From an uncultured Bacteroidales bacterium (GTDB lineage: Bacteria > Bacteroidota > Bacteroidia > Bacteroidales > F082): a stretch of 64,000 nt of DNA. The number at the start of each line of letters is the position of its first letter. Position 1 is the first letter of the stretch. Under the pieces are notes generated by a model. That model was not told the DNA's origin. It ran no database searches and saw nothing but the letters and a program-made list of their open reading frames with translations. Positions 1 to 64,000 of this stretch are shown piece by piece. Location: NCBI GenBank assembly GCA_900317055.1, contig ONFF01000004.1, positions 62,001-126,000 on the forward strand. The letters run 5' to 3'. The position numbers and the translations under genes were made by a program.

Positions 1-49
1 GACCTGCCCCAAAGAGCAGGAACGCGAGGAGAATGTAAAGCTTTTTCAT
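1..49 (-). CDS. 5' fragment of a secreted protein gene
   Basis: Only the first 16 codons are inside the window; the rest lies beyond the left edge. They read MKKLYILLAFLLFGAG, a lysine pair followed by a hydrophobic core, which is the n- and h-region of a signal peptide. The ATG is the complement of 47-49. Nothing can be said about the mature protein. The T9SS cargo gene next door on the same strand makes an exported product plausible, but that is only context. Confidence 0.6.
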   Translation of the reverse strand, partial: MKKLYILLAFLLFGAG

Positions 50-95
50 GGTTTGTATTTGTTCAAGGTTAAACTTTAATTTCTACATTGGCTGT

Positions 96-160
96 AAGCT
101 ATCAGCCGTCAGCTATCAGCTTAGTAGCAACATGGCTGATAGCTGACTGCTGAAAGCTAT
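96..160. repeat. Imperfect palindrome with repeated arms (GCTGATA family)
   Basis: The left arm (96-120) and right arm (135-159) are inverted copies that match at 22 of 25 positions, around a 14-bp spacer. Each arm is itself a near-direct repeat of GCTGATAGC / TGACGGCTGATAGC. The element fills most of the gap between the first two genes and contains no ORF. As RNA it would form a long hairpin. Confidence 0.75.
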
Positions 161-185
161 TTATATTAACTTAAAAAACACAACA

Positions 186-1058
186 TTATTGCTTTGAAAC
201 GAGTTTCACGCTTTCACCATTTTCGGTCTTTACGCGCACCATATAAACACCAGCCTGGTATTGGCTCATATCAAGGGCAGTCATGTTTCCGTCCACATGG
301 CTGTCGTAAACCACTTGGCCGATCGTGTTCATCACGGTGACATGGTTAATCCCTGGTGCAACGATGTTCACATTGTTCGTGGTGGGATTAGGATAGACGG
401 AAACAGATTCGTTGCTCTCGTTGATCCAATCGTAGCCATCGACATAAACCCATGCCAACCAGCTATAAGCTTCGCTGCTGACAGAAGCCACATCCATCCA
501 ACCATAGCCATCGATGCCGAGCCAACGGCTATTGGGGTTGCCCACATCGGCAACGGCAGGTGCAGGATATTGAATGGAGCCGTCATGGTAGAAAGTCAAC
601 CAAATGTTTTGTGTGCCATCGATTTCGACGGGCGTATCAAGCCTGAAGGTGACAACATCGCCGACCGTACCTGTGATTTCGAACTGTTGGGTAGAAACCA
701 AAGTGCCTGGAGCAGTATCGCCGCCTACATAGAAGTTAACGGTGTAGGTGGTGGCAAATTGCTCTTCACCTGCATCCAAGAAACCAAACTCGGTGAATGA
801 GCAGCCCTTGTACTCGTTCATCAGATCGGCTGGGAACATATAACCCCAATTGAAGGGCATCCCGATGCCGATAATTTGTGGCGATGAATAATCACCGACA
901 TAGGAGAACCAGGAACCCTCAGAAGGAAGCCTGTCTTGTGAGATCATCACATGGTTCATTTCAGTGGTGCTCAATTGGATGTCACCACGGTTTTGTGCTT
1001 GTGTCATGCCTGTCATGGCAAAAACGCACATCAAAAAGAATAATACATTTTTCTTCAT
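186..1058 (-). CDS. Secreted protein with T9SS type A sorting domain
   Basis: This 290-aa protein begins with a signal peptide (about residues 1-21, ending TQAQ) and ends with a C-terminal sorting domain of about 75 residues. The domain has the usual VYPNPT entry, a GINHVTVMN strand, GQVVYD, and a YQAGVYMVRV segment. Proteins of this kind cross the outer membrane through the type IX system and lose the domain on the way. The middle (about 40-210) is beta-rich with many W, Y and G residues, including FYVGGDTAPGTLVSTQQFEI, and may be an adhesion-type sandwich. I do not recognise a catalytic family. Confidence 0.85.
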   Translation of the reverse strand: MKKNVLFFLMCVFAMTGMTQAQNRGDIQLSTTEMNHVMISQDRLPSEGSWFSYVGDYSSPQIIGIGMPFNWGYMFPADLMNEYKGCSFTEFGFLDAGEEQFATTYTVNFYVGGDTAPGTLVSTQQFEITGTVGDVVTFRLDTPVEIDGTQNIWLTFYHDGSIQYPAPAVADVGNPNSRWLGIDGYGWMDVASVSSEAYSWLAWVYVDGYDWINESNESVSVYPNPTTNNVNIVAPGINHVTVMNTIGQVVYDSHVDGNMTALDMSQYQAGVYMVRVKTENGESVKLVSKQ

Positions 1059-1086
1059 AAGAATAAAAGTTTTGATAAATGGTTAA

Positions 1087-1884
1087 TTATTTGATAATCA
1101 TGTCTTCGCTGATATGGGTGATGATGGAGTTACATTCCTCTTGGTCGTCATAGAAGAAAAGCCATAAGGCGCGTTCTTCGCTATCGGCAGCAGTGATGTA
1201 GCCGATGTGACCGTGAGTTTGGGCATCGTCCATGATGCTGTGATTCCAATCCTTTTGCTGTTGCAGGCCGGGATTAAGGGCCCTATTGGGATGTAGTCTT
1301 TCGTCAATCATCCCAATGACAAGCGATCGTGCAATGGTCATAATGTAGTCATCGTATGTATCATTTGTAGGCGCTTGTTCTATTGGGCCTTGGCCAACGA
1401 TGATGGCTGTATTGGGCAGCAACGAATCGGGGGCTTGGAAGCTGTTCATGACTTCGCGCATCTTGTCGGCAACGATATGCGTAAATCTCTCGATGTCTTC
1501 ATCGGGTATTTGGCTGATGTCGGTCAAAGTGTCGAAGATGGCGTCGTCCAAAAAATCGGTTTCGATGCCGACACCAATCATGACAGGATTGTCGTCGTTC
1601 GGACAATTAAAGTTGGCGGTGTCGTAAGTCATGAAGCCGAAATCCCGTTTCAGCATTTCCCAATCCGTTTCGTTGTCGGCTTGCAACATCAAGGCGTCGA
1701 TGCATTTTCCGTTGACTGACAAATCGCCGAGGTAGGCCACAGTGAGGTTGGCATTGTCGGCATACTTGCAGTACATTTCCATCGCAGCTTTTTTGCAGGT
1801 TGTTGTCTCGGATGCGGTCCTTTCCTTGCAGGCAGAAAGCCATAAAGCAAGGATCACAGCGAGATATGGAACGAGGCTTTTCAT
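1087..1884 (-). CDS. Putative lipoprotein, third gene of a sigma-factor operon
   Basis: A 265-aa protein of no family I recognise. Its N-terminus (hydrophobic stretch ending LSAC, Cys19) is a lipoprotein signal peptide, so the mature protein should be membrane-anchored. The body is acidic and soluble-looking. It starts 15 bp after the stop of the putative anti-sigma gene and is presumably cotranscribed with it and with the ECF sigma factor. A periplasmic or surface partner of that signalling pair is possible, but nothing in the sequence proves it. Confidence 0.75.
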   Translation of the reverse strand: MKSLVPYLAVILALWLSACKERTASETTTCKKAAMEMYCKYADNANLTVAYLGDLSVNGKCIDALMLQADNETDWEMLKRDFGFMTYDTANFNCPNDDNPVMIGVGIETDFLDDAIFDTLTDISQIPDEDIERFTHIVADKMREVMNSFQAPDSLLPNTAIIVGQGPIEQAPTNDTYDDYIMTIARSLVIGMIDERLHPNRALNPGLQQQKDWNHSIMDDAQTHGHIGYITAADSEERALWLFFYDDQEECNSIITHISEDMIIK

Positions 1885-1899
1885 TGTCTTTGGGTTTTG

Positions 1900-2301
1900 T
1901 TATTTAATGACTTTGTTTGCCATGAGCATGATATCTTGCGCCGAACAGCCGTTGTTGCACACAAAATGAATGGTTTGGCTTTCAACAGTCACTTCTTCGG
2001 CGATAGGGAGCTCATCATTGGGTTGGCTTGAGCGGGTCAGTCCGAAAATGGTCACGCCGATGACGAGACTAGCGGCGGCTGCGTAGGGTATCCAGCGTCT
2101 ATTGCGGTGAAAGCGAATGACCTTCGCTCCCAAACCGGCAGGGTCTTGTTGCGCCTTTTCGGCCCACTGCAAAAAGGTCTTGTCGTCAGGCACCGTCTTT
2201 TCGGCCTGCTTTTTCCACTGTTGACGATGTTCCCATTGGGTTTTGAAGTCGTCGCGTTGCGTGCTTGGGTTCATTGCTTTTATGTTGTCTTTCATTGTCA
2301 T
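1900..2301 (-). CDS. Putative single-pass anti-sigma factor
   Basis: A 133-aa protein with an N-terminal cytoplasmic part of about 69 residues rich in K, Q and W, one membrane span (about 70-89, starting WIPYAAAASLVIG), and a short C-terminal periplasmic tail with a CNNGC pair of cysteines. Its ATG overlaps the sigma-factor stop by 4 nt (2298-2301), so the two are probably translationally coupled. Size, topology and position match anti-sigma factors of ECF systems, although no zinc-binding HxxxCxxC motif is visible. The function is inferred from context. Confidence 0.65.
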   Translation of the reverse strand: MTMKDNIKAMNPSTQRDDFKTQWEHRQQWKKQAEKTVPDDKTFLQWAEKAQQDPAGLGAKVIRFHRNRRWIPYAAAASLVIGVTIFGLTRSSQPNDELPIAEEVTVESQTIHFVCNNGCSAQDIMLMANKVIK

Positions 2302-2834
2302 AGTTTGTTTTCCCTTTCGTACATGATTCTAAGTTTCCGCTTGAGACGGGCGATGCGCATGGCCACGGCACCCACTGAGCTGTTGGTCATCTCAGCGATT
2401 TCCTTATAGGAGAAGCCATCGAGAAAGGCACGGATAATAACACCGCTTTCTTCAGGCAGAGCTTCAATCAGTTGTTGCAATTGCTGGTAGTTGTCGTCAC
2501 CGGGCTCTTCGTCCTTTTGGTCCACATTATTCGTTTCGATGGATTCCGTTTGCGGACTTCTAATATCTTTGCGTTGCAACATCAGCATGGTGTTAGTGGC
2601 AACACGCCACACCCAGGTCTTTTCCGAACTACGCCCCTCAAAACTCTTGAAGCTCCGCCAAAGATTCACGATAACTTCCTGAACGCAGTCTTCTGTTTTC
2701 CAAGCACTTCCAAGTCTATAGTCGGAACAAATATGCCAAATCATGGCTTTATGCCTAAGTATCAAGGCATTGAATTCGGCATGGGTTGTGTCGATATTGC
2801 TTTTGTCGGCTCCTTGTGACTCGGAAGATGCCAT
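2298..2834 (-). CDS. ECF-type RNA polymerase sigma factor
   Basis: A 178-aa protein with the two-domain layout of group 4 sigma-70 factors. Region 2 is at about 22-95 (FNALILRHKAMIWHIC, then TEDCVQEVIVNLWRSF and WVWRVATNTML). Region 4 is at about 120-170 (IEALPEESGVIIRAFLDGFS, then YKEIAEMTNSSVGAVAMRIA as the DNA-binding helix-turn-helix). It directs transcription of a regulon not identifiable here. It heads a three-gene operon with a putative anti-sigma protein and a lipoprotein. A -7 element lies about 30 bp upstream. Confidence 0.9.
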   Translation of the reverse strand: MASSESQGADKSNIDTTHAEFNALILRHKAMIWHICSDYRLGSAWKTEDCVQEVIVNLWRSFKSFEGRSSEKTWVWRVATNTMLMLQRKDIRSPQTESIETNNVDQKDEEPGDDNYQQLQQLIEALPEESGVIIRAFLDGFSYKEIAEMTNSSVGAVAMRIARLKRKLRIMYERENKL

Positions 2835-2865
2835 TCTTTTTGTTTGTCTTTTGATAATTTAGTTG

Positions 2866-2873
2866 CAAAGGTA
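2866..2873 (-). promoter_or_regulatory. Bacteroidota -7 promoter element of the sigma-factor operon
   Basis: The minus strand reads TACCTTTG, an exact match to TAnnTTTG, about 32 bp upstream of the sigma-factor ATG. No clear -33 TTTG lies at the usual distance, so the promoter may be weak or activator-dependent. Confidence 0.5.
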
Positions 2874-3003
2874 TATTGAAAAATAACGCGACTTTTCATT
2901 TTTTTCGCCTCATCCCGACTTTTTTTTCCTGCATTTGTTATTTTTTCCAGTTTTCTGCAACTAATAATAATGTTAATCAATATCTCATCTAACATTTACA
3001 AGT

Positions 3004-3813
3004 ATGAAACGAACATTTATCTTTTCAGTACTGACCTTGGCACTCATGATGGTCTGCCAAAGTGCATTTGCCTATGATTACATTGTCAATGGCATCTATT
3101 ACCGCAAAGCTACACAACAACTCCCTGGAGGAGGTTGCGGCGAAACCTACCTGATCGTAGTCAACAACGACTACCCAAACACCTATTCGGGTGATGTGGT
3201 CGTTCCCGAAACAGCAATCATCAATGGGGAGTCGTTAAGGGTACGCTACATTGGCAGCGAGGCTTTTTATGGCTGCGTCGATCTTACCAGCATTACTTTG
3301 CCCAGCACCATCGTAAACATCGGTTTCCATTCGTTTGCCGACTGCCAGCGTTTGGAATATATCGACCTTCCTGCCGGTATGCAACAAATCAATTCGAATG
3401 CCTTCAGTTACTGCTATGAGCTTGATCACATCTTCATTCACAGCACTGAGCCGTTTTTCCTTTGGGATGACGCTTTTGCCGACATCAACGACCATGTGCA
3501 TATCGTGGTGCCCTGCAACTGCATCGAAGCTTTCGAGGCCGCCGAGGAATGGCAAGGCATCCAGCTTTATGACGACTGCGGCAATGTGGGTATTGGCGAA
3601 GCCAAAACCGTTGCTTTTGATGTTTACCCCAACCCCGTTTCAGGAACCCTCACCATCGAAGCCGAAGGCCTCGTGACGATTTCCGATGAAATGGGCCACA
3701 TCGTGAGAACCTTGTTCGTTGATGACAAACAAACCATCGATTTGCAAGGTCTTTCCAGTGGTTTATATTTCGTGAAGGCAGGTACTGAGGTGAAGAAGGT
3801 TATGGTAAAGTAA
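3004..3813 (+). CDS. BspA-type leucine-rich repeat protein with T9SS sorting domain
   Basis: A 269-aa exported protein. It has a signal peptide (about 1-23), a short leucine-rich repeat stack of the BspA / Treponema type (about 80-165: IGSEAFYGCVDLTSITLPST, then IGFHSFADCQRLEYIDLPAG and INSNAFSYCYELDHIFIHST), and a C-terminal type A sorting domain (about 200-269: VYPNPVSGTLTIEAEG, then LSSGLYFVKAG). BspA-type repeats usually mediate surface binding. It is a monocistronic plus-strand gene divergent from the sigma operon and is followed by a strong terminator. Confidence 0.9.
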   Translation: MKRTFIFSVLTLALMMVCQSAFAYDYIVNGIYYRKATQQLPGGGCGETYLIVVNNDYPNTYSGDVVVPETAIINGESLRVRYIGSEAFYGCVDLTSITLPSTIVNIGFHSFADCQRLEYIDLPAGMQQINSNAFSYCYELDHIFIHSTEPFFLWDDAFADINDHVHIVVPCNCIEAFEAAEEWQGIQLYDDCGNVGIGEAKTVAFDVYPNPVSGTLTIEAEGLVTISDEMGHIVRTLFVDDKQTIDLQGLSSGLYFVKAGTEVKKVMVK

Positions 3814-3839
3814 ATAGCCTATCTTTTTCTGATGAAACA

Positions 3840-3876
3840 AATCCGAAAGCAGTTTTGCTTTCGGATTTTGTTTTTT
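3840..3876 (+). terminator. Intrinsic terminator after the leucine-rich repeat gene
   Basis: A perfect 12-bp stem (3840-3851 with 3856-3867, AATCCGAAAGCA) around a GTTT loop is followed by a T-rich run. It sits 26 bp after the stop, between convergent genes, so it may also serve the minus-strand gene. Confidence 0.85.
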
Positions 3877-3921
3877 ACATTTTGCGGCTTCCATTGGGGC
3901 AAGCATCCCGACTACGACAGG

Positions 3922-5946
3922 CTACTTCCAAAACCTCAGCACCAATATCTCGCCTAGCAAAGCCAGCAGCGCAATCAAGGCGAAAAGTTTCCATTGCGAG
4001 GATTGGTGTGCCATGGCCTCCACAAGGTCGGCAGAGGCGAAGTCAGAGGTGTCGAGGACTGCGGCAACATCGAAACCAGCTTTGGCAAAGGCTTTGCTCA
4101 CTTCATCACGGTCAACAAAGTCCATCTTCGACTCCACGCGGCTCTCGTTCCAGGCCGTGACGCGATTCACACTGTCGTTGACCAATAGGTCATAGAACCC
4201 AGCTGAAGGAAGATTGTCGTTCAGGTAGAGATAAACTTTACCATTTCGCACTTCCGAGGCTGGCATTTGTTCAAAACTGCGGTCGGCATTGGCAAATAGG
4301 AAACGATGGTCGCCTTCCAAATTCATCTCGTTTAAAACCAGCATCTTGTCCTGACCTATCGTGTAGGAAAGCCTGCTCAATTGCCCACCTAACAAAGCCA
4401 TCTTCACCATCATCGGAACGAAAAGCGAATGGTCGGCGAGGTTGCTCCATTTCGGGTCAAGTGCAGTGGCCATGACAAAGGTCTGCCCCTGCCCCACTGC
4501 CTCTGAAAACAACAATGGGTCACCATTCTGCAAGATAAGCAAATTGTTAGGGATGCCATTGCTTCTCATACGCAAGTGCTGCTTCACCTTGGGCAAGTCG
4601 GCGTGTTGGGGCATGTCGAGGATGACATCATTGAAGAACTCATGCCTTATAGCCAAGTCCTGTGCCACCGTAGTGTTGGTGTCGAGCTCCATGACTGAGA
4701 GACCAAGCTTATTCAAAAGGTAGGCATTGCTCTTCGGGTCATTTTTCGAGGGAAACACCAGCATAGCGGCACCGTCATTGATGTAATTCAACAGGGTCTG
4801 CTGCAAGGTTTCGTTAAGGTTAGCGGTCTCGTTGACAATGATGAACTGAGCTTTGGCGAGTTGGTCCAAATCGAAGCGTGAAGGTTCCATCAAAGTGTAG
4901 CGGAATTGTTCATCATCTTCAAAAAGCAAAGCGCAGCTCGTGGCTTCGCTGCCTAACTCAATCACGGAAAGGCTTGGTCTTACGCCCAATACGAAGTCGT
5001 ATGTGTCATCGAAGGTGATGGGGTGATCGTTGAGTGACACGCTACAGCGTTGGTCGCCGGTGCCCTCCACCACAAACTGCATGATGACCTCTTGCGTGCC
5101 GTTTTTCTCCAAGTCGACAGTGGTGGAAGCTGCCATAACACCGTTCATTGTGAAGGTGATGGGCAAGCCTTTCACTTCCTTGTCGCCTTGGTTGATGATG
5201 CGCACATTGAGGTCGTTGGTCAGGCCTGGCTGCACCACGGGCGAAGCCAACCACACGGTATCGATGTAAAGATTGGTCTTGAACTCGGGTGTCATCGGAA
5301 CGACAACCACTTGCAAAGCGGTATCTGCCTTAACAGCCGATAAGTCAAAGGTATTGCTTTGGAAATCAGAATAAACAAAAAAGGTGGATGATGAGAAGCT
5401 GTGCTGTTTAGCCAACATCTCAAAACGGTCCATCACCTCGCCCATTGCCACAGGTGCACCATCGGGGTTCATGCGGTCGAGTTGATCGAGCATCTCTTCC
5501 TGGTTCATTGGATATTCGTTCTGGATCTCGAAGCTGTTGGTCATCAGCAGGTAACGGTTGGAAGGATTGAGTTTGTGCACCAAATCGCGCGCCGACTGTC
5601 GTGCATCCTCAATCAAGGTGGTGCGCTGCGACTGTCCCTTCATGCTCATCGAGTTGTCGATATAGATGCCAACGAGATTATTCTCCGCATTGATATTCAG
5701 CTGTTTTTCAGGCGTGTAAGGAAAGGCAAAAGCCAGCACCAAAGCCGCGATGAACAGGCAACGCAACAACAAGGTGATGAGATATTTCAGCTTGCGCGTC
5801 TTGGCATTCTCCTGTTGGATGCTCCGCAACACAGCAGTATTGCTGAAATACACCAACTTATGCCGCCTGAAATTGAACAGGTGGATGAGGATGGGAATCA
5901 GTAGGGCAAACAAGCCCCAAAGCATATTGGGATAGAGAAAATGCAT
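3922..5946 (-). CDS. BatA-domain membrane protein with VWA-like domain
   Basis: A 674-aa inner-membrane protein. Residues 1-80 form a BatA / aerotolerance N-terminal module with two membrane spans (about 9-25 and 55-75). A von Willebrand A-like domain follows, with a DxSxS metal site visible as DNSMS (97-101). A long periplasmic beta-rich region follows, and a last span lies near the C-terminus (LFALIALLALLGEILVL). This matches the large Bat-associated proteins common in Bacteroidota, whose role is unclear. No moxR-type ATPase or other bat gene is adjacent here, so it stands apart from a classical bat operon. Confidence 0.8.
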   Translation of the reverse strand: MHFLYPNMLWGLFALLIPILIHLFNFRRHKLVYFSNTAVLRSIQQENAKTRKLKYLITLLLRCLFIAALVLAFAFPYTPEKQLNINAENNLVGIYIDNSMSMKGQSQRTTLIEDARQSARDLVHKLNPSNRYLLMTNSFEIQNEYPMNQEEMLDQLDRMNPDGAPVAMGEVMDRFEMLAKQHSFSSSTFFVYSDFQSNTFDLSAVKADTALQVVVVPMTPEFKTNLYIDTVWLASPVVQPGLTNDLNVRIINQGDKEVKGLPITFTMNGVMAASTTVDLEKNGTQEVIMQFVVEGTGDQRCSVSLNDHPITFDDTYDFVLGVRPSLSVIELGSEATSCALLFEDDEQFRYTLMEPSRFDLDQLAKAQFIIVNETANLNETLQQTLLNYINDGAAMLVFPSKNDPKSNAYLLNKLGLSVMELDTNTTVAQDLAIRHEFFNDVILDMPQHADLPKVKQHLRMRSNGIPNNLLILQNGDPLLFSEAVGQGQTFVMATALDPKWSNLADHSLFVPMMVKMALLGGQLSRLSYTIGQDKMLVLNEMNLEGDHRFLFANADRSFEQMPASEVRNGKVYLYLNDNLPSAGFYDLLVNDSVNRVTAWNESRVESKMDFVDRDEVSKAFAKAGFDVAAVLDTSDFASADLVEAMAHQSSQWKLFALIALLALLGEILVLRFWK

Positions 5947-5981
5947 AACCTAAAACAGGCCGCAAAGATACGAAATCTTTG

Positions 5982-6809
5982 TCAGTATCCGTATAAATGA
6001 CCGCGATTGCCATGGCGGCGGTCATTTGAGAATGAAGCACAGGCATCCTTAAGGATTGGCTTCAGCGGAATGGCCACGCCCAATGTCACTTCCAATCCTT
6101 GCGGCAAACGCCAACCCGTAATCTGATAGGCATTGACATTTTGCGCTTGGGCTGCGCCATTTTTCTCATAAGGTGAATAGCTGTCGACAAAACCTTGGTG
6201 GAATGTGGCACTAAGTTTCAGCATAACCTCCATCGCACCCAAAGTTATTCTGCTACGCACACCCGCTCCAGCAAAGGCTCCAGCATGCACCAAAAACATA
6301 TTGGAACTATCGGCAGGAAGGGTTTCATTTAACACGATTGGGGCTGTGCGATCCATGTGGATTTCCCCAAACAAACGGAAGCCCGCTTCGGCACCAGCCA
6401 CTAAATAAGGTTGAAAATAAGGCTTGATAGGCCAATAAAACTCTACAGGCAGACGAAGGTCGGCATAAGCGACCTTTATGGAATAATGCACCTGAGCTCC
6501 CGTACGATGTACATAGCGCATGTCAGTACCGCGTTGCACATAAACGACTTCTGGGGCAAAACTAACACCTTCACTTAGGGGAATATCAGCAAATATTCCT
6601 CCCATTATCGTAAGGGTATCTTTTTGCGGCACTTGACTCAACGCAGCATTATTGAAATACAACATCCTCGGCATATTGATTCCTCCTTTGAGCCCAAGAG
6701 CAATCGTCTTGTCAAAAGGTTGACTGCTATTCATTTGGGCAACAAGATGTCCCATGAATCCAATCAGCAGCCCCGATAACAACAATACTTTCTTCATCTT
6801 CTTAAACAT
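5982..6809 (-). CDS. PorT-like small outer-membrane beta-barrel protein
   Basis: A 275-aa exported protein with a signal peptide ending near residue 24 (GHLVAQ) and alternating amphipathic strands typical of an 8- to 10-stranded barrel (LGLKGGINMPRMLYF, FAPEVVYVQRGTDMRY, YFQPYLVAGAEAGFRLFG). The start follows the TAA of the upstream lipoprotein gene directly; an internal ATG four codons in is an equally good start. The family is common in Bacteroidota and mostly uncharacterised. Confidence 0.75.
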   Translation of the reverse strand: MFKKMKKVLLLSGLLIGFMGHLVAQMNSSQPFDKTIALGLKGGINMPRMLYFNNAALSQVPQKDTLTIMGGIFADIPLSEGVSFAPEVVYVQRGTDMRYVHRTGAQVHYSIKVAYADLRLPVEFYWPIKPYFQPYLVAGAEAGFRLFGEIHMDRTAPIVLNETLPADSSNMFLVHAGAFAGAGVRSRITLGAMEVMLKLSATFHQGFVDSYSPYEKNGAAQAQNVNAYQITGWRLPQGLEVTLGVAIPLKPILKDACASFSNDRRHGNRGHLYGY

Positions 6810-7511
6810 TTACAGTTTTTCAGCCAATCCATCTCCTTCTTCATAAATAAAATATGTACCTGGCTCAAATTGAGGCAAACCGAAAGCAGGATCGTTTTCC
6901 CAATTCAAGATAATGGAGGCATAACGGAATTTGGCATGACCATCCGAGACACCAGAAAGGCCTGCTGCAGTCACAGAGCCACACATGATGATACCGCGTT
7001 TAATCTTCACATGATATGTTTGTCCATTATACGCTTGGTCATATTCCTTGTTTTCAATAAAATATGCAGTAAAACCATTACCATTACCTATGATATAAAC
7101 CGGTTCGGTCTTCTGCGTAATGGATGATTCCGTAAACTCTATAACTGCTTTGCTGTTGTGCTGACCCATAAATCTCATGGTCACATCCGACATGGATGCA
7201 GGTATTTGAATGTTTTCCATGTTCGATTCAACCAACATCGTTTGATTCATAACATAGGAACCCTCAAGCTTTGGAGGGATTAAGTCTTCATAACAAGACG
7301 GAGTGGCATTTTGCTGATTAACAATACCCATTTTATTTCTCACCTCATCAAATGACGGCTTGACCTGTGAAAAGAGTTCCTCAACATCAATCATCTCTTC
7401 TCCAATGGGAACGAAAGTCTTGCCTTCACTACTCACTTTGGTACAGGAACTTGATATGAACCCAATTGTCATCAAAAAACAAAGGCCAAATATGATTCGC
7501 TTTCTTTTCAT
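6810..7511 (-). CDS. Hypothetical lipoprotein
   Basis: A 233-aa protein with a lipoprotein signal peptide (KRKRIIFGLCFLMTIGFISS then SC, Cys23). I recognise no domain. The C-terminal half contains several beta-strand-like stretches and ends in an acidic tail. It lies 15 bp after a T9SS cargo gene and touches the next gene (stop codon then ATG with no gap), so the three are probably one transcript. The neighbouring barrel protein may be its partner, which is inference from the spacing. Confidence 0.7.
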   Translation of the reverse strand: MKRKRIIFGLCFLMTIGFISSSCTKVSSEGKTFVPIGEEMIDVEELFSQVKPSFDEVRNKMGIVNQQNATPSCYEDLIPPKLEGSYVMNQTMLVESNMENIQIPASMSDVTMRFMGQHNSKAVIEFTESSITQKTEPVYIIGNGNGFTAYFIENKEYDQAYNGQTYHVKIKRGIIMCGSVTAAGLSGVSDGHAKFRYASIILNWENDPAFGLPQFEPGTYFIYEEGDGLAEKL

Positions 7512-7526
7512 TTTCCGAACAAGTAT

Positions 7527-9992
7527 TTATTTAATTACCACCTTTTTGGCTATAGTGCCCTCTTTTCCATTGACCACAAAGAAATAGATACCCTTGGAGC
7601 CAGTGAGCTGATACTCCATAACTTTGGATTCCATATCATTGTAGGTCACAAAGTTGTCAATCAAGTTACACATCACATCATATACTTTGACCTCAACTTT
7701 CCCTTCAAAACGATTGAAAACGAGTTCCATTTGTCCGCTGTTGGGGTTGGGGACAATGCTGAAGTCAGACATTGAAGTCTCTTGATCCTCCATGCCGTAG
7801 AAGGATGGATAGAGCAAGTATGTCGCAGTAACGCTATCGCAGTTGTTGACAGCCATGAAACTGAGGCAAATAGGATCAGGCACCCAGTCCATCGCATAGA
7901 CAGTACACTCAAGGGGATTCTCAGGATTGGGGATAAGTCGCCAACTGTCTTTGGAAATATCCCATTTACACTTGTCGATTTTCCATTTGGAAATATCAGA
8001 AATGTCATCCTTCACCGTGTAAGTGTAACGGTTTACATTGAATTCCGTGGCAGTTATGGGATAATGGGGGTTGGGATTATCGCTAACTATGTATGGATGA
8101 GGCGTGTAATTGATGTTCCTGATATGTAGTTTGATTTCATACAGACATCCCGAAGGGGTTTCGCCTGTAAGAGTAGTTTCAACATCATGGTCAAAGTAAA
8201 GCGTATCGCCAATATTTGGATTATAATAAAAGACAGTATCGCAGAATCTACCCTCAACATCATCTTCGCCATCATAGGTGTAGCTCTCTTGCGTACTCGA
8301 TTCATTGATGGTGATGTCAAGGATGTATGTACTGTCGCACACCTGATCGCCGAAAGGATACTGGAATGTCCTGACAATATGATGGCCTTGGTCTTCAGGT
8401 CCGAAGATTTCTCCCGTGAGTGGCCATTCATATTGGTCACAAGTAACAACGGGTGGCTCTTCGCTATAGAACTCTTGGTGGAACTTAAGATCCAATCGGT
8501 ACTTGAAGTCGCAGCCTCCATTGGGGTCAGGGACAATGGCTTCATCGTATGTGTCGGCTGTATAGACAACATTGTTTTTGTCCCATCTGAAATAAGGCTC
8601 TTCATCGTGCCCGTAGCAGACATATTCTTCTTGTATCGGGGGCATTTGATATTGCCCAACACTGAGGATGAGCTTCTCAACCTTTAGACAGCCATGGTTA
8701 TCGATAGTGTCGAAATAGGCAATTTGACCGTCCTGATCATATAAGGTTCCATGAAAATCATAAGTTTCTCCAACACAAATGCTGGGGTCGACAAGCGTGG
8801 TGTCGTTGGGCGGATAAAAGCTTAAACTAAGATGGACAACACTATCGCACCCATATTGGGTTGGAAGCGTATGCTCGTATTCACCGGCAGTTGTCAGTTC
8901 TTGGCCATTAAAGTTGAAGCTATCTCCAGAGCAGATGGTTTGTTGGACTTGGGTTTCTTTGTTGGGATGGACAACGATAGTGACACTGACATCCTGTGTG
9001 TTACCCCAACTGACATCTGCCACATGGCATGTATAGGTGGTCGTACCCAATGCTGGCGTAGCCACTGGATGTTGCGAACTTGGATTGTCCAAGGTATTGG
9101 CTGGCGTCCAACTATAGGTATAGTTGCCTGAGCCGTTCACAGGCAAGGCATGCAAGGTAGTCGATTCACCCTCACAGAGTTCATCATCATCAGCAGTAGC
9201 CGAAGCACTCATGCTGCCCACATAAACCGTGCAAGTCGGATTACCGACCAGTACCAGTTCTCGGAAAGAGATATCATCCAAGCCGAAGTCGTTGCCGCTA
9301 CCTCCAGTATTCTGATTCAAGATGGTGATGGTGGCTGTTGTGGAATTGCCGCTATACCATAGTTCATAGAACTGTTCCCAAACATAACGCTCGGGGGGAG
9401 CTGAAAACACCTCTCCAAGTTGATTACCGTTGATACTGAATTGGAGCAAAGCCACTTCATTGGCTTGACCTGCCAAAGTACAGACCCAAGTTGAGAAAGC
9501 ATAGTATTTATTGGGCTGGACGGTTATTTGTTCAGTCCACACATTGGTATTTGGAGAAGTAGCTCCATTGACAATCATAAAGTTGCCATTGTCGCCATGT
9601 CCTTGACCAAAGAAATTCTCGTGATGCAGACTGGCATCATTGTCCACATAATAGGTGCCTTCACCCCAAAGATTTGAATTGTATTCATAGGCCGAAGTGA
9701 AACCCGAATTGCCTTGAGAAAAGTCTCCATTAACAACACTTTCAGCACCCGGTGCATAGCCTTCACAGGTATAGGTAGTGGTTATAGTAGGCGATGCTAC
9801 CGTCACGGGACCTTCAGTGACCGAGAGCCCCGTAGCAGGCGACCATTGGTAATAAGTGGCTCCCGAAGCCGTCAATGTTACTGACTGGCCAGGCTGTATG
9901 GTGGCTGATGGTGGGTTGATGGTTACAGGCTGGGCAAAAGCGCAAACAACCGCAAAAACCAATAAAATCGTATAGAATAGCTTTTTTCTCAT
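7527..9992 (-). CDS. Large T9SS cargo protein with Ig-like and jelly-roll-like domains
   Basis: This 821-aa protein starts at the ATG complementary to 9990-9992, which gives a clean signal peptide (MRKKLFYTILLVFAVVCAFA). A longer reading frame upstream lacks one. After it comes an Ig/PKD-like domain (TINPPSATIQPGQSVTLTAS), then a domain with GNFMIVNGATSP and GNDFGLDDISF also found in the next gene, then a further Ig-like domain and segments with CSGDSF or CVGETY and YGCDSVVHL typical of gliding-motility-type repeat proteins. A C-terminal sorting domain follows (IVPNPNSGQMELVFN, ending in KKVVIK). It is likely a surface or secreted adhesin. Confidence 0.85.
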   Translation of the reverse strand: MRKKLFYTILLVFAVVCAFAQPVTINPPSATIQPGQSVTLTASGATYYQWSPATGLSVTEGPVTVASPTITTTYTCEGYAPGAESVVNGDFSQGNSGFTSAYEYNSNLWGEGTYYVDNDASLHHENFFGQGHGDNGNFMIVNGATSPNTNVWTEQITVQPNKYYAFSTWVCTLAGQANEVALLQFSINGNQLGEVFSAPPERYVWEQFYELWYSGNSTTATITILNQNTGGSGNDFGLDDISFRELVLVGNPTCTVYVGSMSASATADDDELCEGESTTLHALPVNGSGNYTYSWTPANTLDNPSSQHPVATPALGTTTYTCHVADVSWGNTQDVSVTIVVHPNKETQVQQTICSGDSFNFNGQELTTAGEYEHTLPTQYGCDSVVHLSLSFYPPNDTTLVDPSICVGETYDFHGTLYDQDGQIAYFDTIDNHGCLKVEKLILSVGQYQMPPIQEEYVCYGHDEEPYFRWDKNNVVYTADTYDEAIVPDPNGGCDFKYRLDLKFHQEFYSEEPPVVTCDQYEWPLTGEIFGPEDQGHHIVRTFQYPFGDQVCDSTYILDITINESSTQESYTYDGEDDVEGRFCDTVFYYNPNIGDTLYFDHDVETTLTGETPSGCLYEIKLHIRNINYTPHPYIVSDNPNPHYPITATEFNVNRYTYTVKDDISDISKWKIDKCKWDISKDSWRLIPNPENPLECTVYAMDWVPDPICLSFMAVNNCDSVTATYLLYPSFYGMEDQETSMSDFSIVPNPNSGQMELVFNRFEGKVEVKVYDVMCNLIDNFVTYNDMESKVMEYQLTGSKGIYFFVVNGKEGTIAKKVVIK

Positions 9993-10068
9993 GGCAAAAT
10001 CTCCTATGTGCAAAAATAGAGAAAAATTCCTTTTACCTCGCCATTTTTTATTGTTAAAAAGGATGGCT

Positions 10069-13000
10069 CTACCTGCAAACAACAAGCCGCTTTCTCACAG
10101 TTCCATTCATGGTGCTGATTTCGAGCAAATAAACTGCAGGTATATAGCCACTGAGATACAGAATGGCTTGGTCAGACCTTCCATAGTCACGCACCTCGAG
10201 CACCTGACCCATCATGTCAATCAGACGAAGCCTTTCGATGCCTTCGGCTTCAACAGTAACACTATTTCGTGTGGGATTAGGATAAACCTTCACCTCCACA
10301 ACATCATTTTCTTCCACACCAAAATAGGTGGAATTAATCGGAAGTACAACCTCGAATTCGTTCGAACACAACTCATTCGAGATTCGGGCATGCAACACAG
10401 CCGTGCCAATCGAGCTGACATATACCAAACATCTCGCCATGCCCAAAGGTCTCAACTGCCAATTGGCACCCTCAAGGCTCCACTCCACAGGCTGTTCAAG
10501 GCTGGTAGAATCGATGTGATAATCGTAAATACCAGTCCAAAAACTATTCATCATGGCAACTTGTGTCTCGCCAACGATTGGCATATTAGGAGCTCCCAAC
10601 AGTCTCAAGGTAAGCACCTTGCTCTCATCGTCGCCACACGAAGTGTGCACAAAATACCGCAAGAGCTTGCCGTCAAAGAAGTCGTCCACACGACTTGGAT
10701 CAAAGACATGGCCTTCTAGTTCCGTGTCCCAATTCATACCATTCTCGCTTACCTTCCATACTCCAGACAAGCCATCGGGTGTTTCAATTCCCAATGAGCC
10801 TCCCGAGCAATATGAAACTTGATCGGGCCAAGCTTCATCATTAATGGTCGGGCTGTCCATCAATTGAATGGTATACACTTCACTGTTGTCTTCAAGATTC
10901 GGACATTGCGTGGATTCGGCATGATATCGCAAATACTTGCCATCAAAGTAAGCATCTACACGATTGGGGTCAAAGGCATGACCTTCAAGTACCGTACCCC
11001 ATTCCGTTCCATCCGCGCTCACTTGCCATCCGCTCTCATTCTGTTCATGCTGGACTTCCGGTTCGTCAATTCCCAATGAGCCGCCAAAGCAAATTGTAAT
11101 CAGATTGCTCGAGGGCAAATCCTCATCATTAATGACAGGTGCAGCATGTACGGAAATGACAATCTCTTCACTGTCATTGCTGAGATCAAGACAAACCGAA
11201 TGGTCCAAATGGTAACGAAGATGTGTTTCGTTATAATTAGAGGTCCAGGTTGTCGGCAGGTCGCCCCATGTGCCATCTTGAGATTGTATCTGCCACGAAC
11301 CATAGACGAGGCCTTCGCCATTATGGAAATCGATTTCAGGATCAGGCAATTGCACAGCATCGCCATCGCAAAACTCCCAATCTATCTGCGGCATTTGCGT
11401 CACCATAGGTCTTCCGTAAACATAGAGAAGAACGCCTCTGCTATACACAGGAACATCACTACAATCACCAGTCACGCCATAACTAAGTCCAGCATTATGG
11501 CAATACTCCCCAATTACAGTACTTAAATCTACTTGTTGGCCATCAATGAACCAACCAAGAGCATTGTGAGGAACACTCGGATCAACCAATGACGGTGCCG
11601 TGATTCCCGATTGTTGCAAAAACTCTCCCACAGTTGTGCCTTCACAAACATACTGCGATTCGGTGGGTAATGTGCTATTGTCAAACTCAGGTCCTGCCGT
11701 CACAGAAAGCGGCAAGGGGCCCACATAGTCAGACCAACCACAATCGTTGCCCACACGATAAAAGATCAGGTATTCTCCTTCTACATCAAAAGTGTACTCA
11801 TAGGGATTGAATGCATTGCCAGAGGTAGAACCTATTTTCCATTCCCTTTGTGTCACTGGATAACCGTTGGTACTGATCAACTGAAAGGACAAATACTGTC
11901 CTTTGCAGATACGGTCGGCAATGTTCCACTCCTCCAATGGCTTTCCATCCACATAGATTTCCACTTCGTGATGGATGTATACATTACAGCCTATTGCATA
12001 ATATCTAAGCCATCGACGATTATCTGAAAGCGTCAGGACATGGCCAGGATTAATCTCTGTATACTCTCCATCTGGATCATAACCTATGCTGATTTGCCAA
12101 CCTGACTCGTCAACATGTCCAGAAACAACCGGATTGGAAGGAATCTGCAATACTTCGTCTTCGCAGAACCGGCCTAATTCAAACGGAACGGCATTCGAAA
12201 ATTCAGGAGCAGCTTCTATAGTGACAGTCAATGGGGTGCCATAGGCATCAAAACCACATTCATTAGCCACAGCATGGTAATTGATATAAAACTCTCCAGC
12301 TTCGGGGATACCGACCATCGGATTGAAATCGGAATAGCTGTTAGGCTGATTTGCAGGAGCATACTGCCATGAAGACGCCTGAGTGTTTTGGGTACACAAA
12401 TGCCAATCAACATCGGCATCCAATGACAAAGAAGTGCCAACACAGAATGTATTATCCCCATCCATTGATATTTCAACCTCTGGCTGTCCTTTCACAGTTA
12501 ATGTAAAAGGAGTAGGATAGTAAATCTCACCACCGCAATCGCTTTCCAAAACATATGTGATTTGATAGCCGTTCCAACTTTCATCCAACTGTGGAGTAGA
12601 GGTTATCCTATGGTATTCTGTACCATCGAAATAAGCCCAATACTCCTCATTCACATTGATTCCATGTCCATCATACCCTGGAGGTGTTGGAAGATTTAAT
12701 GAGTTCCCATCGCAATAATAATCCTCAAGACCAAGTGATGCTCCAGGACTGTTAAATGATGGCCCTTCCGTAACACTAACCACACCTGCCGACACTATGG
12801 TTTCACCACACTGGTTTTGTGCATAATAGCGCACCTGACATCCATTGTAGCTCAACGAAAACTGAGTAAAAGCCGTCCAGTTGCCATTGAGATTCACTTC
12901 CCATTGCTCAACACCTTCAAACAGATTCCAGTTGGTCACATGGACATCTGCCAACGATGCCACCAAGGTTCCGTCACAAACCGTTCCGAAAGAGGTGATT

Positions 13001-15153
13001 TGAGTGGTATTCAATGTAGGAGCGGCTCCAACCCAAACCCGAATGGAATCACTTGTTTCATCATCATACTGTCCACAATCAGTCTGCACGCGGTAACGAA
13101 GCCATCTCCCGTTATCTGCAAGCGAAAGGTTTTGGGGCAAATTGGACTGGTAACCGCTCGGATTCTGTCCAGCACTGATTTCCCAACCAAATTCCGTGTA
13201 ATGGCCATCAGGACTCAGTTCGGGCAAAATGGAACTTAAGCTTGTTCCCGAGCATACCGGTCCCAAAGAATCAGGCAGTTCATCCAAACCCAAAATGGCG
13301 GGCTCATCCCAAACAATGAGGTCAAACGCAGGGAAATAAGGTGTGAAACCGCATTCCTCGTTTTGCAGACATGGTGTAACCGAAACCGAGCCATTATTCA
13401 AAGTAATAGTGCTACCTGTGATAGGAACATAGGAAGGAGAGCCCGACGGGTCGTAATTCACATAATACCAACCTGGGGTGACACTCATCCCGTAAGCATT
13501 ATACCATGAGGATTGAATTTGAGGCAACGACACCTGAGAATTCGGACAATAACCTTCATCAAAAGACACCGGGATACTTGAGTTGAATTGCGGACCTGAG
13601 ACTACATTGATGGTCTGCGATATCAACGGATTGCCGCTACAACCATCGTATGTGACTCTATATCGCACCTGGTCGCCAGGGAGCAAATCAAACTCTCCCC
13701 AAACGAAGTCGGTCCAGTTTCCGTTGCCTCGCTTGTATTGCCATGTCTGGGCACCTGTATTGTGATTCCAGTTGATGCTTACCGTCGGCTCGGCAGAACC
13801 CGTACAAATTGAGGGAACAGTGGGCTGGATAATCCATTCTGGCACATCGCAAATATTGAAATTAAAGGGTTCCGATTCCTGCCGACCGCAACTGTTTTCT
13901 GCAAAAAACTTAATGCTATACTCTCCTATTCCGCCCCATTGTGGAACCCAGTTTTGAAATGTGTAACTTTCTTGCCAATCGGTCACTCCTATCTTTTTAT
14001 ACAACCAGCCAGAAGGATTGATATTGCTGCCGTTTGACACCCAGGTTGCCGATGGGTTAAATGAAGCAACATCGCTAAGGCATAGCAAATTATTGGCGGG
14101 CAACCCTTGAGGAGTACAATTCGAGGGCAAATCGAACACATTGATGGTGATCAAACCAACAGCCGACAATCCAAATCTTGAAACCTGAAATCGGACATAA
14201 TCCGTACCATGAAAGCCAGCATTGGGAGTATAGTAGATTTTATTATCGGTTCCAACATATGCCACACCGAAGAAAGTATTAATTTGAGAGCTTACCCATG
14301 GATCATTGTTGTTTAATCTAATCTTGACCTCCATGGGAGGGGCTGAATTGCCACCCGAAGGATAAGTTATGTTATAATGATTGGTCAAATCAATCGGTGT
14401 TACTTCGCCACAATAGGTGACTGTGAAATCATTTGCAGTCACAGAATACCCATCTTTCATCTTGAAGACAATATCGTCAAGACCAAAATCATTGCCATTA
14501 TCGTTGGTGCAGTTGTCAATGATAGTAATCTTTGCACTGGTGGTATTGCTTCCAGCAATCCATTCCTCTGACCACAATGTCCATTCTCCACCGTTTGTCC
14601 AATTAATGGTTTTCACAGGCCCAACATCCTGGTCGTTGATTTTTAATTGAAGTTTAGGCAAGTAATTGTTTGTTGGTTGCGTACCATAAGGTGTCATAAA
14701 TAGGCAGGTCACATATGCCTTAAACTGGTATATGACACCTGGTGATATGTTTTGAACTGTGTATTCCCATACTTTCTTGTTCGAACTGGTAGAACCATTG
14801 ACAATCATATAATTACCGTTGCCAGTAGTATGATCACCCAAATTAAACAATCCATAATCGCCAATAATGCTATTATGACCATTGCCATAGAATCTGGCAT
14901 TCGTACCAACCGCATAGCATTGTGTGGCACCATCAGCAAGTAATCCATTCTCCCACGACACATAAGAATAACTTGTAGTAACACCGGCATTATTTAAATT
15001 GTTTCCGGAATGCCCGTTACCGACAGTTCCAATATTGAAATTGGAAACATTGGTGGGTAAAAGATTATTCTGGGCCAGCACTGGTGAAGATACAAACAAC
15101 AGGCACAATGCCAATGCCTTGAAAACTGGTAGAATTCGGCTTTTCACAGTCAT
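10069..15153 (-). CDS. Very large repeat-built T9SS cargo protein
   Basis: A protein of 1,694 aa from the ATG complementary to 15151-15153, chosen because an AAGGAAAA stretch lies just upstream and the signal peptide (ending SSPVLAQ) follows directly; earlier ATGs are possible. The N-terminal domain shares GNYMIVNGST and GNDFGLDDIVF with the product of the gene downstream. The body is roughly ten degenerate Ig-like units of 80-110 residues, each with a CxGTSL or CEGTT-like entry, a tryptophan strand (GWEISAG, GWQVSADG) and RWLRYRV or KYLRYHAES. A sorting domain closes it (VYPNPTRNSVTVEAEG). Probably a surface adhesin; no catalytic domain is seen. Confidence 0.85.
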   Translation of the reverse strand: MTVKSRILPVFKALALCLLFVSSPVLAQNNLLPTNVSNFNIGTVGNGHSGNNLNNAGVTTSYSYVSWENGLLADGATQCYAVGTNARFYGNGHNSIIGDYGLFNLGDHTTGNGNYMIVNGSTSSNKKVWEYTVQNISPGVIYQFKAYVTCLFMTPYGTQPTNNYLPKLQLKINDQDVGPVKTINWTNGGEWTLWSEEWIAGSNTTSAKITIIDNCTNDNGNDFGLDDIVFKMKDGYSVTANDFTVTYCGEVTPIDLTNHYNITYPSGGNSAPPMEVKIRLNNNDPWVSSQINTFFGVAYVGTDNKIYYTPNAGFHGTDYVRFQVSRFGLSAVGLITINVFDLPSNCTPQGLPANNLLCLSDVASFNPSATWVSNGSNINPSGWLYKKIGVTDWQESYTFQNWVPQWGGIGEYSIKFFAENSCGRQESEPFNFNICDVPEWIIQPTVPSICTGSAEPTVSINWNHNTGAQTWQYKRGNGNWTDFVWGEFDLLPGDQVRYRVTYDGCSGNPLISQTINVVSGPQFNSSIPVSFDEGYCPNSQVSLPQIQSSWYNAYGMSVTPGWYYVNYDPSGSPSYVPITGSTITLNNGSVSVTPCLQNEECGFTPYFPAFDLIVWDEPAILGLDELPDSLGPVCSGTSLSSILPELSPDGHYTEFGWEISAGQNPSGYQSNLPQNLSLADNGRWLRYRVQTDCGQYDDETSDSIRVWVGAAPTLNTTQITSFGTVCDGTLVASLADVHVTNWNLFEGVEQWEVNLNGNWTAFTQFSLSYNGCQVRYYAQNQCGETIVSAGVVSVTEGPSFNSPGASLGLEDYYCDGNSLNLPTPPGYDGHGINVNEEYWAYFDGTEYHRITSTPQLDESWNGYQITYVLESDCGGEIYYPTPFTLTVKGQPEVEISMDGDNTFCVGTSLSLDADVDWHLCTQNTQASSWQYAPANQPNSYSDFNPMVGIPEAGEFYINYHAVANECGFDAYGTPLTVTIEAAPEFSNAVPFELGRFCEDEVLQIPSNPVVSGHVDESGWQISIGYDPDGEYTEINPGHVLTLSDNRRWLRYYAIGCNVYIHHEVEIYVDGKPLEEWNIADRICKGQYLSFQLISTNGYPVTQREWKIGSTSGNAFNPYEYTFDVEGEYLIFYRVGNDCGWSDYVGPLPLSVTAGPEFDNSTLPTESQYVCEGTTVGEFLQQSGITAPSLVDPSVPHNALGWFIDGQQVDLSTVIGEYCHNAGLSYGVTGDCSDVPVYSRGVLLYVYGRPMVTQMPQIDWEFCDGDAVQLPDPEIDFHNGEGLVYGSWQIQSQDGTWGDLPTTWTSNYNETHLRYHLDHSVCLDLSNDSEEIVISVHAAPVINDEDLPSSNLITICFGGSLGIDEPEVQHEQNESGWQVSADGTEWGTVLEGHAFDPNRVDAYFDGKYLRYHAESTQCPNLEDNSEVYTIQLMDSPTINDEAWPDQVSYCSGGSLGIETPDGLSGVWKVSENGMNWDTELEGHVFDPSRVDDFFDGKLLRYFVHTSCGDDESKVLTLRLLGAPNMPIVGETQVAMMNSFWTGIYDYHIDSTSLEQPVEWSLEGANWQLRPLGMARCLVYVSSIGTAVLHARISNELCSNEFEVVLPINSTYFGVEENDVVEVKVYPNPTRNSVTVEAEGIERLRLIDMMGQVLEVRDYGRSDQAILYLSGYIPAVYLLEISTMNGTVRKRLVVCR

Positions 15154-15227
15154 TTTTCCTTGTTTTGTACATTTCATAAACGCGCAAAAGTGCAAAAAAT
15201 GTACCAATTATGCAAGAAAAAGATCAT

Positions 15228-15692
15228 TTACAGAGCTTTTCCATCCAAAACAGCTTCTTTCAGTGTGTCATTTTCGTAGGTCAGCTTCAACGAGAAGAAA
15301 TGTCTATGCTCATCAATAAGCCGAAGGAAAATCTTGTCGCCTTCCCATGAAGGCAGCTCCAAAAGTCGCTGTTTGTCAATCCATTCAAGGTCGCCTTCGT
15401 TGCATACAATCTGTTCACCTGTCCATTCTGTGCAGACAAAGATGTGCATCTGCTCGGCGGGCCAGATATTGTGGACGAAAGTGACGATGCCACAATAGCG
15501 CCACGAGGTAACGGTAAAGCCCGTTTCCTCAAAGATTTCGCGCCTCATGCAGTCCTCGGGGCTCTCCCCTTCCTCGAACTTGCCGCCCACGCCAATCCAT
15601 TTGTCGTGGTTCTCGTCGTTCTCCTTCTTGGTGCGGTGCAACATGAGGTATTGGCTGCCGCGCTCAAGGTAACATTGGGTGGTTTGTTTCAT
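15228..15692 (-). CDS. Nudix hydrolase, MutT/8-oxo-dGTPase-like
   Basis: A 154-aa protein with a complete Nudix box (GX5EX7REUXEEXGU) at residues 37-59: Gly37, Glu43, then REIFEETGF. The short length and the HRTKKEND stretch before the box resemble 8-oxo-dGTP diphosphatases of the MutT1 type, which clean the nucleotide pool or turn over other nucleoside diphosphate derivatives. Substrate cannot be fixed from sequence. It is a single gene. Confidence 0.85.
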   Translation of the reverse strand: MKQTTQCYLERGSQYLMLHRTKKENDENHDKWIGVGGKFEEGESPEDCMRREIFEETGFTVTSWRYCGIVTFVHNIWPAEQMHIFVCTEWTGEQIVCNEGDLEWIDKQRLLELPSWEGDKIFLRLIDEHRHFFSLKLTYENDTLKEAVLDGKAL

Positions 15693-15710
15693 GGTCTTTT
15701 TGTTTTATGT

Positions 15711-15760
15711 CGGCCCTTCGACGCTTCGACAGGCTCAGCGACCACAAGCTCAGGGACCTC
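15711..15760. repeat. CGGCCCTTCGA repeat, copy A (intergenic)
   Basis: A 50-bp unit beginning CGGCCCTTCGAC and ending GCTCAGGGACCTC. Two further copies in the same orientation lie inside coding genes at 29860-29910 and 31559-31610. Here it lies between the Nudix gene and glutamate dehydrogenase. Confidence 0.75.
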
Positions 15761-15820
15761 TGCTAACAAAAAGCAAGGCGGCCAAATTGACCGCCTTGCA
15801 AAAACCTTTTAGCTCTGGAA

Positions 15821-17164
15821 TTAGATGATACCTTGAGCCATCATGGCGTGGGCAACACGCATGAAGCCAGCGATGTTAGCACCCTTCACATAGTTGATGG
15901 TGCCATCGGCTTGCTTACCGTATTTCACGCATTGGTCATAGATGTCGCTCATGATCTTCTTCAGCTTCTCATCAACTTCCTTAGCGGTCCAGTTGATGTG
16001 ACCAGCGTTCTGGCAGATTTCAAGGCCAGAGGTGGCAACACCACCGGCGTTGACAGCCTTACCAGGACCGAACGGGATACCAGCGGCTTGGATAGCGGCA
16101 ATGGCACCAGGTTGGCAACCCATGTTGGAGACTTCAGCCACATACTTCACGCCATTGGCGATAAGCATCTTGGCATCCTCTTCAGCAAGCTCGTTTTGGA
16201 AAGCGCAAGGCATAGCGATGTCGCACTTCACGCTCCAAGCCTTCTTGCCAGGGGTAAAGATAGCTTTGCCCGGGAACTTGTCGGCCATGTCCTGAACCTT
16301 GTTACGGTTCGAGGCACGCATGTCGAGCATGTAGTTAATCATCTCAGCGTTGATACCTTCGGGCAGTTCGCACACACCGTCAGGACCGCTGATAGCGACC
16401 ACCTTGGCACCGAATTCGCAAGCCTTCTGAGCAGCACCCCAAGCCACATTACCGAAGCCAGAGAGGGCCACGCGTTTGCCTTCGAGAGTGTCACCCTTTT
16501 CTTCCACCATGTGTTTCACATAGTAGACAGCGCCGAAACCAGTGGCCTCGGGACGCATGAGGGAACCACCCCAGCCGTAGCTCTTGCCAGTCAAAGCACC
16601 AGTCGAGTGCTCACGGGCCAGCTTCTTGTACATACCGTACATGTAGCCAATCTCACGGCCACCAACACCAACGTCACCAGCGGGGCTGTCTTGGTCAGGA
16701 CCAATGTTGCGCCACAGTTCGTAGACGAAAGCTTGGCAGAAACGCATGATTTCAGCGTCGCTCTTTCCTGTAGGATCGAAGTCGGCACCACCCTTACCAC
16801 CGCCGAGAGGCAGGTTGGTCAAGCTGTTCTTGAAGATCTGTTCGAAGCCCAAGAACTTCAGCATTGACTCGTTTACTTTGGGGTGGAAGCGGAGACCACC
16901 TTTGTAGGCGCCGAGGGCAGCATTGTACTGCACACGGTAGCCGAGGTTGACCTGGGTCTGACCTTTATCGTCAACCCACACAACGCGGAACTTGAAGATA
17001 CGATCGGGCTCAACAATGCGCTCGACAATCTTAGCAGCCTCGAACTCGGGGTGCTTGTTGTATTCTTCTTCGATGGTTTCCAGGACTTCGCGAACGGCCT
17101 GTAAGTACTCATTTTCGCCCGGATGCTTGGCTTCCAGAGCGGTCATAATTTCATTGACTTTCAT
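15821..17164 (-). CDS. gdhA: NADP-type glutamate dehydrogenase
   Basis: A 447-aa cytoplasmic enzyme, the normal length for hexameric bacterial glutamate dehydrogenases. It interconverts glutamate and 2-oxoglutarate plus ammonia and is the main ammonia-assimilating enzyme in many gut Bacteroidota. The substrate-binding KGGLRF (88-93), the catalytic lysine loop GGGKGGADFDP (121-131) and the Rossmann GFGNVA (236-241) are all present. The class with this overall sequence is usually NADP-linked; the cofactor is inferred. It is a single gene with its own promoter. Confidence 0.95.
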   Translation of the reverse strand: MKVNEIMTALEAKHPGENEYLQAVREVLETIEEEYNKHPEFEAAKIVERIVEPDRIFKFRVVWVDDKGQTQVNLGYRVQYNAALGAYKGGLRFHPKVNESMLKFLGFEQIFKNSLTNLPLGGGKGGADFDPTGKSDAEIMRFCQAFVYELWRNIGPDQDSPAGDVGVGGREIGYMYGMYKKLAREHSTGALTGKSYGWGGSLMRPEATGFGAVYYVKHMVEEKGDTLEGKRVALSGFGNVAWGAAQKACEFGAKVVAISGPDGVCELPEGINAEMINYMLDMRASNRNKVQDMADKFPGKAIFTPGKKAWSVKCDIAMPCAFQNELAEEDAKMLIANGVKYVAEVSNMGCQPGAIAAIQAAGIPFGPGKAVNAGGVATSGLEICQNAGHINWTAKEVDEKLKKIMSDIYDQCVKYGKQADGTINYVKGANIAGFMRVAHAMMAQGII

Positions 17165-17228
17165 TTTTTGACTTTAATTAAGGTTTATTTAAGTGTTAGA
17201 AAGTTTGCTTACTACTAGTAAATCGGTG

Positions 17229-17262
17229 CAAAGATAAGGTTTTTATTTGAACAATTTCCAAA
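17229..17262 (-). promoter_or_regulatory. Promoter of gdhA
   Basis: On the minus strand TATCTTTG (complement of 17229-17236) matches TAnnTTTG. A TTTG at 17259-17262 lies 22 bp further upstream, close to the usual -33 spacing. The leader to the ATG is about 65 nt. Confidence 0.55.
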
Positions 17263-17293
17263 TTCCACAAAATATTTTCATTTTCCTCTCTCA

Positions 17294-17959
17294 CTAGTTT
17301 GCATTTTGTGGATCATTGTCTTCAAATACCACCTTACCCTCTTCATACTCAACGATTTTCGTAATCCTACCATCGGGATTATAATAGATTTCCTTACCAT
17401 GTTTCAGATTGTTGACATAAGGCACCTCTAAGCATTTGTAGCCCGACTCCTCATAACAGATTTGCTTGCCCGTACCCATCTTATAATCCGCCTTGCTTGC
17501 CAATGCACCGCTGGGATAAAAGATAAACCAAGAGCCATCCATCATGCCATCCTTATATTGGCCTTCCTGAAATACCTGACCGTTGTCGTACCATTTCTTC
17601 GACTCACCATTGAGTTTGTCTTCTGAATAATGGTCTTCCGAGGCCAAAGTGCCCTTGACGCTGTAGCTTCGATAGATACTGTCGCGCAGTCCGTTCTTGT
17701 ACCAACACTCCACATCCAACTCACCATTCTGATGGAAACGCTGATAATGGCCCTCAAGCGTGTCGTTCCTGTAAAAGGCTCGCGCCATCACCTTGCCCTG
17801 TTTTGTATACCAAATGCTTTCACCATTCAGCCGATCACCTTCATAATGTTGTTCCGACTTCAACTTGCCATTTTCCCAATACTCTTTCTTCACGCCATCG
17901 TTGCAGGCGGTTAACACCAGCAACGCTGACACTAGAAACAAACAACAAAGTTTATTCAT
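17294..17959 (-). CDS. MORN/YwqK-type repeat lipoprotein
   Basis: A 221-aa protein from the ATG complementary to 17957-17959, which gives a lipoprotein signal peptide ([14 protein letters not shown]). A longer upstream frame runs inside the preceding gene. The mature part is a run of MORN-like repeats ([40 protein letters not shown], and so on). Such proteins are often annotated as YwqK family antitoxins, but no toxin is present here. The start overlaps the stop of the LysM gene by 8 nt, so translation is coupled. Confidence 0.85.
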
Positions 17960-20426
17960 CAGCTTGTGTTTTCTTGAACGGATCGACAGGAACAAGTTCG
18001 ATGTTTTCTTTGTCATACTGATAGATGCTCCAATACAGGTTTTCTTTGCCTTCGTTTCCTCCCGCATTCAGATAGTTTTTGTAATAAAAACGATAGCTAG
18101 TATGCAACATTGAGGCTTGATAGCAATGCAGGCAGTTAATCAAGTCGTCGCTGCCATACTGCATCAAGGCATTGAGGAAATAGCAGCCCACATCGTAGCC
18201 TTCAAAGGCGTATTGCTGCGGCTCAGTAACATATTTTTGCCTAAAGCGAAGCACAAAACGCTTGGCTTCATCGTTGTTGTAGTCGACGAAGAAATCACTG
18301 ACAAAAATGGCGTGCATTTTCAGCAAGTTGTCCACCAATAGCTTTTCATGCTTCTGCCAATCAGGAGCACATACCAAAGTAATGGGGAAACGGTCGGCCG
18401 ACTTAGTCAGCGAGTTGAGCATCTGGGTGGCAAACACATTGTCGTCGCCGTAGGCAATGATGACATTGTCGCGAACACCCGATAGTTGCGACTTCACTTT
18501 AGCGATTTCGCTGTACGGATAGCGCTTTACCGAATTGGAAAGCACCACTTTATCGGTTAACCCTTCTTGGAAATCACCAGTAGAAAAGACCTGCCCTTCC
18601 ACATCGATGGTCGGCACCAAGTGGCTGCCCATTTCCAAACGCTCGCTCTCGTTGCGCGCAAACTGCAAGAACTCGTCGCCCGACACCGTAACCTCCTCGT
18701 TGACAGCATAATTCAAATGATGCTCCAATTGGTTCAAAAACACGGAATCTGTAGCCTTTTCGCGGCTGACGATGAACACATTAGCATTGGAATAGTGGTT
18801 TTTCACCAAATTGGAAATAGTCAAAATCATTCCAACATCACCCGCTTTCGCTTTCACCACATTGGGGCTATCCTCAATTACCGACTTACGGGTCGACAAG
18901 GGATTGACCACGGCGATGCCGTTGGCCTTGGCGTATTCCTCGATGACATCAAACGATTTACCAAAGAAAGGTCCAACGATTAAATCCAACTCCTTATTCT
19001 CGATTTGCGACAGTGCCCTTTCGGCCGAAGCCACATTTTCGGTCACATCAATGACCGTCAAATCCAGCTTCATCCCTTGCTTTTCCATGGTCTCGGCGGC
19101 CATCATGAAACCTTCATAGAATTGCAGGAACGACAAGGAACGCGACTTCTTTGACTTAGAGGATTTTTCCTTCGAAACCGAGATATTGTCGATATCATAC
19201 AAATACAAAGGCACCAACAACGCCACATGATAGCGTTTTGAGGCATTCGCGGGATTGGCGACGCAATCAGGGATGTCGCCTGTCTCAAAGTCGAAATCCA
19301 ACTGGGCATCCTCTTGCATGGGTTGTTGTGGCTCAACTGGGGCCTCAGGGACCTCAGGGGCTTCAACGATTTCCGTCCCGTCTTGCCCAATCCAATAGAA
19401 ATCAGTAATCGGCTGGATAGGAATCAGCACCACTTGGTTTGTAAACACATGAGAGCCGACGGAAATATTCTTTTTCCTGAAGTCGTTTTCGTCCACTTTC
19501 CAACGCTTCAACAACGATGAGACGCGCTCATTCCTTTCGCAAGAATGCACGATGTAGTCGTTTTCATTGACAATATTGGGAATCACGATGCGCGTACCTT
19601 CCTTGGGCTCATCAGTCAATCCAGGGTTGACAGCCTTGAAATCAGCTAAATCAATGCCAAATTCCTTGGCAATGTCATAAAGGTCTTCGCCACGCTGCAC
19701 GATTCGGGTTGAGCCTTCGAAAAAGGCATTTCTTTCGGGATGTTGCTCTTGTGCTGCAGGTACTTCAACTATTTGAGGTTGCTCAACAACAGGCTCTGGT
19801 TCTTCAACGACAGGTTCCGGCTCCGGCTCTGGTTCCTCAACGACAGGTTCCGGTTCTTCTTCAGGTTCTGGCTCCGGCTCTGGTTCCTCAACGACAGGTT
19901 CAGGTTCTTCTACGGGTTCGGGCTCGGGCTTTGGTTCCTCAACGAAAGGTTCCGGTTCTTCTTCAGGTTCGGGCTCTGGCTCTGGTTTCTCAACGACAGG
20001 TTCCGGCTCTTCTTCGGGTTCGGGCTCGGGCTCTGGTTCCTCAACGACAGGTTCCGGTTCCTTCTCAGGTTCGGGCTCGGGCTCTGGTTCAGGTTCGACG
20101 ACAACTATCTCTGGTTGAGGCTCTTCCTCTTTTTGAACTTGAACGGGCCGGACAGGTATGCCCAACACAAGCCCAGCTTTCAGTCCATTCTTCACCTCTG
20201 GGTTCAACTTTTCAATCTCTTCGACAGTGACATTGTATGCCTTGGATATGCTATAAAGCGTCTGCCCTTGTTTGACATGATGCATATAGTATGTCTTGCC
20301 ACCTATCTGCGTTTTTTGGGAGGAACGCACTACGACGACCTCTTGAGCCATCAGATTACCCGACAGCATGATTCCAAACAGGAAAAAGAGAAAGAAAACC
20401 AGTCTTTTTTTCATCATCTTACTCAT
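17952..20426 (-). CDS. LysM protein with Glu-Pro linker and periplasmic-binding-protein domain
   Basis: An 824-aa exported protein. A signal peptide (about 1-27) precedes a LysM peptidoglycan-binding domain (about 46-92: [18 protein letters not shown]). An extended EP-rich repeat linker (about 105-222) leads to a second LysM (about 237-280: [18 protein letters not shown]) and perhaps a third. The C-terminal half (about 400-790) is a type I periplasmic-binding fold ([15 protein letters not shown], then [20 protein letters not shown]). The fold recalls LpoA-like regulators as much as a solute receptor. No ABC transporter genes are adjacent, so a role in cell-wall sensing is my guess. Confidence 0.85.
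19760..20115. repeat. Tandem repeat encoding the Glu-Pro linker
   Basis: Imperfect tandem units of about 51 bp encode a 17-residue unit, [17 protein letters not shown]. There are about six copies, one shortened. Such arrays change length easily by slippage in multiples of 3, so linker length may vary between strains. Confidence 0.85.
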
Positions 20427-20434
20427 TTACAGTG

Positions 20435-22009
20435 TTATTCCCATTCGATGGTCGCCGGCGGTTTCGATGAAATGTCGTAGCACACGCGGTTGACCCCTTT
20501 CACCTTATTAATAATATCGTTTGAGACTTTGGCCAAAAACTCGTACGGCAAATGCACCCAGTCGGCAGTCATGCCATCAGTGGAGATTACCGCACGAAGG
20601 GCAATGGTGTATTCATAGCTGCGTTCGTCACCCATCACCCCAACCGACTTCACAGGCAACAGAATCGTGCCTGCCTGCCAGATGCTGTCGTAGAGGTTGT
20701 CAGCCATCTCATTGGGATAAGAAGCACTCGGTAGTTCACAGGGCCAATTACGCAAGCCTTTGATGAAGATGTCGTCGGCGTCACGCAAAATGCGGAGCTT
20801 CTCTTCGGTCACCTCACCCAAAATGCGGATACCCAAGCTCGGTCCCGGGAAAGGATGGCGACCTATCAGCTCGCGCTTGATACCTAAGGCACGACCCACG
20901 CGACGCACCTCATCCTTGAACAAGGAACGCAGCGGTTCCACTATCTTTAGGTTCATCTTCTCAGGCAAACCGCCCACATTGTGGTGCGACTTGATCTTAC
21001 AGCTCGGACCATTGACGCTCACACTCTCGATGACATCGGGATAGATGGTACCTTGAGCCAACCAACGGGCACCTTCAATCTTTTGCGCCTCGGCATCAAA
21101 AACATCGATGAAAGTCGAGCCTATGGCCTTGCGTTTGGCTTCAGGGTCGGTGACACCTTTCAGTTTCTCAAGGAACAGATGACCTGAGTGGACACCGATG
21201 ACATTCAGTCCCATCTCCTTGTAAGAATCAAGGACCTCCTCAAACTCGTTTTTGCGCAAAAGTCCATTATCCACAAAGATGCAAGTCAGGTTCTTGCCTA
21301 TTGCTTTATTGAGCAACACTGCGGCTACGGTGCTATCCACTCCGCCCGAAAGGCCTAAAATGACCTTGTCGTCACCAAGTTGTTTCTTCAGGCTCGCCAC
21401 CGTGTTGTCGATGAAGGAATCCGGTGTCCAGTCGCCTTTGCAGCCACAAATGCCGAGAGCAAAGTTAGCCAACATCTGAGGACCTTCCTTGGTATGGAAC
21501 ACCTCGGGATGGAACTGCACCGCGTAGGTGTCTTCACCATCAATCTTGTAGGCCGCGTTCTCCACATCGTCGGTCGAAGCGATGATACGAGCGCCATTAG
21601 GCAACTTGGCGATGGTATCACCATGGCTCATCCATACTTGACTGGTTTTACTAACACCTTTGAACAAAGGCGATGCCTCGTCGACCACCGTCAACATAGC
21701 GCGGCCATATTCGCGAGCGATACTACCGTTGACCTCACCACCGAAATGCTGGGAGATAAACTGTGCGCCATAGCAAATGCCCAACAGTGGCAACTTGCCT
21801 TTGATGCCTTCCAGGTTGGCAAAAGGAGCTTTCTCGTCGCGTACCGAGAACGGGCTACCGCTGAGGATAACGCCTTTCACATTTGTGCCAATAGAGGGAA
21901 TCTTGTTAAAGGGATGGATTTCGCAATAGACATTTAGTTCGCGAAGGCGGCGACCGATGAGTTGGGTCACTTGCGAACCAAAGTCAAGAATGAGGATCAT
22001 TTCCTGCAT
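20435..22009 (-). CDS. guaA: GMP synthase (glutamine-hydrolysing)
   Basis: A 524-aa enzyme converting XMP to GMP with ATP and glutamine. The N-terminal glutamine amidotransferase domain has the nucleophile Cys79 in GICYGAQ and His167/Glu169 in QFHPEV. The ATP-pyrophosphatase domain has its P-loop SGGVDS at 221-226. The C-terminal dimerisation domain ends in the usual KPPATIEWE. The start is the first ATG after a divergent promoter. The LysM gene begins 8 bp after the stop and may be cotranscribed. Confidence 0.97.
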
Positions 22010-22025
22010 ATCAACAAATTTTGCG

Positions 22026-22063
22026 CAAAAATAGGCTTTTTTTATGATAAAACCTTATTTTTG
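22026..22063. promoter_or_regulatory. Divergent promoters between guaA and the PrsW-type gene
   Basis: Two TAnnTTTG elements face away from each other: TATTTTTG on the minus strand (complement of 22026-22033) for guaA, and TATTTTTG on the plus strand (22056-22063) for the protease gene. Both leaders are short, about 15-20 nt. Confidence 0.55.
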
Positions 22064-22083
22064 CAGAAAATATCAAAACTATA

Positions 22084-22878
22084 ATGACATTACTCAGCTA
22101 CCTTATTCTATTAAGCATTGCCATTCTGCCCGTGGCGGGACTGCTCATATTTATCTACTTTCAAGACAAATACCAAAAAGAGCCCATCAAATCCCTGCTC
22201 AAGGCTTTCTTCGGAGGCTGGCTTGCCGTTGTGATGGACATCGGTTTGGTAACAACCATCGAATATAGTATTGGACTCTTTCCCATACTGCCCGATACGG
22301 TGTTTTACGACTCGTTTCTCACTGCAGCCATCCCCGAAGAGTTATGCAAATTCTTGATTTTCATGATATTCATTTGGCGCGACAAAAACTTCGACGAGTA
22401 CTTTGACGGTATTGTATATGCCACTTTCATCGGCTTAGGCTTCGCCTGTGTCGAGAATATCGAATATGTGTTTATGTATGGTTTCGGTGCGGGTGTTTCG
22501 CGTGCCTTGTTTGCAGTTCCCGGACACTTCCTCTTTGGCGTGCTGATGGGTTATTTCTTGTCGTTGGCCAAGTTCACTCCCGAAAAACGGAAAAAATACA
22601 TTTTCTTAGGTCTGTTGTTTGCCATCATTGCCCACGGTCTATACGATTGGCTGCTCATGTTCGTCGATAGGCTTTCCAGTATGGGCAGTGACTTTGCTTA
22701 TCTGGTGTCAGGAATCGTTTATCAAGCATTCCTTGCCGGTGACGTTCTGCTTTGGATCTTTGGCATGAAGCTTGTCCGCAAACACCAGCGAAACTCACGC
22801 CAGCAAGCCGAAGAAAACATTGAAACCGTTGAAAACGAATTCAAGCAAATCGACTGGGATGCGGGTAACAAGTATTAA
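22084..22878 (+). CDS. PrsW-family intramembrane metalloprotease
   Basis: A 264-aa polytopic membrane protein with about seven hydrophobic spans. The PrsW signature residues are visible: PEE (84-86), then ACVENIEY (121-128) and the histidine of VPGHFLFG (about 148). PrsW in Bacillus starts regulated proteolysis of an anti-sigma factor; in this group the substrate is unknown. The C-terminal 35 residues are a charged cytoplasmic tail. The nearest anti-sigma candidate in the window is about 20 kb away, so I propose no link. Confidence 0.85.
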   Translation: MTLLSYLILLSIAILPVAGLLIFIYFQDKYQKEPIKSLLKAFFGGWLAVVMDIGLVTTIEYSIGLFPILPDTVFYDSFLTAAIPEELCKFLIFMIFIWRDKNFDEYFDGIVYATFIGLGFACVENIEYVFMYGFGAGVSRALFAVPGHFLFGVLMGYFLSLAKFTPEKRKKYIFLGLLFAIIAHGLYDWLLMFVDRLSSMGSDFAYLVSGIVYQAFLAGDVLLWIFGMKLVRKHQRNSRQQAEENIETVENEFKQIDWDAGNKY

Positions 22879-22883
22879 TTTCA

Positions 22884-22891
22884 TATTTTTG
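22884..22891 (+). promoter_or_regulatory. -7 element of the ychF promoter
   Basis: TATTTTTG matches TAnnTTTG 25 bp upstream of the ATG, immediately after the stop of the preceding gene. No convincing -33 element is visible because this position lies within that gene's end. Confidence 0.45.
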
Positions 22892-22916
22892 CAGCAAATT
22901 TAAACATCATATCATT

Positions 22917-23987
22917 ATGGCACTCAATTGTGGAATCATAGGTCTTTCAAGCACTGGAAAGACCACCATATTCAATTGTATTTCAAACACCAAGGCAGAG
23001 ATTGGCTTTGCCTCAAAGTCGAACATTGGCATGTGCGAGGTGGTGGACGAGCGCCTCAAGCTCATCGACAACATCTCCCACTCGAAGCGCATCGTGCCCG
23101 CCACGGTCGAAATCGTCGACCTGCCCGGCTTGAGCAAAGGCGGTCAAGGCGTGGGCAACAAGCTCCTCGCCGAGGTGCAGACCATGGATGCACTCATCCA
23201 TGTGTTGCGCTGCTTCGACGATCCCAACATCCCTCACAGCGAAGGCAGCATCGATCCGGTGCGCGACATGGAACTCGTTGACCTCGAACTGCAGGTGCGC
23301 GACTTGGACCTGGTCACCCGCAAACTGGAACGAGTGCAGAAGCTGCTGAAAAACGGCGAAAAGGACAACAAAAAGGCTTTTGATGTGCTCAGCGTCTACA
23401 AGGAGACCCTGGAGAACTTCGGCAATGCACGCGACGCAAAGGTGGCCGAGGAAGACAAGAAGTTTGTTCAGGACATCCAACTTTTGACGGCCAAACCCAT
23501 CATCTATGTCTGCAATGTGGACGACGCTTCGGCCACCACAGGCAACAAGTACTCCGATGCCGTGAAAGCCGCTTTGAAGGAAGGTCAAGAGATGCTCATC
23601 ATTGCTGGTAAGCTGGAGGCAGAAATCGCCGAGCTTGATGCTGATGACAGGGCCTTGTTTATGGAAGATGCTGGTTTGACCGAACCTGGTGTGAACAAAC
23701 TGGTGCGCACTGCCTACCACACTTTGAATTTACATTCCTTCTTCACCACTGGCCCTGATGAGACAAGAGCTTGGACCATCCATGTAGGCGACACCGCCCC
23801 TATCGCTGCCGGAGCCATCCACAGCGACCTGCAACGCGGCTTCATCCGTGCAGAGGTGATGAGCACGGAAGACTTCCTAAAATACGGCTCGGAGGCTGCA
23901 GTGAAGGAAGCGGGCAAGTTCCGCGTGGAGGGCAAGACTTATGTTGTGCAGGACGGTGATATTTTGAACATTCGATTTAATGTTTGA
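22917..23987 (+). CDS. ychF: Ribosome-binding ATPase YchF (Obg family)
   Basis: A 356-aa cytoplasmic P-loop protein with P-loop GLSSTGKTT (9-17), switch II DLPGLSKGGQ where the usual catalytic position carries a hydrophobic residue as in YchF/OLA1, the family stretch HVLRCFDDPNIPH, and a C-terminal TGS domain (about 272-356, FFTTGPDETRAWTI to ILNIRF). YchF prefers ATP and binds the ribosome; it is linked to stress responses. The P-loop is unusual: most YchF proteins have a GxPNVGKS form, here LSSTGKT, with the key Gly-Lys-Thr intact. Confidence 0.92.
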   Translation: MALNCGIIGLSSTGKTTIFNCISNTKAEIGFASKSNIGMCEVVDERLKLIDNISHSKRIVPATVEIVDLPGLSKGGQGVGNKLLAEVQTMDALIHVLRCFDDPNIPHSEGSIDPVRDMELVDLELQVRDLDLVTRKLERVQKLLKNGEKDNKKAFDVLSVYKETLENFGNARDAKVAEEDKKFVQDIQLLTAKPIIYVCNVDDASATTGNKYSDAVKAALKEGQEMLIIAGKLEAEIAELDADDRALFMEDAGLTEPGVNKLVRTAYHTLNLHSFFTTGPDETRAWTIHVGDTAPIAAGAIHSDLQRGFIRAEVMSTEDFLKYGSEAAVKEAGKFRVEGKTYVVQDGDILNIRFNV

Positions 23988-23989
23988 TA

Positions 23990-24535
23990 AACTACGGATT
24001 TCGCGGATTTGACAGATTTTGGATAAAAAATTTAGGACGCAAGCGTCCAGATTTCACGGATAACAAACGATTATGACCGAAGAACTTATTTATAGAAACG
24101 AAACATACAATATCATTGGGGCAGCAATGAGTGTTCATCGGGAACTAGGTTCGGGGTTTTTAGAGTCCGTGTATCAAGAAGCTTTGGAAATTGAGTTTTC
24201 TAGGCGGAACATTCCTTACATTGCTCAACAAAAAATCCAAATACAATATAAGGATGTCTTGCTCAAACAGTATTATATTCCAGATTTCTTTTGTTACGAC
24301 AAAATCATTGTGGAAATTAAAGCTGTCTCGACTGTACTTCCCGAACACGAGGCTCAAATCATACATTATGTGAAAGCAACTGGGAAAAAGATGGGTCTGC
24401 TATTGAATTTTGGTGAAGAGAGCTTGTATCACAAACGTTTCCCCAACCTTTCAACCAAATCCATCCGTACCAATCCGCAGCTTTAGCTGCAAAATTACGA
24501 CCCAACCTATCCGTTTAATCCGTAAAATCCGTAGT
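23990..24535. mobile_element. ACGGATT-armed element carrying a GxxExxY gene
   Basis: Starts AACTACGGATT and ends AATCCGTAGT, its inverted copy. Each arm holds about three spaced ACGGATT-like units. Inside the left arm is a hairpin GGACGCAAGCGTCC, inside the right arm GCAGCTTTAGCTGC. The GxxExxY gene fills the middle and its stop codon lies in the right hairpin. Non-coding relatives with the same ends and hairpins lie at 44939-45103 and 57556-57721. I see no transposase, so mobility is inferred from the repetition. Confidence 0.65.
24073..24486 (+). CDS. GxxExxY protein
   Basis: A 137-aa protein of the GxxExxY family. The name motif is at 28-34 (GFLESVY). The later IPDFFCYDKIIVEIKAV stretch has Asp71 and the Glu81/Lys83 pair expected of a PD-(D/E)XK nuclease-like core. 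Function is unknown for the family. The gene is embedded in a repeat element with inverted ends, and its last dozen codons are made of the right arm of that repeat, so the C-terminus (SIRTNPQL) may be element-derived rather than conserved. Confidence 0.88.
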   Translation: MTEELIYRNETYNIIGAAMSVHRELGSGFLESVYQEALEIEFSRRNIPYIAQQKIQIQYKDVLLKQYYIPDFFCYDKIIVEIKAVSTVLPEHEAQIIHYVKATGKKMGLLLNFGEESLYHKRFPNLSTKSIRTNPQL

Positions 24536-24553
24536 AAAAAAGAAACAAAAAAA

Positions 24554-25084
24554 ATGGAATATGTTGTTTTAGTTGATGAAAACGATAACGAAATTGGCCA
24601 AATGGAGAAGCAGGCAGCCCATATTGATCCTCATCTTCATCGGGCTTTCTCTATCTTTTTGTTCAATTCGAAAGGCGAACTGCTGATGCAGCAACGTGCC
24701 CTCTCGAAATACCACTCCCCGGGTCTGTGGACCAACACCTGCTGCAGCCATCCCCGTGCCGGAGAGACTTTGGAAGAAGCCACTTCACGCCGTCTGATGG
24801 AAGAGATGGGCATGGTCTGCCCTATGCACGAAGTCTACACCTTTATATATAAGGCTCCCGTCGGAGAAGGTCTCACCGAACATGAGTTTGACCATGTGTT
24901 CATCGGTCAAAGCGACGACACTCCAATCATCAACCACGAGGAAGTTGAGTCGTGGAAATACATGACTGTAGCTGACTTGAAAGACGATATTCAACTCCAC
25001 CCTGAGCAATACACCGAATGGTTCAAAATCACCTTTGAGGAAATGCTGCATCATGCCAAATCGGTTTTCCCGCATTTGAACTGA
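24554..25084 (+). CDS. idi: Isopentenyl-diphosphate delta-isomerase, type I
   Basis: A 176-aa Nudix-fold enzyme converting isopentenyl to dimethylallyl diphosphate for isoprenoid synthesis. The catalytic Cys64 (NTCCSHP) and the glutamates of EHEFDH (110-115) are present, as are the metal-binding histidines His24 and His29. The start at 24554 gives the usual N-terminus; a longer frame extends 48 codons back through repeat DNA and is unlikely to be used. A strong terminator follows. Confidence 0.93.
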   Translation: MEYVVLVDENDNEIGQMEKQAAHIDPHLHRAFSIFLFNSKGELLMQQRALSKYHSPGLWTNTCCSHPRAGETLEEATSRRLMEEMGMVCPMHEVYTFIYKAPVGEGLTEHEFDHVFIGQSDDTPIINHEEVESWKYMTVADLKDDIQLHPEQYTEWFKITFEEMLHHAKSVFPHLN

Positions 25085-25128
25085 TTGTATTTATTTCAAC
25101 TTATTGAAAATGAAATCATAACCATATT

Positions 25129-25153
25129 AAAGCCATTCAAAATGGCTTTTTTT
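25129..25153 (+). terminator. Intrinsic terminator after idi
   Basis: A perfect 9-bp stem AAAGCCATT / AATGGCTTT with a 3-nt loop, followed by more T residues. Confidence 0.85.
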
Positions 25154-25199
25154 TCTTCCCAAAATAATTAGTAAGTATATTTACTATATATATTTTTAC

Positions 25200-25207
25200 T
25201 ATTTTTG
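25200..25207 (+). promoter_or_regulatory. -7 element of the porin gene
   Basis: TATTTTTG matches TAnnTTTG and lies 44 bp before the ATG, within AT-rich DNA. Confidence 0.45.
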
Positions 25208-25251
25208 CCGCGGAAAACAAAATTGAAAACGTTTAATTTTAATCTACTACT

Positions 25252-26538
25252 ATGAAACGCAAATTTCGCATTATCGTTGGAATGCTGTTGTTAGCCATTC
25301 CGTTGTGCATGAATGCACAAGTGAAGCCCGTTAAACCTGGACATCCCAAGCCGAAGACTGAAAAGCCTGAAAGGCCCGAAAAGCCAGAGGTGAAGAAACC
25401 AGATGCCCCCATGCCAGGAATGAGACCTGACGGTCCCATGAAGCCGGATGGCCCAAAGCCCGGAATGGACGAACCCAAAGGCGGAATCACGATGCCCAAA
25501 ATCTCTGGCTTCGTGCAAGGCATGTACCAAGCCAACCTGAGCGACAAAGGTGACCTTCTCGACAATACATTGAGAATGCGCCGCGTTCGTCTGTCGGTCG
25601 ACGGAAACCTTTCGAAGACCGTGAGCTACAAGATCCAAGGCGACTTCAGCCGCAGCCCCATGCTCGTCGACGCTTTCATTAAATACAAACCCTGCAGAGA
25701 GTTTGCCATCCAGGTCGGTCAGTTCAAGACCCCGTTCACGATTGAAAGCCCCATCAATCCCGTCAACCTTGAGATCTTCGACTACGGCGAGGCTGTCCAA
25801 CAATTGGTCGGTTATAAAGATGTTTGCGGTGTAGGTGCCCTCGGCCGTGACCTCGGTCTGATGGCTACCGGTAGCCTCTTCCCTGTGGAGAATTCAAATG
25901 GTTACCAATACAGCATAGTTGACTATGCCGTCGGCGTGTTCAACGGCAATGGCGCCAACCAACTCGACAACAACAACCGCAAGGACCTTGTGGGTCGCCT
26001 CGAAGTGCATCCCGGCCTGAAAGCCCTGACCTTGAGTAGTTCATACTACTATGGAAAGTATCTCAAAAACGAAGATTACAACGGCGTTCGCAATCGCTGG
26101 TCTGCTGGTGTGCAATACAACGACGGCAAGCTTGTGATTCGTGGTGAATACCTGAGCGGCAATACTGGTTACCAAGGATTTGAAGGCGAAGGAGCACCTA
26201 ACCAATTCAACAGTAAAGGATACTATGCTGTGGCTGGATACAATTTCAAATTTGGAAAGGAAGGCAAAGAACAGAAACTGATGCCTGTGCTAAGATATGA
26301 GCATTTCGAGCAGCAAACTGGTGTTTTTGGAGCCCATACTGCTGATCATGTAATTTATATGCTTCCAGATGCCTCGGCTCCAACGAGTTATTACACTGTC
26401 GGCATCAACTATTGGCCCATCAAAAGCGTGAATTTCAAGCTTGACTATTCTTTAATTGATGGCGCCAAAAAAGTTGACAACCATTACCAAGACTATATGT
26501 CTCACCGCGTAGTCGGCATTTTGAGCTACAAATTCTAA
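25252..26538 (+). CDS. OprO/OprP-type porin with Pro-rich N-terminal segment
   Basis: A 428-aa outer-membrane protein. After a signal peptide (about 1-22) comes a segment of about 60 residues rich in K, P, G, E and M (KPVKPGHPKPKTEKPERPEK), then a barrel domain starting near residue 84 (ISGFVQGMYQANLSDKGDLL) with the porin O/P pattern: MRRVRLSVDGNLSKTVSYKI, GQFKTPFTIE, and a terminal strand ending in F (VVGILSYKF). Members conduct anions such as phosphate; the substrate here is not determined. The Pro-rich extension could span to the peptidoglycan. Confidence 0.85.
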   Translation: MKRKFRIIVGMLLLAIPLCMNAQVKPVKPGHPKPKTEKPERPEKPEVKKPDAPMPGMRPDGPMKPDGPKPGMDEPKGGITMPKISGFVQGMYQANLSDKGDLLDNTLRMRRVRLSVDGNLSKTVSYKIQGDFSRSPMLVDAFIKYKPCREFAIQVGQFKTPFTIESPINPVNLEIFDYGEAVQQLVGYKDVCGVGALGRDLGLMATGSLFPVENSNGYQYSIVDYAVGVFNGNGANQLDNNNRKDLVGRLEVHPGLKALTLSSSYYYGKYLKNEDYNGVRNRWSAGVQYNDGKLVIRGEYLSGNTGYQGFEGEGAPNQFNSKGYYAVAGYNFKFGKEGKEQKLMPVLRYEHFEQQTGVFGAHTADHVIYMLPDASAPTSYYTVGINYWPIKSVNFKLDYSLIDGAKKVDNHYQDYMSHRVVGILSYKF

Positions 26539-26547
26539 AATAGCTGC

Positions 26548-26607
26548 GGGACTGCGAGACTACGGGACTTAGGGTCTCGAAGTCTCACGTCCCGAAGTCT
26601 CGAAGTC
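26548..26607. repeat. Imperfect palindrome with GGGACT/GAGACT arms
   Basis: A left arm of alternating GGGACT and GAGACT units at about 10-bp spacing is mirrored by GTCTCGAAGTCTCACGTCCC on the right. It fills the gap between the porin and the YeiH-type gene and contains no terminator-like T run. Confidence 0.7.
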
Positions 26608-26624
26608 AAAAACAGAAATATATC

Positions 26625-27971
26625 ATGTCAAACAATAACAACATCTCTAACCTCTGGAAAAAGGAAGACTGGCTGGCCGTGTGGATAGGCTTCATCGTCA
26701 TCGCCATCGGCTGCATCGCCATCCTTACCCAGAGCTTCGAATTCTTCGCCGCCAAATTTGACACTTGGCATTGGTGGGAGAATGTGGAAGAAAAGAAATC
26801 TCTTATTGACCAATTCAATGGTGCCTTCTGGATCAAGCTGCTCCGCACCTTCCTCGTGCTCGGCATCCTGTTCGCCATCGGCATCAAGCTGCAAGGCGAG
26901 AAGATCGGAAAGTTCATTCCTGCCTTCATCGTGCTGTTCATCATCTGCATCGTGGTGCGTCTGGTGAGCGCCGAGTTCACCCTGAACCGTTACCTCGAAT
27001 GGGCTTTCTGGGCTTTGCTCATCGGTCTGTTGATTTCCAACACCGTCGGCACACCCGAATGGCTGAAACCCGCTATCCGTACGGAGTTCTACATCAAGAC
27101 CGGTCTGGTCATCATGGGCTTCTCGGTGCTGTTCTCCAACATCGCCAAGTTCGGCCTGTACGGTCTCGGCATCGCATGGATCGTGACGCCTATCGTCATC
27201 ATCTTCATGTGGTGGTTGGGCACCAAGGTGCTGAAGATCGACAACAAACCTCTGGTCATCACTTTGGCTTCGGCCACCTCGGTGTGCGGTACTAGTGCCG
27301 CCATCGCCACGGGTGCTGCCTCCAAAGCCAAGAAGGAAGACCTCTCGCTGGCCATCAGCATCTCCATCATCTTCACCATCCTGATGATGGTATTCGAGCC
27401 CATGATCATCCGTGCCTGCGGCATGAACCAACTCATGGGTGGCGCCCTCATCGGCGGCACCGTTGACTCTACGGGTGCTGTGGTGCTGGCCGGTAACGCC
27501 CTCGGCGAAGAAGCCGAGCAAGCCGCCGTGCTCGTGAAATCTATCCAGAACATCCTCATCGGCTTCATCGCCTTCTTCGTGGCCATCTTCTTCGCCACCA
27601 AGGTCGACAAAGACCCGAACCAAAAGGTCGGTGCCGGCGAAATCTGGAACCGTTTCCCGAAGTTCATCATTGGTTTCTTCGTGGCTTCACTCGTTGCTTC
27701 CTTCATCATCTTGCCGCTTACCGACGGCGGAACTGTAAAGGACATCAACAAAGTACTCGACCAATATAAGAACTGGGCTTTCGTGCTGGCTTTCACAAGC
27801 ATAGGCCTCGACACTAACTTCAAGAGCCTCTTCAAACAGATGCAGGGTGGAAAGGTGCTTTGGCTCTATATCGTGGGCCAGGTCTTCAACATTGCCCTCA
27901 CGCTGTTTGCTGTGTGGTTCTTGCTCTCGGGCGTGGTGTTTGACGTTCCTGTCCTCGACATGTTCAAGTGA
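26625..27971 (+). CDS. YeiH-family putative sulfate exporter
   Basis: A 448-aa polytopic inner-membrane protein (about ten to twelve spans) of the YeiH / putative sulfate exporter family. The family signature is clear: ASATSVCGTSAAIATG (about 211-226), then LIGGTVDSTGAVVLAGNALG and SIQNILIGFIAF. A duplicated fold is expected. The transport substrate is not proven for most members. The stop overlaps the ATG of a small membrane gene (TGATG). Confidence 0.88.
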   Translation: MSNNNNISNLWKKEDWLAVWIGFIVIAIGCIAILTQSFEFFAAKFDTWHWWENVEEKKSLIDQFNGAFWIKLLRTFLVLGILFAIGIKLQGEKIGKFIPAFIVLFIICIVVRLVSAEFTLNRYLEWAFWALLIGLLISNTVGTPEWLKPAIRTEFYIKTGLVIMGFSVLFSNIAKFGLYGLGIAWIVTPIVIIFMWWLGTKVLKIDNKPLVITLASATSVCGTSAAIATGAASKAKKEDLSLAISISIIFTILMMVFEPMIIRACGMNQLMGGALIGGTVDSTGAVVLAGNALGEEAEQAAVLVKSIQNILIGFIAFFVAIFFATKVDKDPNQKVGAGEIWNRFPKFIIGFFVASLVASFIILPLTDGGTVKDINKVLDQYKNWAFVLAFTSIGLDTNFKSLFKQMQGGKVLWLYIVGQVFNIALTLFAVWFLLSGVVFDVPVLDMFK

Positions 27972-28264
27972 TGAACAAAAACCACAAAATATTCAAAGTG
28001 ATTACCATCATCGTGGTGGTAATCACTTTGTTTTTGGCCGGTTGGATCATGGCCAACCAACTCGGTCTCGTCGAAGGCTACGACTTCGGCGCAGGCGCCT
28101 ATTACTATGCCGACATCCCCACAGAACAATACAACGAAATAGACAAAGAAGGCGCCTATACAACCTCCATCCCGAAATGGATCTTCTATGTCCTCTTCTT
28201 CGCCTGGGGCTATTTGATGTGGCGGCTTTGGGTGTGGGTCGAAAATCGAGGAAAAAATCAGTGA
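27971..28264 (+). CDS. Small two-span membrane protein
   Basis: A 97-aa protein with spans at about 8-30 (VITIIVVVITLFLAGWIMA) and about 75-92 (FYVLFFAWGYLMWRLWVW), joined by a Tyr- and acid-rich loop. The ATG overlaps the exporter stop codon, so the two are probably translated together. I do not recognise a family. It could be an accessory subunit of the exporter, which is inference from coupling only. Confidence 0.75.
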   Translation: MNKNHKIFKVITIIVVVITLFLAGWIMANQLGLVEGYDFGAGAYYYADIPTEQYNEIDKEGAYTTSIPKWIFYVLFFAWGYLMWRLWVWVENRGKNQ

Positions 28265-29436
28265 CTTGAGATGATTTCGTTGTACAACACCGTACCTTTT
28301 GTCGTCAGCAAATATTTTTGCCGTGGATGATGGGGTTTGTCAGGATAGCGCATTCGGACAAACTTTTCCTTTAATGCGGGATTGAGATATACTTCCATAA
28401 AGCTCTCCCTATTCTTCAAGCCAAGATGCTCAAGCATTTCCTTTATAGAAAATTCCTTCAACCCGACAACCATCACTAAACTAATGATTTTCTGATTTTT
28501 AGGAGTTAACTTGTCGGGTAGGTTGTCGGGTAACTTGTCGGGTGCTTGTCCAGTAGTTGTCCTGTTCTTATCCCCTACCCGTTCTACTTCCGGCATCTTC
28601 CATTCCTCGGGTGGATTGATCATCATATAGCGGTTTTTCAGCGCATTTTCCTCTCCGAGAAGCAAATTGCGGAAGAAGCGCACCAAAAAGGCAGGCTCAT
28701 AGTCGATGCCTTTGGCCACATTGCGATAGTTGGCACGGACGAGCGCGTTACGGAAATACCATGAATGTTGCTCAAACAAGTCATTGTTCACATCAAAGCC
28801 AAGCGAACGAAGATATTTGATGGTGAAAATGGCCGTGGTGCGAGTGTTGCCTTCGCCGAATGGATGAATCTGCCAAATGCCTGAAACAAACTTGGCTATA
28901 TGCTCCACCAGCTCATCTTTTTCCAAGGATTTATAGTCAAAGTGTCGTTCTTGCTCCAAGTCGTACTCAAGCGTCATCTGCAAGTCCTCCCAATGGGCAT
29001 AAAACACCGTATCGCCGCGCAAGACCCACTCCTTTTTCGTGATGTCATAGTCCCTGAAACGGCCCGCATGTTTGAAAACGCCGTTGAAGATGGCTCTATG
29101 GATGGCTGCAAAGCCTGCCACGCTATAGGTGAACGAATCGGTTTGCAGCAATTTTGAGATGTTGGTTGAAACCTTATCGGCCTCTTCCATGTTGGCATCG
29201 CCCTCATCATGCGAGGTTTTCTTGATATAATATTGGTTGACCAGTTCCTTGGCCTCGTCGATGGTGATGTCGCCTTCGATATTACGGCGAGCAGTTTCCT
29301 GAAGGTAGGCCGATGTCTTCAGTCCATCCACGGCCTGCAATCCAATGGCCACGCGCCAAGCATCCGCACGGGCCTTCTTCTGCGGCTCGCCTTGGCGGAT
29401 ATACTCGTCGAAATTGATGTATTGTTCCACGGTCAT
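28258..29436 (-). CDS. Fic-domain protein with C-terminal winged helix
   Basis: A 392-aa protein with the Fic motif HPFGEGNTRT (starting at residue 191), which catalyses AMP transfer from ATP to target proteins. An N-terminal helix (YLQETARRNIEGDITIDEA) resembles the antitoxin-like segment of self-inhibited Fic proteins. The C-terminus looks like a winged helix (IISLVMVVGLKEFSIKEMLE). Between them lies a tandem PDKLPDNLPDKL. I chose the ATG at 29436 because an upstream TTG start at 29457 would lie inside the -7 promoter element. Target unknown; not next to a separate toxin-antitoxin partner. Confidence 0.88.
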   Translation of the reverse strand: MTVEQYINFDEYIRQGEPQKKARADAWRVAIGLQAVDGLKTSAYLQETARRNIEGDITIDEAKELVNQYYIKKTSHDEGDANMEEADKVSTNISKLLQTDSFTYSVAGFAAIHRAIFNGVFKHAGRFRDYDITKKEWVLRGDTVFYAHWEDLQMTLEYDLEQERHFDYKSLEKDELVEHIAKFVSGIWQIHPFGEGNTRTTAIFTIKYLRSLGFDVNNDLFEQHSWYFRNALVRANYRNVAKGIDYEPAFLVRFFRNLLLGEENALKNRYMMINPPEEWKMPEVERVGDKNRTTTGQAPDKLPDNLPDKLTPKNQKIISLVMVVGLKEFSIKEMLEHLGLKNRESFMEVYLNPALKEKFVRMRYPDKPHHPRQKYLLTTKGTVLYNEIISSH

Positions 29437-29454
29437 ACCCTTGAAATTGAATTG

Positions 29455-29508
29455 CAAAGATAAACAATTTTTGGGAGATTACCAAATCATTTTTTCTTTG
29501 TAACTTTG
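29455..29508. promoter_or_regulatory. Divergent promoters of the fic and kinase genes
   Basis: TATCTTTG on the minus strand (complement of 29455-29462) serves the Fic gene with a leader of only about 12 nt. TAACTTTG on the plus strand (29501-29508) serves the kinase gene. Both match TAnnTTTG. Confidence 0.55.
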
Positions 29509-29533
29509 CGTCATACAAAAACAAAGGCATTTT

Positions 29534-31042
29534 ATGCAAACTCCTGATATTCAAAACATATTAGCTGAACTAACGCGTTCCATCGGGGAAACGCCCAAGG
29601 ATATTTTACCTATAGCAGAATCAGGCTCGGCGAGAAAGTATTTCCGTATCATCACTGACAACAAGAGCCTTATTGGCACCTTTAGCAATAATGTCGAAGA
29701 GAACGAGGCTTTTCTTGCTTTCAGCAAGCATTTCCATGACTTGGAGCTGAATGTGCCGAAGGTCTTTGCCGTAAACGAAGAAAAGACCTGTTATCTGCAA
29801 AGCGATTTTGGGGATGACAATTTGTTTGCCCATGTGCAAAAGGCTTTGATAGCAAGCAGCGGCCCTTCGACCCTTCGAGGGGCCTCAGGGACCGCAGGCT
29901 CAGGGACCTTTGATGAAAACGTAATAGAACTATACAAAAAAGCACTGAGCCATTTGGTGAAGCTGCAAGTGTTAGGGCACCAAGGCCTGGACTACAGCAA
30001 GGCCTACCCTACCGAACGCTTCGACCGGCAGGCCATCATCGACGACCTCAACTATTTCAAGTACTACTTCATCAAGCCGCACGAAGAAATCGACTTCAAC
30101 GAAACGCGTCTGGGCAAGGACTTTGAGGCCTTCGCCGACTTTGTCAGCCAAGCACCCTGCGACTTTTTCATGTACCGCGATTTCCAGTCACGCAACATCA
30201 TGTTCAAAGATGGCGAGCTATACTTCATCGACTTCCAAGGCGGCCGTAAAGGTCCGTTGAACTACGATGTGGTCTCACTGCTCTATCAGGTGAAAGCGCA
30301 AATACCACAAGCCATCCGAGATGAATTGGTCGAGTATTACAAGACCGAATTGTCACAATACATGAGTCCAGAGGCCGTCAAATTCGACACCTACCAACCT
30401 TATTTTGTCTATCTCCGATTGATGCAGGTGTTGGGTGCCTACGGTTTCAGAGGCCTCATCCAGAAGAAGTCACACTTCATCGAGAGTATCCCTTACGCCT
30501 TAAAAGAACTGAAAGCCTGGAATGAGGCCCAACCATTAAACAAATATCCCGAACTCCAAAACATCATCTCCCAACTCTCAACTCTAAACTACCCACTCCC
30601 AACTGACTCTAGACTCTCAACTCTAAACTCTAAACTAACCGTTACAATAAACAGTTTCTCATTCAAGAAGGGTTACCCAGCCGACTTCAGCGGCAACGGC
30701 GGCGGCTTCGTGTTCGACTGTCGTGCCCTGCCCAATCCGGGACGCGAACCTGAATTCAAAACAAAGACCGGCCGCGATTGGGAGGTCATCGACTACCTCA
30801 TGGCCAAGCCGTCCGTCCATGTCTTCCTCGACCATGTGAAAGGCATCATCGGGCAAAGCGTCGACAACTACCGCGAGCGGCATTTCAGCAACCTGATGGT
30901 GTCGTTTGGCTGCACTGGCGGACAGCACCGCTCCGTCTTCTTCGCCCAAACCATCTACGAATGGCTCAAGGCGACCTATCCCGACATCCATCTGAAACTG
31001 AACCACATCGAACGCAAAATCACGGAGGAAACTAGCTTATGA
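29534..31042 (+). CDS. AmgK-like sugar kinase fused to a RapZ C-terminal domain
   Basis: A 502-aa fusion. Residues 1-335 are an aminoglycoside-phosphotransferase-fold kinase with catalytic YRDFQSRN (Asp216) and IDFQ (Asp233), the pattern of AmgK, which phosphorylates MurNAc/GlcNAc at C1. Residues 370-502 match the RapZ C-terminal domain (FSFKKGYP, FDCRALPNP, GCTGGQHRSV at 459-468), which in E. coli binds glucosamine-6-phosphate. A Ser/Thr/Leu linker (346-369) is made of DNA repeats, and a repeat insert lies at about 108-126. The next gene, MurU-like, overlaps by 4 nt, supporting a cell-wall sugar salvage role. Enzymatic substrate is inferred. Confidence 0.85.
   Translation: MQTPDIQNILAELTRSIGETPKDILPIAESGSARKYFRIITDNKSLIGTFSNNVEENEAFLAFSKHFHDLELNVPKVFAVNEEKTCYLQSDFGDDNLFAHVQKALIASSGPSTLRGASGTAGSGTFDENVIELYKKALSHLVKLQVLGHQGLDYSKAYPTERFDRQAIIDDLNYFKYYFIKPHEEIDFNETRLGKDFEAFADFVSQAPCDFFMYRDFQSRNIMFKDGELYFIDFQGGRKGPLNYDVVSLLYQVKAQIPQAIRDELVEYYKTELSQYMSPEAVKFDTYQPYFVYLRLMQVLGAYGFRGLIQKKSHFIESIPYALKELKAWNEAQPLNKYPELQNIISQLSTLNYPLPTDSRLSTLNSKLTVTINSFSFKKGYPADFSGNGGGFVFDCRALPNPGREPEFKTKTGRDWEVIDYLMAKPSVHVFLDHVKGIIGQSVDNYRERHFSNLMVSFGCTGGQHRSVFFAQTIYEWLKATYPDIHLKLNHIERKITEETSL
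29860..29910. repeat. CGGCCCTTCGA repeat, copy B (in frame within a kinase gene)
   Basis: The unit begins CGGCCCTTCGACCCTTCGAG and ends GGCTCAGGGACCT. It is read as about 17 codons with no stop, giving a Gly/Ser/Ala/Thr-rich stretch (SGPSTLRGASGTAGSGT) between two kinase secondary-structure elements. Confidence 0.75.
30569..30640. repeat. Decamer-type repeat forming a coding linker
   Basis: Repeated CTCAACTCTAAACT / GACTCTAGACT units at roughly 10-bp spacing. The stretch is in frame and forms the linker between the kinase and RapZ domains (LSTLNYPLPTDSRLSTLNSK). It resembles the arms of the intergenic palindromes in base composition and spacing. Confidence 0.7.
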
Positions 31043-31827
31043 GTCCAAGAATCGAAACCACCGCAATGATTTTGGCCGCCGGCCTCGGCACACGCCTCAA
31101 GGCACTGACCCAAGACAAACCAAAGGCTTTGGTAGAGCTTAATGGCAAGCCATTGTTGCAGCATTGCATCGAGAACTTGATTGCCAACGGATTCTATCAC
31201 ATTGTCATCAATGTGCATCATTTTGGCGAACAAATCATTGATTTTGTAACGCAAAACAAGTTCGATGCTGTCATACAGATTTCCGATGAGCGCGACCTGC
31301 TGATGGACACGGGCGGCGGCATCGTAAAAGCCACTCCCCTGTTCAAAGACTCAAAAGCCGTGTTGGTGCATAATGTTGACATCATCAGCGATGTGAACCT
31401 TCGAGATATGAGCCAACAATTCCTTGATTCTAAGGATGACGCTTGGTTGCTGACGCAAGACAGGGAAACGAATAGGAAGTTGTTGTTTGATGATGAAAAC
31501 TTGCTTGTTGGATGGATGAATAAGTCGGAAGAGAAATTCAAATGGGTCCATAACGAGTCGGCCCTTCGATGCTTCGACTTTGCTCAGCAACCTCGGGCTC
31601 AGGGACCTTCGCTTAAAGAAATGGCTTTCAGCGGGCTGAATTTTTTCCGTAGCGATTTGTTTGCTGAATTTGAGATCAAGCCTCAAAGTGTCATTGATTT
31701 ATACCTCAATTTGGCCAAAACCAACCGTATCATTTCCAAACCTATCCAACCCGATTATTGGTTCGATTTGGGCAAACCCGAACAACTGCAAGCCGCCGAA
31801 AACTACCTTAACAACCTAGTAAAATGA
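31039..31827 (+). CDS. MurU-like sugar-1-phosphate nucleotidyltransferase
   Basis: A 262-aa GT-A-fold nucleotidyltransferase with N-terminal signature MILAAGLGTRLKALTQDKPK (10-29), the LVELNGKPLLQHCIENL strand, and DTGGGIVKATPLF, as in MurU, which makes UDP-MurNAc from MurNAc-1-phosphate. It overlaps the kinase stop by 4 nt (ATGA), mirroring the AmgK-MurU partnership of Pseudomonas. A repeat-derived insert of about 17 residues sits at about 174-191, before LKEMAFSGLNFF. Other sugar phosphates are possible substrates. Confidence 0.85.
   Translation: MSPRIETTAMILAAGLGTRLKALTQDKPKALVELNGKPLLQHCIENLIANGFYHIVINVHHFGEQIIDFVTQNKFDAVIQISDERDLLMDTGGGIVKATPLFKDSKAVLVHNVDIISDVNLRDMSQQFLDSKDDAWLLTQDRETNRKLLFDDENLLVGWMNKSEEKFKWVHNESALRCFDFAQQPRAQGPSLKEMAFSGLNFFRSDLFAEFEIKPQSVIDLYLNLAKTNRIISKPIQPDYWFDLGKPEQLQAAENYLNNLVK
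31559..31610. repeat. CGGCCCTTCGA repeat, copy C (in frame within the nucleotidyltransferase)
   Basis: Same unit as copies A and B (CGGCCCTTCGATGCTTCGAC, ending GGGCTCAGGGACC). It is translated without a stop as LRCFDFAQQPRAQGPS, in a different frame of the repeat from copy B. Confidence 0.75.
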
Positions 31828-34757
31828 GCCACGACACCTTCATTTCCAAGCTAGCCCAGCACATCCAAAGCCACTACGACCTCAAAAAGCAGGAACTGAC
31901 CGTAGTATTCCCCAACAAAAGGGCGGCTTTCTATTTGCGCAATGCGTTCAAAACAAGCTGTGACCAGACCCTTTGGCTGCCGCAGATGATTTCTATCGAA
32001 GAGGCCATCACTCAATGGAGCGGCATCGCCTTAGCCGACACCATCGACTTGTTGTTTGAACTCATCGACATCGATGCGGGACTGCATGTTGAGCAAGACA
32101 GCGACCTCAGCGTTTTTGGAGGCCAAGCCGCACAAATGGCCAAGGACTTCGATGAAATCGACCAATATGGCATCGATGCAAAGAAAGTGTTTGAGTTTGT
32201 AGCAGACGACAAAGAACTGCAAGTTTGGAATGTGAACGGTGAAAGCCGCACCAAAAAGGAAAAAAAGTACTTGGATTTTTTCAAGACGCTTCAACTGTAC
32301 TATTTCCAACTCCGCGAGCGTTTGACACGGCAAAGGAAAGGCTACTACGGCATGATCACCAGGCATCTGGCAGAATTGCCTGAATCTGAGTTATTGGAAA
32401 AAAATGGGGAAAGAAGCATCCTCTTCGCCGGCTTCAATGCCTTGAGCACCACCGAGGAACGCATCATCAACACGCTCATTAGAAACGGTAAGGCTGAGAT
32501 TCTGTTCGATTACGATGCCTATTATGTCGATGACGAAAACAATGAGGCAGGTCTTTTTGCAAGGAAGTACAAAAAGGTTCATCCACAATGGATTGAGAAC
32601 GGCATCTCCCAAGCACTGACCACCGAGTCAAAAACCATACACATCATCAATGCAAGTGGCAACGCCATGCAGGCCAAGGCACTTCAAGCCATACTTCAAG
32701 AAATCCATGATGAAAAGCAAAACGAATCCAAAGAGAAACAGGATGAGAAGCAAGCCGTCATCCTTGCTGATGAGAACTTGCTGATCCCTGTCTTGAACAG
32801 TATTCCAAACACTTTCTCAGGCTTCAAAGTCTCTATGGGCTATCCCATAACAAGAACACCTGTAAACCAGCTTGTTAAGGAATGTTTTACTCTGTATCGA
32901 CACAAAAGAATCTCCCGAAAAATCAACGAAAACGGGACAGAGCGTGTGGCAGAAGGTTGGTACATTTGGCCCGTCCTTCACTTGATGGATCTTGAAATCA
33001 TCAAAATCGTCTTCTCCAGAAACGAGCTTGAAGCCTTTAGCCATTGGAAGCAAAATGCGGTGAAGAATGGCAAATTCATCTTTGAGGACAGCGACCTGGA
33101 GTCATTCCAACAGATGCCCAACATTCAAGCGTTTCTGAAGGTTATCCTGAACAAGAAAGATGAATCATCGCCTGCCATAATCTTGGAAGACCTCAACCAA
33201 GTGCTGGTCTTCATCTCACATTTGCTCCAATCAAAACCAGAACAAGAAAGGAATCAATTCCTCCTCAACCAAGTCAGCGAAATCGGAAAAATCATTAGTC
33301 GGTTGCAAAAAGTCATCGGGCAAAACGCCCAATATGTCAAAGACGCGCACAGCCTTGAGTCTTTGTATCGGGTGCTGTCGTCAGCAGCGAGTCTGAAGCT
33401 GAACAGCAGTGAGACTGATGGACTACAAATCATGGGCTTGCTCGAAACCCGCAACCTTGACTTTGAGCGGCTGCACCTGCTCAGCGTCAACGAAGGCATT
33501 TTGCCGCCCGACAAGTCACGAGGCAGTTTCATCCCTCAATTCATTCGCCATGCTTGTGGGCTGCCTGACTACGCAGACAGTCAAGCCGTAGTCGCCTACA
33601 ATTTTTATCGCCTGCTTCAAAACGGAAAAGACATTTATTTGTATTATAACAATTTAGGCGACACATCTGGCGGCGAGGCCAGCCGATTTATCTTGCAAAT
33701 CAAACATGAATTAGCCAAAAACACCAACATCAATGTCGAGGAAGAATCGTTCAACAGTGCGGCAAAATCCTCTTTGGATTCACAGAAGCTCAGCGCACAG
33801 AAAACCAATGCCTTAGACCGTCTCCACTACCTCATCGAAGAGAAAGGCCTCTCCCCTTCCGCTTTGTCCACCTATCTGAATTGTCCGTTGAAGTATTATC
33901 TGCGGTATATCGCCCAAATTGAGGACAATAGCGTTGAGGAAGACACGGGCGTCAATGTCATAGGCACCATCATCCACGACACATTAGAGTTTCTGTTTGC
34001 CGACTATCTCCCGAAAGACGGAAAAAAACAACTCATTGACAAAGAGCTTTTTGACAAAGTCATCAAGCCACAATGGGAACAGAAACTATCCCTGTCAATA
34101 GCAAAAAACCTGCCCAACGGTCTTCCCGATGTGGGCTTCAACTACCTGAACCGCGTCACCATTGAACAACAACTGAAGAACTATCTCAACTACACTTCCA
34201 AGCAATTGGAAAACAGCACCTTGACCCTATTGGAAACCGAAGGCGAACTAAGGTCAAGCCTGCCAACCTCTCACGGAGATTGCGTTTTCTATGGTCGCAC
34301 CGACCGCATCGACCAATTTGGTGGTCTTATCCGTGTCATCGACTACAAGACGGGGCATGTGAGCAGCACCGACCTCAAGGTACCCGTGCGTCATCAAAGC
34401 GAAAGTGACATCGATTATCTGAAACAGATTCCTGAAAAAGCACTTCAATTACTTCTTTATAAGTATTTGTATATCAAAGAGAATCCGAACATCATGCCCA
34501 ATCAGGTGACCGCTGCCATCCATGGTCTAAAGTACGCACACGACATCGAATTTGGCCTATCGAAAGCGACACCCAAGAAAGACGACAAGGATGCCAATCC
34601 TAACTTTTTGGAGGATAGTTCTTTCGTATGTGACATGGAAGCCATGCTTGAAGCCGTCGTAAACGAAATGCTCGACACCAGGACTCCGTTTGTGCAAGCT
34701 GAAGACGACAAAAAATGCAGTTGTTGTGAGTTTAGGCTGATTTGCAAGCGCAAATAG
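31824..34757 (+). CDS. AddB-like PD-(D/E)XK nuclease
   Basis: A 977-aa protein whose ATG overlaps the nucleotidyltransferase stop by 4 nt. It resembles the AddB/RexB subunit of recombination nucleases. The N-terminal part is helicase-like without a recognisable Walker A. The C-terminal third is a RecB-type nuclease with GRTDRID and the VIDYKTG motif (about 836-842). Cysteines that could hold an iron-sulfur cluster flank it: one in YLNCPLKYYL (near 685) and three in CSCCEFRLIC at the end. The expected AddA partner is not in the window. Confidence 0.85.
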   Translation: MSHDTFISKLAQHIQSHYDLKKQELTVVFPNKRAAFYLRNAFKTSCDQTLWLPQMISIEEAITQWSGIALADTIDLLFELIDIDAGLHVEQDSDLSVFGGQAAQMAKDFDEIDQYGIDAKKVFEFVADDKELQVWNVNGESRTKKEKKYLDFFKTLQLYYFQLRERLTRQRKGYYGMITRHLAELPESELLEKNGERSILFAGFNALSTTEERIINTLIRNGKAEILFDYDAYYVDDENNEAGLFARKYKKVHPQWIENGISQALTTESKTIHIINASGNAMQAKALQAILQEIHDEKQNESKEKQDEKQAVILADENLLIPVLNSIPNTFSGFKVSMGYPITRTPVNQLVKECFTLYRHKRISRKINENGTERVAEGWYIWPVLHLMDLEIIKIVFSRNELEAFSHWKQNAVKNGKFIFEDSDLESFQQMPNIQAFLKVILNKKDESSPAIILEDLNQVLVFISHLLQSKPEQERNQFLLNQVSEIGKIISRLQKVIGQNAQYVKDAHSLESLYRVLSSAASLKLNSSETDGLQIMGLLETRNLDFERLHLLSVNEGILPPDKSRGSFIPQFIRHACGLPDYADSQAVVAYNFYRLLQNGKDIYLYYNNLGDTSGGEASRFILQIKHELAKNTNINVEEESFNSAAKSSLDSQKLSAQKTNALDRLHYLIEEKGLSPSALSTYLNCPLKYYLRYIAQIEDNSVEEDTGVNVIGTIIHDTLEFLFADYLPKDGKKQLIDKELFDKVIKPQWEQKLSLSIAKNLPNGLPDVGFNYLNRVTIEQQLKNYLNYTSKQLENSTLTLLETEGELRSSLPTSHGDCVFYGRTDRIDQFGGLIRVIDYKTGHVSSTDLKVPVRHQSESDIDYLKQIPEKALQLLLYKYLYIKENPNIMPNQVTAAIHGLKYAHDIEFGLSKATPKKDDKDANPNFLEDSSFVCDMEAMLEAVVNEMLDTRTPFVQAEDDKKCSCCEFRLICKRK

Positions 34758-34778
34758 ACATGTCCATTTTACACCCAC

Positions 34779-34884
34779 TGTAAAGTTTTGTTACACCACT
34801 GTAAAAAAATGTTACACTTCGACAAGAATTTTAATTTTTAAATCTTTGAATTTCAAATAGTTAAATTTTTGGCATGAGATATGT
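34779..34884 (+). promoter_or_regulatory. Sigma-54-type promoter with paired palindromic sites, copy a (tolC)
   Basis: Two degenerate 17-bp palindromes, TGTAAAGTTTTGTTACA (34779-34795) and TGTAAAAAAATGTTACA (34800-34816), have centres 21 bp apart. The GG of TTGGCATGAGATATGT starts at 34871, 63 bp after the second centre, with 10 bp between GG and GT. This is the sigma-54 -24/-12 spacing, with GT in place of GC. The same layout recurs three more times. Confidence 0.7.
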
Positions 34885-34894
34885 TTCCTATTGG

Positions 34895-34912
34895 CACGTA
34901 GAAAACTACGTG
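34895..34912 (+). promoter_or_regulatory. Hairpin in the tolC leader
   Basis: CACGTAG and CTACGTG form a perfect 7-bp stem around AAAA. It ends 4 bp before the ATG and lies at or just after the predicted transcription start, so it could occlude or set translation initiation. Confidence 0.5.
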
Positions 34913-34916
34913 TATT

Positions 34917-36323
34917 ATGATAGTAAAACATACCTTTCTCATTTTGATGATGTCCGTTGGAGCCTTGACCAGCGTCAAGGCTCAGGACACCATCGCCATG
35001 GACCTCAAAGCCTGCATGCGCTATGCCGTGGAGCACTCCACCAAGATGCGCATTGCAGATGCCGACAATCGCGATGCGCAAATCGACCGCCGCGATGCCA
35101 TCCTTGCCGCCTTCACGCCTGAGATTGAGGGTAGTACATACGCCTATTCCAACTTCGGCCGCAGCATCGACCCCGAGACCAACACCTACATCAGGACGAC
35201 CTCGTTCCACAATGGTTACAGTCTCTCGGCGGGCATCAGCCTCTTCAATGGATTCCAGGCGGTCAATAACCTGAAAATCACCAAGACGGCGCAAATGATG
35301 GGCTTGACGAAGGAACAGCAAACTGAAGACCAGATCTGTCTCGCCACTATGGAGGCCTACTGCAATGTGCTTTACTACACCGAGTTGGAGAAAGCCCTGC
35401 AAGGACAACTGGCCACAGCGGAAAAATCCGTGCAACTAGCCACAAGGCAGGAACAACTGGGGCAGAAATCCCATGCCGATGTGGTGCAGATGCAGAGCGA
35501 CCTCGCCGAGCGCCAGTACCAACTGACCACCTGTCGGAACAACCTCAACAATGCTGTCATCACCTTGAAGGATGTGATGTTTTGGCCCATTGAAAAACCA
35601 TTGAAAATCGATGGTTTGGCTGTAGGGCTGTCGCATTGCGGCAGCCGCATTACCAACGATTCGTTGTTGCGGCTGCCATATTATGACAGCCCTACAGACC
35701 AAACGGATGAAATTTCCCAAATGGTGGAATTTGCCAAAACCAACATGCCTGCCGTCCTTTTGGCTGAAGGCACGATGAAAAATGCCCGCCTCGCCCTCAA
35801 GACGGCCCGCTGGCAGTTGCTGCCCCGCCTCTCGCTCTACGGTGGCTGGTCGTCGAGTTACTTCACCTATCCGGGCATGGAGGGCTATGTACCCACACCC
35901 TATTTCGAGCAGTTGAAGAACAACGGCGGCGAGTATGTGCAGCTCTCGTTGAGCATCCCCATCTTCGACCGCCTCTCCAGCCATTCCAACATCGCGCGGA
36001 AGAAGAACGCCTACGACCGTGCCCAGGCCGACTATGAGCAAGCCCTCCAAACAGTGGAGGCCGAGGTGCGCCGCGCCATCGCCGACCGCGACGGCAGTGC
36101 TGATGCCCTGCGCCAAGCCAACACTCGCGCAGAATTGCAGCAGGAGGCCTTCGCACTGAATACCAAACGCTTCGAGCAGGGCTTGATTTCGTCCATCGAG
36201 TACCAGACGGCATCGAACAACTACCTCAACGCCCTTGCGGAACAATTGAACGCCTGGCTTCAATACTTTATCAAGAGCAGCGTTGTAACTTATTATGGCG
36301 GAACTCCGTATATAGAACAATAG
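34917..36323 (+). CDS. TolC-family outer-membrane efflux protein
   Basis: A 468-aa protein with a signal peptide (about 1-23) and two long helical hairpin repeats typical of TolC (MDLKACMRYAVEHSTKMRIA, GLISSIEYQTASNNYLNALA). It forms the outer-membrane exit duct of tripartite pumps. It is the first gene behind a sigma-54-type promoter. The matching adaptor and ATPase lie 9-11 kb downstream on the same strand, after barrel and permease genes, which suggests an operon now interrupted by other modules. Confidence 0.9.
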   Translation: MIVKHTFLILMMSVGALTSVKAQDTIAMDLKACMRYAVEHSTKMRIADADNRDAQIDRRDAILAAFTPEIEGSTYAYSNFGRSIDPETNTYIRTTSFHNGYSLSAGISLFNGFQAVNNLKITKTAQMMGLTKEQQTEDQICLATMEAYCNVLYYTELEKALQGQLATAEKSVQLATRQEQLGQKSHADVVQMQSDLAERQYQLTTCRNNLNNAVITLKDVMFWPIEKPLKIDGLAVGLSHCGSRITNDSLLRLPYYDSPTDQTDEISQMVEFAKTNMPAVLLAEGTMKNARLALKTARWQLLPRLSLYGGWSSSYFTYPGMEGYVPTPYFEQLKNNGGEYVQLSLSIPIFDRLSSHSNIARKKNAYDRAQADYEQALQTVEAEVRRAIADRDGSADALRQANTRAELQQEAFALNTKRFEQGLISSIEYQTASNNYLNALAEQLNAWLQYFIKSSVVTYYGGTPYIEQ

Positions 36324-36357
36324 TATTTGTCACAAAACAGATCAAACTTGCAAAACA

Positions 36358-36642
36358 ATGAATAGACTCACCGATAACCTCATCAAAATCCTATCGTTAG
36401 GCATAGGTCTCGCCATCGGCATCGTGCTGATTGCCAAGGTGTGTTTTGAACTTTCTTACGATAGTTTCTACAAGGACGTGGCCCGCGAGTGGATAGAGCA
36501 GTTCGCGTTCCGTATCACGTTGTCGCCGTGGTATTTCATAGGTGCGGCGGCGATTGTTTTGGCCGTTGTCTCCTTGGTGATTGGCCTCAGCAGCTGGCGC
36601 ATTGCACGGATGAATCCTGTTAAGTCGCTTAGAGATAATTAA
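36358..36642 (+). pseudogene. FtsX-type permease with its middle deleted
   Basis: Ninety-four codons, open from ATG to stop. The first 42 residues (MNRLTDNLIKILSLGIGLAI to FYKDV) nearly match the start of the 788-aa permease at 39960. The remaining 52 (REWIEQFAFRITLSPWYF to ARMNPVKSLRDN) match the end of FtsX/MacB permeases. About 690 residues, including the periplasmic domains and most spans, are missing, and the junction is in frame. It could still produce a two-span peptide, but as a transporter it is a remnant. Confidence 0.85.
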
Positions 36643-36965
36643 TTCATATGTGCAAACAGATCCAAATAACGGTTGAGCGCGGTGAGCGTTTCCAAATCGC
36701 CTTCAAGGAAAGCTCCGCAGTAAAGTTCCCTGAAGCGGCAAAGTTCCTTCAAGAGGGCTTTGCGGTTGGGCGCGTCCTGCCTGCCGTAGGCGATAGTGAG
36801 GTCGATAAGTTCTTGCATCCGTTCGAAGGCTTTCTCCGCATTGTCGCGACGACCTTTGGCGAGCCATTTGGTGGCCCTGTAGGTCTCGCTTCCGATGTTG
36901 GCCATTTGTTGGGGAAAGGTCAAAGAAAGCCATGCGCCGTTCTGAAGTGTCTGGTGCTGCATCAT
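36639..36965 (-). CDS. Small helical protein paired with a DUF5674-like gene
   Basis: A 108-aa predicted all-helical protein (LTFPQQMANIGSETYRATKW, then AEKAFERMQELIDLTIAYGR and LKELCRFRELYCGAFLEGDL). I recall similar small proteins next to DUF5674 genes, but I cannot give a function. It overlaps the DUF5674-like gene by 4 nt (ATGA) and convergently overlaps the end of the permease remnant by 4 nt. The pair runs antisense to the surrounding efflux genes. Confidence 0.7.
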   Translation of the reverse strand: MMQHQTLQNGAWLSLTFPQQMANIGSETYRATKWLAKGRRDNAEKAFERMQELIDLTIAYGRQDAPNRKALLKELCRFRELYCGAFLEGDLETLTALNRYLDLFAHMN

Positions 36966-37300
36966 TCCACGAATTTTGAAACAAGTTCCTTGATTTGTTT
37001 TCTCACGCTTTCGTTCTCCACATCACGGCTGCGGTTGCCTTGCCATGCGCGGATATTGATTAAGGAGTCAAACTCGATGAAATCGTCTCCAGTCTCATCA
37101 GGATACAGGTTGAATCCCCAAAGGTTTTCTTGCTCAGAGCCATTCTCAAGCAGCATGGATTCCAAGTCTGCATGGAGTTCGGCATCGACAGCCAGAAGGC
37201 CGCGATTGACATCGGCCACACACTTAATCATGTCAACAAAAGTATTGGAAGCCAATTCTTTAAGTTGCTCTCTCGATATTTTTTCAGTAAGAATCTGCAT
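36962..37300 (-). CDS. DUF5674-like protein
   Basis: A 112-aa protein resembling DUF5674: ISREQLKELASNTFVDMIKC, AVDAELHADLESMLLENGSE, LWGFNLYPDETGDDFIEFDS and INIRAWQGNRSRDV. The conserved LHAD, LWGxNLYP and FIEFDSLINIR stretches suggest a small enzyme-like or binding fold of unknown role. It is the first gene of a two-gene unit with its own -7 element (TACTTTTG, complement of 37316-37323). The family name is from memory. Confidence 0.75.
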   Translation of the reverse strand: MQILTEKISREQLKELASNTFVDMIKCVADVNRGLLAVDAELHADLESMLLENGSEQENLWGFNLYPDETGDDFIEFDSLINIRAWQGNRSRDVENESVRKQIKELVSKFVE

Positions 37301-37382
37301 AAGTCAAATTTTCCGCAAAAGTAACAAAAATCGGATAATTGAATCTTTGAATCTTAAAATTGCTGAAGAACAATTGATTATT

Positions 37383-37551
37383 ATCACAAAACATTCAAAA
37401 CAATGCAAAACCTTTTCAATAATCTAAAAACTACAGTCAACGGCTCGCAACCGCTTGCCGTTGGAAAGGAGCCGTTCCGAGTCAAGTTCGGAATGACGGG
37501 CGACTTTCCATGTGAGAAAGAGGTTTTGCAGGTTTTGCAAGTTTTGGTCAA
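37383..37551. repeat. Imperfect palindrome with CAAAAC arms, copy 1
   Basis: The left arm has three CAAAAC units about 10 bp apart (CACAAAACATTCAAAACAAT and on). The right arm carries the inverted GGTTTTGCAGGTTTTGCAAG. The centre holds smaller hairpins (CAACGG with CCGTTG, TCCGAGTCAAGTTCGGA). It fills most of the gap before the barrel gene; I see no ORF or terminator there. Confidence 0.75.
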
Positions 37552-37581
37552 AAAAGAAACAACAATCAAAATCTAACGAGT

Positions 37582-39915
37582 ATGAAAACTACAATGAAAT
37601 TCATGATGGTTTGCTGCCTTGTGGCGTTCTCGGCCATGAGTTACGGACAGCAACGGAAAACACAACTGAAGAATCGGACCGTGTCTGGTTATGTTCTGGA
37701 TTCTTGTCAAAGGTTGCCTGTGGAATATGCTGCCATACAGACCTTTGAAGTGGACAATGAGAAAAGACCTTTGGTCTCAACCATATCCGACTCCACCGGA
37801 TATTTCATGCTTTCAGGCTCCTTGCCCGACCAAGTGACTTTGACCATATCCTGTATCGGTTACGCAAGAAAGAGCGTACAAATCAACCTGAACAAGAACA
37901 AGACGAGAATCGAGCAGCCTATCCTGCTTCAACCAAGTTCTTTCACCCTTAATGAAGTATCGGTCACGACAAGCCCCTATATCATGAACTCGGACAGGTC
38001 GGTGTTTGTCCCCGATTCGATAGCGATTGCAAATTCCGTTACCTCCATCGACCTGCTGGGGCATGTTCCCGAGTTGCAGGTGAACAAAGTCACCAACAGT
38101 GTTTCCATCATCGGGAAATCGACGTTGGTGCTTGTCAACGGAATGATGCGCGAAGGCTTTGATATCAGTACGATTGCGATGGATGACATTGCGAAAATCG
38201 AAGTGGTGCAAAACCCTTCGTCGAAATATGAAACAGACATTGAGGGCATCGTGAACATAGTACTGAAAAGCGAAGCAAACCAAGGCGTTTTCGGATACGC
38301 AAGTGCGAGCAATTTGTTTCCGGCCAAAAGGACAGAAGGCTCGCTTGTACTACAGTACTCCTTTTCCAAAATGAGACTGTATGGCAACTATTATTATGGC
38401 CGTTGGGCTATGAAGAATGAAACGGAAACCTTCAGGACTCCTTTTGACGGGACAATGAACAATTCATACAATTCACAGAGCATGGATTTGCCGAAAGAGA
38501 ATATTCACTCTTTCCGTTTGGGATTCGACTACGTCCCCAACGACAAGACCCTGTTCAACGCTTTTGCAGAGATTAAAGCATACGACAAGCGCCTTACGGA
38601 CACGACCATGATACAATATACGAACGGCTTGGAAACGCTGAACCATTCATTGCAAAACGACACGACGAAAGGACTCTATCAAAACTACTCGCTCTATTTC
38701 AAGAGAGCATTTGACGGCGCTTTGAGACAAATCAGTTCTGACGCCAACATATACTTTATGAAAAGCAGGGATGTCGCCCATTATGACGAGGATTACCAGA
38801 TAGGGAACACCTCCTCTGCGGTTGACAGACTGCAATACGACGATGGATATAAGGCATCGGTGAATTATCATTTGGATGGCATCGTTGCTCTTGCCGAAGC
38901 CCATCGGATTGAATTTGGAGGGCAGTATTATTACCAGCATTTCAACGATGTGTTCACTGAGGCACAGGATGACTTCACTTTCAATTTCAAAGAAGGCCAG
39001 TTGTCGTTATATTCCGATTATTATGCGACCATCAACAAATGGAGCCTGAAGGCTGGAGCGCGCTACACTTATGACGACAGGAACTCGAACGATTCCCTTT
39101 CGCATTACCATTATTTCCTTCCTTCCGTTTCGGCTGCCTATCGTATGGATGATGACATCATCAGTTTGAAGTACAATCGCCGGCTGTACACCCCGGCCAT
39201 TTGGTCATTATGCCCGCAAGTCACCATGCAGGACTCGGTGACTTTTTCCTCCGGCAATCCTTATCTTCGTCCGCAAATCAATGATGTTGCCGAATTGAAC
39301 CTGAGGCTGAACAGGAATAAGAATGTGTTTTCGACAAGCTTGTACTATACCCATTCAGGCAGCGTCATCCGCACCATTTATTATCTGGACAACGGCAGAT
39401 TGTACGCTAAGCCCTTCAATATCTCCACCCTCAACAAATATGGCGCAAAAGCAAGTGCTTCGCTCAATCTGTTTGATGAATCGTTGGAGATAGAGTCGTT
39501 GGTTGATTTTCATCACGACACCTACTCGTATGATCAAGAGCAGAAAAGCGCATTCATCATAAGCACCAGTTTGTCCATCGATTATTCTTTCCCATGGGGA
39601 ATGAGCACGGGCGTTTCTTTCGATTACACCAACAAACAACTGCTTCCTCAAGGATTCGCAAAGGGTACACCACAAATCAGCAACATCTATTTGCGGCAAT
39701 CCTTCCTTGGAAATCGCGGAGCTATTATGCTGGCCTACCAAAACGTTTTCAAAGACATATATGAAAAGACCGTAGAATACGACACCTACACGCAGCTTAC
39801 GAAGTCGCTTTCGTATACATCTGGCATTTTCCTGAAGATAGACTATTGGTTCTCGAAGGGGAAGCAAAACAGAAATGTGTCAAGAAGGGAATATACGGAG
39901 GAAGATATAAAATGA
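37582..39915 (+). CDS. PF14905-like outer-membrane beta-barrel protein, copy 1
   Basis: A 777-aa protein with a signal peptide (about 1-23), a carboxypeptidase-regulatory-like domain (about 33-105: VSGYVLDSCQRLPVEYAAIQ), a plug-like domain (SVFVPDSIAIANSVTSIDLL, then IEVVQNPSSKYETDIEGIVN) and a large barrel of the TonB-receptor-related PF14905 type. No TonB box is evident. A paralogue at 50263 has the same order of domains. It sits between tolC and permease genes, so it may be the outer-membrane partner of this system, but its ligand is unknown. Confidence 0.85.
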   Translation: MKTTMKFMMVCCLVAFSAMSYGQQRKTQLKNRTVSGYVLDSCQRLPVEYAAIQTFEVDNEKRPLVSTISDSTGYFMLSGSLPDQVTLTISCIGYARKSVQINLNKNKTRIEQPILLQPSSFTLNEVSVTTSPYIMNSDRSVFVPDSIAIANSVTSIDLLGHVPELQVNKVTNSVSIIGKSTLVLVNGMMREGFDISTIAMDDIAKIEVVQNPSSKYETDIEGIVNIVLKSEANQGVFGYASASNLFPAKRTEGSLVLQYSFSKMRLYGNYYYGRWAMKNETETFRTPFDGTMNNSYNSQSMDLPKENIHSFRLGFDYVPNDKTLFNAFAEIKAYDKRLTDTTMIQYTNGLETLNHSLQNDTTKGLYQNYSLYFKRAFDGALRQISSDANIYFMKSRDVAHYDEDYQIGNTSSAVDRLQYDDGYKASVNYHLDGIVALAEAHRIEFGGQYYYQHFNDVFTEAQDDFTFNFKEGQLSLYSDYYATINKWSLKAGARYTYDDRNSNDSLSHYHYFLPSVSAAYRMDDDIISLKYNRRLYTPAIWSLCPQVTMQDSVTFSSGNPYLRPQINDVAELNLRLNRNKNVFSTSLYYTHSGSVIRTIYYLDNGRLYAKPFNISTLNKYGAKASASLNLFDESLEIESLVDFHHDTYSYDQEQKSAFIISTSLSIDYSFPWGMSTGVSFDYTNKQLLPQGFAKGTPQISNIYLRQSFLGNRGAIMLAYQNVFKDIYEKTVEYDTYTQLTKSLSYTSGIFLKIDYWFSKGKQNRNVSRREYTEEDIK

Positions 39916-39959
39916 GTTATTCCTAACAATTCAACAGTTAAACGAACAACAATTAAACA

Positions 39960-42326
39960 ATGAATAGGCTAACCGACAAACTCATAAAAATCCTCTCCCT
40001 CGGGATTGGTCTCGCCATCGGCATCATGCTGATCGGCAAGGTGTGCTTCGAACTGTCGTATGACGGCTTCTACAAAGACGTGGACCGCATCTATCGAATC
40101 ACCGAAAACATCATCCATCAGAAAGGCGACGACCCAAGTGATTATTCATGTACTTCGGGAGCCATAGCGCCTGGCTTCAAGGCGGAGGTTCCCGGCGTGG
40201 AGGCGGCGACGCGCTATACTGATGTGTCAAACAATCACTTTTATGATGAAAGCGACAACCTCATCACAGGAGTGTGCCTCGGTGTGGATACTTGTTTCTT
40301 TGACTTTTTCGACAGAACCATCCTGGTCGGCGACCCGATGCATGCATTGCAACAATGGAATAAGGAAGTCGCCGTCAGCCGCAGTTTTGCAGAGAAGTTG
40401 GGCGGCGTAAATGAAGCCGTCGGCATGCAAATCTACATTGAGGAAGACCCGAAGACCAAACTGACCGTGGTGGGCGTTTTCGAGGACTTTCCCAAGAATG
40501 GATCGGTGCAATGTGACATCGTGTTGAGTATTGGCTTTTTTGGGGAGAGGAGCAACAACCGCTGGTTGGGCAACGACCGCTATTCCAGTTATGTCAGGCT
40601 CATGCCCAATGTAAAACCCGTTGAGTTGAAAGACGCCATCCGAAAGATGCAGGAGGCGCACCAGCCTATGGAGGAACTGGAACAGAACGGCTCCTCGATA
40701 TGGTACACGCTGACACCCTTTGCCACCTTGCACCGTCAGGAGGAGAGCGTCAGGAATTTCGTGATGATATTGTCGGTCATAGCTATTCTGGTGATGTTGG
40801 TCTCAGTGTTGAACTACCTGCTGATGGCCGTCTCGGATGTGGTGCGCCGCTCCAAGGAAATGGGGGTCAGGAAATGTTACGGTGCCAGTGCGGGCAACAT
40901 CTATTGGATGCTCATCAAGGAAACGGCCTTGAACCTGCTGGCTGCATTGGCAGTGGCTGCTCTGCTGATATGGGCGTTCAATGGGGCCGTTGAGTCGTTA
41001 TTAGGCGTGCCTGTTCAGAATCTCATGGTGCCTCAAACCCGATGGACACTCATCGCCATTCTCGCTTTCATCTTCTTGGTTGGTGCTCTTATCCCCGCCA
41101 TGATGTTTGTCAGAATTCCGGTTTCAACGGCCTTCAGAGGATACAATGAGAGTAAACGCCGTTGGAAACTCTCCCTGCTGATGGTGCAGATAGGCATCAA
41201 CGCCATCCTGCTGCCCATGGTCATCGTGGCTGACCGACAATACAATACTGCGCTGGCTGCCGATTTGGGCTATGAATACGAGCAGTTGCTGTATTCGTCA
41301 TTAGAAGGTGCGGGCAAGGACAATCTGGCGCTCATTACCGAGAAACTGAGGTCGATTCCCGGGGTGGAAGGCGCTGAACTGGCCTATTGTGCTCCTTTGT
41401 TGAGATCATCGGGTAACAACATCTCTTTACCCGACAACCCATCGAAAGAATTGTTCAATGTGTGCGACCAATACGGTGCGACGGAGGGCTTCTTCGACCT
41501 GATGGGCTTCCGCCTGCTGGAAGGCAGGATACCATCGAAGCCGAATGATGTGGCGGTGAGCAGTAGTTTCGTGAAGGCGATGAACCGCTTTGAAGATTGG
41601 AGCGACGGCGCTGTGGGCAAAGACATCTTGATTTCGGAGCACAGCCACAGCGATGATGATGTATATACCATCTGTGGCGTTTATGAGGACTATGTTATCG
41701 GTTCGGCCATCGGCAAGGATGATAGGCCCAACATCCGTTTCTGCTGGAACAAGGATTGGTTTGATGGTCCTTACGATTATGCGCAAATCATGGACAAACT
41801 GGTGGTGAAGGTGCGTGAGGTGAATCCCGAGACGATAGAAAAGGTGAAGTCGGTTATCGAGGAGTGTCTGCCTGAACGGAAAAACATAGAGGTGACTGCC
41901 TATACCGAATTGGTCAAGGAAGAGTATTCCTACACTTACCAGATGCGTCGTGCTTTCACGATGGGAGCCTTGTTTGCCATGGCCATTGCCTTGGTCGGTC
42001 TGATCGGCTTTGTCCGCGATGAGTCCAACCGCCGCAGCAAGGAAGTCGCCATCCGCAAGGTGAACGGCGCGGTGACGGGCGAAATCATCCGTATGTTCGT
42101 GGCGGATGTGCTGAAATTGGCTGTGATTGCGGCTTTGATCGGCGTGGCGATAGCCTATTTCCTTGCCGACAAATGGTTGGAGTTGTTCGCCATGCGCATC
42201 GGTCTCTCGCCGCTTTATTTCATCATCGGCGCGGTGACGGTCTTGCTTATCGTGACCGCCGTGGTCGTCATGAGCAGCAACCGCGTTGCCCGAATGAATC
42301 CTGTTAAGTCTTTGAAGAATAATTGA
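39960..42326 (+). CDS. FtsX/MacB-type ABC permease 1
   Basis: A 788-aa permease without an ATPase domain. It has a first span (about 11-30) and a long periplasmic MacB-type region. Three spans lie near 268-400 (with SKEMGVRKCYGASAGNIYWM in the FtsX core), followed by a second periplasmic region. Three C-terminal spans end in the family tail (ARMNPVKSLKNN). MacB-type permeases transmit ATP-driven motion to the periplasm and to a TolC duct. It starts 44 bp after the barrel gene behind an AC-rich leader and must borrow an ATPase, probably the one at 46630. Confidence 0.9.
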   Translation: MNRLTDKLIKILSLGIGLAIGIMLIGKVCFELSYDGFYKDVDRIYRITENIIHQKGDDPSDYSCTSGAIAPGFKAEVPGVEAATRYTDVSNNHFYDESDNLITGVCLGVDTCFFDFFDRTILVGDPMHALQQWNKEVAVSRSFAEKLGGVNEAVGMQIYIEEDPKTKLTVVGVFEDFPKNGSVQCDIVLSIGFFGERSNNRWLGNDRYSSYVRLMPNVKPVELKDAIRKMQEAHQPMEELEQNGSSIWYTLTPFATLHRQEESVRNFVMILSVIAILVMLVSVLNYLLMAVSDVVRRSKEMGVRKCYGASAGNIYWMLIKETALNLLAALAVAALLIWAFNGAVESLLGVPVQNLMVPQTRWTLIAILAFIFLVGALIPAMMFVRIPVSTAFRGYNESKRRWKLSLLMVQIGINAILLPMVIVADRQYNTALAADLGYEYEQLLYSSLEGAGKDNLALITEKLRSIPGVEGAELAYCAPLLRSSGNNISLPDNPSKELFNVCDQYGATEGFFDLMGFRLLEGRIPSKPNDVAVSSSFVKAMNRFEDWSDGAVGKDILISEHSHSDDDVYTICGVYEDYVIGSAIGKDDRPNIRFCWNKDWFDGPYDYAQIMDKLVVKVREVNPETIEKVKSVIEECLPERKNIEVTAYTELVKEEYSYTYQMRRAFTMGALFAMAIALVGLIGFVRDESNRRSKEVAIRKVNGAVTGEIIRMFVADVLKLAVIAALIGVAIAYFLADKWLELFAMRIGLSPLYFIIGAVTVLLIVTAVVVMSSNRVARMNPVKSLKNN

Positions 42327-42373
42327 TATGGAAACGAAACACAAGACCGATAGGAATGAGGCCAGACCTCAAA

Positions 42374-42463
42374 CCGTCATTGCGGGCTTGACCCGCAAAA
42401 TCCTGAGCGAGAGGGTGTCGTCTTCGCGCACGGGAGATGGCGGATGCTTCTCCGCCATGACGG
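42374..42463. repeat. CCGTCATTGCGG palindromic element
   Basis: Outer ends CCGTCATTGCGG and CCGCCATGACGG are near-inverted copies. Two hairpins lie inside: TGCGGG/CCCGCA and ATGGCGGA/TCCGCCAT. The region between the two permeases is otherwise non-coding and ends in AC-rich leader DNA. A 71-codon frame through it is repeat-derived and unlikely to be a gene. Confidence 0.65.
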
Positions 42464-42563
42464 TAAAAGGCGTTAAAGTCGTGATCCCCTGCCTAGTGTC
42501 TCAAGTCTCAAAGTCTAGAGTCAACAAACAATTCAACAGTTAAACAATCAACACTTCAACAAT

Positions 42564-44891
42564 ATGAAATCATTTTTCAATTTTTTGAAACGGAACAAAC
42601 TCTACGCCCTCATCAACCTTTTGGGCTTGACCATCTCAATGGCATTCGTGCTGCTCTTGGCCGTGTATGTGCAGAAACAACTCTCCACCGATGCCTTCCA
42701 AGAGAACGCTGACAGAATTTTTGTCATCACCAACGAGGAAAGCCTCAATATGGGCTATTGGTTAGACAAGCACTTGCGCAACCAATTCCCCGAAATTGAG
42801 AAATCGTGCGCGGTTTGTAACTATTCTTTCAATGAGGAGTTTAGCATTGACGGCGAGACCGTCTATGGTAGCCTCACCTTCGCGGACTCGTGTTTCTTCG
42901 AGATGTTCAGCTACGACCTTGTGAAAGGCTCGAAGGCCGATTGGAAAATATCAGGTGACCGTTGTATGGTGAGCGAGGCGTTTGCCAACGCGCATTTCGG
43001 CGACAAAGACCCCATCGGGCGACAAATCATACTTGAAAGAAATGATGGCTACCCCATGGTGGTGTGCGGCGTTTTCAAAGACTTCGGCAACAGCATCATC
43101 AACGCGCCAGATGTGTTGGGACATGGCAATTTGATGCCGATTATCAACCCGGCCAACAATGAGCGCATGAGCAATGGTGGCGGCGGAGGTGTCTGCTTCG
43201 TGATGACTTATCCGGGTGCGGATTTGCAGGCTCGCCACGACGACATTTTGGCTTGGTGCGAGGAAAACTTCTGGGTTTATAAGCAAAAGTATGACGAGGT
43301 GCGCATCATCCCGCTGCGTGAGGTGTATTTCCTTAAAGAAGGAGCACAGGATCATACAGCCACTGTGAGTTTGGGCAACCGCTTTTTTGTGAACCTATTA
43401 TTGGCCATGTGCCTGATGCTTTTGTTGTTCGCCATACTCAACTATTTGAATCTTTCCACTGCACTCATCGGTTTTCGCGCCAAGGAAATGGCCACGCGGA
43501 GGCTCGTTGGGGCAACAAAGGCAGGCATTTTCTTGAAAATGATAGGCGAAAGCACTGTGCTTTGTGCTTTGGCGATGGGCTTGGCGGTTCTTTTGGCTGA
43601 AGCTCTTGCGCCTGCCGCTTCTGAGCTATTGCACTACGATATCTCGGTTTTCGGAGCGGTCAATACGGTCAATGTGTTGATTGTCATTGGATTCGTGCTT
43701 CTTTTGGGTTTCCTTGCCGGGCTTGTTCCCGCTTTGATGATTCAAAAAGTGCAGCCCATCGAGATTGTGCGCGGGTCGTTGCGGGTGAAGACCAAGACGG
43801 TTTATGGTCCTGTCATCATCGTGGTGCAGAATGCCGTGACTGTGGTGATGCTTGTTTCGGCTTTGACCCTTTACTTGCAAACGCGGCACCTGATAACCGC
43901 CGATTTGGGCTACAATACGAAAGACATTTTGGTCATAGACAATGTGTACGGCAAGACGGGCGAAATCAAGGCCTTGTTGGATGCTTATTGCGCCGAGCCG
44001 TTTGTGGAGGATGTGGGGCAAGGTGACGGAACGCCGTTGTTGGGCACCAATAATTGGACGATGGAGGTGGAAAACGGCAATTGGGTCTCGTTCCAGCAAA
44101 TACAAGGCGACCAGCATTATTTCGACATCTTGGGCCTTCGCGCTAAACAGGACAACCATATTCCTGGGTCTTATTGGCTCAATGAATATGCTTTCGGCCA
44201 GATTGGGATAGACGAGACGGTGACGGAATTTAGGCATAAAGACGGAAAAACCTATGAAATTGGTGGCATATACTACGATTTCAAGATTTGGCCTTTGGAA
44301 ATACAGCAGTCGGCGGCGTTGATTAACAACCGTGGCGAGAATCCTGACGATGATTTTCCATGGAAATTGTTGGTGAAGACCACCGGTGACCACAAGGCGG
44401 CTCTCGACCGTTTGGAACAAGTGACTAAAGAGCTGTTTCCCGACAAGAGTTTTGAAGCGCTTTACCTTGAGGACATGATTGAAGCCTTTTTTGCTGGCGA
44501 GAGCAGGATGCTTCGCATCATCCTGATTTTCACCTTGCTTTCGATGCTCGTTTCTGCCTTGGGCTTGTTCGCAATGAGTTCCTACTACATGCAGCAGGAG
44601 CGTCGCGCTGTGGCTGTGAAGAAAGTTTTTGGCGCCGACTATGGCGGCGTGTTGAGCGAGTTGGTGCTGAACTTCATGCAGATGGTGGCTGTGGCTTCAC
44701 TGATTGGCATTCCCGTGGCCTGGTTCATTATGCACCGTTGGCTTGAGGAATACACGCACCGCATCAGCCTCTCGTGGTGGATTTTCGCTTTGGCCGTGCT
44801 TGCCGTCGTGCTGATGGCGTTCCTGTCAGTCATTTGGCAAAGCATCAAGACGGCACGGGCTAATCCAGCTACGGTGTTGAAGAAGGAATAG
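42564..44891 (+). CDS. FtsX/MacB-type ABC permease 2
   Basis: A 775-aa permease of the same build as permease 1 but clearly diverged: MKSFFNFLKRNKLYALINLL start, periplasmic region, central FtsX core with AKEMATRRLVGATKAGIFLK (about 306-325), second periplasmic region and C-terminal spans with a QERRAVAVKKVFGADYGGVL core, ending ANPATVLKKE. It has no ATPase. The start abuts an AC-rich leader. Confidence 0.9.
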   Translation: MKSFFNFLKRNKLYALINLLGLTISMAFVLLLAVYVQKQLSTDAFQENADRIFVITNEESLNMGYWLDKHLRNQFPEIEKSCAVCNYSFNEEFSIDGETVYGSLTFADSCFFEMFSYDLVKGSKADWKISGDRCMVSEAFANAHFGDKDPIGRQIILERNDGYPMVVCGVFKDFGNSIINAPDVLGHGNLMPIINPANNERMSNGGGGGVCFVMTYPGADLQARHDDILAWCEENFWVYKQKYDEVRIIPLREVYFLKEGAQDHTATVSLGNRFFVNLLLAMCLMLLLFAILNYLNLSTALIGFRAKEMATRRLVGATKAGIFLKMIGESTVLCALAMGLAVLLAEALAPAASELLHYDISVFGAVNTVNVLIVIGFVLLLGFLAGLVPALMIQKVQPIEIVRGSLRVKTKTVYGPVIIVVQNAVTVVMLVSALTLYLQTRHLITADLGYNTKDILVIDNVYGKTGEIKALLDAYCAEPFVEDVGQGDGTPLLGTNNWTMEVENGNWVSFQQIQGDQHYFDILGLRAKQDNHIPGSYWLNEYAFGQIGIDETVTEFRHKDGKTYEIGGIYYDFKIWPLEIQQSAALINNRGENPDDDFPWKLLVKTTGDHKAALDRLEQVTKELFPDKSFEALYLEDMIEAFFAGESRMLRIILIFTLLSMLVSALGLFAMSSYYMQQERRAVAVKKVFGADYGGVLSELVLNFMQMVAVASLIGIPVAWFIMHRWLEEYTHRISLSWWIFALAVLAVVLMAFLSVIWQSIKTARANPATVLKKE

Positions 44892-44893
44892 CG

Positions 44894-45103
44894 TTTATCA
44901 CAAAACAATCAAAACCCACAAAACAATGAATAATCAGAAACTACGGATTGCACGGATTAAACGGATGGCCGACAAGAAATTTGGAAGGCACAAGTGCCCA
45001 AATTGTTACGGATTCCTACCGGTGGCAGCCATCCGTACTCATCGGACGCTTGCGTCCCAAAATTTACGGGAACAAATCTGTAAAATCCGCGAAATCCGTA
45101 GTT
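44894..45103. repeat. CAAAAC half-arm followed by an ACGGATT-armed element
   Basis: A half-arm with three CAAAAC-type units (44894-44925) is followed by a 165-bp element from AACTACGGATT (44939) to AATCCGTAGTT (45103). Its two hairpins, GGCACAAGTGCC and GGACGCTTGCGTCC, occupy the same places as those of the GxxExxY element but differ in sequence while keeping pairing. A 59-codon frame runs through it; I treat this as incidental. The remaining DNA up to the adaptor gene is AT-rich with no visible gene. Confidence 0.8.
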
Positions 45104-45155
45104 AAAAAAAGAATCCTGAAATCTTGAAATTTGAAATTATAAATCTACAATAGTT

Positions 45156-46424
45156 ATGGAACACTCAATGGACAGAAAAATCGAACAGAAAAAAGGCATT
45201 CGCCGCGCGTTCACCAAGAAGGCACTGCCATTCTGGGGCGGGGCGTTGCTCCTCGTCTTTATCCTCTGGCTTATCTTTAGGGACGACTCGAAGAAACTCC
45301 GCATCGACGCGGACAACATCACAGTGAGCACCGTCACCTTGGGCGAGTTCAACGACTACATCCGCATCAGCGGACAGGTCGCGCCCATGACGACCATCCA
45401 AATCAGCCCTTTGGAAGGCGGTGTGGTGCAACAGATTGTCACCGAGGAAGGTAGCCGCGTCAAGGCGGGTGATGTCATCCTTATCTTGAGCAACGAAAAC
45501 CTGGATATGCAAATCCTCTCCTCTGAGGCCGACCTCGCCGAGAAAGAGAACATCCTGCGCAACACCATGATTCAGATGGAACAACAGAAGTTGAGCGTGG
45601 AGCAGGAGAAGCTGCAACTGCAGATGGAGGTGCAGCGCAACCGCCGCACCTACGAGGCGCAGAAGTCGCTCTACGACGACGGCCTCATCGCCCGCGAGGA
45701 CTACCTGAAGGCCGAGGAGGACTTCACGCTCTCGAACAGCCGCTTGAAGCTGGTGGAGAACCGCGCCAAGCAAGACAGCCTCCATCGCTCGGTGGAAATC
45801 GACCGGATGCGCGAGAGCCTCGAGAACATGCGCGTCAACATGATGATGATCCGCAAGCGCAAGGAAAACCTGACCATCAAGGCACCCATCGACGGCGAGT
45901 TAGGCCTGTTGGATGTGGTGTTGGGACAGTCGGTGGGCGCAGGCTCCAAGATTGGGCAAATCAACAACTTGGACAGTTACAAGATTGAAGCCCAAATTGA
46001 TGAGCATTACATCGACCGCATCACGCCTGGCTTGGAGGCTACCTTTGAACGGCAGAGTGAGCGGTATCAGGCGCAGATTAGAAAAGTGTATCCCGAGGTG
46101 CGCGACGGCAAGTTCAAGGCCGACTTCAAGTTCATGGAACAGCAGCCCGACAACATCCGCAGCGGCCAGACCTATTACCTCAACCTGCAACTCGGCCAGC
46201 CCGTGGAGGCGGTGCTCATCCCGCGTGGTGCCTTCTACCAAAAGACGGGCGGCAAATGGATCTATGTCCTCTCGCCCGACGGCAGCAAAGCCACGCGCCG
46301 CGACATCAAGATTGGGCGACAGAACCCGCAGTATTACGAGGTCGTCGAAGGCCTTGAAGCTGGAGAGAAGGTGATTACTTCTTCATACGACAACTTCGGA
46401 GAAAGTGAAGTGCTGGTGTTTTAA
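45156..46424 (+). CDS. HlyD/MacA-type periplasmic adaptor
   Basis: A 422-aa membrane-fusion protein. It has an N-terminal inner-membrane span (about 24-41), a beta/lipoyl-like part (ISGQVAPMTTIQISPLEGGV), a long coiled-coil hairpin (about 110-225) and a second lipoyl half (LTIKAPIDGELGLLDVVLGQ). The membrane-proximal domain ends near GEKVITSSYDNFGESEVLVF. It bridges inner-membrane permeases and TolC. It is the only adaptor gene seen in the cluster. Confidence 0.92.
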   Translation: MEHSMDRKIEQKKGIRRAFTKKALPFWGGALLLVFILWLIFRDDSKKLRIDADNITVSTVTLGEFNDYIRISGQVAPMTTIQISPLEGGVVQQIVTEEGSRVKAGDVILILSNENLDMQILSSEADLAEKENILRNTMIQMEQQKLSVEQEKLQLQMEVQRNRRTYEAQKSLYDDGLIAREDYLKAEEDFTLSNSRLKLVENRAKQDSLHRSVEIDRMRESLENMRVNMMMIRKRKENLTIKAPIDGELGLLDVVLGQSVGAGSKIGQINNLDSYKIEAQIDEHYIDRITPGLEATFERQSERYQAQIRKVYPEVRDGKFKADFKFMEQQPDNIRSGQTYYLNLQLGQPVEAVLIPRGAFYQKTGGKWIYVLSPDGSKATRRDIKIGRQNPQYYEVVEGLEAGEKVITSSYDNFGESEVLVF

Positions 46425-46566
46425 TCACAAAACAAACAAAACAATGCAAAACTCCAATATGAACAGATGCGGCTCGGCAACCGCCTCGCTGCTGGGAAGC
46501 AGCCGGTTGGCGTGCTTCCCATAACATTGAAAAACGGTTTTGTGAGTTTTGTAGGTTTTGTGACCA
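46424..46566. repeat. Imperfect palindrome with CAAAAC arms, copy 2
   Basis: The left arm (CACAAAACAAACAAAACAAT and on) and the inverted right arm (GGTTTTGTGAGTTTTGTAGG) match copy 1 at 37383. The centre again holds small hairpins and shares CGGCTCG(G)CAACCGC with it. It lies between adaptor and ATPase; no gene is present. Confidence 0.75.
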
Positions 46567-46629
46567 AACAAAAATGAATCAAACAACAAATCAACAAAAT
46601 ATAAGTTTAACCATTAAAGACTAAAAGCA

Positions 46630-47316
46630 ATGATTAAAGTAGAAAATCTCAGGAAGGTCTTCCGCAGCGAGGACATTGAAATCGAAACCATCGCATTGGA
46701 CGGCGTTTCGTTCGAAATCAACGACGGTGAGTTTGTCGCCATCATGGGGCCTTCGGGCTGCGGCAAGTCCACCTTGCTCAACATCCTCGGCCTCTTGGAC
46801 AACCCCACCGAGGGTCGTTACGAACTCCTCGGCCATCAGGTCGGCGACCTCAAAGAGAAGGACCGCACCCAGTTCCGCAAGGGCAACATCGGCTTCGTGT
46901 TCCAGAGCTTCAACCTCATCGACGAACTCAATGTGTTTGAGAACATCGAACTGCCGCTGCGCTACATGAACATCCCTGCCGCTGAGCGCAAGCAGCGCGT
47001 CGAGGACATCATGACGCGCATGGCCATCAAGCACCGCGCCTCGCACTTCCCGCAGCAGCTGTCGGGCGGTCAGCAGCAGAGGGTGGCCATCGCCCGCGCC
47101 GTCGTCGCCAACCCCAAGCTCATCCTCGCCGATGAGCCCACGGGTAACCTCGACTCGAAGAACGGCAAGGAAGTGATGGACCTGCTCACCGACCTCCACA
47201 AGGAAGGCACCACCATCGTCATGGTGACCCACTCGCAGCGCGACGCCAGCTACGCCGACCGCATCATCAACCTGTTTGACGGTAAGATTGTGGAAGAGGT
47301 GTTGTCGCAACTGTAA
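46630..47316 (+). CDS. MacB/LolD-type ABC transporter ATPase
   Basis: A 228-aa ATPase with Walker A GPSGCGKST (40-48), signature LSGGQQQR, Walker B LILADEP and the GNLDSKNGKEV stretch typical of the MacB/LolD/FtsE subfamily. It powers FtsX-type permeases. It is the only such ATPase in the window, so it likely serves several or all of the permeases here. Confidence 0.95.
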   Translation: MIKVENLRKVFRSEDIEIETIALDGVSFEINDGEFVAIMGPSGCGKSTLLNILGLLDNPTEGRYELLGHQVGDLKEKDRTQFRKGNIGFVFQSFNLIDELNVFENIELPLRYMNIPAAERKQRVEDIMTRMAIKHRASHFPQQLSGGQQQRVAIARAVVANPKLILADEPTGNLDSKNGKEVMDLLTDLHKEGTTIVMVTHSQRDASYADRIINLFDGKIVEEVLSQL

Positions 47317-47324
47317 AAAGACAT

Positions 47325-47361
47325 GGGACACGAGGACGCAAAAAAGCATAACTCGTGTCCC
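47325..47361 (+). terminator. Hairpin after the ATPase gene
   Basis: GGGACACGAG and CTCGTGTCCC form a perfect 10-bp stem with a 17-nt loop, 8 bp after the stop. There is no T tract, so it may act as an mRNA 3' end or only a weak terminator. Confidence 0.4.
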
Positions 47362-47369
47362 TCGGTTTA

Positions 47370-47499
47370 TTATAACAGCGGTGTCATATAAAGCGGCAGA
47401 AACACCAACCCGTCTTTGACTTCAACATCCTTGGAGTGAAGGACGTATGGCGTGGAAAGATAGTTTTGGTACTAATTCATCACGGATTTTCCGTCTCAT
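47370..47499 (-). pseudogene. Remnant of a DUF4143-type ATPase gene
   Basis: On the minus strand a start (MRRKIRDEL) joins, after a deletion and frame change, to YLSTPYVLHSKDVEVKDGLV then FLPLYMTPLL and a stop. That ending resembles the C-terminus of AAA/DUF4143 ATPases as I recall it. Upstream, TTTCCTAGATTTTT (plus strand) occurs twice 34 bp apart (47508 and 47542), like the spaced repeats ahead of the intact ATPase gene at 61782. The rest of this 309-bp gap holds only the ATPase-gene hairpin and a short GC-rich stretch (47560-47620). Confidence 0.6.
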
Positions 47500-47625
47500 A
47501 AATCACATTTCCTAGATTTTTTAAATGGGTGTTTATACACCTTTCCTAGATTTTTGAATGAAAAGCCCTCCATCCCGCTTCCATGCGTTTGGCGACGCGC
47601 TGGAGTTTGGGATGGGGATGGCTTT

Positions 47626-48945
47626 TTAGATTATCCGTCCCGCTTCCTCAAGCAAAAACGGAATGACACCCACATACATGATGCCGTCTTCATCGGTCCA
47701 CGGCTTCGCGTTTCCGTCGAGAATGACAATCTTGCGGAAAAAATCGCCCGAGTTCTTCAACGAGAAAGTCTCTTGATTCTTTTTCACTTCCGTATCCACA
47801 TTTAGCGCGGATTGGATATACACCTTCTCGCGACCTGTATTGACGACAAAGTCGATTTCATACTGTGACTGTTGCTTTTTACCGTCCTTTACGAGGGTCA
47901 TTTCCACCACACCCACATCCACGCTGTAGCCTCTGCGGATGAGCTCGACGAAGATCACGTTCTCCATCAGATGCGATTTCTCCTGCTGTCGAAAGTTCAA
48001 CTTGGCGTTCCGCAGTCCGATGTCCATCGAATAGTATTTCTGTGTGTTCTCGAAATACCGTTTCCCCTTCACATCGTATCGCTGTGCACCCAAAAACAGA
48101 TAGGCTTCCTCCAAATAATCCAGATAGTTCTTTATGGTATGGTCCGAGGTGTTGCGCTTCATCAGCGAGCCTGCTGCATTGGCCAGATTGTGCGGATTGG
48201 TTAGTGAACCAACAGCCGAAGACAATGCATCAATCAAGGCTTCAAGCACCTCGTCATCTTTCAGCTTGTATCGCTCTACAATATCCTTGATGTAAACCCT
48301 CTTATGGAGTCCTTTCAGGTATTTGCGCTTCTCCGTCTCGTTCTTTTCCAGCACTGCTAATGGCATACCGCCGTATGTAAGATATTCCTCCATTGCATCC
48401 ACCTTCTCAAGTCCGGAAACAGGATAGAACTCCTTGAACGACAGCGGATAGACCTTTATCTCCGATCCGCGGTCTCGGAAATTAGTGACAATGTCTTTCG
48501 AAAGCATCTTGGAGTTCGAGCCAGTGACATATATGTCCAAATTGCTTCGAGCCATCAAGTCGTTCAAGATGTCGTAGAATGTGACGTAGAGCATGTCGCG
48601 GTCTTCCTCGGGCACCAAATTCTCATCTACATCTTCGCTTTTTACCTTATAGGACAGCTGGATTTCATCGATGAAAACATAGTAACGTTTTTCGGTATTT
48701 TGCGTTTTTCGAAGCACATATTCGTAGAGCTCGTTGGGATTCCTGTACTTCACGTGTGCCTTTTTGTCTAATGCCAGCTCCACGAAGCAGTCCTTTGCCA
48801 CACCTTCATTCAGTAGATAATTCTTATAGAGGATGAAGAGCAGGAATGATTTGCCACAACGTCGTATTCCAGTGACAATCTTTACTTTCCCATTCCATTG
48901 TTTGCTTATTAACTCACTGATATACTGATCTCTTTGTATGACCAT
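47626..48945 (-). CDS. AAA ATPase with DUF4143 domain, copy 1
   Basis: A 439-aa protein from the ATG complementary to 48943-48945. The P-loop is GIRRCGKS (26-33), the Walker B-like stretch is YYVFIDEIQLS, and the C-terminal DUF4143 domain has a nuclease-like EIDFVVNTG. Such ATPases are widespread in gut bacteria and of unknown function; a role as selfish or defence-like element has been suggested from their patchy distribution, which I cannot test. It is convergent to the ATPase of the pump cluster. Confidence 0.88.
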   Translation of the reverse strand: MVIQRDQYISELISKQWNGKVKIVTGIRRCGKSFLLFILYKNYLLNEGVAKDCFVELALDKKAHVKYRNPNELYEYVLRKTQNTEKRYYVFIDEIQLSYKVKSEDVDENLVPEEDRDMLYVTFYDILNDLMARSNLDIYVTGSNSKMLSKDIVTNFRDRGSEIKVYPLSFKEFYPVSGLEKVDAMEEYLTYGGMPLAVLEKNETEKRKYLKGLHKRVYIKDIVERYKLKDDEVLEALIDALSSAVGSLTNPHNLANAAGSLMKRNTSDHTIKNYLDYLEEAYLFLGAQRYDVKGKRYFENTQKYYSMDIGLRNAKLNFRQQEKSHLMENVIFVELIRRGYSVDVGVVEMTLVKDGKKQQSQYEIDFVVNTGREKVYIQSALNVDTEVKKNQETFSLKNSGDFFRKIVILDGNAKPWTDEDGIMYVGVIPFLLEEAGRII

Positions 48946-48966
48946 AGCATTTCTTTTTATGCATTT

Positions 48967-49015
48967 TACTGCAAAAATAGTCGCACTATTCGACCTTTTT
49001 TGCAGTACAAAGATA
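48967..49015 (-). promoter_or_regulatory. Promoter and perfect palindrome of the DUF4143 ATPase gene
   Basis: TATCTTTG on the minus strand (complement of 49008-49015) is a -7 element. Just downstream, TACTGCAAAAA (48967-48977) and TTTTTGCAGTA (48997-49007) form an 11-bp perfect inverted repeat with a second pair GTCG/CGAC inside. It could be an operator or a leader hairpin. Confidence 0.5.
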
Positions 49016-49087
49016 CGACTTTTCCATAAACCTCCAAACAATCAGAAAAAAAGATGAACAATTTCGATCCAAAAGTGGATTAGCCAC

Positions 49088-49194
49088 TGTAAAGTTTCTT
49101 TACACCACTGTAAAGAAACTTTACACTTTTTGTAAAACGTTGTTTTTATATTTTGTTGGTTTTTAATTGTTTACAATTTTGGCACGGCGATTGC
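49088..49194 (+). promoter_or_regulatory. Sigma-54-type promoter with paired palindromic sites, copy b
   Basis: Perfect palindromes TGTAAAGTTTCTTTACA (49088-49104) and TGTAAAGAAACTTTACA (49109-49125), centres 21 bp apart. The GG of TGGCACGGCGATTGC starts at 49181, 64 bp after the second centre, and the matching GC is at 49193-49194. This is the best match to the -24/-12 consensus. It serves the head-GIN operon. Confidence 0.8.
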
Positions 49195-49232
49195 CATGCT
49201 AAAAGGCAGTAAAATTATAAACCTGTAAAGCT

Positions 49233-50171
49233 ATGGCAAAGAAATCATTTTTGACCGCACTGCTGATTGTTATGGCGGTGCTGTGCGCTGAGGCGCAGAA
49301 CAACAAGGTATGGAAGACTGATACCGTTATCGACGAGAAAGGTAACAAAATCATTACCGTGTATAAGCAAAATAACGTTGCAGAAGGCAACGGCAACATC
49401 GTCACGCGTGACATCGATGTGGCGGCGTTCAAGGAAATCAGCATGATATTGCCTGCAACGGTAAACTACAAAGTGGCGGACAACTACTCCTGCCGTGTGA
49501 CCCTCGATGAGAACCTTTTCGAGTGGGTCGACATCTATCTGAAAGGTGATTGCTTGAGGGTCGAGATGGTTAAGACGTTTCAGCAATCCGACGTGAAGCC
49601 GACGAAGTTCCTCATCGAGCTCACCGCCCCGACCTTGGAGGAAATCAGTATAATGGGTAGCGGTGACTTTAATTTCGTTACGCCGTATGAAGCCAAAGAG
49701 TTGAAAATCAAATTGACGGGTTCGGGCGATGTGGTTTTCGAGAAAACAGCAAACATCCATGATTTTGATGTGGATGTTGCAGGCTCGGGAAATTTGTTGA
49801 GTAAAGAACTTCATGCTGACTATGTGGATATAAGCATCGCTGGGTCGGGGCAAATGGTTTGCGAACACCTCCAAGCCAATCGCCTGCATTCAAGTGTCGC
49901 TGGCTCAGGCGATGTCATTATTAAGGATGGTAAGGTGAAAAAAGCGAACCTTACTGTGGCGGGCTCTGGCTCCATTGAGGCACACTGCCAGATGGAATCG
50001 ATGGACTACAGCGTTGCTGGCACGGGTAGTATCTCTTACCCAGGCGATGTCAAGGCGGTAGGCACCGTAGTAGGCGGCAAGATCAATAAAATCTGGGGAA
50101 CAGAAAACAACAAGAAAAAAAGTTGTGATGAAAAACCGAAAAAATCTAAAAATCAAACAGCTACTTTTTGA
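49233..50171 (+). CDS. Head-GIN (DUF2807) exported protein
   Basis: A 312-aa protein with a signal peptide (MAKKSFLTALLIVMAVLCAEA) and a DUF2807 / head-GIN beta-solenoid-like domain (about 60-285) with recurring GSGD/GSGN turns: IMGSGDFNFVTPYEAKELKI, LTGSGDVVF, VAGSGNLLS, IAGSGQMV. The domain is often called an adhesin domain; its role here is unknown. Residues 290-312 are Lys-rich and overlap a second small reading frame. It is the first gene after sigma-54-type promoter b. Confidence 0.85.
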   Translation: MAKKSFLTALLIVMAVLCAEAQNNKVWKTDTVIDEKGNKIITVYKQNNVAEGNGNIVTRDIDVAAFKEISMILPATVNYKVADNYSCRVTLDENLFEWVDIYLKGDCLRVEMVKTFQQSDVKPTKFLIELTAPTLEEISIMGSGDFNFVTPYEAKELKIKLTGSGDVVFEKTANIHDFDVDVAGSGNLLSKELHADYVDISIAGSGQMVCEHLQANRLHSSVAGSGDVIIKDGKVKKANLTVAGSGSIEAHCQMESMDYSVAGTGSISYPGDVKAVGTVVGGKINKIWGTENNKKKSCDEKPKKSKNQTATF

Positions 50172-50241
50172 AAAACTTGTAATGGCTTTTGGGCTTGAAA
50201 AAGCGGAGAGACTCTTCAAATTATTCGGAATTATCAAGTAA
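50128..50241 (+). CDS. Small ORF, paralogous to the one at 52560
   Basis: Thirty-seven codons, MKNRKNLKIKQLLFEKLV then MAFGLEKAERLFKLFGIIK. It overlaps the end of the head-GIN gene by 44 nt in another frame and stops 21 bp before the next gene. A core (NLKIxQxLFEKLVxxFGLEKAE) recurs in the 51-aa ORF at 52560, where many of the DNA differences are synonymous (TTT/TTC, AAA/AAG, CTT/TTG, GGG/GGA), a sign of coding. It predicts an amphipathic helix pair; function unknown. Confidence 0.7.
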   Translation: MKNRKNLKIKQLLFEKLVMAFGLEKAERLFKLFGIIK

Positions 50242-50262
50242 AATCTTTAAAATCATAATATT

Positions 50263-52563
50263 ATGACAAAGAAATCATTACTAACCGCACTATTCGTTTG
50301 CATGGCGGTACTTTGCGCGAAAGCGCAAAACATCAGCGGCCGCGTGGTGGACGAAAACGACGCGCCCATTCCTTACGCCACCGTCGTGGCGATGCAACTG
50401 CCCGACAGCACCTTCCTTGGCGGCGTGACCACCGACAACGATGGCCGTTTCGTTCTCGACATGGCTTGCGACCTGCTTAAAATCACCTTTGTGGGCTATG
50501 ATCCGAAGTTTGTCAGCCAACCGAAAGGCAATTTGGGAACACTGAAAATGAATGTCGTTTCCTCTCAACTTCAAGAGGTGACCATTGCGGCCAAGCGACC
50601 GGAAATCACCAGTCTGCCAGATAGGACTGTGGTTGGAGTGGAAAGCACCTTGCTATCATCGAGTGCCGACGGCATCGACATGCTGCGCAAAACACCTGGC
50701 CTCTTGGTGGACGGACAGAACAACCTCTCCGTCATCGGGCAAGGGTCGCCCATCGTTTACATCAACAACCGGCGCGTGTATTCGATGGAGGAGGTCTATA
50801 ACCTGAACCCGCAAAACATCAAGTCCATCGAGATTATCCACAATCCTTCTTCACAATACGAGGCCGACGCCACCGCCATCGTGAAAATCGTCACCATAAG
50901 GCGCAACGATGATTTTTCGGTGCGTATTGGCGGCACCGTAACCAAGGCGCGAAGGTGGAGCGAGCGTGCCTTTGCCGATGTCACCTTCTCGAAAAACAAG
51001 TTTTCGGCCAACCTCTATTACGGATTCAACGGAAGGAAAACACATACCTTCAACAACGAGGACGTGATGGGCTACTCGATGATTGAGCACCGCGCCTACA
51101 ACCTCTCGGAAAACCAAGGCCACAACGCGAAACTGATGCTGGAATACGCCCTGAACCCGAAAATGACTATCGGCTTGCAGAGCAACAACAACTTAAGCAA
51201 CGGGACGAGCCTGCGCGAGCAAAAGACCCATTTTGAGGGGCCTGGCCACACGGATTTCAAGACCGTGACCAACACCCATGACAAGGGCTTGCGGAGCAAC
51301 AACACGCTGTTTTTCAACTACGACATCGACAGCCTCGGGCAGAATCTCAACGTGACCTTGGACTACACCTACAACCGCTATGATGACTTGGACACTTTCC
51401 GCAACATCGTTGACGGAAGCGAAAGCCAAGGCATCCTGAACTCGAACAGAGGCTACGGCAACACAGGCATTTATGTGGGCAAGGCCGACTACACCCTGCC
51501 GCTCCGAAACGGCAAAACCACCCTCACGGCGGGCGTGAAATACTCCTTAATTCAGACCGACAACCACGTTGACCTGAACGGAAGCAACAACCTCTTGCAG
51601 CATTATCATTCCGACGAGTCGAATGCAGCCGCCTATGCCAGCGTTGCGCACAATTTTTCCGACAAGTGGTCGGCCACGGCTGGACTGCGTTTTGAGTATG
51701 TGGACCGCAAGAACTTCTTGAACGGCGAGCCCCAAGTGAAATACACGAATCCCGGGCTTTTCCCGAATGCCACCGTGCAATACAAGCCCGCCGAAGGCTA
51801 CGCGATGGGCGCGTCCTATTCGAAGCGCATCGTCCGCCCTTCGTTGGATGCCTTGAACCCCAGCATGTACATTGATTCCTTGGTCAATACGATGGGCAAC
51901 CCCAACCTCATCAACACCCACATCCATGCGGCGCAGGTGTTCTTCAGTTTCCCAATTTCGCTCTCGGTGCGCTTCGGCTACAACTATGAAATCAATCCCA
52001 TTTATTGGGAGCATTATCAGAGTACTGATAATCTTGATTTTGGAGAAGTGCGATACAGAAATGGTGACCATACGCAAAGTTTGTTCGGCTACATTGCGTG
52101 GAACGGGAATGTCACCAAGTGGTGGTATCTCTATAGTTCCGTCTATTTCGGCAGAAACTATTACGAGAAGGAGGAGGATGGCATCATGAAACAAAACAAC
52201 GGAAACTATGGTATCCTTAACATTGGCAATATGCTGACTTTGCCATACGATGTGAAGTTCAACCTGAATTTCTATTACATGTCATCTTACCCATCTAACT
52301 GCATCATGCAGAAGGAAATGTGGCAGCTCTCTGCTAGTTTGGAGAAGAATTTCTTGGACAACAACTTGACCGTACGGCTAAGCGCCAATGACATCTTCAA
52401 CACCATGGTCTCATGGCAGCAGAACATTTTACGGGGCAATTCGTTGGTCTTCTATGACGGCGACAATAGAAATATCATGCTGAATGTTACCTATAAGTTC
52501 GGCAAATCGAAGGTAAGGCTCAATTCAAGGTCGGTGAGTGAGGAGGAGAGAAATAGGTTATGA
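50263..52563 (+). CDS. PF14905-like outer-membrane beta-barrel protein, copy 2
   Basis: A 766-aa paralogue of the 37582 product: signal peptide (MTKKSLLTALFVCMAVLCAK, almost the same as that of the gene upstream), carboxypeptidase-regulatory-like domain (ISGRVVDENDAPIPYATVVA), plug-like domain (IEIIHNPSSQYEADATAIVK) and barrel. It lies in a compact run with the head-GIN gene, two small ORFs and two permeases, so all are probably one operon from promoter b. Confidence 0.87.
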   Translation: MTKKSLLTALFVCMAVLCAKAQNISGRVVDENDAPIPYATVVAMQLPDSTFLGGVTTDNDGRFVLDMACDLLKITFVGYDPKFVSQPKGNLGTLKMNVVSSQLQEVTIAAKRPEITSLPDRTVVGVESTLLSSSADGIDMLRKTPGLLVDGQNNLSVIGQGSPIVYINNRRVYSMEEVYNLNPQNIKSIEIIHNPSSQYEADATAIVKIVTIRRNDDFSVRIGGTVTKARRWSERAFADVTFSKNKFSANLYYGFNGRKTHTFNNEDVMGYSMIEHRAYNLSENQGHNAKLMLEYALNPKMTIGLQSNNNLSNGTSLREQKTHFEGPGHTDFKTVTNTHDKGLRSNNTLFFNYDIDSLGQNLNVTLDYTYNRYDDLDTFRNIVDGSESQGILNSNRGYGNTGIYVGKADYTLPLRNGKTTLTAGVKYSLIQTDNHVDLNGSNNLLQHYHSDESNAAAYASVAHNFSDKWSATAGLRFEYVDRKNFLNGEPQVKYTNPGLFPNATVQYKPAEGYAMGASYSKRIVRPSLDALNPSMYIDSLVNTMGNPNLINTHIHAAQVFFSFPISLSVRFGYNYEINPIYWEHYQSTDNLDFGEVRYRNGDHTQSLFGYIAWNGNVTKWWYLYSSVYFGRNYYEKEEDGIMKQNNGNYGILNIGNMLTLPYDVKFNLNFYYMSSYPSNCIMQKEMWQLSASLEKNFLDNNLTVRLSANDIFNTMVSWQQNILRGNSLVFYDGDNRNIMLNVTYKFGKSKVRLNSRSVSEEERNRL

Positions 52564-52715
52564 GAAATAATAATGCCGAGATGAAAAACTGCAATAATCT
52601 GAAAATCAACCAAGTGCTTTTCGAAAAGTTGGTAAAGTTCTTCGGACTTGAAAAAGCGGAGAAAATATACAAAAGACTTGATCGTTTAAATAATAACTCA
52701 ACGACTTATGGCTAG
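52560..52715 (+). CDS. Small ORF overlapping both neighbours
   Basis: Fifty-one codons, MRNNNAEMKNCNNLKINQV then LFEKLVKFFGLEKAEKIYKR. The start overlaps the barrel-gene stop (ATGA, 4 nt); the stop lies 8 nt inside the next permease gene. This double coupling is typical of real operon members. An internal ATG at 52581 aligns with the start of the 37-aa paralogue at 50128. In the shared 26-residue core 19 positions are identical. No family recognised. Confidence 0.72.
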   Translation: MRNNNAEMKNCNNLKINQVLFEKLVKFFGLEKAEKIYKRLDRLNNNSTTYG

Positions 52716-55074
52716 AATCTATAAAAAAGGCAAGACCTCCCTCGTGTCTTCCATCCTGAACATCTTGGGCTTGACGGCAGCCTTCGCCGCGCTCTACATC
52801 ATCCTCGTGCAGGTGCACCACGACCTCACCTACAACAAGGCGCTCAAAGACAGCGACCAGATTTATGTCCTTACAAAGAAAGAAATCAATCAAAGTGAAT
52901 ACTCCTCTTATATGAACCGTCCTATGGGAGAGTATGTGCTTAATGCTTCCCCTGACATTGAAGCCGGCGGCTGCGGTAAAATCATGGGCAATCCCATTGC
53001 GGTTCGGGTAAGCGATGATCAATCCCCTGTGTCCATCTCGATATCTGCCATGAACAAAGGCGCTCGCGATGTGTTCGGTTTCGAACTGGTGGCTGGCAAC
53101 TGGGATGATCTGACAGGCACTGGCTTCGCCCTTTCGGAATCAGCGGCAAAACGCCTTGGAGTCCAAGTGGGTGATGTGATGAAGTATTATGATGGATCGG
53201 GGTGGCAGGGAATATCCATCGTGGCCATCTATAAAGACATGCCGAAGCACAGCGACCTTTCCTCTTTCGAAATGCTTGCCGATATGGGTGATAATAGCCT
53301 CGACGACTGGAAGGAGTTTTCGTTCAACTATTTTATGAAACTTCGTAAAGGTGCTGACCCCAAGGCGATTACCGAAGTGGCAATGCCGGTGGTCAAACAG
53401 TTTTTCAGTGAGGTGAATGGTGGCACTGAGGTTACGGATGATGATGTCAAGTTCGGGCTTTACCCCGTGCGGCTGACCGATATGTACTTCGACAGCAATT
53501 CCTATTATGCCCCTGGAAAGGCGGGCAACAGAACCACAACAATCACTTTGCTCGTCATCGCCATTTTTGTAGTACTCATCGCTTTCATCAACTACATCAA
53601 TTTCTTCTTCGCCATGGTGCCGTTGCGCCTGCGGAGCATCAACACACGCAAGATATTGGGCAGCAGTCGTTTCCAGTTGGTGATGTCGTCGGTGGGCGAA
53701 TCGGTGCTGATGGTGGTCATTGCCTTGGGTTTGGCGGTGGCTGTAGTCACCTTGTTCAGGCAATCCACCTTGGCCTCGATGATTGACACTTCTCTCGATT
53801 TCGGCCAAAACTGGGGTGTCGTGGCTTTGACCATTGGTTTGGCGTTGCTTATCTCAGTGCTCGCCAGCCTCTATCCAGCCTTGTTCGCCACCTCGTTCAA
53901 CCCCGCTTTTGCCTTGAAAGGCACCCTCGGCACTACACAGAAGGGCAAGGCATTCCGCATCGGCTTGATTGGCTTGCAGTTCACCGTTTCCATCGTCCTG
54001 ATTATCTGTGCGATATTCGTCTCCGAGCAACGTCGTTTTATGATGAATCACGAAATGGGCTTCAACCAAGAATGTCTTTTGCAGTCGCAGGTGTCGTGGG
54101 ACCTTGCCACCAACCGCCAAGTCGTTGAGAGTCAGTTGTTGGCCGATGCGGCCATCAAGGACATCGCATGGGGTGATGGGCCTTTCGTAAATGATTATCG
54201 GATGCAATGGGGACGCACAGTGCGTGGCGAGGATGCCGGTTGGGACGTCTATCCCGTTTCGTGGAACTTCCTCCGTTTCATGGGCATCGACATCGTGGAA
54301 GGTCGCGATTTCACGGAAGCCGACGAGCATTCCACGGGTACGTATATCTTCAACGAAACTGCACGGGACATATATAAAATCACCCTTGAAGATCAGATTG
54401 GAGGGCATGATGACCAAATCGCTGAGATTGCCGGTTTCTGCAAGGACTTCAACTTTGCATCGTTGCGTCAAGAGATTAAACCTTTTGCATTCTATGTTTA
54501 CGGCAAAGATCCGTGGCATATTTGCAATAGGTTGTATATCCGCACCGAGGCTGGCGTGGATGTCCCCACCCTGATGGAGCGCATAAGGAATACCCTCAAC
54601 GACCTTGACCCCAATATGGGCAACGAAATATCATACGAGGTGTGGCCTTTCTCAGAATCGATTGAGAACCAATACAAAAAGGAGCAAAACCTTTCGAAGT
54701 TGGTCACTCTGTTCACGATTTTGGCCATCGTCATCTCGCTGATGGGTGTGTTCGGCTTGGTGATGTTCGAGACGGAGCACCGCCGTAAGGAAATCGGCAT
54801 CCGTCGTGTGCATGGTGCCACGGTGGGGCAGGTTTTGGCGATGTTCAACTCGCGCTTCGTGAAGATTGTGCTGGTGTGTTTCGTGGTTGCCGTGCCGGTG
54901 AGCATTGTCATCATGCGGCGTTATTTGGAAGGCTTTGCCTATCAGGTGCCGCTGCATGTCTGGGTGTTTGTCTTGGCGCTGTTGGCGGTTTTGGCGGTTA
55001 CAATTGCGGTGGTCACCTTGCGCAGTTTGCGGGCCGCTACGGTGAATCCAGTGAAATCCTTACGTAATGAATGA
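52708..55074 (+). CDS. FtsX/MacB-type ABC permease 3
   Basis: A 788-aa permease: first span (about 14-34), periplasmic region, central spans with the FtsX core FAMVPLRLRSINTRKILGSS (about 299-318), second periplasmic region, C-terminal spans with RRKEIGIRRVHGATVGQVLA, ending ATVNPVKSLRNE. No ATPase domain. It overlaps the 51-aa ORF. The permease at 55140 is a close tandem copy, near-identical in the membrane parts and differing in the first periplasmic domain. Confidence 0.92.
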   Translation: MARIYKKGKTSLVSSILNILGLTAAFAALYIILVQVHHDLTYNKALKDSDQIYVLTKKEINQSEYSSYMNRPMGEYVLNASPDIEAGGCGKIMGNPIAVRVSDDQSPVSISISAMNKGARDVFGFELVAGNWDDLTGTGFALSESAAKRLGVQVGDVMKYYDGSGWQGISIVAIYKDMPKHSDLSSFEMLADMGDNSLDDWKEFSFNYFMKLRKGADPKAITEVAMPVVKQFFSEVNGGTEVTDDDVKFGLYPVRLTDMYFDSNSYYAPGKAGNRTTTITLLVIAIFVVLIAFINYINFFFAMVPLRLRSINTRKILGSSRFQLVMSSVGESVLMVVIALGLAVAVVTLFRQSTLASMIDTSLDFGQNWGVVALTIGLALLISVLASLYPALFATSFNPAFALKGTLGTTQKGKAFRIGLIGLQFTVSIVLIICAIFVSEQRRFMMNHEMGFNQECLLQSQVSWDLATNRQVVESQLLADAAIKDIAWGDGPFVNDYRMQWGRTVRGEDAGWDVYPVSWNFLRFMGIDIVEGRDFTEADEHSTGTYIFNETARDIYKITLEDQIGGHDDQIAEIAGFCKDFNFASLRQEIKPFAFYVYGKDPWHICNRLYIRTEAGVDVPTLMERIRNTLNDLDPNMGNEISYEVWPFSESIENQYKKEQNLSKLVTLFTILAIVISLMGVFGLVMFETEHRRKEIGIRRVHGATVGQVLAMFNSRFVKIVLVCFVVAVPVSIVIMRRYLEGFAYQVPLHVWVFVLALLAVLAVTIAVVTLRSLRAATVNPVKSLRNE

Positions 55075-55078
55075 TCTT

Positions 55079-55139
55079 GTAGGAACGCATAATGCGTCCC
55101 TACAATTAAACAATTCAACAATCAACAATTCAACAACAC
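55079..55139. repeat. GTAGG palindrome and AC-rich leader
   Basis: A near-perfect 25-bp palindrome (GTAGGAACGCAT / ATGCGTCCCTAC, 55079-55103) is followed by an AC-rich array of CAATTAAACAA / CAATTCAACAA units that runs up to the next ATG. Confidence 0.65.
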
Positions 55140-57548
55140 ATGGCTCGAATCTATAAAAAAGGCAAGACCTCCCTTGTGTCTTCCATCCTGAATATCTTGG
55201 GCTTGACGGCAGCCTTCGCCGCACTCTACATCATCCTTGTGCAGGTGCACCACGACTTCACCTACAACAAGGCGCTCAAAGACAGCGACAGGATTTATGT
55301 CCTTACCATGCCAGACCGATTTTCAAACAATGTTTATTCGACATACGTCAATCGTCAGATGTCGGAAGCGGTCATTGCTGCTGTCCCCAGCGTAGAGGCG
55401 GGCTGCTGCGCTGCCAATTTAGGGAGCCTCGAAGTTTCCGTACGCTTGGGCGAAGGACAGTCGTCAATCGAATTGAGAGTCACCAGTTTCTCCAAACCCG
55501 CCATCGACGTGTTTGGATTTGAACTTGTTGCCGGCAATTTGGACCATTGGATTAGTAACACGGATGCGGTTATGTCCGAGTCAGCGGCCAAACGCTTGGG
55601 CTTGCAGGTGGGCGACCATTTCCAATATGGCAACTGGAATTGGACAGATGTCACGGTAGCAGCCATCTACAAGGATATGCCTGTCAACAGCGACCTTTCC
55701 TCCATCGACTTTATTCTGAATCTGGGCGAAGCGGGTATGAGCGATTGGACCCAATGGGGCTGGAATTATTTCATAAAACTCGCTGAAGGCGCTGACCCAA
55801 AAGAGTTCGATGAAATTGCACACCAAGTCGCCTTTGACCTTTTTAAGACAAAATTCGACATTGATGAAAGCGATATGACCGAAGAAAAAGCAGCGGATAT
55901 TGAGGGATATAAAAAAATGATGTCACCTCATCTAATGAAGTTGACGGACAATTATTTTGCCGATAATGTCGGGCATCCGGGCAAGTCGGGCAATCGCACC
56001 ACGACCATCACCTTGCTTGTCATCGCCATTTTCGTGATGCTCATCGCCTTCATAAACTACATCAACTTCTTCTTCGCGATGGTGCCGTTGCGTCTGCGGA
56101 GTATCAACACACGCAAGATATTGGGCAGCAGCCGCTTCCAGTTGGTGATGTCGTCGGTGGGCGAGTCGGTGCTGATGGTCGTTATCGCTCTTGGACTGGC
56201 GGTGGCCGTGGTTACGCTGTTCAGACAATCCACCTTGGCTGCACTGATTGACACACCGTTGAACTTCGGCCAGAATTTGGGTATTGCGGCTTTGACCGTC
56301 GGTATCGCCTTGCTCATTTCGGTGCTTGCCAGCCTCTATCCGGCCTTGTTCTCCACCTCGTTCAATCCCGCTTTTGCCTTGAAAGGCACCCTCGGCACCA
56401 CGCAGAAAGGCAAGGCTTTCCGCATCGGATTGATTGGCTTGCAGTTCACCGTGAGCATCGTGCTGATTATCTGTGCAGTTTTTGTTCATCAGCAACGCGA
56501 TTTCATGATGAATCACGACATGGGTTTCAATCAAGAAAACCTGCTTCAGTCGCATGTGACATGGGAACTCGCCAACAACCGTGAAACTGTCGAGAATCAG
56601 TTGAAAACAGATGCTGACATCAAGGACATCGCATGGGGCGACGGCCCGTTTGTGGCCAACAGCCGTATGGCGTGGAGCCGCGAGTTCAAAAGTGATTCTG
56701 AGGGTCTGTCATGGCAGGTCTATCCAGTTTCTTGGAACTTCCTGCGTTTTATGGGTATTGACATTGTGGAAGGCCGCGACTTTACTCCCGCCGACGAGCA
56801 ATCGGAAAACGGAGTCTATATCATCAACGAGACGGCTCAGAAAATGTACGGCATCACCACTGAAGACAGAATCTGGGGTCATAAAGAGGTTCCTGCCGAG
56901 ATTGCAGGTGTTTGTAGGGACTTCAATTTCTCTCCTTTGCGCGATGAGATTAGTCCATTTGCATTCTATGTCTATGGCAAGGAGCCGTGGAGCCCGTGCA
57001 TGAGGCTGTTCATCCGTACCGAAGCCGGCGTTGATACCCAAGCGTTGATGGAACGCTCAATAAAAACCCTCAACGACCTCGACCCGACATTAGGCGACGG
57101 TTTTTCGGTTTGGATGAGACCGTTTGAACAAGCAATTGAGAACCAATACAAAAAGGAGCAAAACCTCTCGAAGTTAGTCACTTTGTTTACGGTGCTGGCT
57201 ATCGTCATTTCGTTGATGGGCGTGTTCGGTTTGGTGATGTTCGAGACGGAGCACCGCCGCAAGGAAATCGGCATCCGTCGTGTGCATGGGGCAACGGTGG
57301 GGCAGATTTTGGCGATGTTTAACTCGCGCTTTGTAAAAGTTGTGATGGTGTGCTTCGTCATCGCCGTGCCCGTGAGCATTGTCATTATGCGGCGTTATTT
57401 GGAAGGCTTTGCCTATCAGGTGCCGCTGCATGTCTGGGTGTTTGCCCTTGCGCTGTTGGCCGTCTTGGCTGTAACGATAGCGGTGGTCACCTTGCGAAGT
57501 CTGCGGGCGGCTACGATGAATCCGGTGAAGTCACTACGCAATGAATAA
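55140..57548 (+). CDS. FtsX/MacB-type ABC permease 4
   Basis: An 802-aa tandem duplicate of permease 3. Residues 1-55 differ at only two or three positions, the central block from GNRTTTITLLVIAIFV onward and the C-terminal spans are almost the same, but the first periplasmic domain (about 57-285) is strongly different and 14 residues longer overall. The conserved tail is ATMNPVKSLRNE. Such a mosaic fits diversification of the substrate- or partner-contacting domain on a fixed membrane frame. Confidence 0.92.
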   Translation: MARIYKKGKTSLVSSILNILGLTAAFAALYIILVQVHHDFTYNKALKDSDRIYVLTMPDRFSNNVYSTYVNRQMSEAVIAAVPSVEAGCCAANLGSLEVSVRLGEGQSSIELRVTSFSKPAIDVFGFELVAGNLDHWISNTDAVMSESAAKRLGLQVGDHFQYGNWNWTDVTVAAIYKDMPVNSDLSSIDFILNLGEAGMSDWTQWGWNYFIKLAEGADPKEFDEIAHQVAFDLFKTKFDIDESDMTEEKAADIEGYKKMMSPHLMKLTDNYFADNVGHPGKSGNRTTTITLLVIAIFVMLIAFINYINFFFAMVPLRLRSINTRKILGSSRFQLVMSSVGESVLMVVIALGLAVAVVTLFRQSTLAALIDTPLNFGQNLGIAALTVGIALLISVLASLYPALFSTSFNPAFALKGTLGTTQKGKAFRIGLIGLQFTVSIVLIICAVFVHQQRDFMMNHDMGFNQENLLQSHVTWELANNRETVENQLKTDADIKDIAWGDGPFVANSRMAWSREFKSDSEGLSWQVYPVSWNFLRFMGIDIVEGRDFTPADEQSENGVYIINETAQKMYGITTEDRIWGHKEVPAEIAGVCRDFNFSPLRDEISPFAFYVYGKEPWSPCMRLFIRTEAGVDTQALMERSIKTLNDLDPTLGDGFSVWMRPFEQAIENQYKKEQNLSKLVTLFTVLAIVISLMGVFGLVMFETEHRRKEIGIRRVHGATVGQILAMFNSRFVKVVMVCFVIAVPVSIVIMRRYLEGFAYQVPLHVWVFALALLAVLAVTIAVVTLRSLRAATMNPVKSLRNE

Positions 57549-57555
57549 TATAAAG

Positions 57556-57721
57556 AACTACGGATTGTACGGATTAAACGGATGTTCGATAAGAAATTTG
57601 AAGGACGCAAGCGTCCGATTTGTACGGATTCCTGCTGGCGTTAGCTTATCCGTAAGAATTGGATGCTTGCATCCCAAAAATTTTCGGAATTATGTCCGTG
57701 AAATCCGCGAAATCCGTAGTT
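57556..57721. repeat. ACGGATT-armed element, non-coding copy
   Basis: A 166-bp element from AACTACGGATT to AATCCGTAGTT with hairpins GGACGCAAGCGTCC and GGATGCTTGCATCC at the two fixed places. Its left half aligns closely with the DNA ahead of the GxxExxY gene. A 67-codon frame through it starts at 57541 and is probably incidental. Confidence 0.8.
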
Positions 57722-57773
57722 TGTTTGCGGACAACTATGGATAATCAAGTGAAATTGATGCAAAATGAATAGT

Positions 57774-57806
57774 TTTGTGGGTTTTGACAAAAAAGTTGTA
57801 TCTTTG
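57774..57806 (+). promoter_or_regulatory. Promoter of hipBA
   Basis: TATCTTTG (57799-57806) is an exact TAnnTTTG, with TTTG at 57774-57777, 21 bp upstream. Just downstream CTAAA and TTTAG (57812-57830) form a short inverted repeat that could be the autoregulatory operator. Confidence 0.6.
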
Positions 57807-57840
57807 CAACTGCTAAAATATAATCATTTAGTGGCTAAAA

Positions 57841-58167
57841 ATGGATATAACTAATAATATATTATCATTTAATATTGTCTCACCTGAAGGCAAGGCCATG
57901 GCTTTGGCGGAACGGGTGAAAGCACGCCGTTTGGAGATGAACCTGACGCAGGAAGGTCTTTCTGTGCGCTCGGGATTGCCTTTGGCGACCTACCGCCGCT
58001 TTGAGCGGACAGGCAAGATTTCCTTGGACGGACTGCTCCATATCGCCTACGCCTTGGATGCCTTGAACGACTTTGACCGATTGTTTGAGTCACGCAAATA
58101 TGCCACTTTGGATGAGGCACTTAGTGCCACCACAACAAACAGAAAGCGAGGGAAACACAATGAGTAA
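57841..58167 (+). CDS. HipB-like antitoxin/regulator
   Basis: A 108-aa helix-turn-helix protein (DNA-binding part about 24-78: ERVKARRLEMNLTQEGLSVR, SGLPLATYRRFERTG). It overlaps the HipA-like gene by 8 nt, the usual order for hipBA. In such pairs it represses its own promoter and neutralises the kinase. The N-terminal 20 residues precede the HTH, so a later start (ATG at 57898) is possible. Confidence 0.85.
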   Translation: MDITNNILSFNIVSPEGKAMALAERVKARRLEMNLTQEGLSVRSGLPLATYRRFERTGKISLDGLLHIAYALDALNDFDRLFESRKYATLDEALSATTTNRKRGKHNE

Positions 58168-59236
58168 AAAGATAGTTGAAGTAACGCTAGGCTCTCGTAA
58201 AGTCGGGCGGATAGCCTTGGACAGAGACGGTCGCGCTTTGTTCGAATACGACGCGGACTGGATTCGGAACGGCTTTTCCATCTCGCCGTTTTACTTGCCT
58301 TTGGAATCGAGGTTGTTCACCGCCGATGCGAAGCTTTTTGACGGCAACTTCGGAGTGTTCGACGACAGCCTGCCCGACGGCTGGAGTGCATTGGTGCTCG
58401 ACCGTTATCTGAGGTCGCAAGGCAAGTCATTGGCTTCGTTGGATTTGTTGGAGCAACTGATGTTTATCGGTAGCCGTGGGCGTGGTGCCTTGGAATACCA
58501 TCCCGACCTAAGCACCGTTGACGAGCAGGTCGTCATCGACCTCGACCACATGGCGGAAGAGTCGCAGCGGGTATTGAATACCGACTATTCCGACAACCTC
58601 GACAAGGCTTGGCGACGCGGCGGCTCTTCGGGCGGCACGAGACCCAAAGTGTTTGTGCATCACGACGGCGCCGAGTGGTTGGTGAAGTTCCGCGACCGCA
58701 CCGACCCGCCCAATGTAGGCAAAATCGAATATGAGACCTCACTGTTGGCTCGCGAATGTGGCATTGAGATGGCCGAGACCCGACTTTTCGAAGGAAAATA
58801 CTTCGGCTCAAAGCGCTTCGACCGTACCGATGACGGCGGCAAACTACACGTTATCAGTCTCTCCGCCCTGATGAACCTCGATTATCATCTGCCCACCGCC
58901 GATTACGGTCATCTGTTCTGGGCTTGCAGCCAGCTCACACATTCCGTCAAGGAACTGTGGAAGGTGTTCCGCCTGATGGCGTTCAACCTCATTATTGGCA
59001 ACTGCGATGACCATGTGAAGAACTTTGCCTTCATCCGCCGCAACGATGTTTGGCAGTTGGCTCCAGCCTACGATGTGCTGCCTTGCGAAGGCTTAGGTGG
59101 CTTCCACAGCCTTTCCGTGAATGGCAACTACAAAGACCCGGGGAAAACGGACGCTGTTCAGCTTGCCGTAAAATTCGGGCTGCGAAAGGATGAGGCCGAA
59201 GAAGTGTTTGAAGAAATCCGTAAACGCTCACTGTAA
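58160..59236 (+). CDS. HipA-family kinase toxin
   Basis: A 358-aa protein from the ATG at 58160, which overlaps the antitoxin gene; an upstream frame extends 29 codons inside it and is rejected. It has the N-terminal coupling domain (1-105) and the kinase core: GSSGGTRPK (155-163), NLIIGNCDDHVKNF (276-289, catalytic Asp), and APAYDV (301-306, metal site). HipA kinases phosphorylate aminoacyl-tRNA synthetases and cause growth arrest. The stop codon overlaps the first palindrome of promoter c. Confidence 0.9.
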   Translation: MSKKIVEVTLGSRKVGRIALDRDGRALFEYDADWIRNGFSISPFYLPLESRLFTADAKLFDGNFGVFDDSLPDGWSALVLDRYLRSQGKSLASLDLLEQLMFIGSRGRGALEYHPDLSTVDEQVVIDLDHMAEESQRVLNTDYSDNLDKAWRRGGSSGGTRPKVFVHHDGAEWLVKFRDRTDPPNVGKIEYETSLLARECGIEMAETRLFEGKYFGSKRFDRTDDGGKLHVISLSALMNLDYHLPTADYGHLFWACSQLTHSVKELWKVFRLMAFNLIIGNCDDHVKNFAFIRRNDVWQLAPAYDVLPCEGLGGFHSLSVNGNYKDPGKTDAVQLAVKFGLRKDEAEEVFEEIRKRSL

Positions 59237-59338
59237 CGTTTTTTTACACCCACTGTAAAGAAACTTTACACTTTTACAAAAGGGTAAAATTGCATCTTGT
59301 TGATTCATATCATTTTACAAATTTGGCACAGATTATGC
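59232..59338 (+). promoter_or_regulatory. Sigma-54-type promoter with paired palindromic sites, copy c
   Basis: Sites TGTAACGTTTTTTTACA (59232-59248, degenerate, overlapping the hipA stop) and TGTAAAGAAACTTTACA (59254-59270) have centres 22 bp apart. The GG of TTGGCACAGATTATGC starts at 59325, 63 bp after the second centre, with GC at 59337-59338. Confidence 0.78.
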
Positions 59339-59341
59339 CAT

Positions 59342-59395
59342 ACAACTTACAACAATTAAACAATTAAACAGTTAAACAATCAACAATCAACAATA
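59342..59395 (+). repeat. AC-rich leader array ahead of permease 5
   Basis: About five spaced AACAATTAAAC / CAATCAAC units with almost no G run straight into the ATG. Similar leaders precede permeases 1, 2 and 4. Confidence 0.6.
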
Positions 59396-61768
59396 ATGAG
59401 CAGCTACCTGAAATTCCTCTCCCGAAACAAACTCTACAGCATCATCGAGGCGGTGGGCTTGGCCGTCAGTTTGGCCTTTGTGGTCATCATCTTCTGCTAT
59501 GTGACCCAACAAATCGCTGTGACACGTGAAAACCCACACCGAAAGGAAATATACGCCGTGGGGTTGAAGAACCTGATTAAATTCGAGTATGGATTGAAAG
59601 GCAGCATCGGCGAGAGCATCCCCGAAATTGAATCGATCACCGAGTTCCAGATGATGCATACCGATATGAAGGCCGACGACCAATCCCGTGCGGTGTATGT
59701 GCTGGGCTGCGACCGCGATTTCTTCGACATCTTTCCCGTCGAGTTCGCCGTAGGCCAGCCAGACCAAATCAACGAAGTTTCGGCGGCATTCGTGTCGGAG
59801 CGTATGGCGCAATTGCTTTCCGAGACAGGCGAAGTGGTTGGGCGCAGCATCCATTTGTTTAAGCGCGATTACACCGTGGCTGGCGTGATTTCCGACTTCG
59901 GCAGTTCGCTTTTCTACGAAACGCCCGATGTGATTGTCAATGTGGATGTCAGCGATGGCGTGGTGTTCTATGGTGGCCTCAACAGCCCATCCCGACCAGC
60001 CAATGTGTTTACCACAGTGAATGTCTTTGTGAAAGTGTTTCCCAATACCGACCGTGCGGCACTTCTTGAAAAAATGTCGGCAGCGATTGTGGCCTTTTAC
60101 TCTGAGATTTTAGGGATGGAGCCCCCGTTTGAAATTGCAGAAAACACTATGTTGGTTCGCTTGGATGAGTTGTTTTACACCGATGCCCAAACCAACCTGA
60201 AGAAAGGCGACAAAACGATGATGCACAGCCTGTTGGCTATAGGCTTGCTGCTGTTGATTTCTGCCATATTCAACTACATCAACCTCAACGTTGCCTTGAC
60301 GAGCAAACGGGCCAAGGAGATGGCTTCGAGGCGGCTGCTTGGCGCGACGAAGAGCGAAATTATCGGGAAATACCTCTGGGAGTCGCTGGCGTTCACTTCG
60401 GTGTGTATGGTGCTTGGCATCCTTTTGGCCGAGGCGCTTTGCCCCATGGTCAATCGACTGTTGGGCGGAAGTGTTGGGGTTAGGATTTCGCTCTCGCCTT
60501 TCTATTTGGTTTCCTACCTGTTGATAGTGGTGGTTGTGGCTTTGCTGGCGGGCATCGCGCCTGCAGTGGTGGTGTCGCGTGCCCAGCCCATTGATGTGGT
60601 GAAGGGCATGTTCCGCTTCCGCAACAAGATGGTGCTCTCGAAGGTATTCATCGTCCTGCAAAACGTCATCGCCATCGTGCTGATTGCCTTGGTGATCACG
60701 ATGGAAGCGCAAATGCGCCACATGGAGCGGAGGCCGGTGGGATGCCGCACTGAAAACCTGTTTTATCTCGAATCCGTCCTTACGGGCAATGAGGCATTCG
60801 AGAATGATTTGCTGTCATTGCCTTGTGTGAAGCGGATGGGCCATTCCTACGGCTATCCTGGCAGTGCAATGATGGGCTCTAACTTTGTGCGCCTCAACGA
60901 TCCCGACAATTTTATTTCCGTTGGGTACCTGATGTGCGACACGGCGGCTTTCGACCTTTACGACTTCGATACCAAGGTGATGTACAGCCAATTGGAGGAA
61001 GGCAAGTGGTTATTGACGCAGGGGCTTTTGGAGAGCCAACTGGGGATGCCGATGAGCAAGTTCGACCCCGACTCGCTGGGCGTTTGGTACAAGCACAATG
61101 TCGGCTACGACCTGTGTGGCGTGGTGGGCGATTTCGCCATCAACAGTGCTGCCTCTGTGGTTGACGAGAAGTTCGGTGCCGTGCAGATTGTGGGAGATGA
61201 GCCGATGTTCGAATGGGTGAGTTTCAATCCTGTACTGGATATTGTGGGCGACCACGCCGAAGCTCGCAAGGCAATCGATGCGGTGTATGACAAACATATC
61301 AAAATGCAAGAAACCTATTGGGAACCTTTCAGAGAGGGCTTTATAGATGACCTTTTGCTGCAAAGTTTGCAGAGCACCAAAAACAAAATGCGCCTTGTGG
61401 ACTTGTTTATGGCGGTGGCGGTAATGCTCTCGCTGTTGGGACTGGTAGCCATGAGCACGCATTTCGCCTCCGAGCGCGAGAAGACCATCGCCGTCCGCAA
61501 GGTGTTTGGCGGCACAATGCAAAGCGAGATTCGCCGCAACCTGAAGGAATACATCATCATGATTCTTATCGCTAATGTCATCGCCATACCCATAGCGGTT
61601 TGGGTGTGCGGGCGTTATCTGGAGGATTTCGTCTATCGCATCGACCTGTATCCGTGGATCTTCGTGGTGACGGTGGTGCTGTCGTTTGTCATCGCCATCG
61701 GCTCCGTGCTTTGGCAAATCGTTTCCGTGGCGAGGGTGAACCCGGTGATGGCGTTGAAGAAGGAATAA
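59396..61768 (+). CDS. FtsX/MacB-type ABC permease 5
   Basis: A 790-aa permease closest in style to permease 2: MSSYLKFLSRNKLYSIIEAV start, central core AKEMASRRLLGATKSEIIGK (about 305-324), C-terminal EREKTIAVRKVFGGTMQSEI and tail VNPVMALKKE. It is the first gene behind promoter c, with no ATPase or adaptor of its own, and ends 13 bp before a convergent ATPase gene. Confidence 0.9.
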   Translation: MSSYLKFLSRNKLYSIIEAVGLAVSLAFVVIIFCYVTQQIAVTRENPHRKEIYAVGLKNLIKFEYGLKGSIGESIPEIESITEFQMMHTDMKADDQSRAVYVLGCDRDFFDIFPVEFAVGQPDQINEVSAAFVSERMAQLLSETGEVVGRSIHLFKRDYTVAGVISDFGSSLFYETPDVIVNVDVSDGVVFYGGLNSPSRPANVFTTVNVFVKVFPNTDRAALLEKMSAAIVAFYSEILGMEPPFEIAENTMLVRLDELFYTDAQTNLKKGDKTMMHSLLAIGLLLLISAIFNYINLNVALTSKRAKEMASRRLLGATKSEIIGKYLWESLAFTSVCMVLGILLAEALCPMVNRLLGGSVGVRISLSPFYLVSYLLIVVVVALLAGIAPAVVVSRAQPIDVVKGMFRFRNKMVLSKVFIVLQNVIAIVLIALVITMEAQMRHMERRPVGCRTENLFYLESVLTGNEAFENDLLSLPCVKRMGHSYGYPGSAMMGSNFVRLNDPDNFISVGYLMCDTAAFDLYDFDTKVMYSQLEEGKWLLTQGLLESQLGMPMSKFDPDSLGVWYKHNVGYDLCGVVGDFAINSAASVVDEKFGAVQIVGDEPMFEWVSFNPVLDIVGDHAEARKAIDAVYDKHIKMQETYWEPFREGFIDDLLLQSLQSTKNKMRLVDLFMAVAVMLSLLGLVAMSTHFASEREKTIAVRKVFGGTMQSEIRRNLKEYIIMILIANVIAIPIAVWVCGRYLEDFVYRIDLYPWIFVVTVVLSFVIAIGSVLWQIVSVARVNPVMALKKE

Positions 61769-61781
61769 CAATGCCAGAAAA

Positions 61782-63119
61782 CTACATCGGACTGAACACT
61801 ATCTTTTTGTTCGGTAGTTCTCGTTCACGGAGATACATCAACAGATACACCGGAAGATATATGTTTCGGTCAAGGATTTCAATGTTCTTTGTCGTATATA
61901 TAAATGCCTCTTTTATCGCATATTCTTCATTTTTCATCACATTGCAAAGAGCATTATGCCGTTTGTAATCCTTCCCTGACTTGATTTCTATCGGGAGAGC
62001 TTGATTGTCGTGTTCAATGACGAAATCGAGTTCTCCCTGTTTTTTACTGTTGAAATAGTAAAGGTCGTAACCATGCGAACGAAGTTCTTGTGCGGCAAAA
62101 TTCTCAAAGACGGCACCGAAGTTTGCATTGATTTCGCCAATCATGATATTGAGTTGAAAACCAGATGAGTACATGCAGGACAGCAGGCCAACATCATTAA
62201 GAAACAACTTGAACAAGTTGCGTTGTTCATTAAGTTTCAACGGAACACAAGGTTTGTCGACATTATATGTGGGTAAGGCCACCCCTGCATCGGTCAGCCA
62301 AAGGAAGCTGTTCTCGTATTTTTCGAATTTTGCTCTATCGTTCAGCGATTTTAGTATAAATCTCTTGTTTTGGGCATTGAGTTCCGACGGAATCCTTTCA
62401 AAAATCTCTTTGATAAATAGCTTGTTGTCGGCATATTTTGCAATGTCCTTTTTATACAGTTTCAGGATGTTCTCCTGCTCGCGTCGGACTTCGTGCATAT
62501 TGTTGGTGTCCAAATATTTCTCCACAACAGCTGGCATTCCTCCAATCACAAGGTATAGACGAAGCAATTCCATCATCTTCTCATGAACGACAGAGTCGAT
62601 GGGAATTCTCTTATCGTAACATTCATGAAGATGTGTCATCACCTCATCACTCATGCCTAAAGACAATGCGAACTCCTCGAAATCGAGCGGAAACATTTCT
62701 TTTTCAGCCATGTAACCAACAGGGACGCTTCGCAAGTCTTTCAATTCGACACCTAAAAGAGAGCCGCTCATGACATAACGATAACTTCCTTCATCGACAA
62801 GAAACTTAATCGCCGTGACAATTTCTGGACATTCCTGCACTTCATCGAAGAAAATCAAGGTGCTGCCAGATTCCAATTTTGTGGCGGTCAACGCAGAAAT
62901 GCGCAACAGGATATCGTTTGTGTCGAGCGGATTGGCAAAGATGGTTTTGAGTTTCGGATTTTTGATGAAATTGAATTCCACAAAATGCTTGAATGTTTCT
63001 TCGCCCACTTTGCGTATGGCATAGGTTTTTCCTACTTGTCGTGCACCCGTAACAAGGAGCGATTTTTTGTCATTCAAAAAGAAATCTTTTAAATAACTGT
63101 AAATCTTTCTATTAATCAT
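61782..63119 (-). CDS. AAA ATPase with DUF4143 domain, copy 2
   Basis: A 445-aa protein with P-loop GARQVGKT (25-32), Walker B LIFFDEVQECPE and a C-terminal DUF4143 domain with a nuclease-like core (SKKQGELDFVIEHDNQALPI, then EIKSGKDYKRH). It is only distantly similar to the copy at 47626. It is the sole minus-strand gene between two sigma-54-type permease units, so probably an insertion. Function of the family is unknown. Confidence 0.88.
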   Translation of the reverse strand: MINRKIYSYLKDFFLNDKKSLLVTGARQVGKTYAIRKVGEETFKHFVEFNFIKNPKLKTIFANPLDTNDILLRISALTATKLESGSTLIFFDEVQECPEIVTAIKFLVDEGSYRYVMSGSLLGVELKDLRSVPVGYMAEKEMFPLDFEEFALSLGMSDEVMTHLHECYDKRIPIDSVVHEKMMELLRLYLVIGGMPAVVEKYLDTNNMHEVRREQENILKLYKKDIAKYADNKLFIKEIFERIPSELNAQNKRFILKSLNDRAKFEKYENSFLWLTDAGVALPTYNVDKPCVPLKLNEQRNLFKLFLNDVGLLSCMYSSGFQLNIMIGEINANFGAVFENFAAQELRSHGYDLYYFNSKKQGELDFVIEHDNQALPIEIKSGKDYKRHNALCNVMKNEEYAIKEAFIYTTKNIEILDRNIYLPVYLLMYLRERELPNKKIVFSPM

Positions 63120-63127
63120 TTTTCAAT

Positions 63128-63207
63128 GCTTTTTTCCAACCGCAAAAATACAACTATTTTGCTTTTTTCCAACCTTAATTAGGATGTTTTTATACTTTTT
63201 TCCAACT
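63128..63207 (-). promoter_or_regulatory. Three 33-bp-spaced repeats at the DUF4143 ATPase promoter
   Basis: CTTTTTTCCAAC (plus strand) occurs three times, at 63129, 63162 and 63195, exactly 33 bp apart. A -7 element (TATTTTTG, complement of 63143-63150) lies between the first two. The 33-bp period puts all copies on one face of the helix, so they are likely operator sites. Confidence 0.65.
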
Positions 63208-63254
63208 TATTCATAAAAATAGGGAAATAGCCTGCACCCAATTTACATGACGAC

Positions 63255-63360
63255 TGTAAAGTTTCTTTACACCCACTGTAAAGAAACTTTACACTTTTAC
63301 AAAATCAAAAATCATATATTGTTGATTCATATTGTTTTATGATTTTGGCACGAAGATTGT
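63255..63360 (+). promoter_or_regulatory. Sigma-54-type promoter with paired palindromic sites, copy d
   Basis: Perfect palindromes TGTAAAGTTTCTTTACA (63255-63271) and TGTAAAGAAACTTTACA (63277-63293) have centres 22 bp apart. The GG of TTGGCACGAAGATTGT starts at 63347, 62 bp after the second centre, with GT at 63359-63360. The AT-rich spacer shares TTGTTGATTCATAT with copy c. Confidence 0.78.
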
Positions 63361-63414
63361 TAAATCACTTTCTTATTTGACAATTTTATCTTATCAAATG
63401 GAAATAACAACAGT

Positions 63415-64000
63415 ATGAACAATACCATTCTTAGACCCAAACACAAGCATTTCCTCATCAACACTTTTTGCTTGATGATCGGCATTACGGCGGCCACTTT
63501 GCTGTTCCAATGGGTGCTGCACGAGTTTTCCTACGACCGTTTTATTGAGGACGGCGACCGGGTTTACCGCTTGGTCTCGGTTGACAAGGCCACGGGAACG
63601 AGATACACCGGCGGCGTCTGTCAGTTGCGCTATGACTTGCCTGATGCCGTGCCACAGGTGGAGGAATGTGTAAGCGTGGTTTCACACTATACCAACATGA
63701 ATCCCAACACGGTCAGGGATATGGAACGCAACGAATCTTTCGAGGTGATGGCTTTGACGACCAGCGACAATTTCTTCAATGTGTTTACCTATCCCGTAGT
63801 GGAAGGTGAACCGCATCACATTCTCAAACCCAACGAAGCGGCCATTTCCAAAGAGATGGCGAAAAAGCTTTTTGACGGCTCGGCCATAGGGCAGCCTTTG
63901 GTCTGTTCCTATATGCACATAGAGACCGTTTACACTGTTGCATTGGTGGTGGATGTGCCAACCAACACGCATCTGCCTTTCGAGGTGGTGATGCCAATGG
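63415..64000 (+). CDS. FtsX/MacB-type ABC permease 6, cut by the window edge
   Basis: The first 195 codons: MNNTILRPKHKHFLINTFCL, one span (about 14-34), then a periplasmic MacB-type domain (YDRFIEDGDRVYRLVSVDKA, DNFFNVFTYPVVEGEP, PNEAAISKEMAKKLFDGSAI). The pattern of a first span followed by the DRVYRL and EAAISKEMAKKLF motifs is that of the other permeases. It follows promoter d. The rest lies beyond the right edge. Confidence 0.88.
   Translation, partial: MNNTILRPKHKHFLINTFCLMIGITAATLLFQWVLHEFSYDRFIEDGDRVYRLVSVDKATGTRYTGGVCQLRYDLPDAVPQVEECVSVVSHYTNMNPNTVRDMERNESFEVMALTTSDNFFNVFTYPVVEGEPHHILKPNEAAISKEMAKKLFDGSAIGQPLVCSYMHIETVYTVALVVDVPTNTHLPFEVVMPM

Follow-up and report, generated by a model that had tools for sequence, protein, structure and literature searches.

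Paired palindromes before sigma-54-type promoters and a neighbouring NtrC-type regulator predict an exporter regulon in Bacteroidales

Four promoter-like elements recur within a 64,000-nucleotide stretch of DNA from an uncultured Bacteroidales bacterium (hereafter the window), raising the question of whether one activator serves them all. The original prediction described each as two 17-bp palindromes with centres 21-22 bp apart, followed 62-64 bp after the centre of the second palindrome by the GG of a GG-N10-G(C/T) box, and our measurements confirmed this arrangement at all four positions, on the forward strand. At P1, the predicted activator site pair TGTAAAGTTTTGTTACA-ccac-TGTAAAAAAATGTTACA (34779-34816; starts 34779 and 34800, 21 bp apart) precedes the sigma-54 box TTGGCATGAGATATGTT (34869-34885), whose first G, at 34871, lies 63 bp from the second-site centre. 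The P2 pair (49088-49125; starts 49088 and 49109, 21 bp apart) consists of two exact sites and is followed by TTGGCACGGCGATTGCC (49179-49195; GG at 49181, 64 bp), while the P3 pair (59232-59270; starts 59232 and 59254, 22 bp apart) precedes TTGGCACAGATTATGCC (59323-59339; GG at 59325, 63 bp) and the P4 pair (63255-63293; starts 63255 and 63277, 22 bp apart), again with two exact sites, precedes TTGGCACGAAGATTGTT (63345-63361; GG at 63347, 62 bp). The palindrome form given earlier, TGTAAAGnnnCTTTACA, was exact in five of the eight sites and too strict for the other three, with 2 mismatches at 34779, 3 at 34800 and 2 at 59232. A fifth copy of pair and box (P5) was found just outside the window, and all five promoters share the fixed geometry and a GG-N10-G(C/T) box with the consensus TTGGCAY. 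With GG counted as -25/-24, the site centres fall about 88 and 109 bp before the expected start, on one helical face and within the 80-150 bp range of tandem dyads.

We then compared these elements with chance expectation. The window contained 10 matches to the palindrome at no more than 3 mismatches, including the eight sites; shuffled windows averaged 2.2, and none reached 10 (n = 100). The paired pattern occurred five times in the 3.53-Mb genome and a control pattern not at all; the whole-genome pattern search returned no further pair, and all five promoters lie within 31 kb, so that the pairs are not scattered at random. A weight matrix covering pair and box, trained on other genomes with near relatives included, scored P1-P4 at 60.9-74.5 bits and nothing else in the window at 12 bits or above; no score of 10 bits or more was obtained on eight strands of base-shuffled window. 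The pattern TTGGCAYN6TGY matched the genome 89 times (control 37), and only the five boxes of the cluster stand behind such a pair. Chance palindromes were rejected on the shuffle counts, the genome pattern control and the matrix scores. A plain repeat family was also rejected, the DNA from second site to box at P1 and P2 being by eye clearly unlike the others. By eye, P3, P4 and P5 resemble one another between second site and box.

The activator had been expected close to, but outside, the window, and genes for a response regulator and a histidine kinase were found behind the fifth promoter, 6-8 kb past the window end. The regulator (449 aa; L024:10026-11375, window frame 70026-71375) has the REC-AAA+-Fis architecture of an NtrC-type response regulator (PF00072, PF00158, PF25601 and PF02954: receiver, sigma-54 AAA+ and Fis-type HTH), and is encoded with a short histidine kinase of 285 aa. 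The genome also contains rpoN (PF04552 match, E 7e-52, C11:186025-186504). These findings support the interpretation that one NtrC-type regulator acts at sigma-54 promoters, and we consider it very probable that the five elements are sigma-54 promoters with two upstream sites each for this dedicated regulator. Two regulator dimers would bind the two palindromes next to each other, at a separation of two helical turns and with centres near -88 and -109 relative to the start, and the bound dimers would form the AAA+ oligomer that opens sigma-54 polymerase. The arrangement resembles NtrC at glnAp2, where a REC-AAA+-Fis protein acts from tandem 17-bp dyads about 90-110 bp before a -24/-12 promoter, but differs in its palindrome, its two-turn spacing, its targets (exporters rather than nitrogen genes) and its sigma-54 contact loop, which reads GAFTDA instead of GAFTGA; the regulator also scores 339.1 bits with the NCBIfam ntrC model, under the cut-off of 558.6. 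The loop variant is a point against the proposed activation. All regulators compared that carry RPTLY in the recognition helix have the GAFTDA loop except L226 (GSFTDA), and GAFTDA is listed, in the portion of PMC4641369 available to us, among loop variants expected to keep activity.

The predicted output comprises several MacB/FtsX-type permeases and their TolC, HlyD and ATPase partners, all encoded on the forward strand. The first P1 gene encodes a TolC-type outer membrane efflux protein (OEP; 34917-36323, PF02321). It is followed by a 94-aa frame (36358-36642) whose translation, by eye, resembles an FtsX-type permease that has only its beginning and end and lacks the central part, a TonB-receptor-like outer membrane protein (OMP_b-brl_3; 37582-39915), permeases 1 (39960-42326) and 2 (42564-44891), an HlyD-type periplasmic adaptor (45156-46424) and an ABC ATPase (46630-47316, PF00005). 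P2 leads into a DUF2807 protein (49233-50171), followed by a second TonB-receptor-like outer membrane protein (50263-52563) and permeases 3 (52708-55074) and 4 (55140-57548). Permease 5 (59396-61768) lies behind P3, and permease 6 (787 aa) behind P4, occupying 63415-64000 in the window and ending outside it at L024:5778. The operon extents given here are putative. The set has the components of a MacB-type exporter (MacB_PCD and FtsX domains, ATPase, HlyD adaptor and TolC-type OEP) and shares with MacAB-TolC and the darobactin-type DarBCD exporters a MacB/FtsX permease, an HlyD adaptor, a TolC-type OEP and a separate ATPase. Unlike those systems, it has many permeases, and the two permeases and the adaptor that were scanned fell below the NCBIfam cut-offs for ADOP (TIGR03434; 183.6 and 157 against 622.3), DarB (70.6 and 32.8 against 700) and DarC (207.5 against 450).

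For Bacteroidia, a computational study of 2025 (PMC12316311) predicted that sigma-54 controls FtsX-like permeases of COG0577, with the same promoter class preceding the same permease class. The regulon is thus not undescribed in full, as the original prediction had suggested it might be; what is added is the upstream site and the activator, both proposed here and neither given in the part of PMC12316311 available to us. That part states that only GAFTGA activators were retained, a filter that would leave out a GAFTDA regulator. The accessible text of PMC9723704 mentions a sigma-54 regulator once in passing and gives no site. Our literature search returned no description of this site or regulator, and no Bacteroidales sigma-54 activator with an assigned site. 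A precise DNA site, a promoter geometry and a probable activator can now be assigned to a regulon common to many Bacteroidales, and since the site is searchable in any genome, operon membership becomes predictable.

A collection search by the pair alone returned at least 116 stretches, several from one assembly. Among the matches listed, 79 of 116 stretches had a sigma-54 box 50-90 bp downstream of the pair and 37 did not; 77 of the 79 belonged to Bacteroidota, and a box was present in 2 of 14 stretches from other phyla. The distances between pair and box, again among the matches listed, were 62-66 bp in 80 cases, 72-76 bp in six and 84 bp in one, the longer ones shifting by about 10-11 bp, or about one or two helical turns, while the remaining distances, up to about 300 bp, together gave 11 combinations. 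One pair each in G003 and G279 also stands without a box. Of the 60 genomes in the genus sample, 42 carried 1-8 pairs (control 0/60), and the exact pair was found in only 10 of 295 genomes sampled across the order. A contig of the cultured Bacteroides caecigallinarum An428a (L057) carries pair and box together with OEP, HlyD, FtsX and ABC genes. Behind 86 distinct collection promoters, the first gene encoded an FtsX permease (30), OEP (25), DUF2807 protein (5), ABC protein (4), TonB-like protein (1), regulator (1) or another product (9), 66 of the 86 leading into families also seen behind the promoters described here; no ORF was found behind the remaining 11, seven of which lie near contig ends.

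Could the pairs instead terminate or attenuate upstream transcription as hairpins? In many pairs the second site comes close to reverse-complementing the first, so that a 17-bp stem with a 4-5-nt loop and a T-rich tail can form, and the folds at P2 (-20.2 kcal/mol), P3 (-13.3) and P4 (-20.1) each beat all 200 shuffles, whereas that at P1 was no better than shuffles (27/200 as good). A terminator scan matched P2. Among 63 distinct pairs, 24 had at least five T in the nine bases after the pair, but only five formed perfect hairpins; inner bases matched as reverse complements within a pair at 4.19 of 7 positions, against 3.69 of 7 after permutation (1 of 2000 permutations as high). However, the pair precedes the expected sigma-54 start. 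Of the 55 upstream neighbours that could be read, 24 are oriented away from the pair, which leaves nothing to terminate, and a terminator does not explain a box distance of 62-66 bp that shifts in steps of roughly one helical turn. We therefore rejected this explanation as extremely unlikely and continue to read the pairs as putative activator sites.

What the kinase senses is a separate matter. In all 12 closer RPTLY systems measured, our own included, the kinase has 281-291 aa and one N-terminal hydrophobic segment, which leaves no room for a periplasmic sensor domain, and the gene immediately before the regulator often encodes a permease. Kinases with extra N-terminal sequence occur in six RQTLY systems (430-436 aa), and the distant RPT(L/M)Y regulators L127, L113 and L114 adjoin kinases of 449, 469 and 458 aa; the family thus includes an ordinary sensing input, and helix class as such does not dictate a short kinase. 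We give an even chance to the reading in which the adjacent regulator runs the exporters while its kinase senses an ordinary cytoplasmic or membrane signal and the permeases are not sensors, a reading that the short kinases and the neighbouring permease genes oppose. The signal may be envelope damage or export. In several relatives the regulator and kinase genes come after an operon of this type and share its strand, which may make the loop self-amplifying. BceRS-BceAB is a peptide-detoxification module of Bacillota with an OmpR-type regulator and a two-segment intramembrane kinase. The present system resembles it in placing an FtsX-type permease near a response regulator and a kinase without an extracellular sensor domain, but it is not a BceRS-BceAB module: its regulator is NtrC-type and would act with sigma-54, its kinase has one hydrophobic segment and its permeases are MacB-like. 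A sensor-less kinase adjoining permease genes raises a testable question about envelope sensing.

To relate the regulator to the site, we compared recognition helices with palindromes. Among the 37 genus genomes with an SRPTLY regulator, 32 had exact pairs, with no box required, and one more, G349, has a 19-bp-spaced pair with a box; the count for RQTLY regulators was 0 of 6. Outside the genus, where genomes were partly chosen by presence or absence of the pair, the RPTLY genomes G003, G049, G221, G279 and G152 have pairs with boxes, and no pair was found in the RQTLY genomes G111, G194 and G258 or in G090 (RQTIY). Four RPTLY genomes (G299, G311, G333 and G351) gave no pair by the exact pattern, nor by the matrix in the stretches examined. 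Overall, the motif was present in 37 of 41 rows versus 0 of 11, but on the tree these rows amount to only two independent contrasts, which is not enough for significance. This contrast left out the motif-found loci L075, L087, L113, L114, L121, L122, L127 and L138, second copies per genome, rows under 430 aa and rows with neither P nor Q; it coded G349 as motif present on its 19-bp-spaced pair, and G243 (RQTLY, outside the genus) as absent, the single pair there standing without a sigma-54 box. In G318 (RQTLY), three exporter promoters have TTGGCACG boxes preceded, with unchanged spacing and distance, by pairs of the TGTCCAA...TTGGACA type, a pattern derived from G318 and found in none of the other genomes of the 60-genome sample. 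The differing helix and palindromes of G318 in the same layout tie the predicted regulator to its putative site.

This bears on a further explanation, that a repressor or global regulator binds the pairs while another of the genome's three remaining activators serves the boxes. The genome encodes four clear sigma-54 activators, pair-like arrays without sigma-54 boxes occur at L027 and L064, and pairs are present in eight of the 15 genus genomes lacking a close regulator match, six of them less than 90% complete and the others 91% (G330) and 97% (G316) complete. Against this, only the C21 activator adjoins the cluster, and its relatives (E ≤ 1e-90) were found in 45 of 60 genus genomes, in many of them on the contig of a pair and only a few kb from it; of the other three activators, two have the helix readings SERTLY and DRKTLY, and in the third no Fis-type C-terminus could be read; and helix and palindrome are both different in G318. 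This explanation was rejected as very unlikely, and we retain the adjacent NtrC-type regulator as the probable activator. In G316, two pairs lie 2.4-3.6 kb from a contig end.

A palindrome that differs along with the recognition helix offers a route to reading the specificity of sigma-54 activators. Judging from sequence comparison, we propose, tentatively and as something rather doubtful, a Gram-negative sigma-54 counterpart of Bce-type detoxification modules, in which the permeases would sense for the sensor-less kinase, the regulator would amplify its own operon together with the exporters, and helices and palindromes that had changed together among Bacteroidales (TGTAAAG with RPTLY, TGTCCAA with RQTLY) would form a natural specificity code. 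A site of related type (TGTCTATTTTTTTTACA) can be seen in front of OEP in G303 and G344.

Paired 17-bp palindromes with a sigma-54 box downstream were confirmed at all four promoters proposed in the window, the centre of the second site lying 62–64 bp from the GG of the box: P1 (34779/34800, 63 bp), P2 (49088/49109, 64 bp), P3 (59232/59254, 63 bp) and P4 (63255/63277, 62 bp). Five of the eight window sites matched the stated palindrome form exactly, and the other three carried 2–3 mismatches. Past the window end, a fifth candidate promoter, P5, was located on stretch L024 (6168-6206; 66168-66206 in the window frame), its pair 63 bp upstream of TTGGCATGGGTTATGCC. A pattern scan of the source genome (3.53 Mb, 32 contigs, 98.7% complete) found just P1–P5, so that the palindromes were not scattered at random, and the reversed control pattern gave 0 matches in the same scan. 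The box pattern TTGGCAYN6TGY matched 89 times versus 37 for its control pattern, with a pair upstream in only 5 of the 89 (P1–P5). A weight matrix built from other genomes, among them near relatives, scored P1–P4 at 60.9–74.5 bits; eight 64-kb strands of base-shuffled sequence gave nothing at 10 bits or more. A perfect inverted repeat, CACGTAG-aaaa-CTACGTG (34895-34912), sits where transcription from P1 is expected to start and overlaps a second TTGGCACG that has no -12 element.

The genome contains rpoN, on whose presence the sigma-54 reading depends, together with four clear and three weak matches to sigma-54 activators. As the original prediction had placed it, an activator was found near but beyond the window, behind P5 (contig C21:132026-133372): a 449-aa receiver-AAA+-Fis regulator, whose gene overlaps by 4 bp with that of a 285-aa histidine kinase downstream. 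The sigma-54 contact loop of the regulator reads GAFTDA, not GAFTGA; PMC4641369 lists GAFTDA among the variants expected to activate. P5, an FtsX permease, an AAA_14 ATPase, the regulator and the kinase follow one another on one strand, with gaps of 63 bp between the permease and ATPase frames and 12 bp between ATPase and regulator. Terminator-like matches on this strand all fell within the permease gene (L024:6908-7805), with none between the permease gene and the regulator; the scan overall was richer than shuffles (15 matches vs 7.1). Related stretches showed recurring orders: pair-FtsX-FtsX-ABC-regulator-kinase (L217), pair-FtsX-ABC-regulator-kinase (L218), pair-DUF2807-FtsX-FtsX-regulator-kinase (L301), pair-FtsX-FtsX-AAA14-regulator-kinase (L313) and, in L121, the regulator immediately behind the pair. 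Together with the order behind P5, these arrangements make it likely that the regulator controls its own putative operon. Two regulator dimers on adjacent palindromes would form an AAA+ oligomer, which would contact the sigma-54 polymerase by looping, a mode of action general for the family. Binding of the pairs by another protein, or service of the boxes by another activator of the genome, would be less economical than control by this regulator.

We then scanned a species-wide genome collection with the pair alone, the box not being required, and obtained at least 116 stretches. Among the 116 listed, 87 were from Bacteroidales, 102 from Bacteroidota and 14 from other phyla. A TGGCAY-N6-TG-type box lay 50–90 bp downstream in 79 of these 116, of which 77 were from Bacteroidota; the other phyla contributed boxes in 2/14 listed stretches. 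Box/pair combinations in the listed stretches clustered at 62 bp (9), 63 bp (30), 64 bp (17), 65 bp (23) and 66 bp (1), with 6 more at 72–76 bp, 1 at 84 bp and 11 in all at the remaining distances out to about 300 bp. Such clusters, about 10–11 bp apart, are expected if the sites must share a helix face with the polymerase. The main structural rival, that the pairs are hairpin terminators, draws on P2–P4, which could fold as hairpins, but the evidence speaks against it: only 5/63 distinct pairs were perfect hairpins, the pair-to-box distance is conserved and the upstream gene is divergent in 24 of 55 cases with a readable neighbour. The spacer CCAC or CCCAC was frequent (34/79 promoters among the stretches listed). 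In the own genus, 42/60 genomes held 1–8 pairs, and the control pattern occurred in 0/60; under even sampling of the order, the exact pair was present in 10/295 genomes (control, 1/295), and the exact form is thus patchy outside a few lineages. Other arrangements were also seen. In one Bacteroidota MAG (L027, L064), TGTAAAGTCATTTTACAGACG-like units form tandem 21-bp arrays that lack sigma-54 boxes. The Bacteroidaceae MAG CALULY has TGTAAGTG...CACTTACA-like triplets 22 bp apart (L047, L048, L088, L098 and, assigned by title, L068 and L070), mostly without a sigma-54 box at the usual distance. Three stretches (L075, L122, L138) carry TGTAA-type pairs with sigma-54-like boxes about 98–111 bp away and a more distant regulator family (33–34% identity), and may represent a further class with this layout.

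We compared the recognition-helix class at the regulator C-terminus with the site. In the own genus, exact pairs (box not required) occurred in 32/37 genomes with (I/M)SRPTLY regulators and pairs in 0/6 with RQTLY; G349, an (I/M)SRPTLY genome, had one pair with 19-bp spacing. Two genomes in which the regulator end was missing both had pairs, as did 8 of the 15 without a regulator match at E<=1e-90. Outside the genus, 14 genomes were compared, chosen partly for having or lacking the pair. Pairs with boxes were present in 5/5 genomes whose best regulator was RPTLY; no pair was found in 4/5 RQT(L/I)Y genomes, the fifth (G243) having one pair without a sigma-54 box, nor in the remaining four (TRASLY in three, a partial best match in one). 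The P/Q label changed six times on a tree that includes motif-found loci. With those loci left out, the motif was present in 37/41 P rows vs 0/11 Q rows, but with just two independent contrasts the association of helix class with palindrome type is suggestive only. The best single case for a regulator-site correspondence, judged from sequence, is G318, whose regulator reads ISRQTLYNK: pairs of the kind TGTCCAAAAATTAGACA-cccac-TGTCCAAAAATTGGACA, with 22-bp spacing, stand at three exporter promoters, 62–64 bp upstream of TTGGCACG boxes (two distances hand-counted), and the pair pattern derived from G318 was found in 0/59 other genomes of the genus sample.

Kinases measured 281–291 aa in 12/12 closer RPTLY systems, the own one included, each with a single hydrophobic segment near the N-terminus that leaves no space for a periplasmic domain. 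Those of six RQTLY systems measured 430–436 aa. Kinases beside three distant RPT(L/M)Y regulators reached 449–469 aa, which indicates that shortness of the kinase is a trait of the closer clade rather than of the helix class. A permease next to a kinase that has no sensor of its own is reminiscent of Bce modules; on this likeness we propose that the permeases would report damage or export load to the kinase.

The window encodes a TolC-type OEP, an HlyD adaptor, an ABC ATPase, a DUF2807 protein, two TonB-receptor-like proteins and five complete MacB/FtsX permeases plus the start of a sixth; a seventh lies behind P5. For the collection, we took as first gene the longest frame (100 aa or more) with a start no further than 450 bp downstream and compared it with the window proteins (E<=1e-4). 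Among the stretches listed, window-type families came first at 66 of 86 distinct promoters: FtsX permease (30), OEP (25), DUF2807 (5), ABC ATPase (4), TonB-like (1) and regulator (1); at the other 20, the first gene was of another kind in 9 and no frame qualified in 11, of which 7 lie close to a contig end. The scanned proteins did not reach the ADOP, DarB or DarC cut-offs of NCBIfam. A first link between sigma-54 promoters and COG0577/FtsX permeases, in Bacteroidia among others, is reported in PMC12316311, which kept GAFTGA activators only and in whose main text the string 'palindrom' does not occur. The suggestion of an undescribed regulon appears to hold for the site and the activator, and not for the sigma-54/FtsX link: no description of regulon, site or activator was found in searches of an open-access library. 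Systems of this kind are textbook material; what seems new is the regulon, together with its site and activator.

The commonest non-exporter target seen was a set of very similar genes behind the same promoter type (L036, L086, L135), whose products start MKKL..LLLGLM.TTACTAQP and are perhaps, by eye, carboxylesterases. Behind the OEP gene, a 94-aa frame (36358-36642, plus strand) resembles the two ends of an FtsX-type permease fused together, a possible internal-deletion remnant. Between the OEP and TonB-like genes, a DUF5674 gene and a 108-aa partner (36639-37300, minus strand) are toxin-antitoxin-like by arrangement only. Three AAA_14/DUF4143 ATPase genes (47626-49041 and 61782-63119, minus strand; L024:8775-10013, plus strand) are interspersed among the promoters, and the same kind of gene recurs in relatives' clusters. 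Directly upstream of P3 are HTH and HipA-type genes (57841-59236, plus strand), the predicted activator site at 59232 overlapping the end of the hipA frame.
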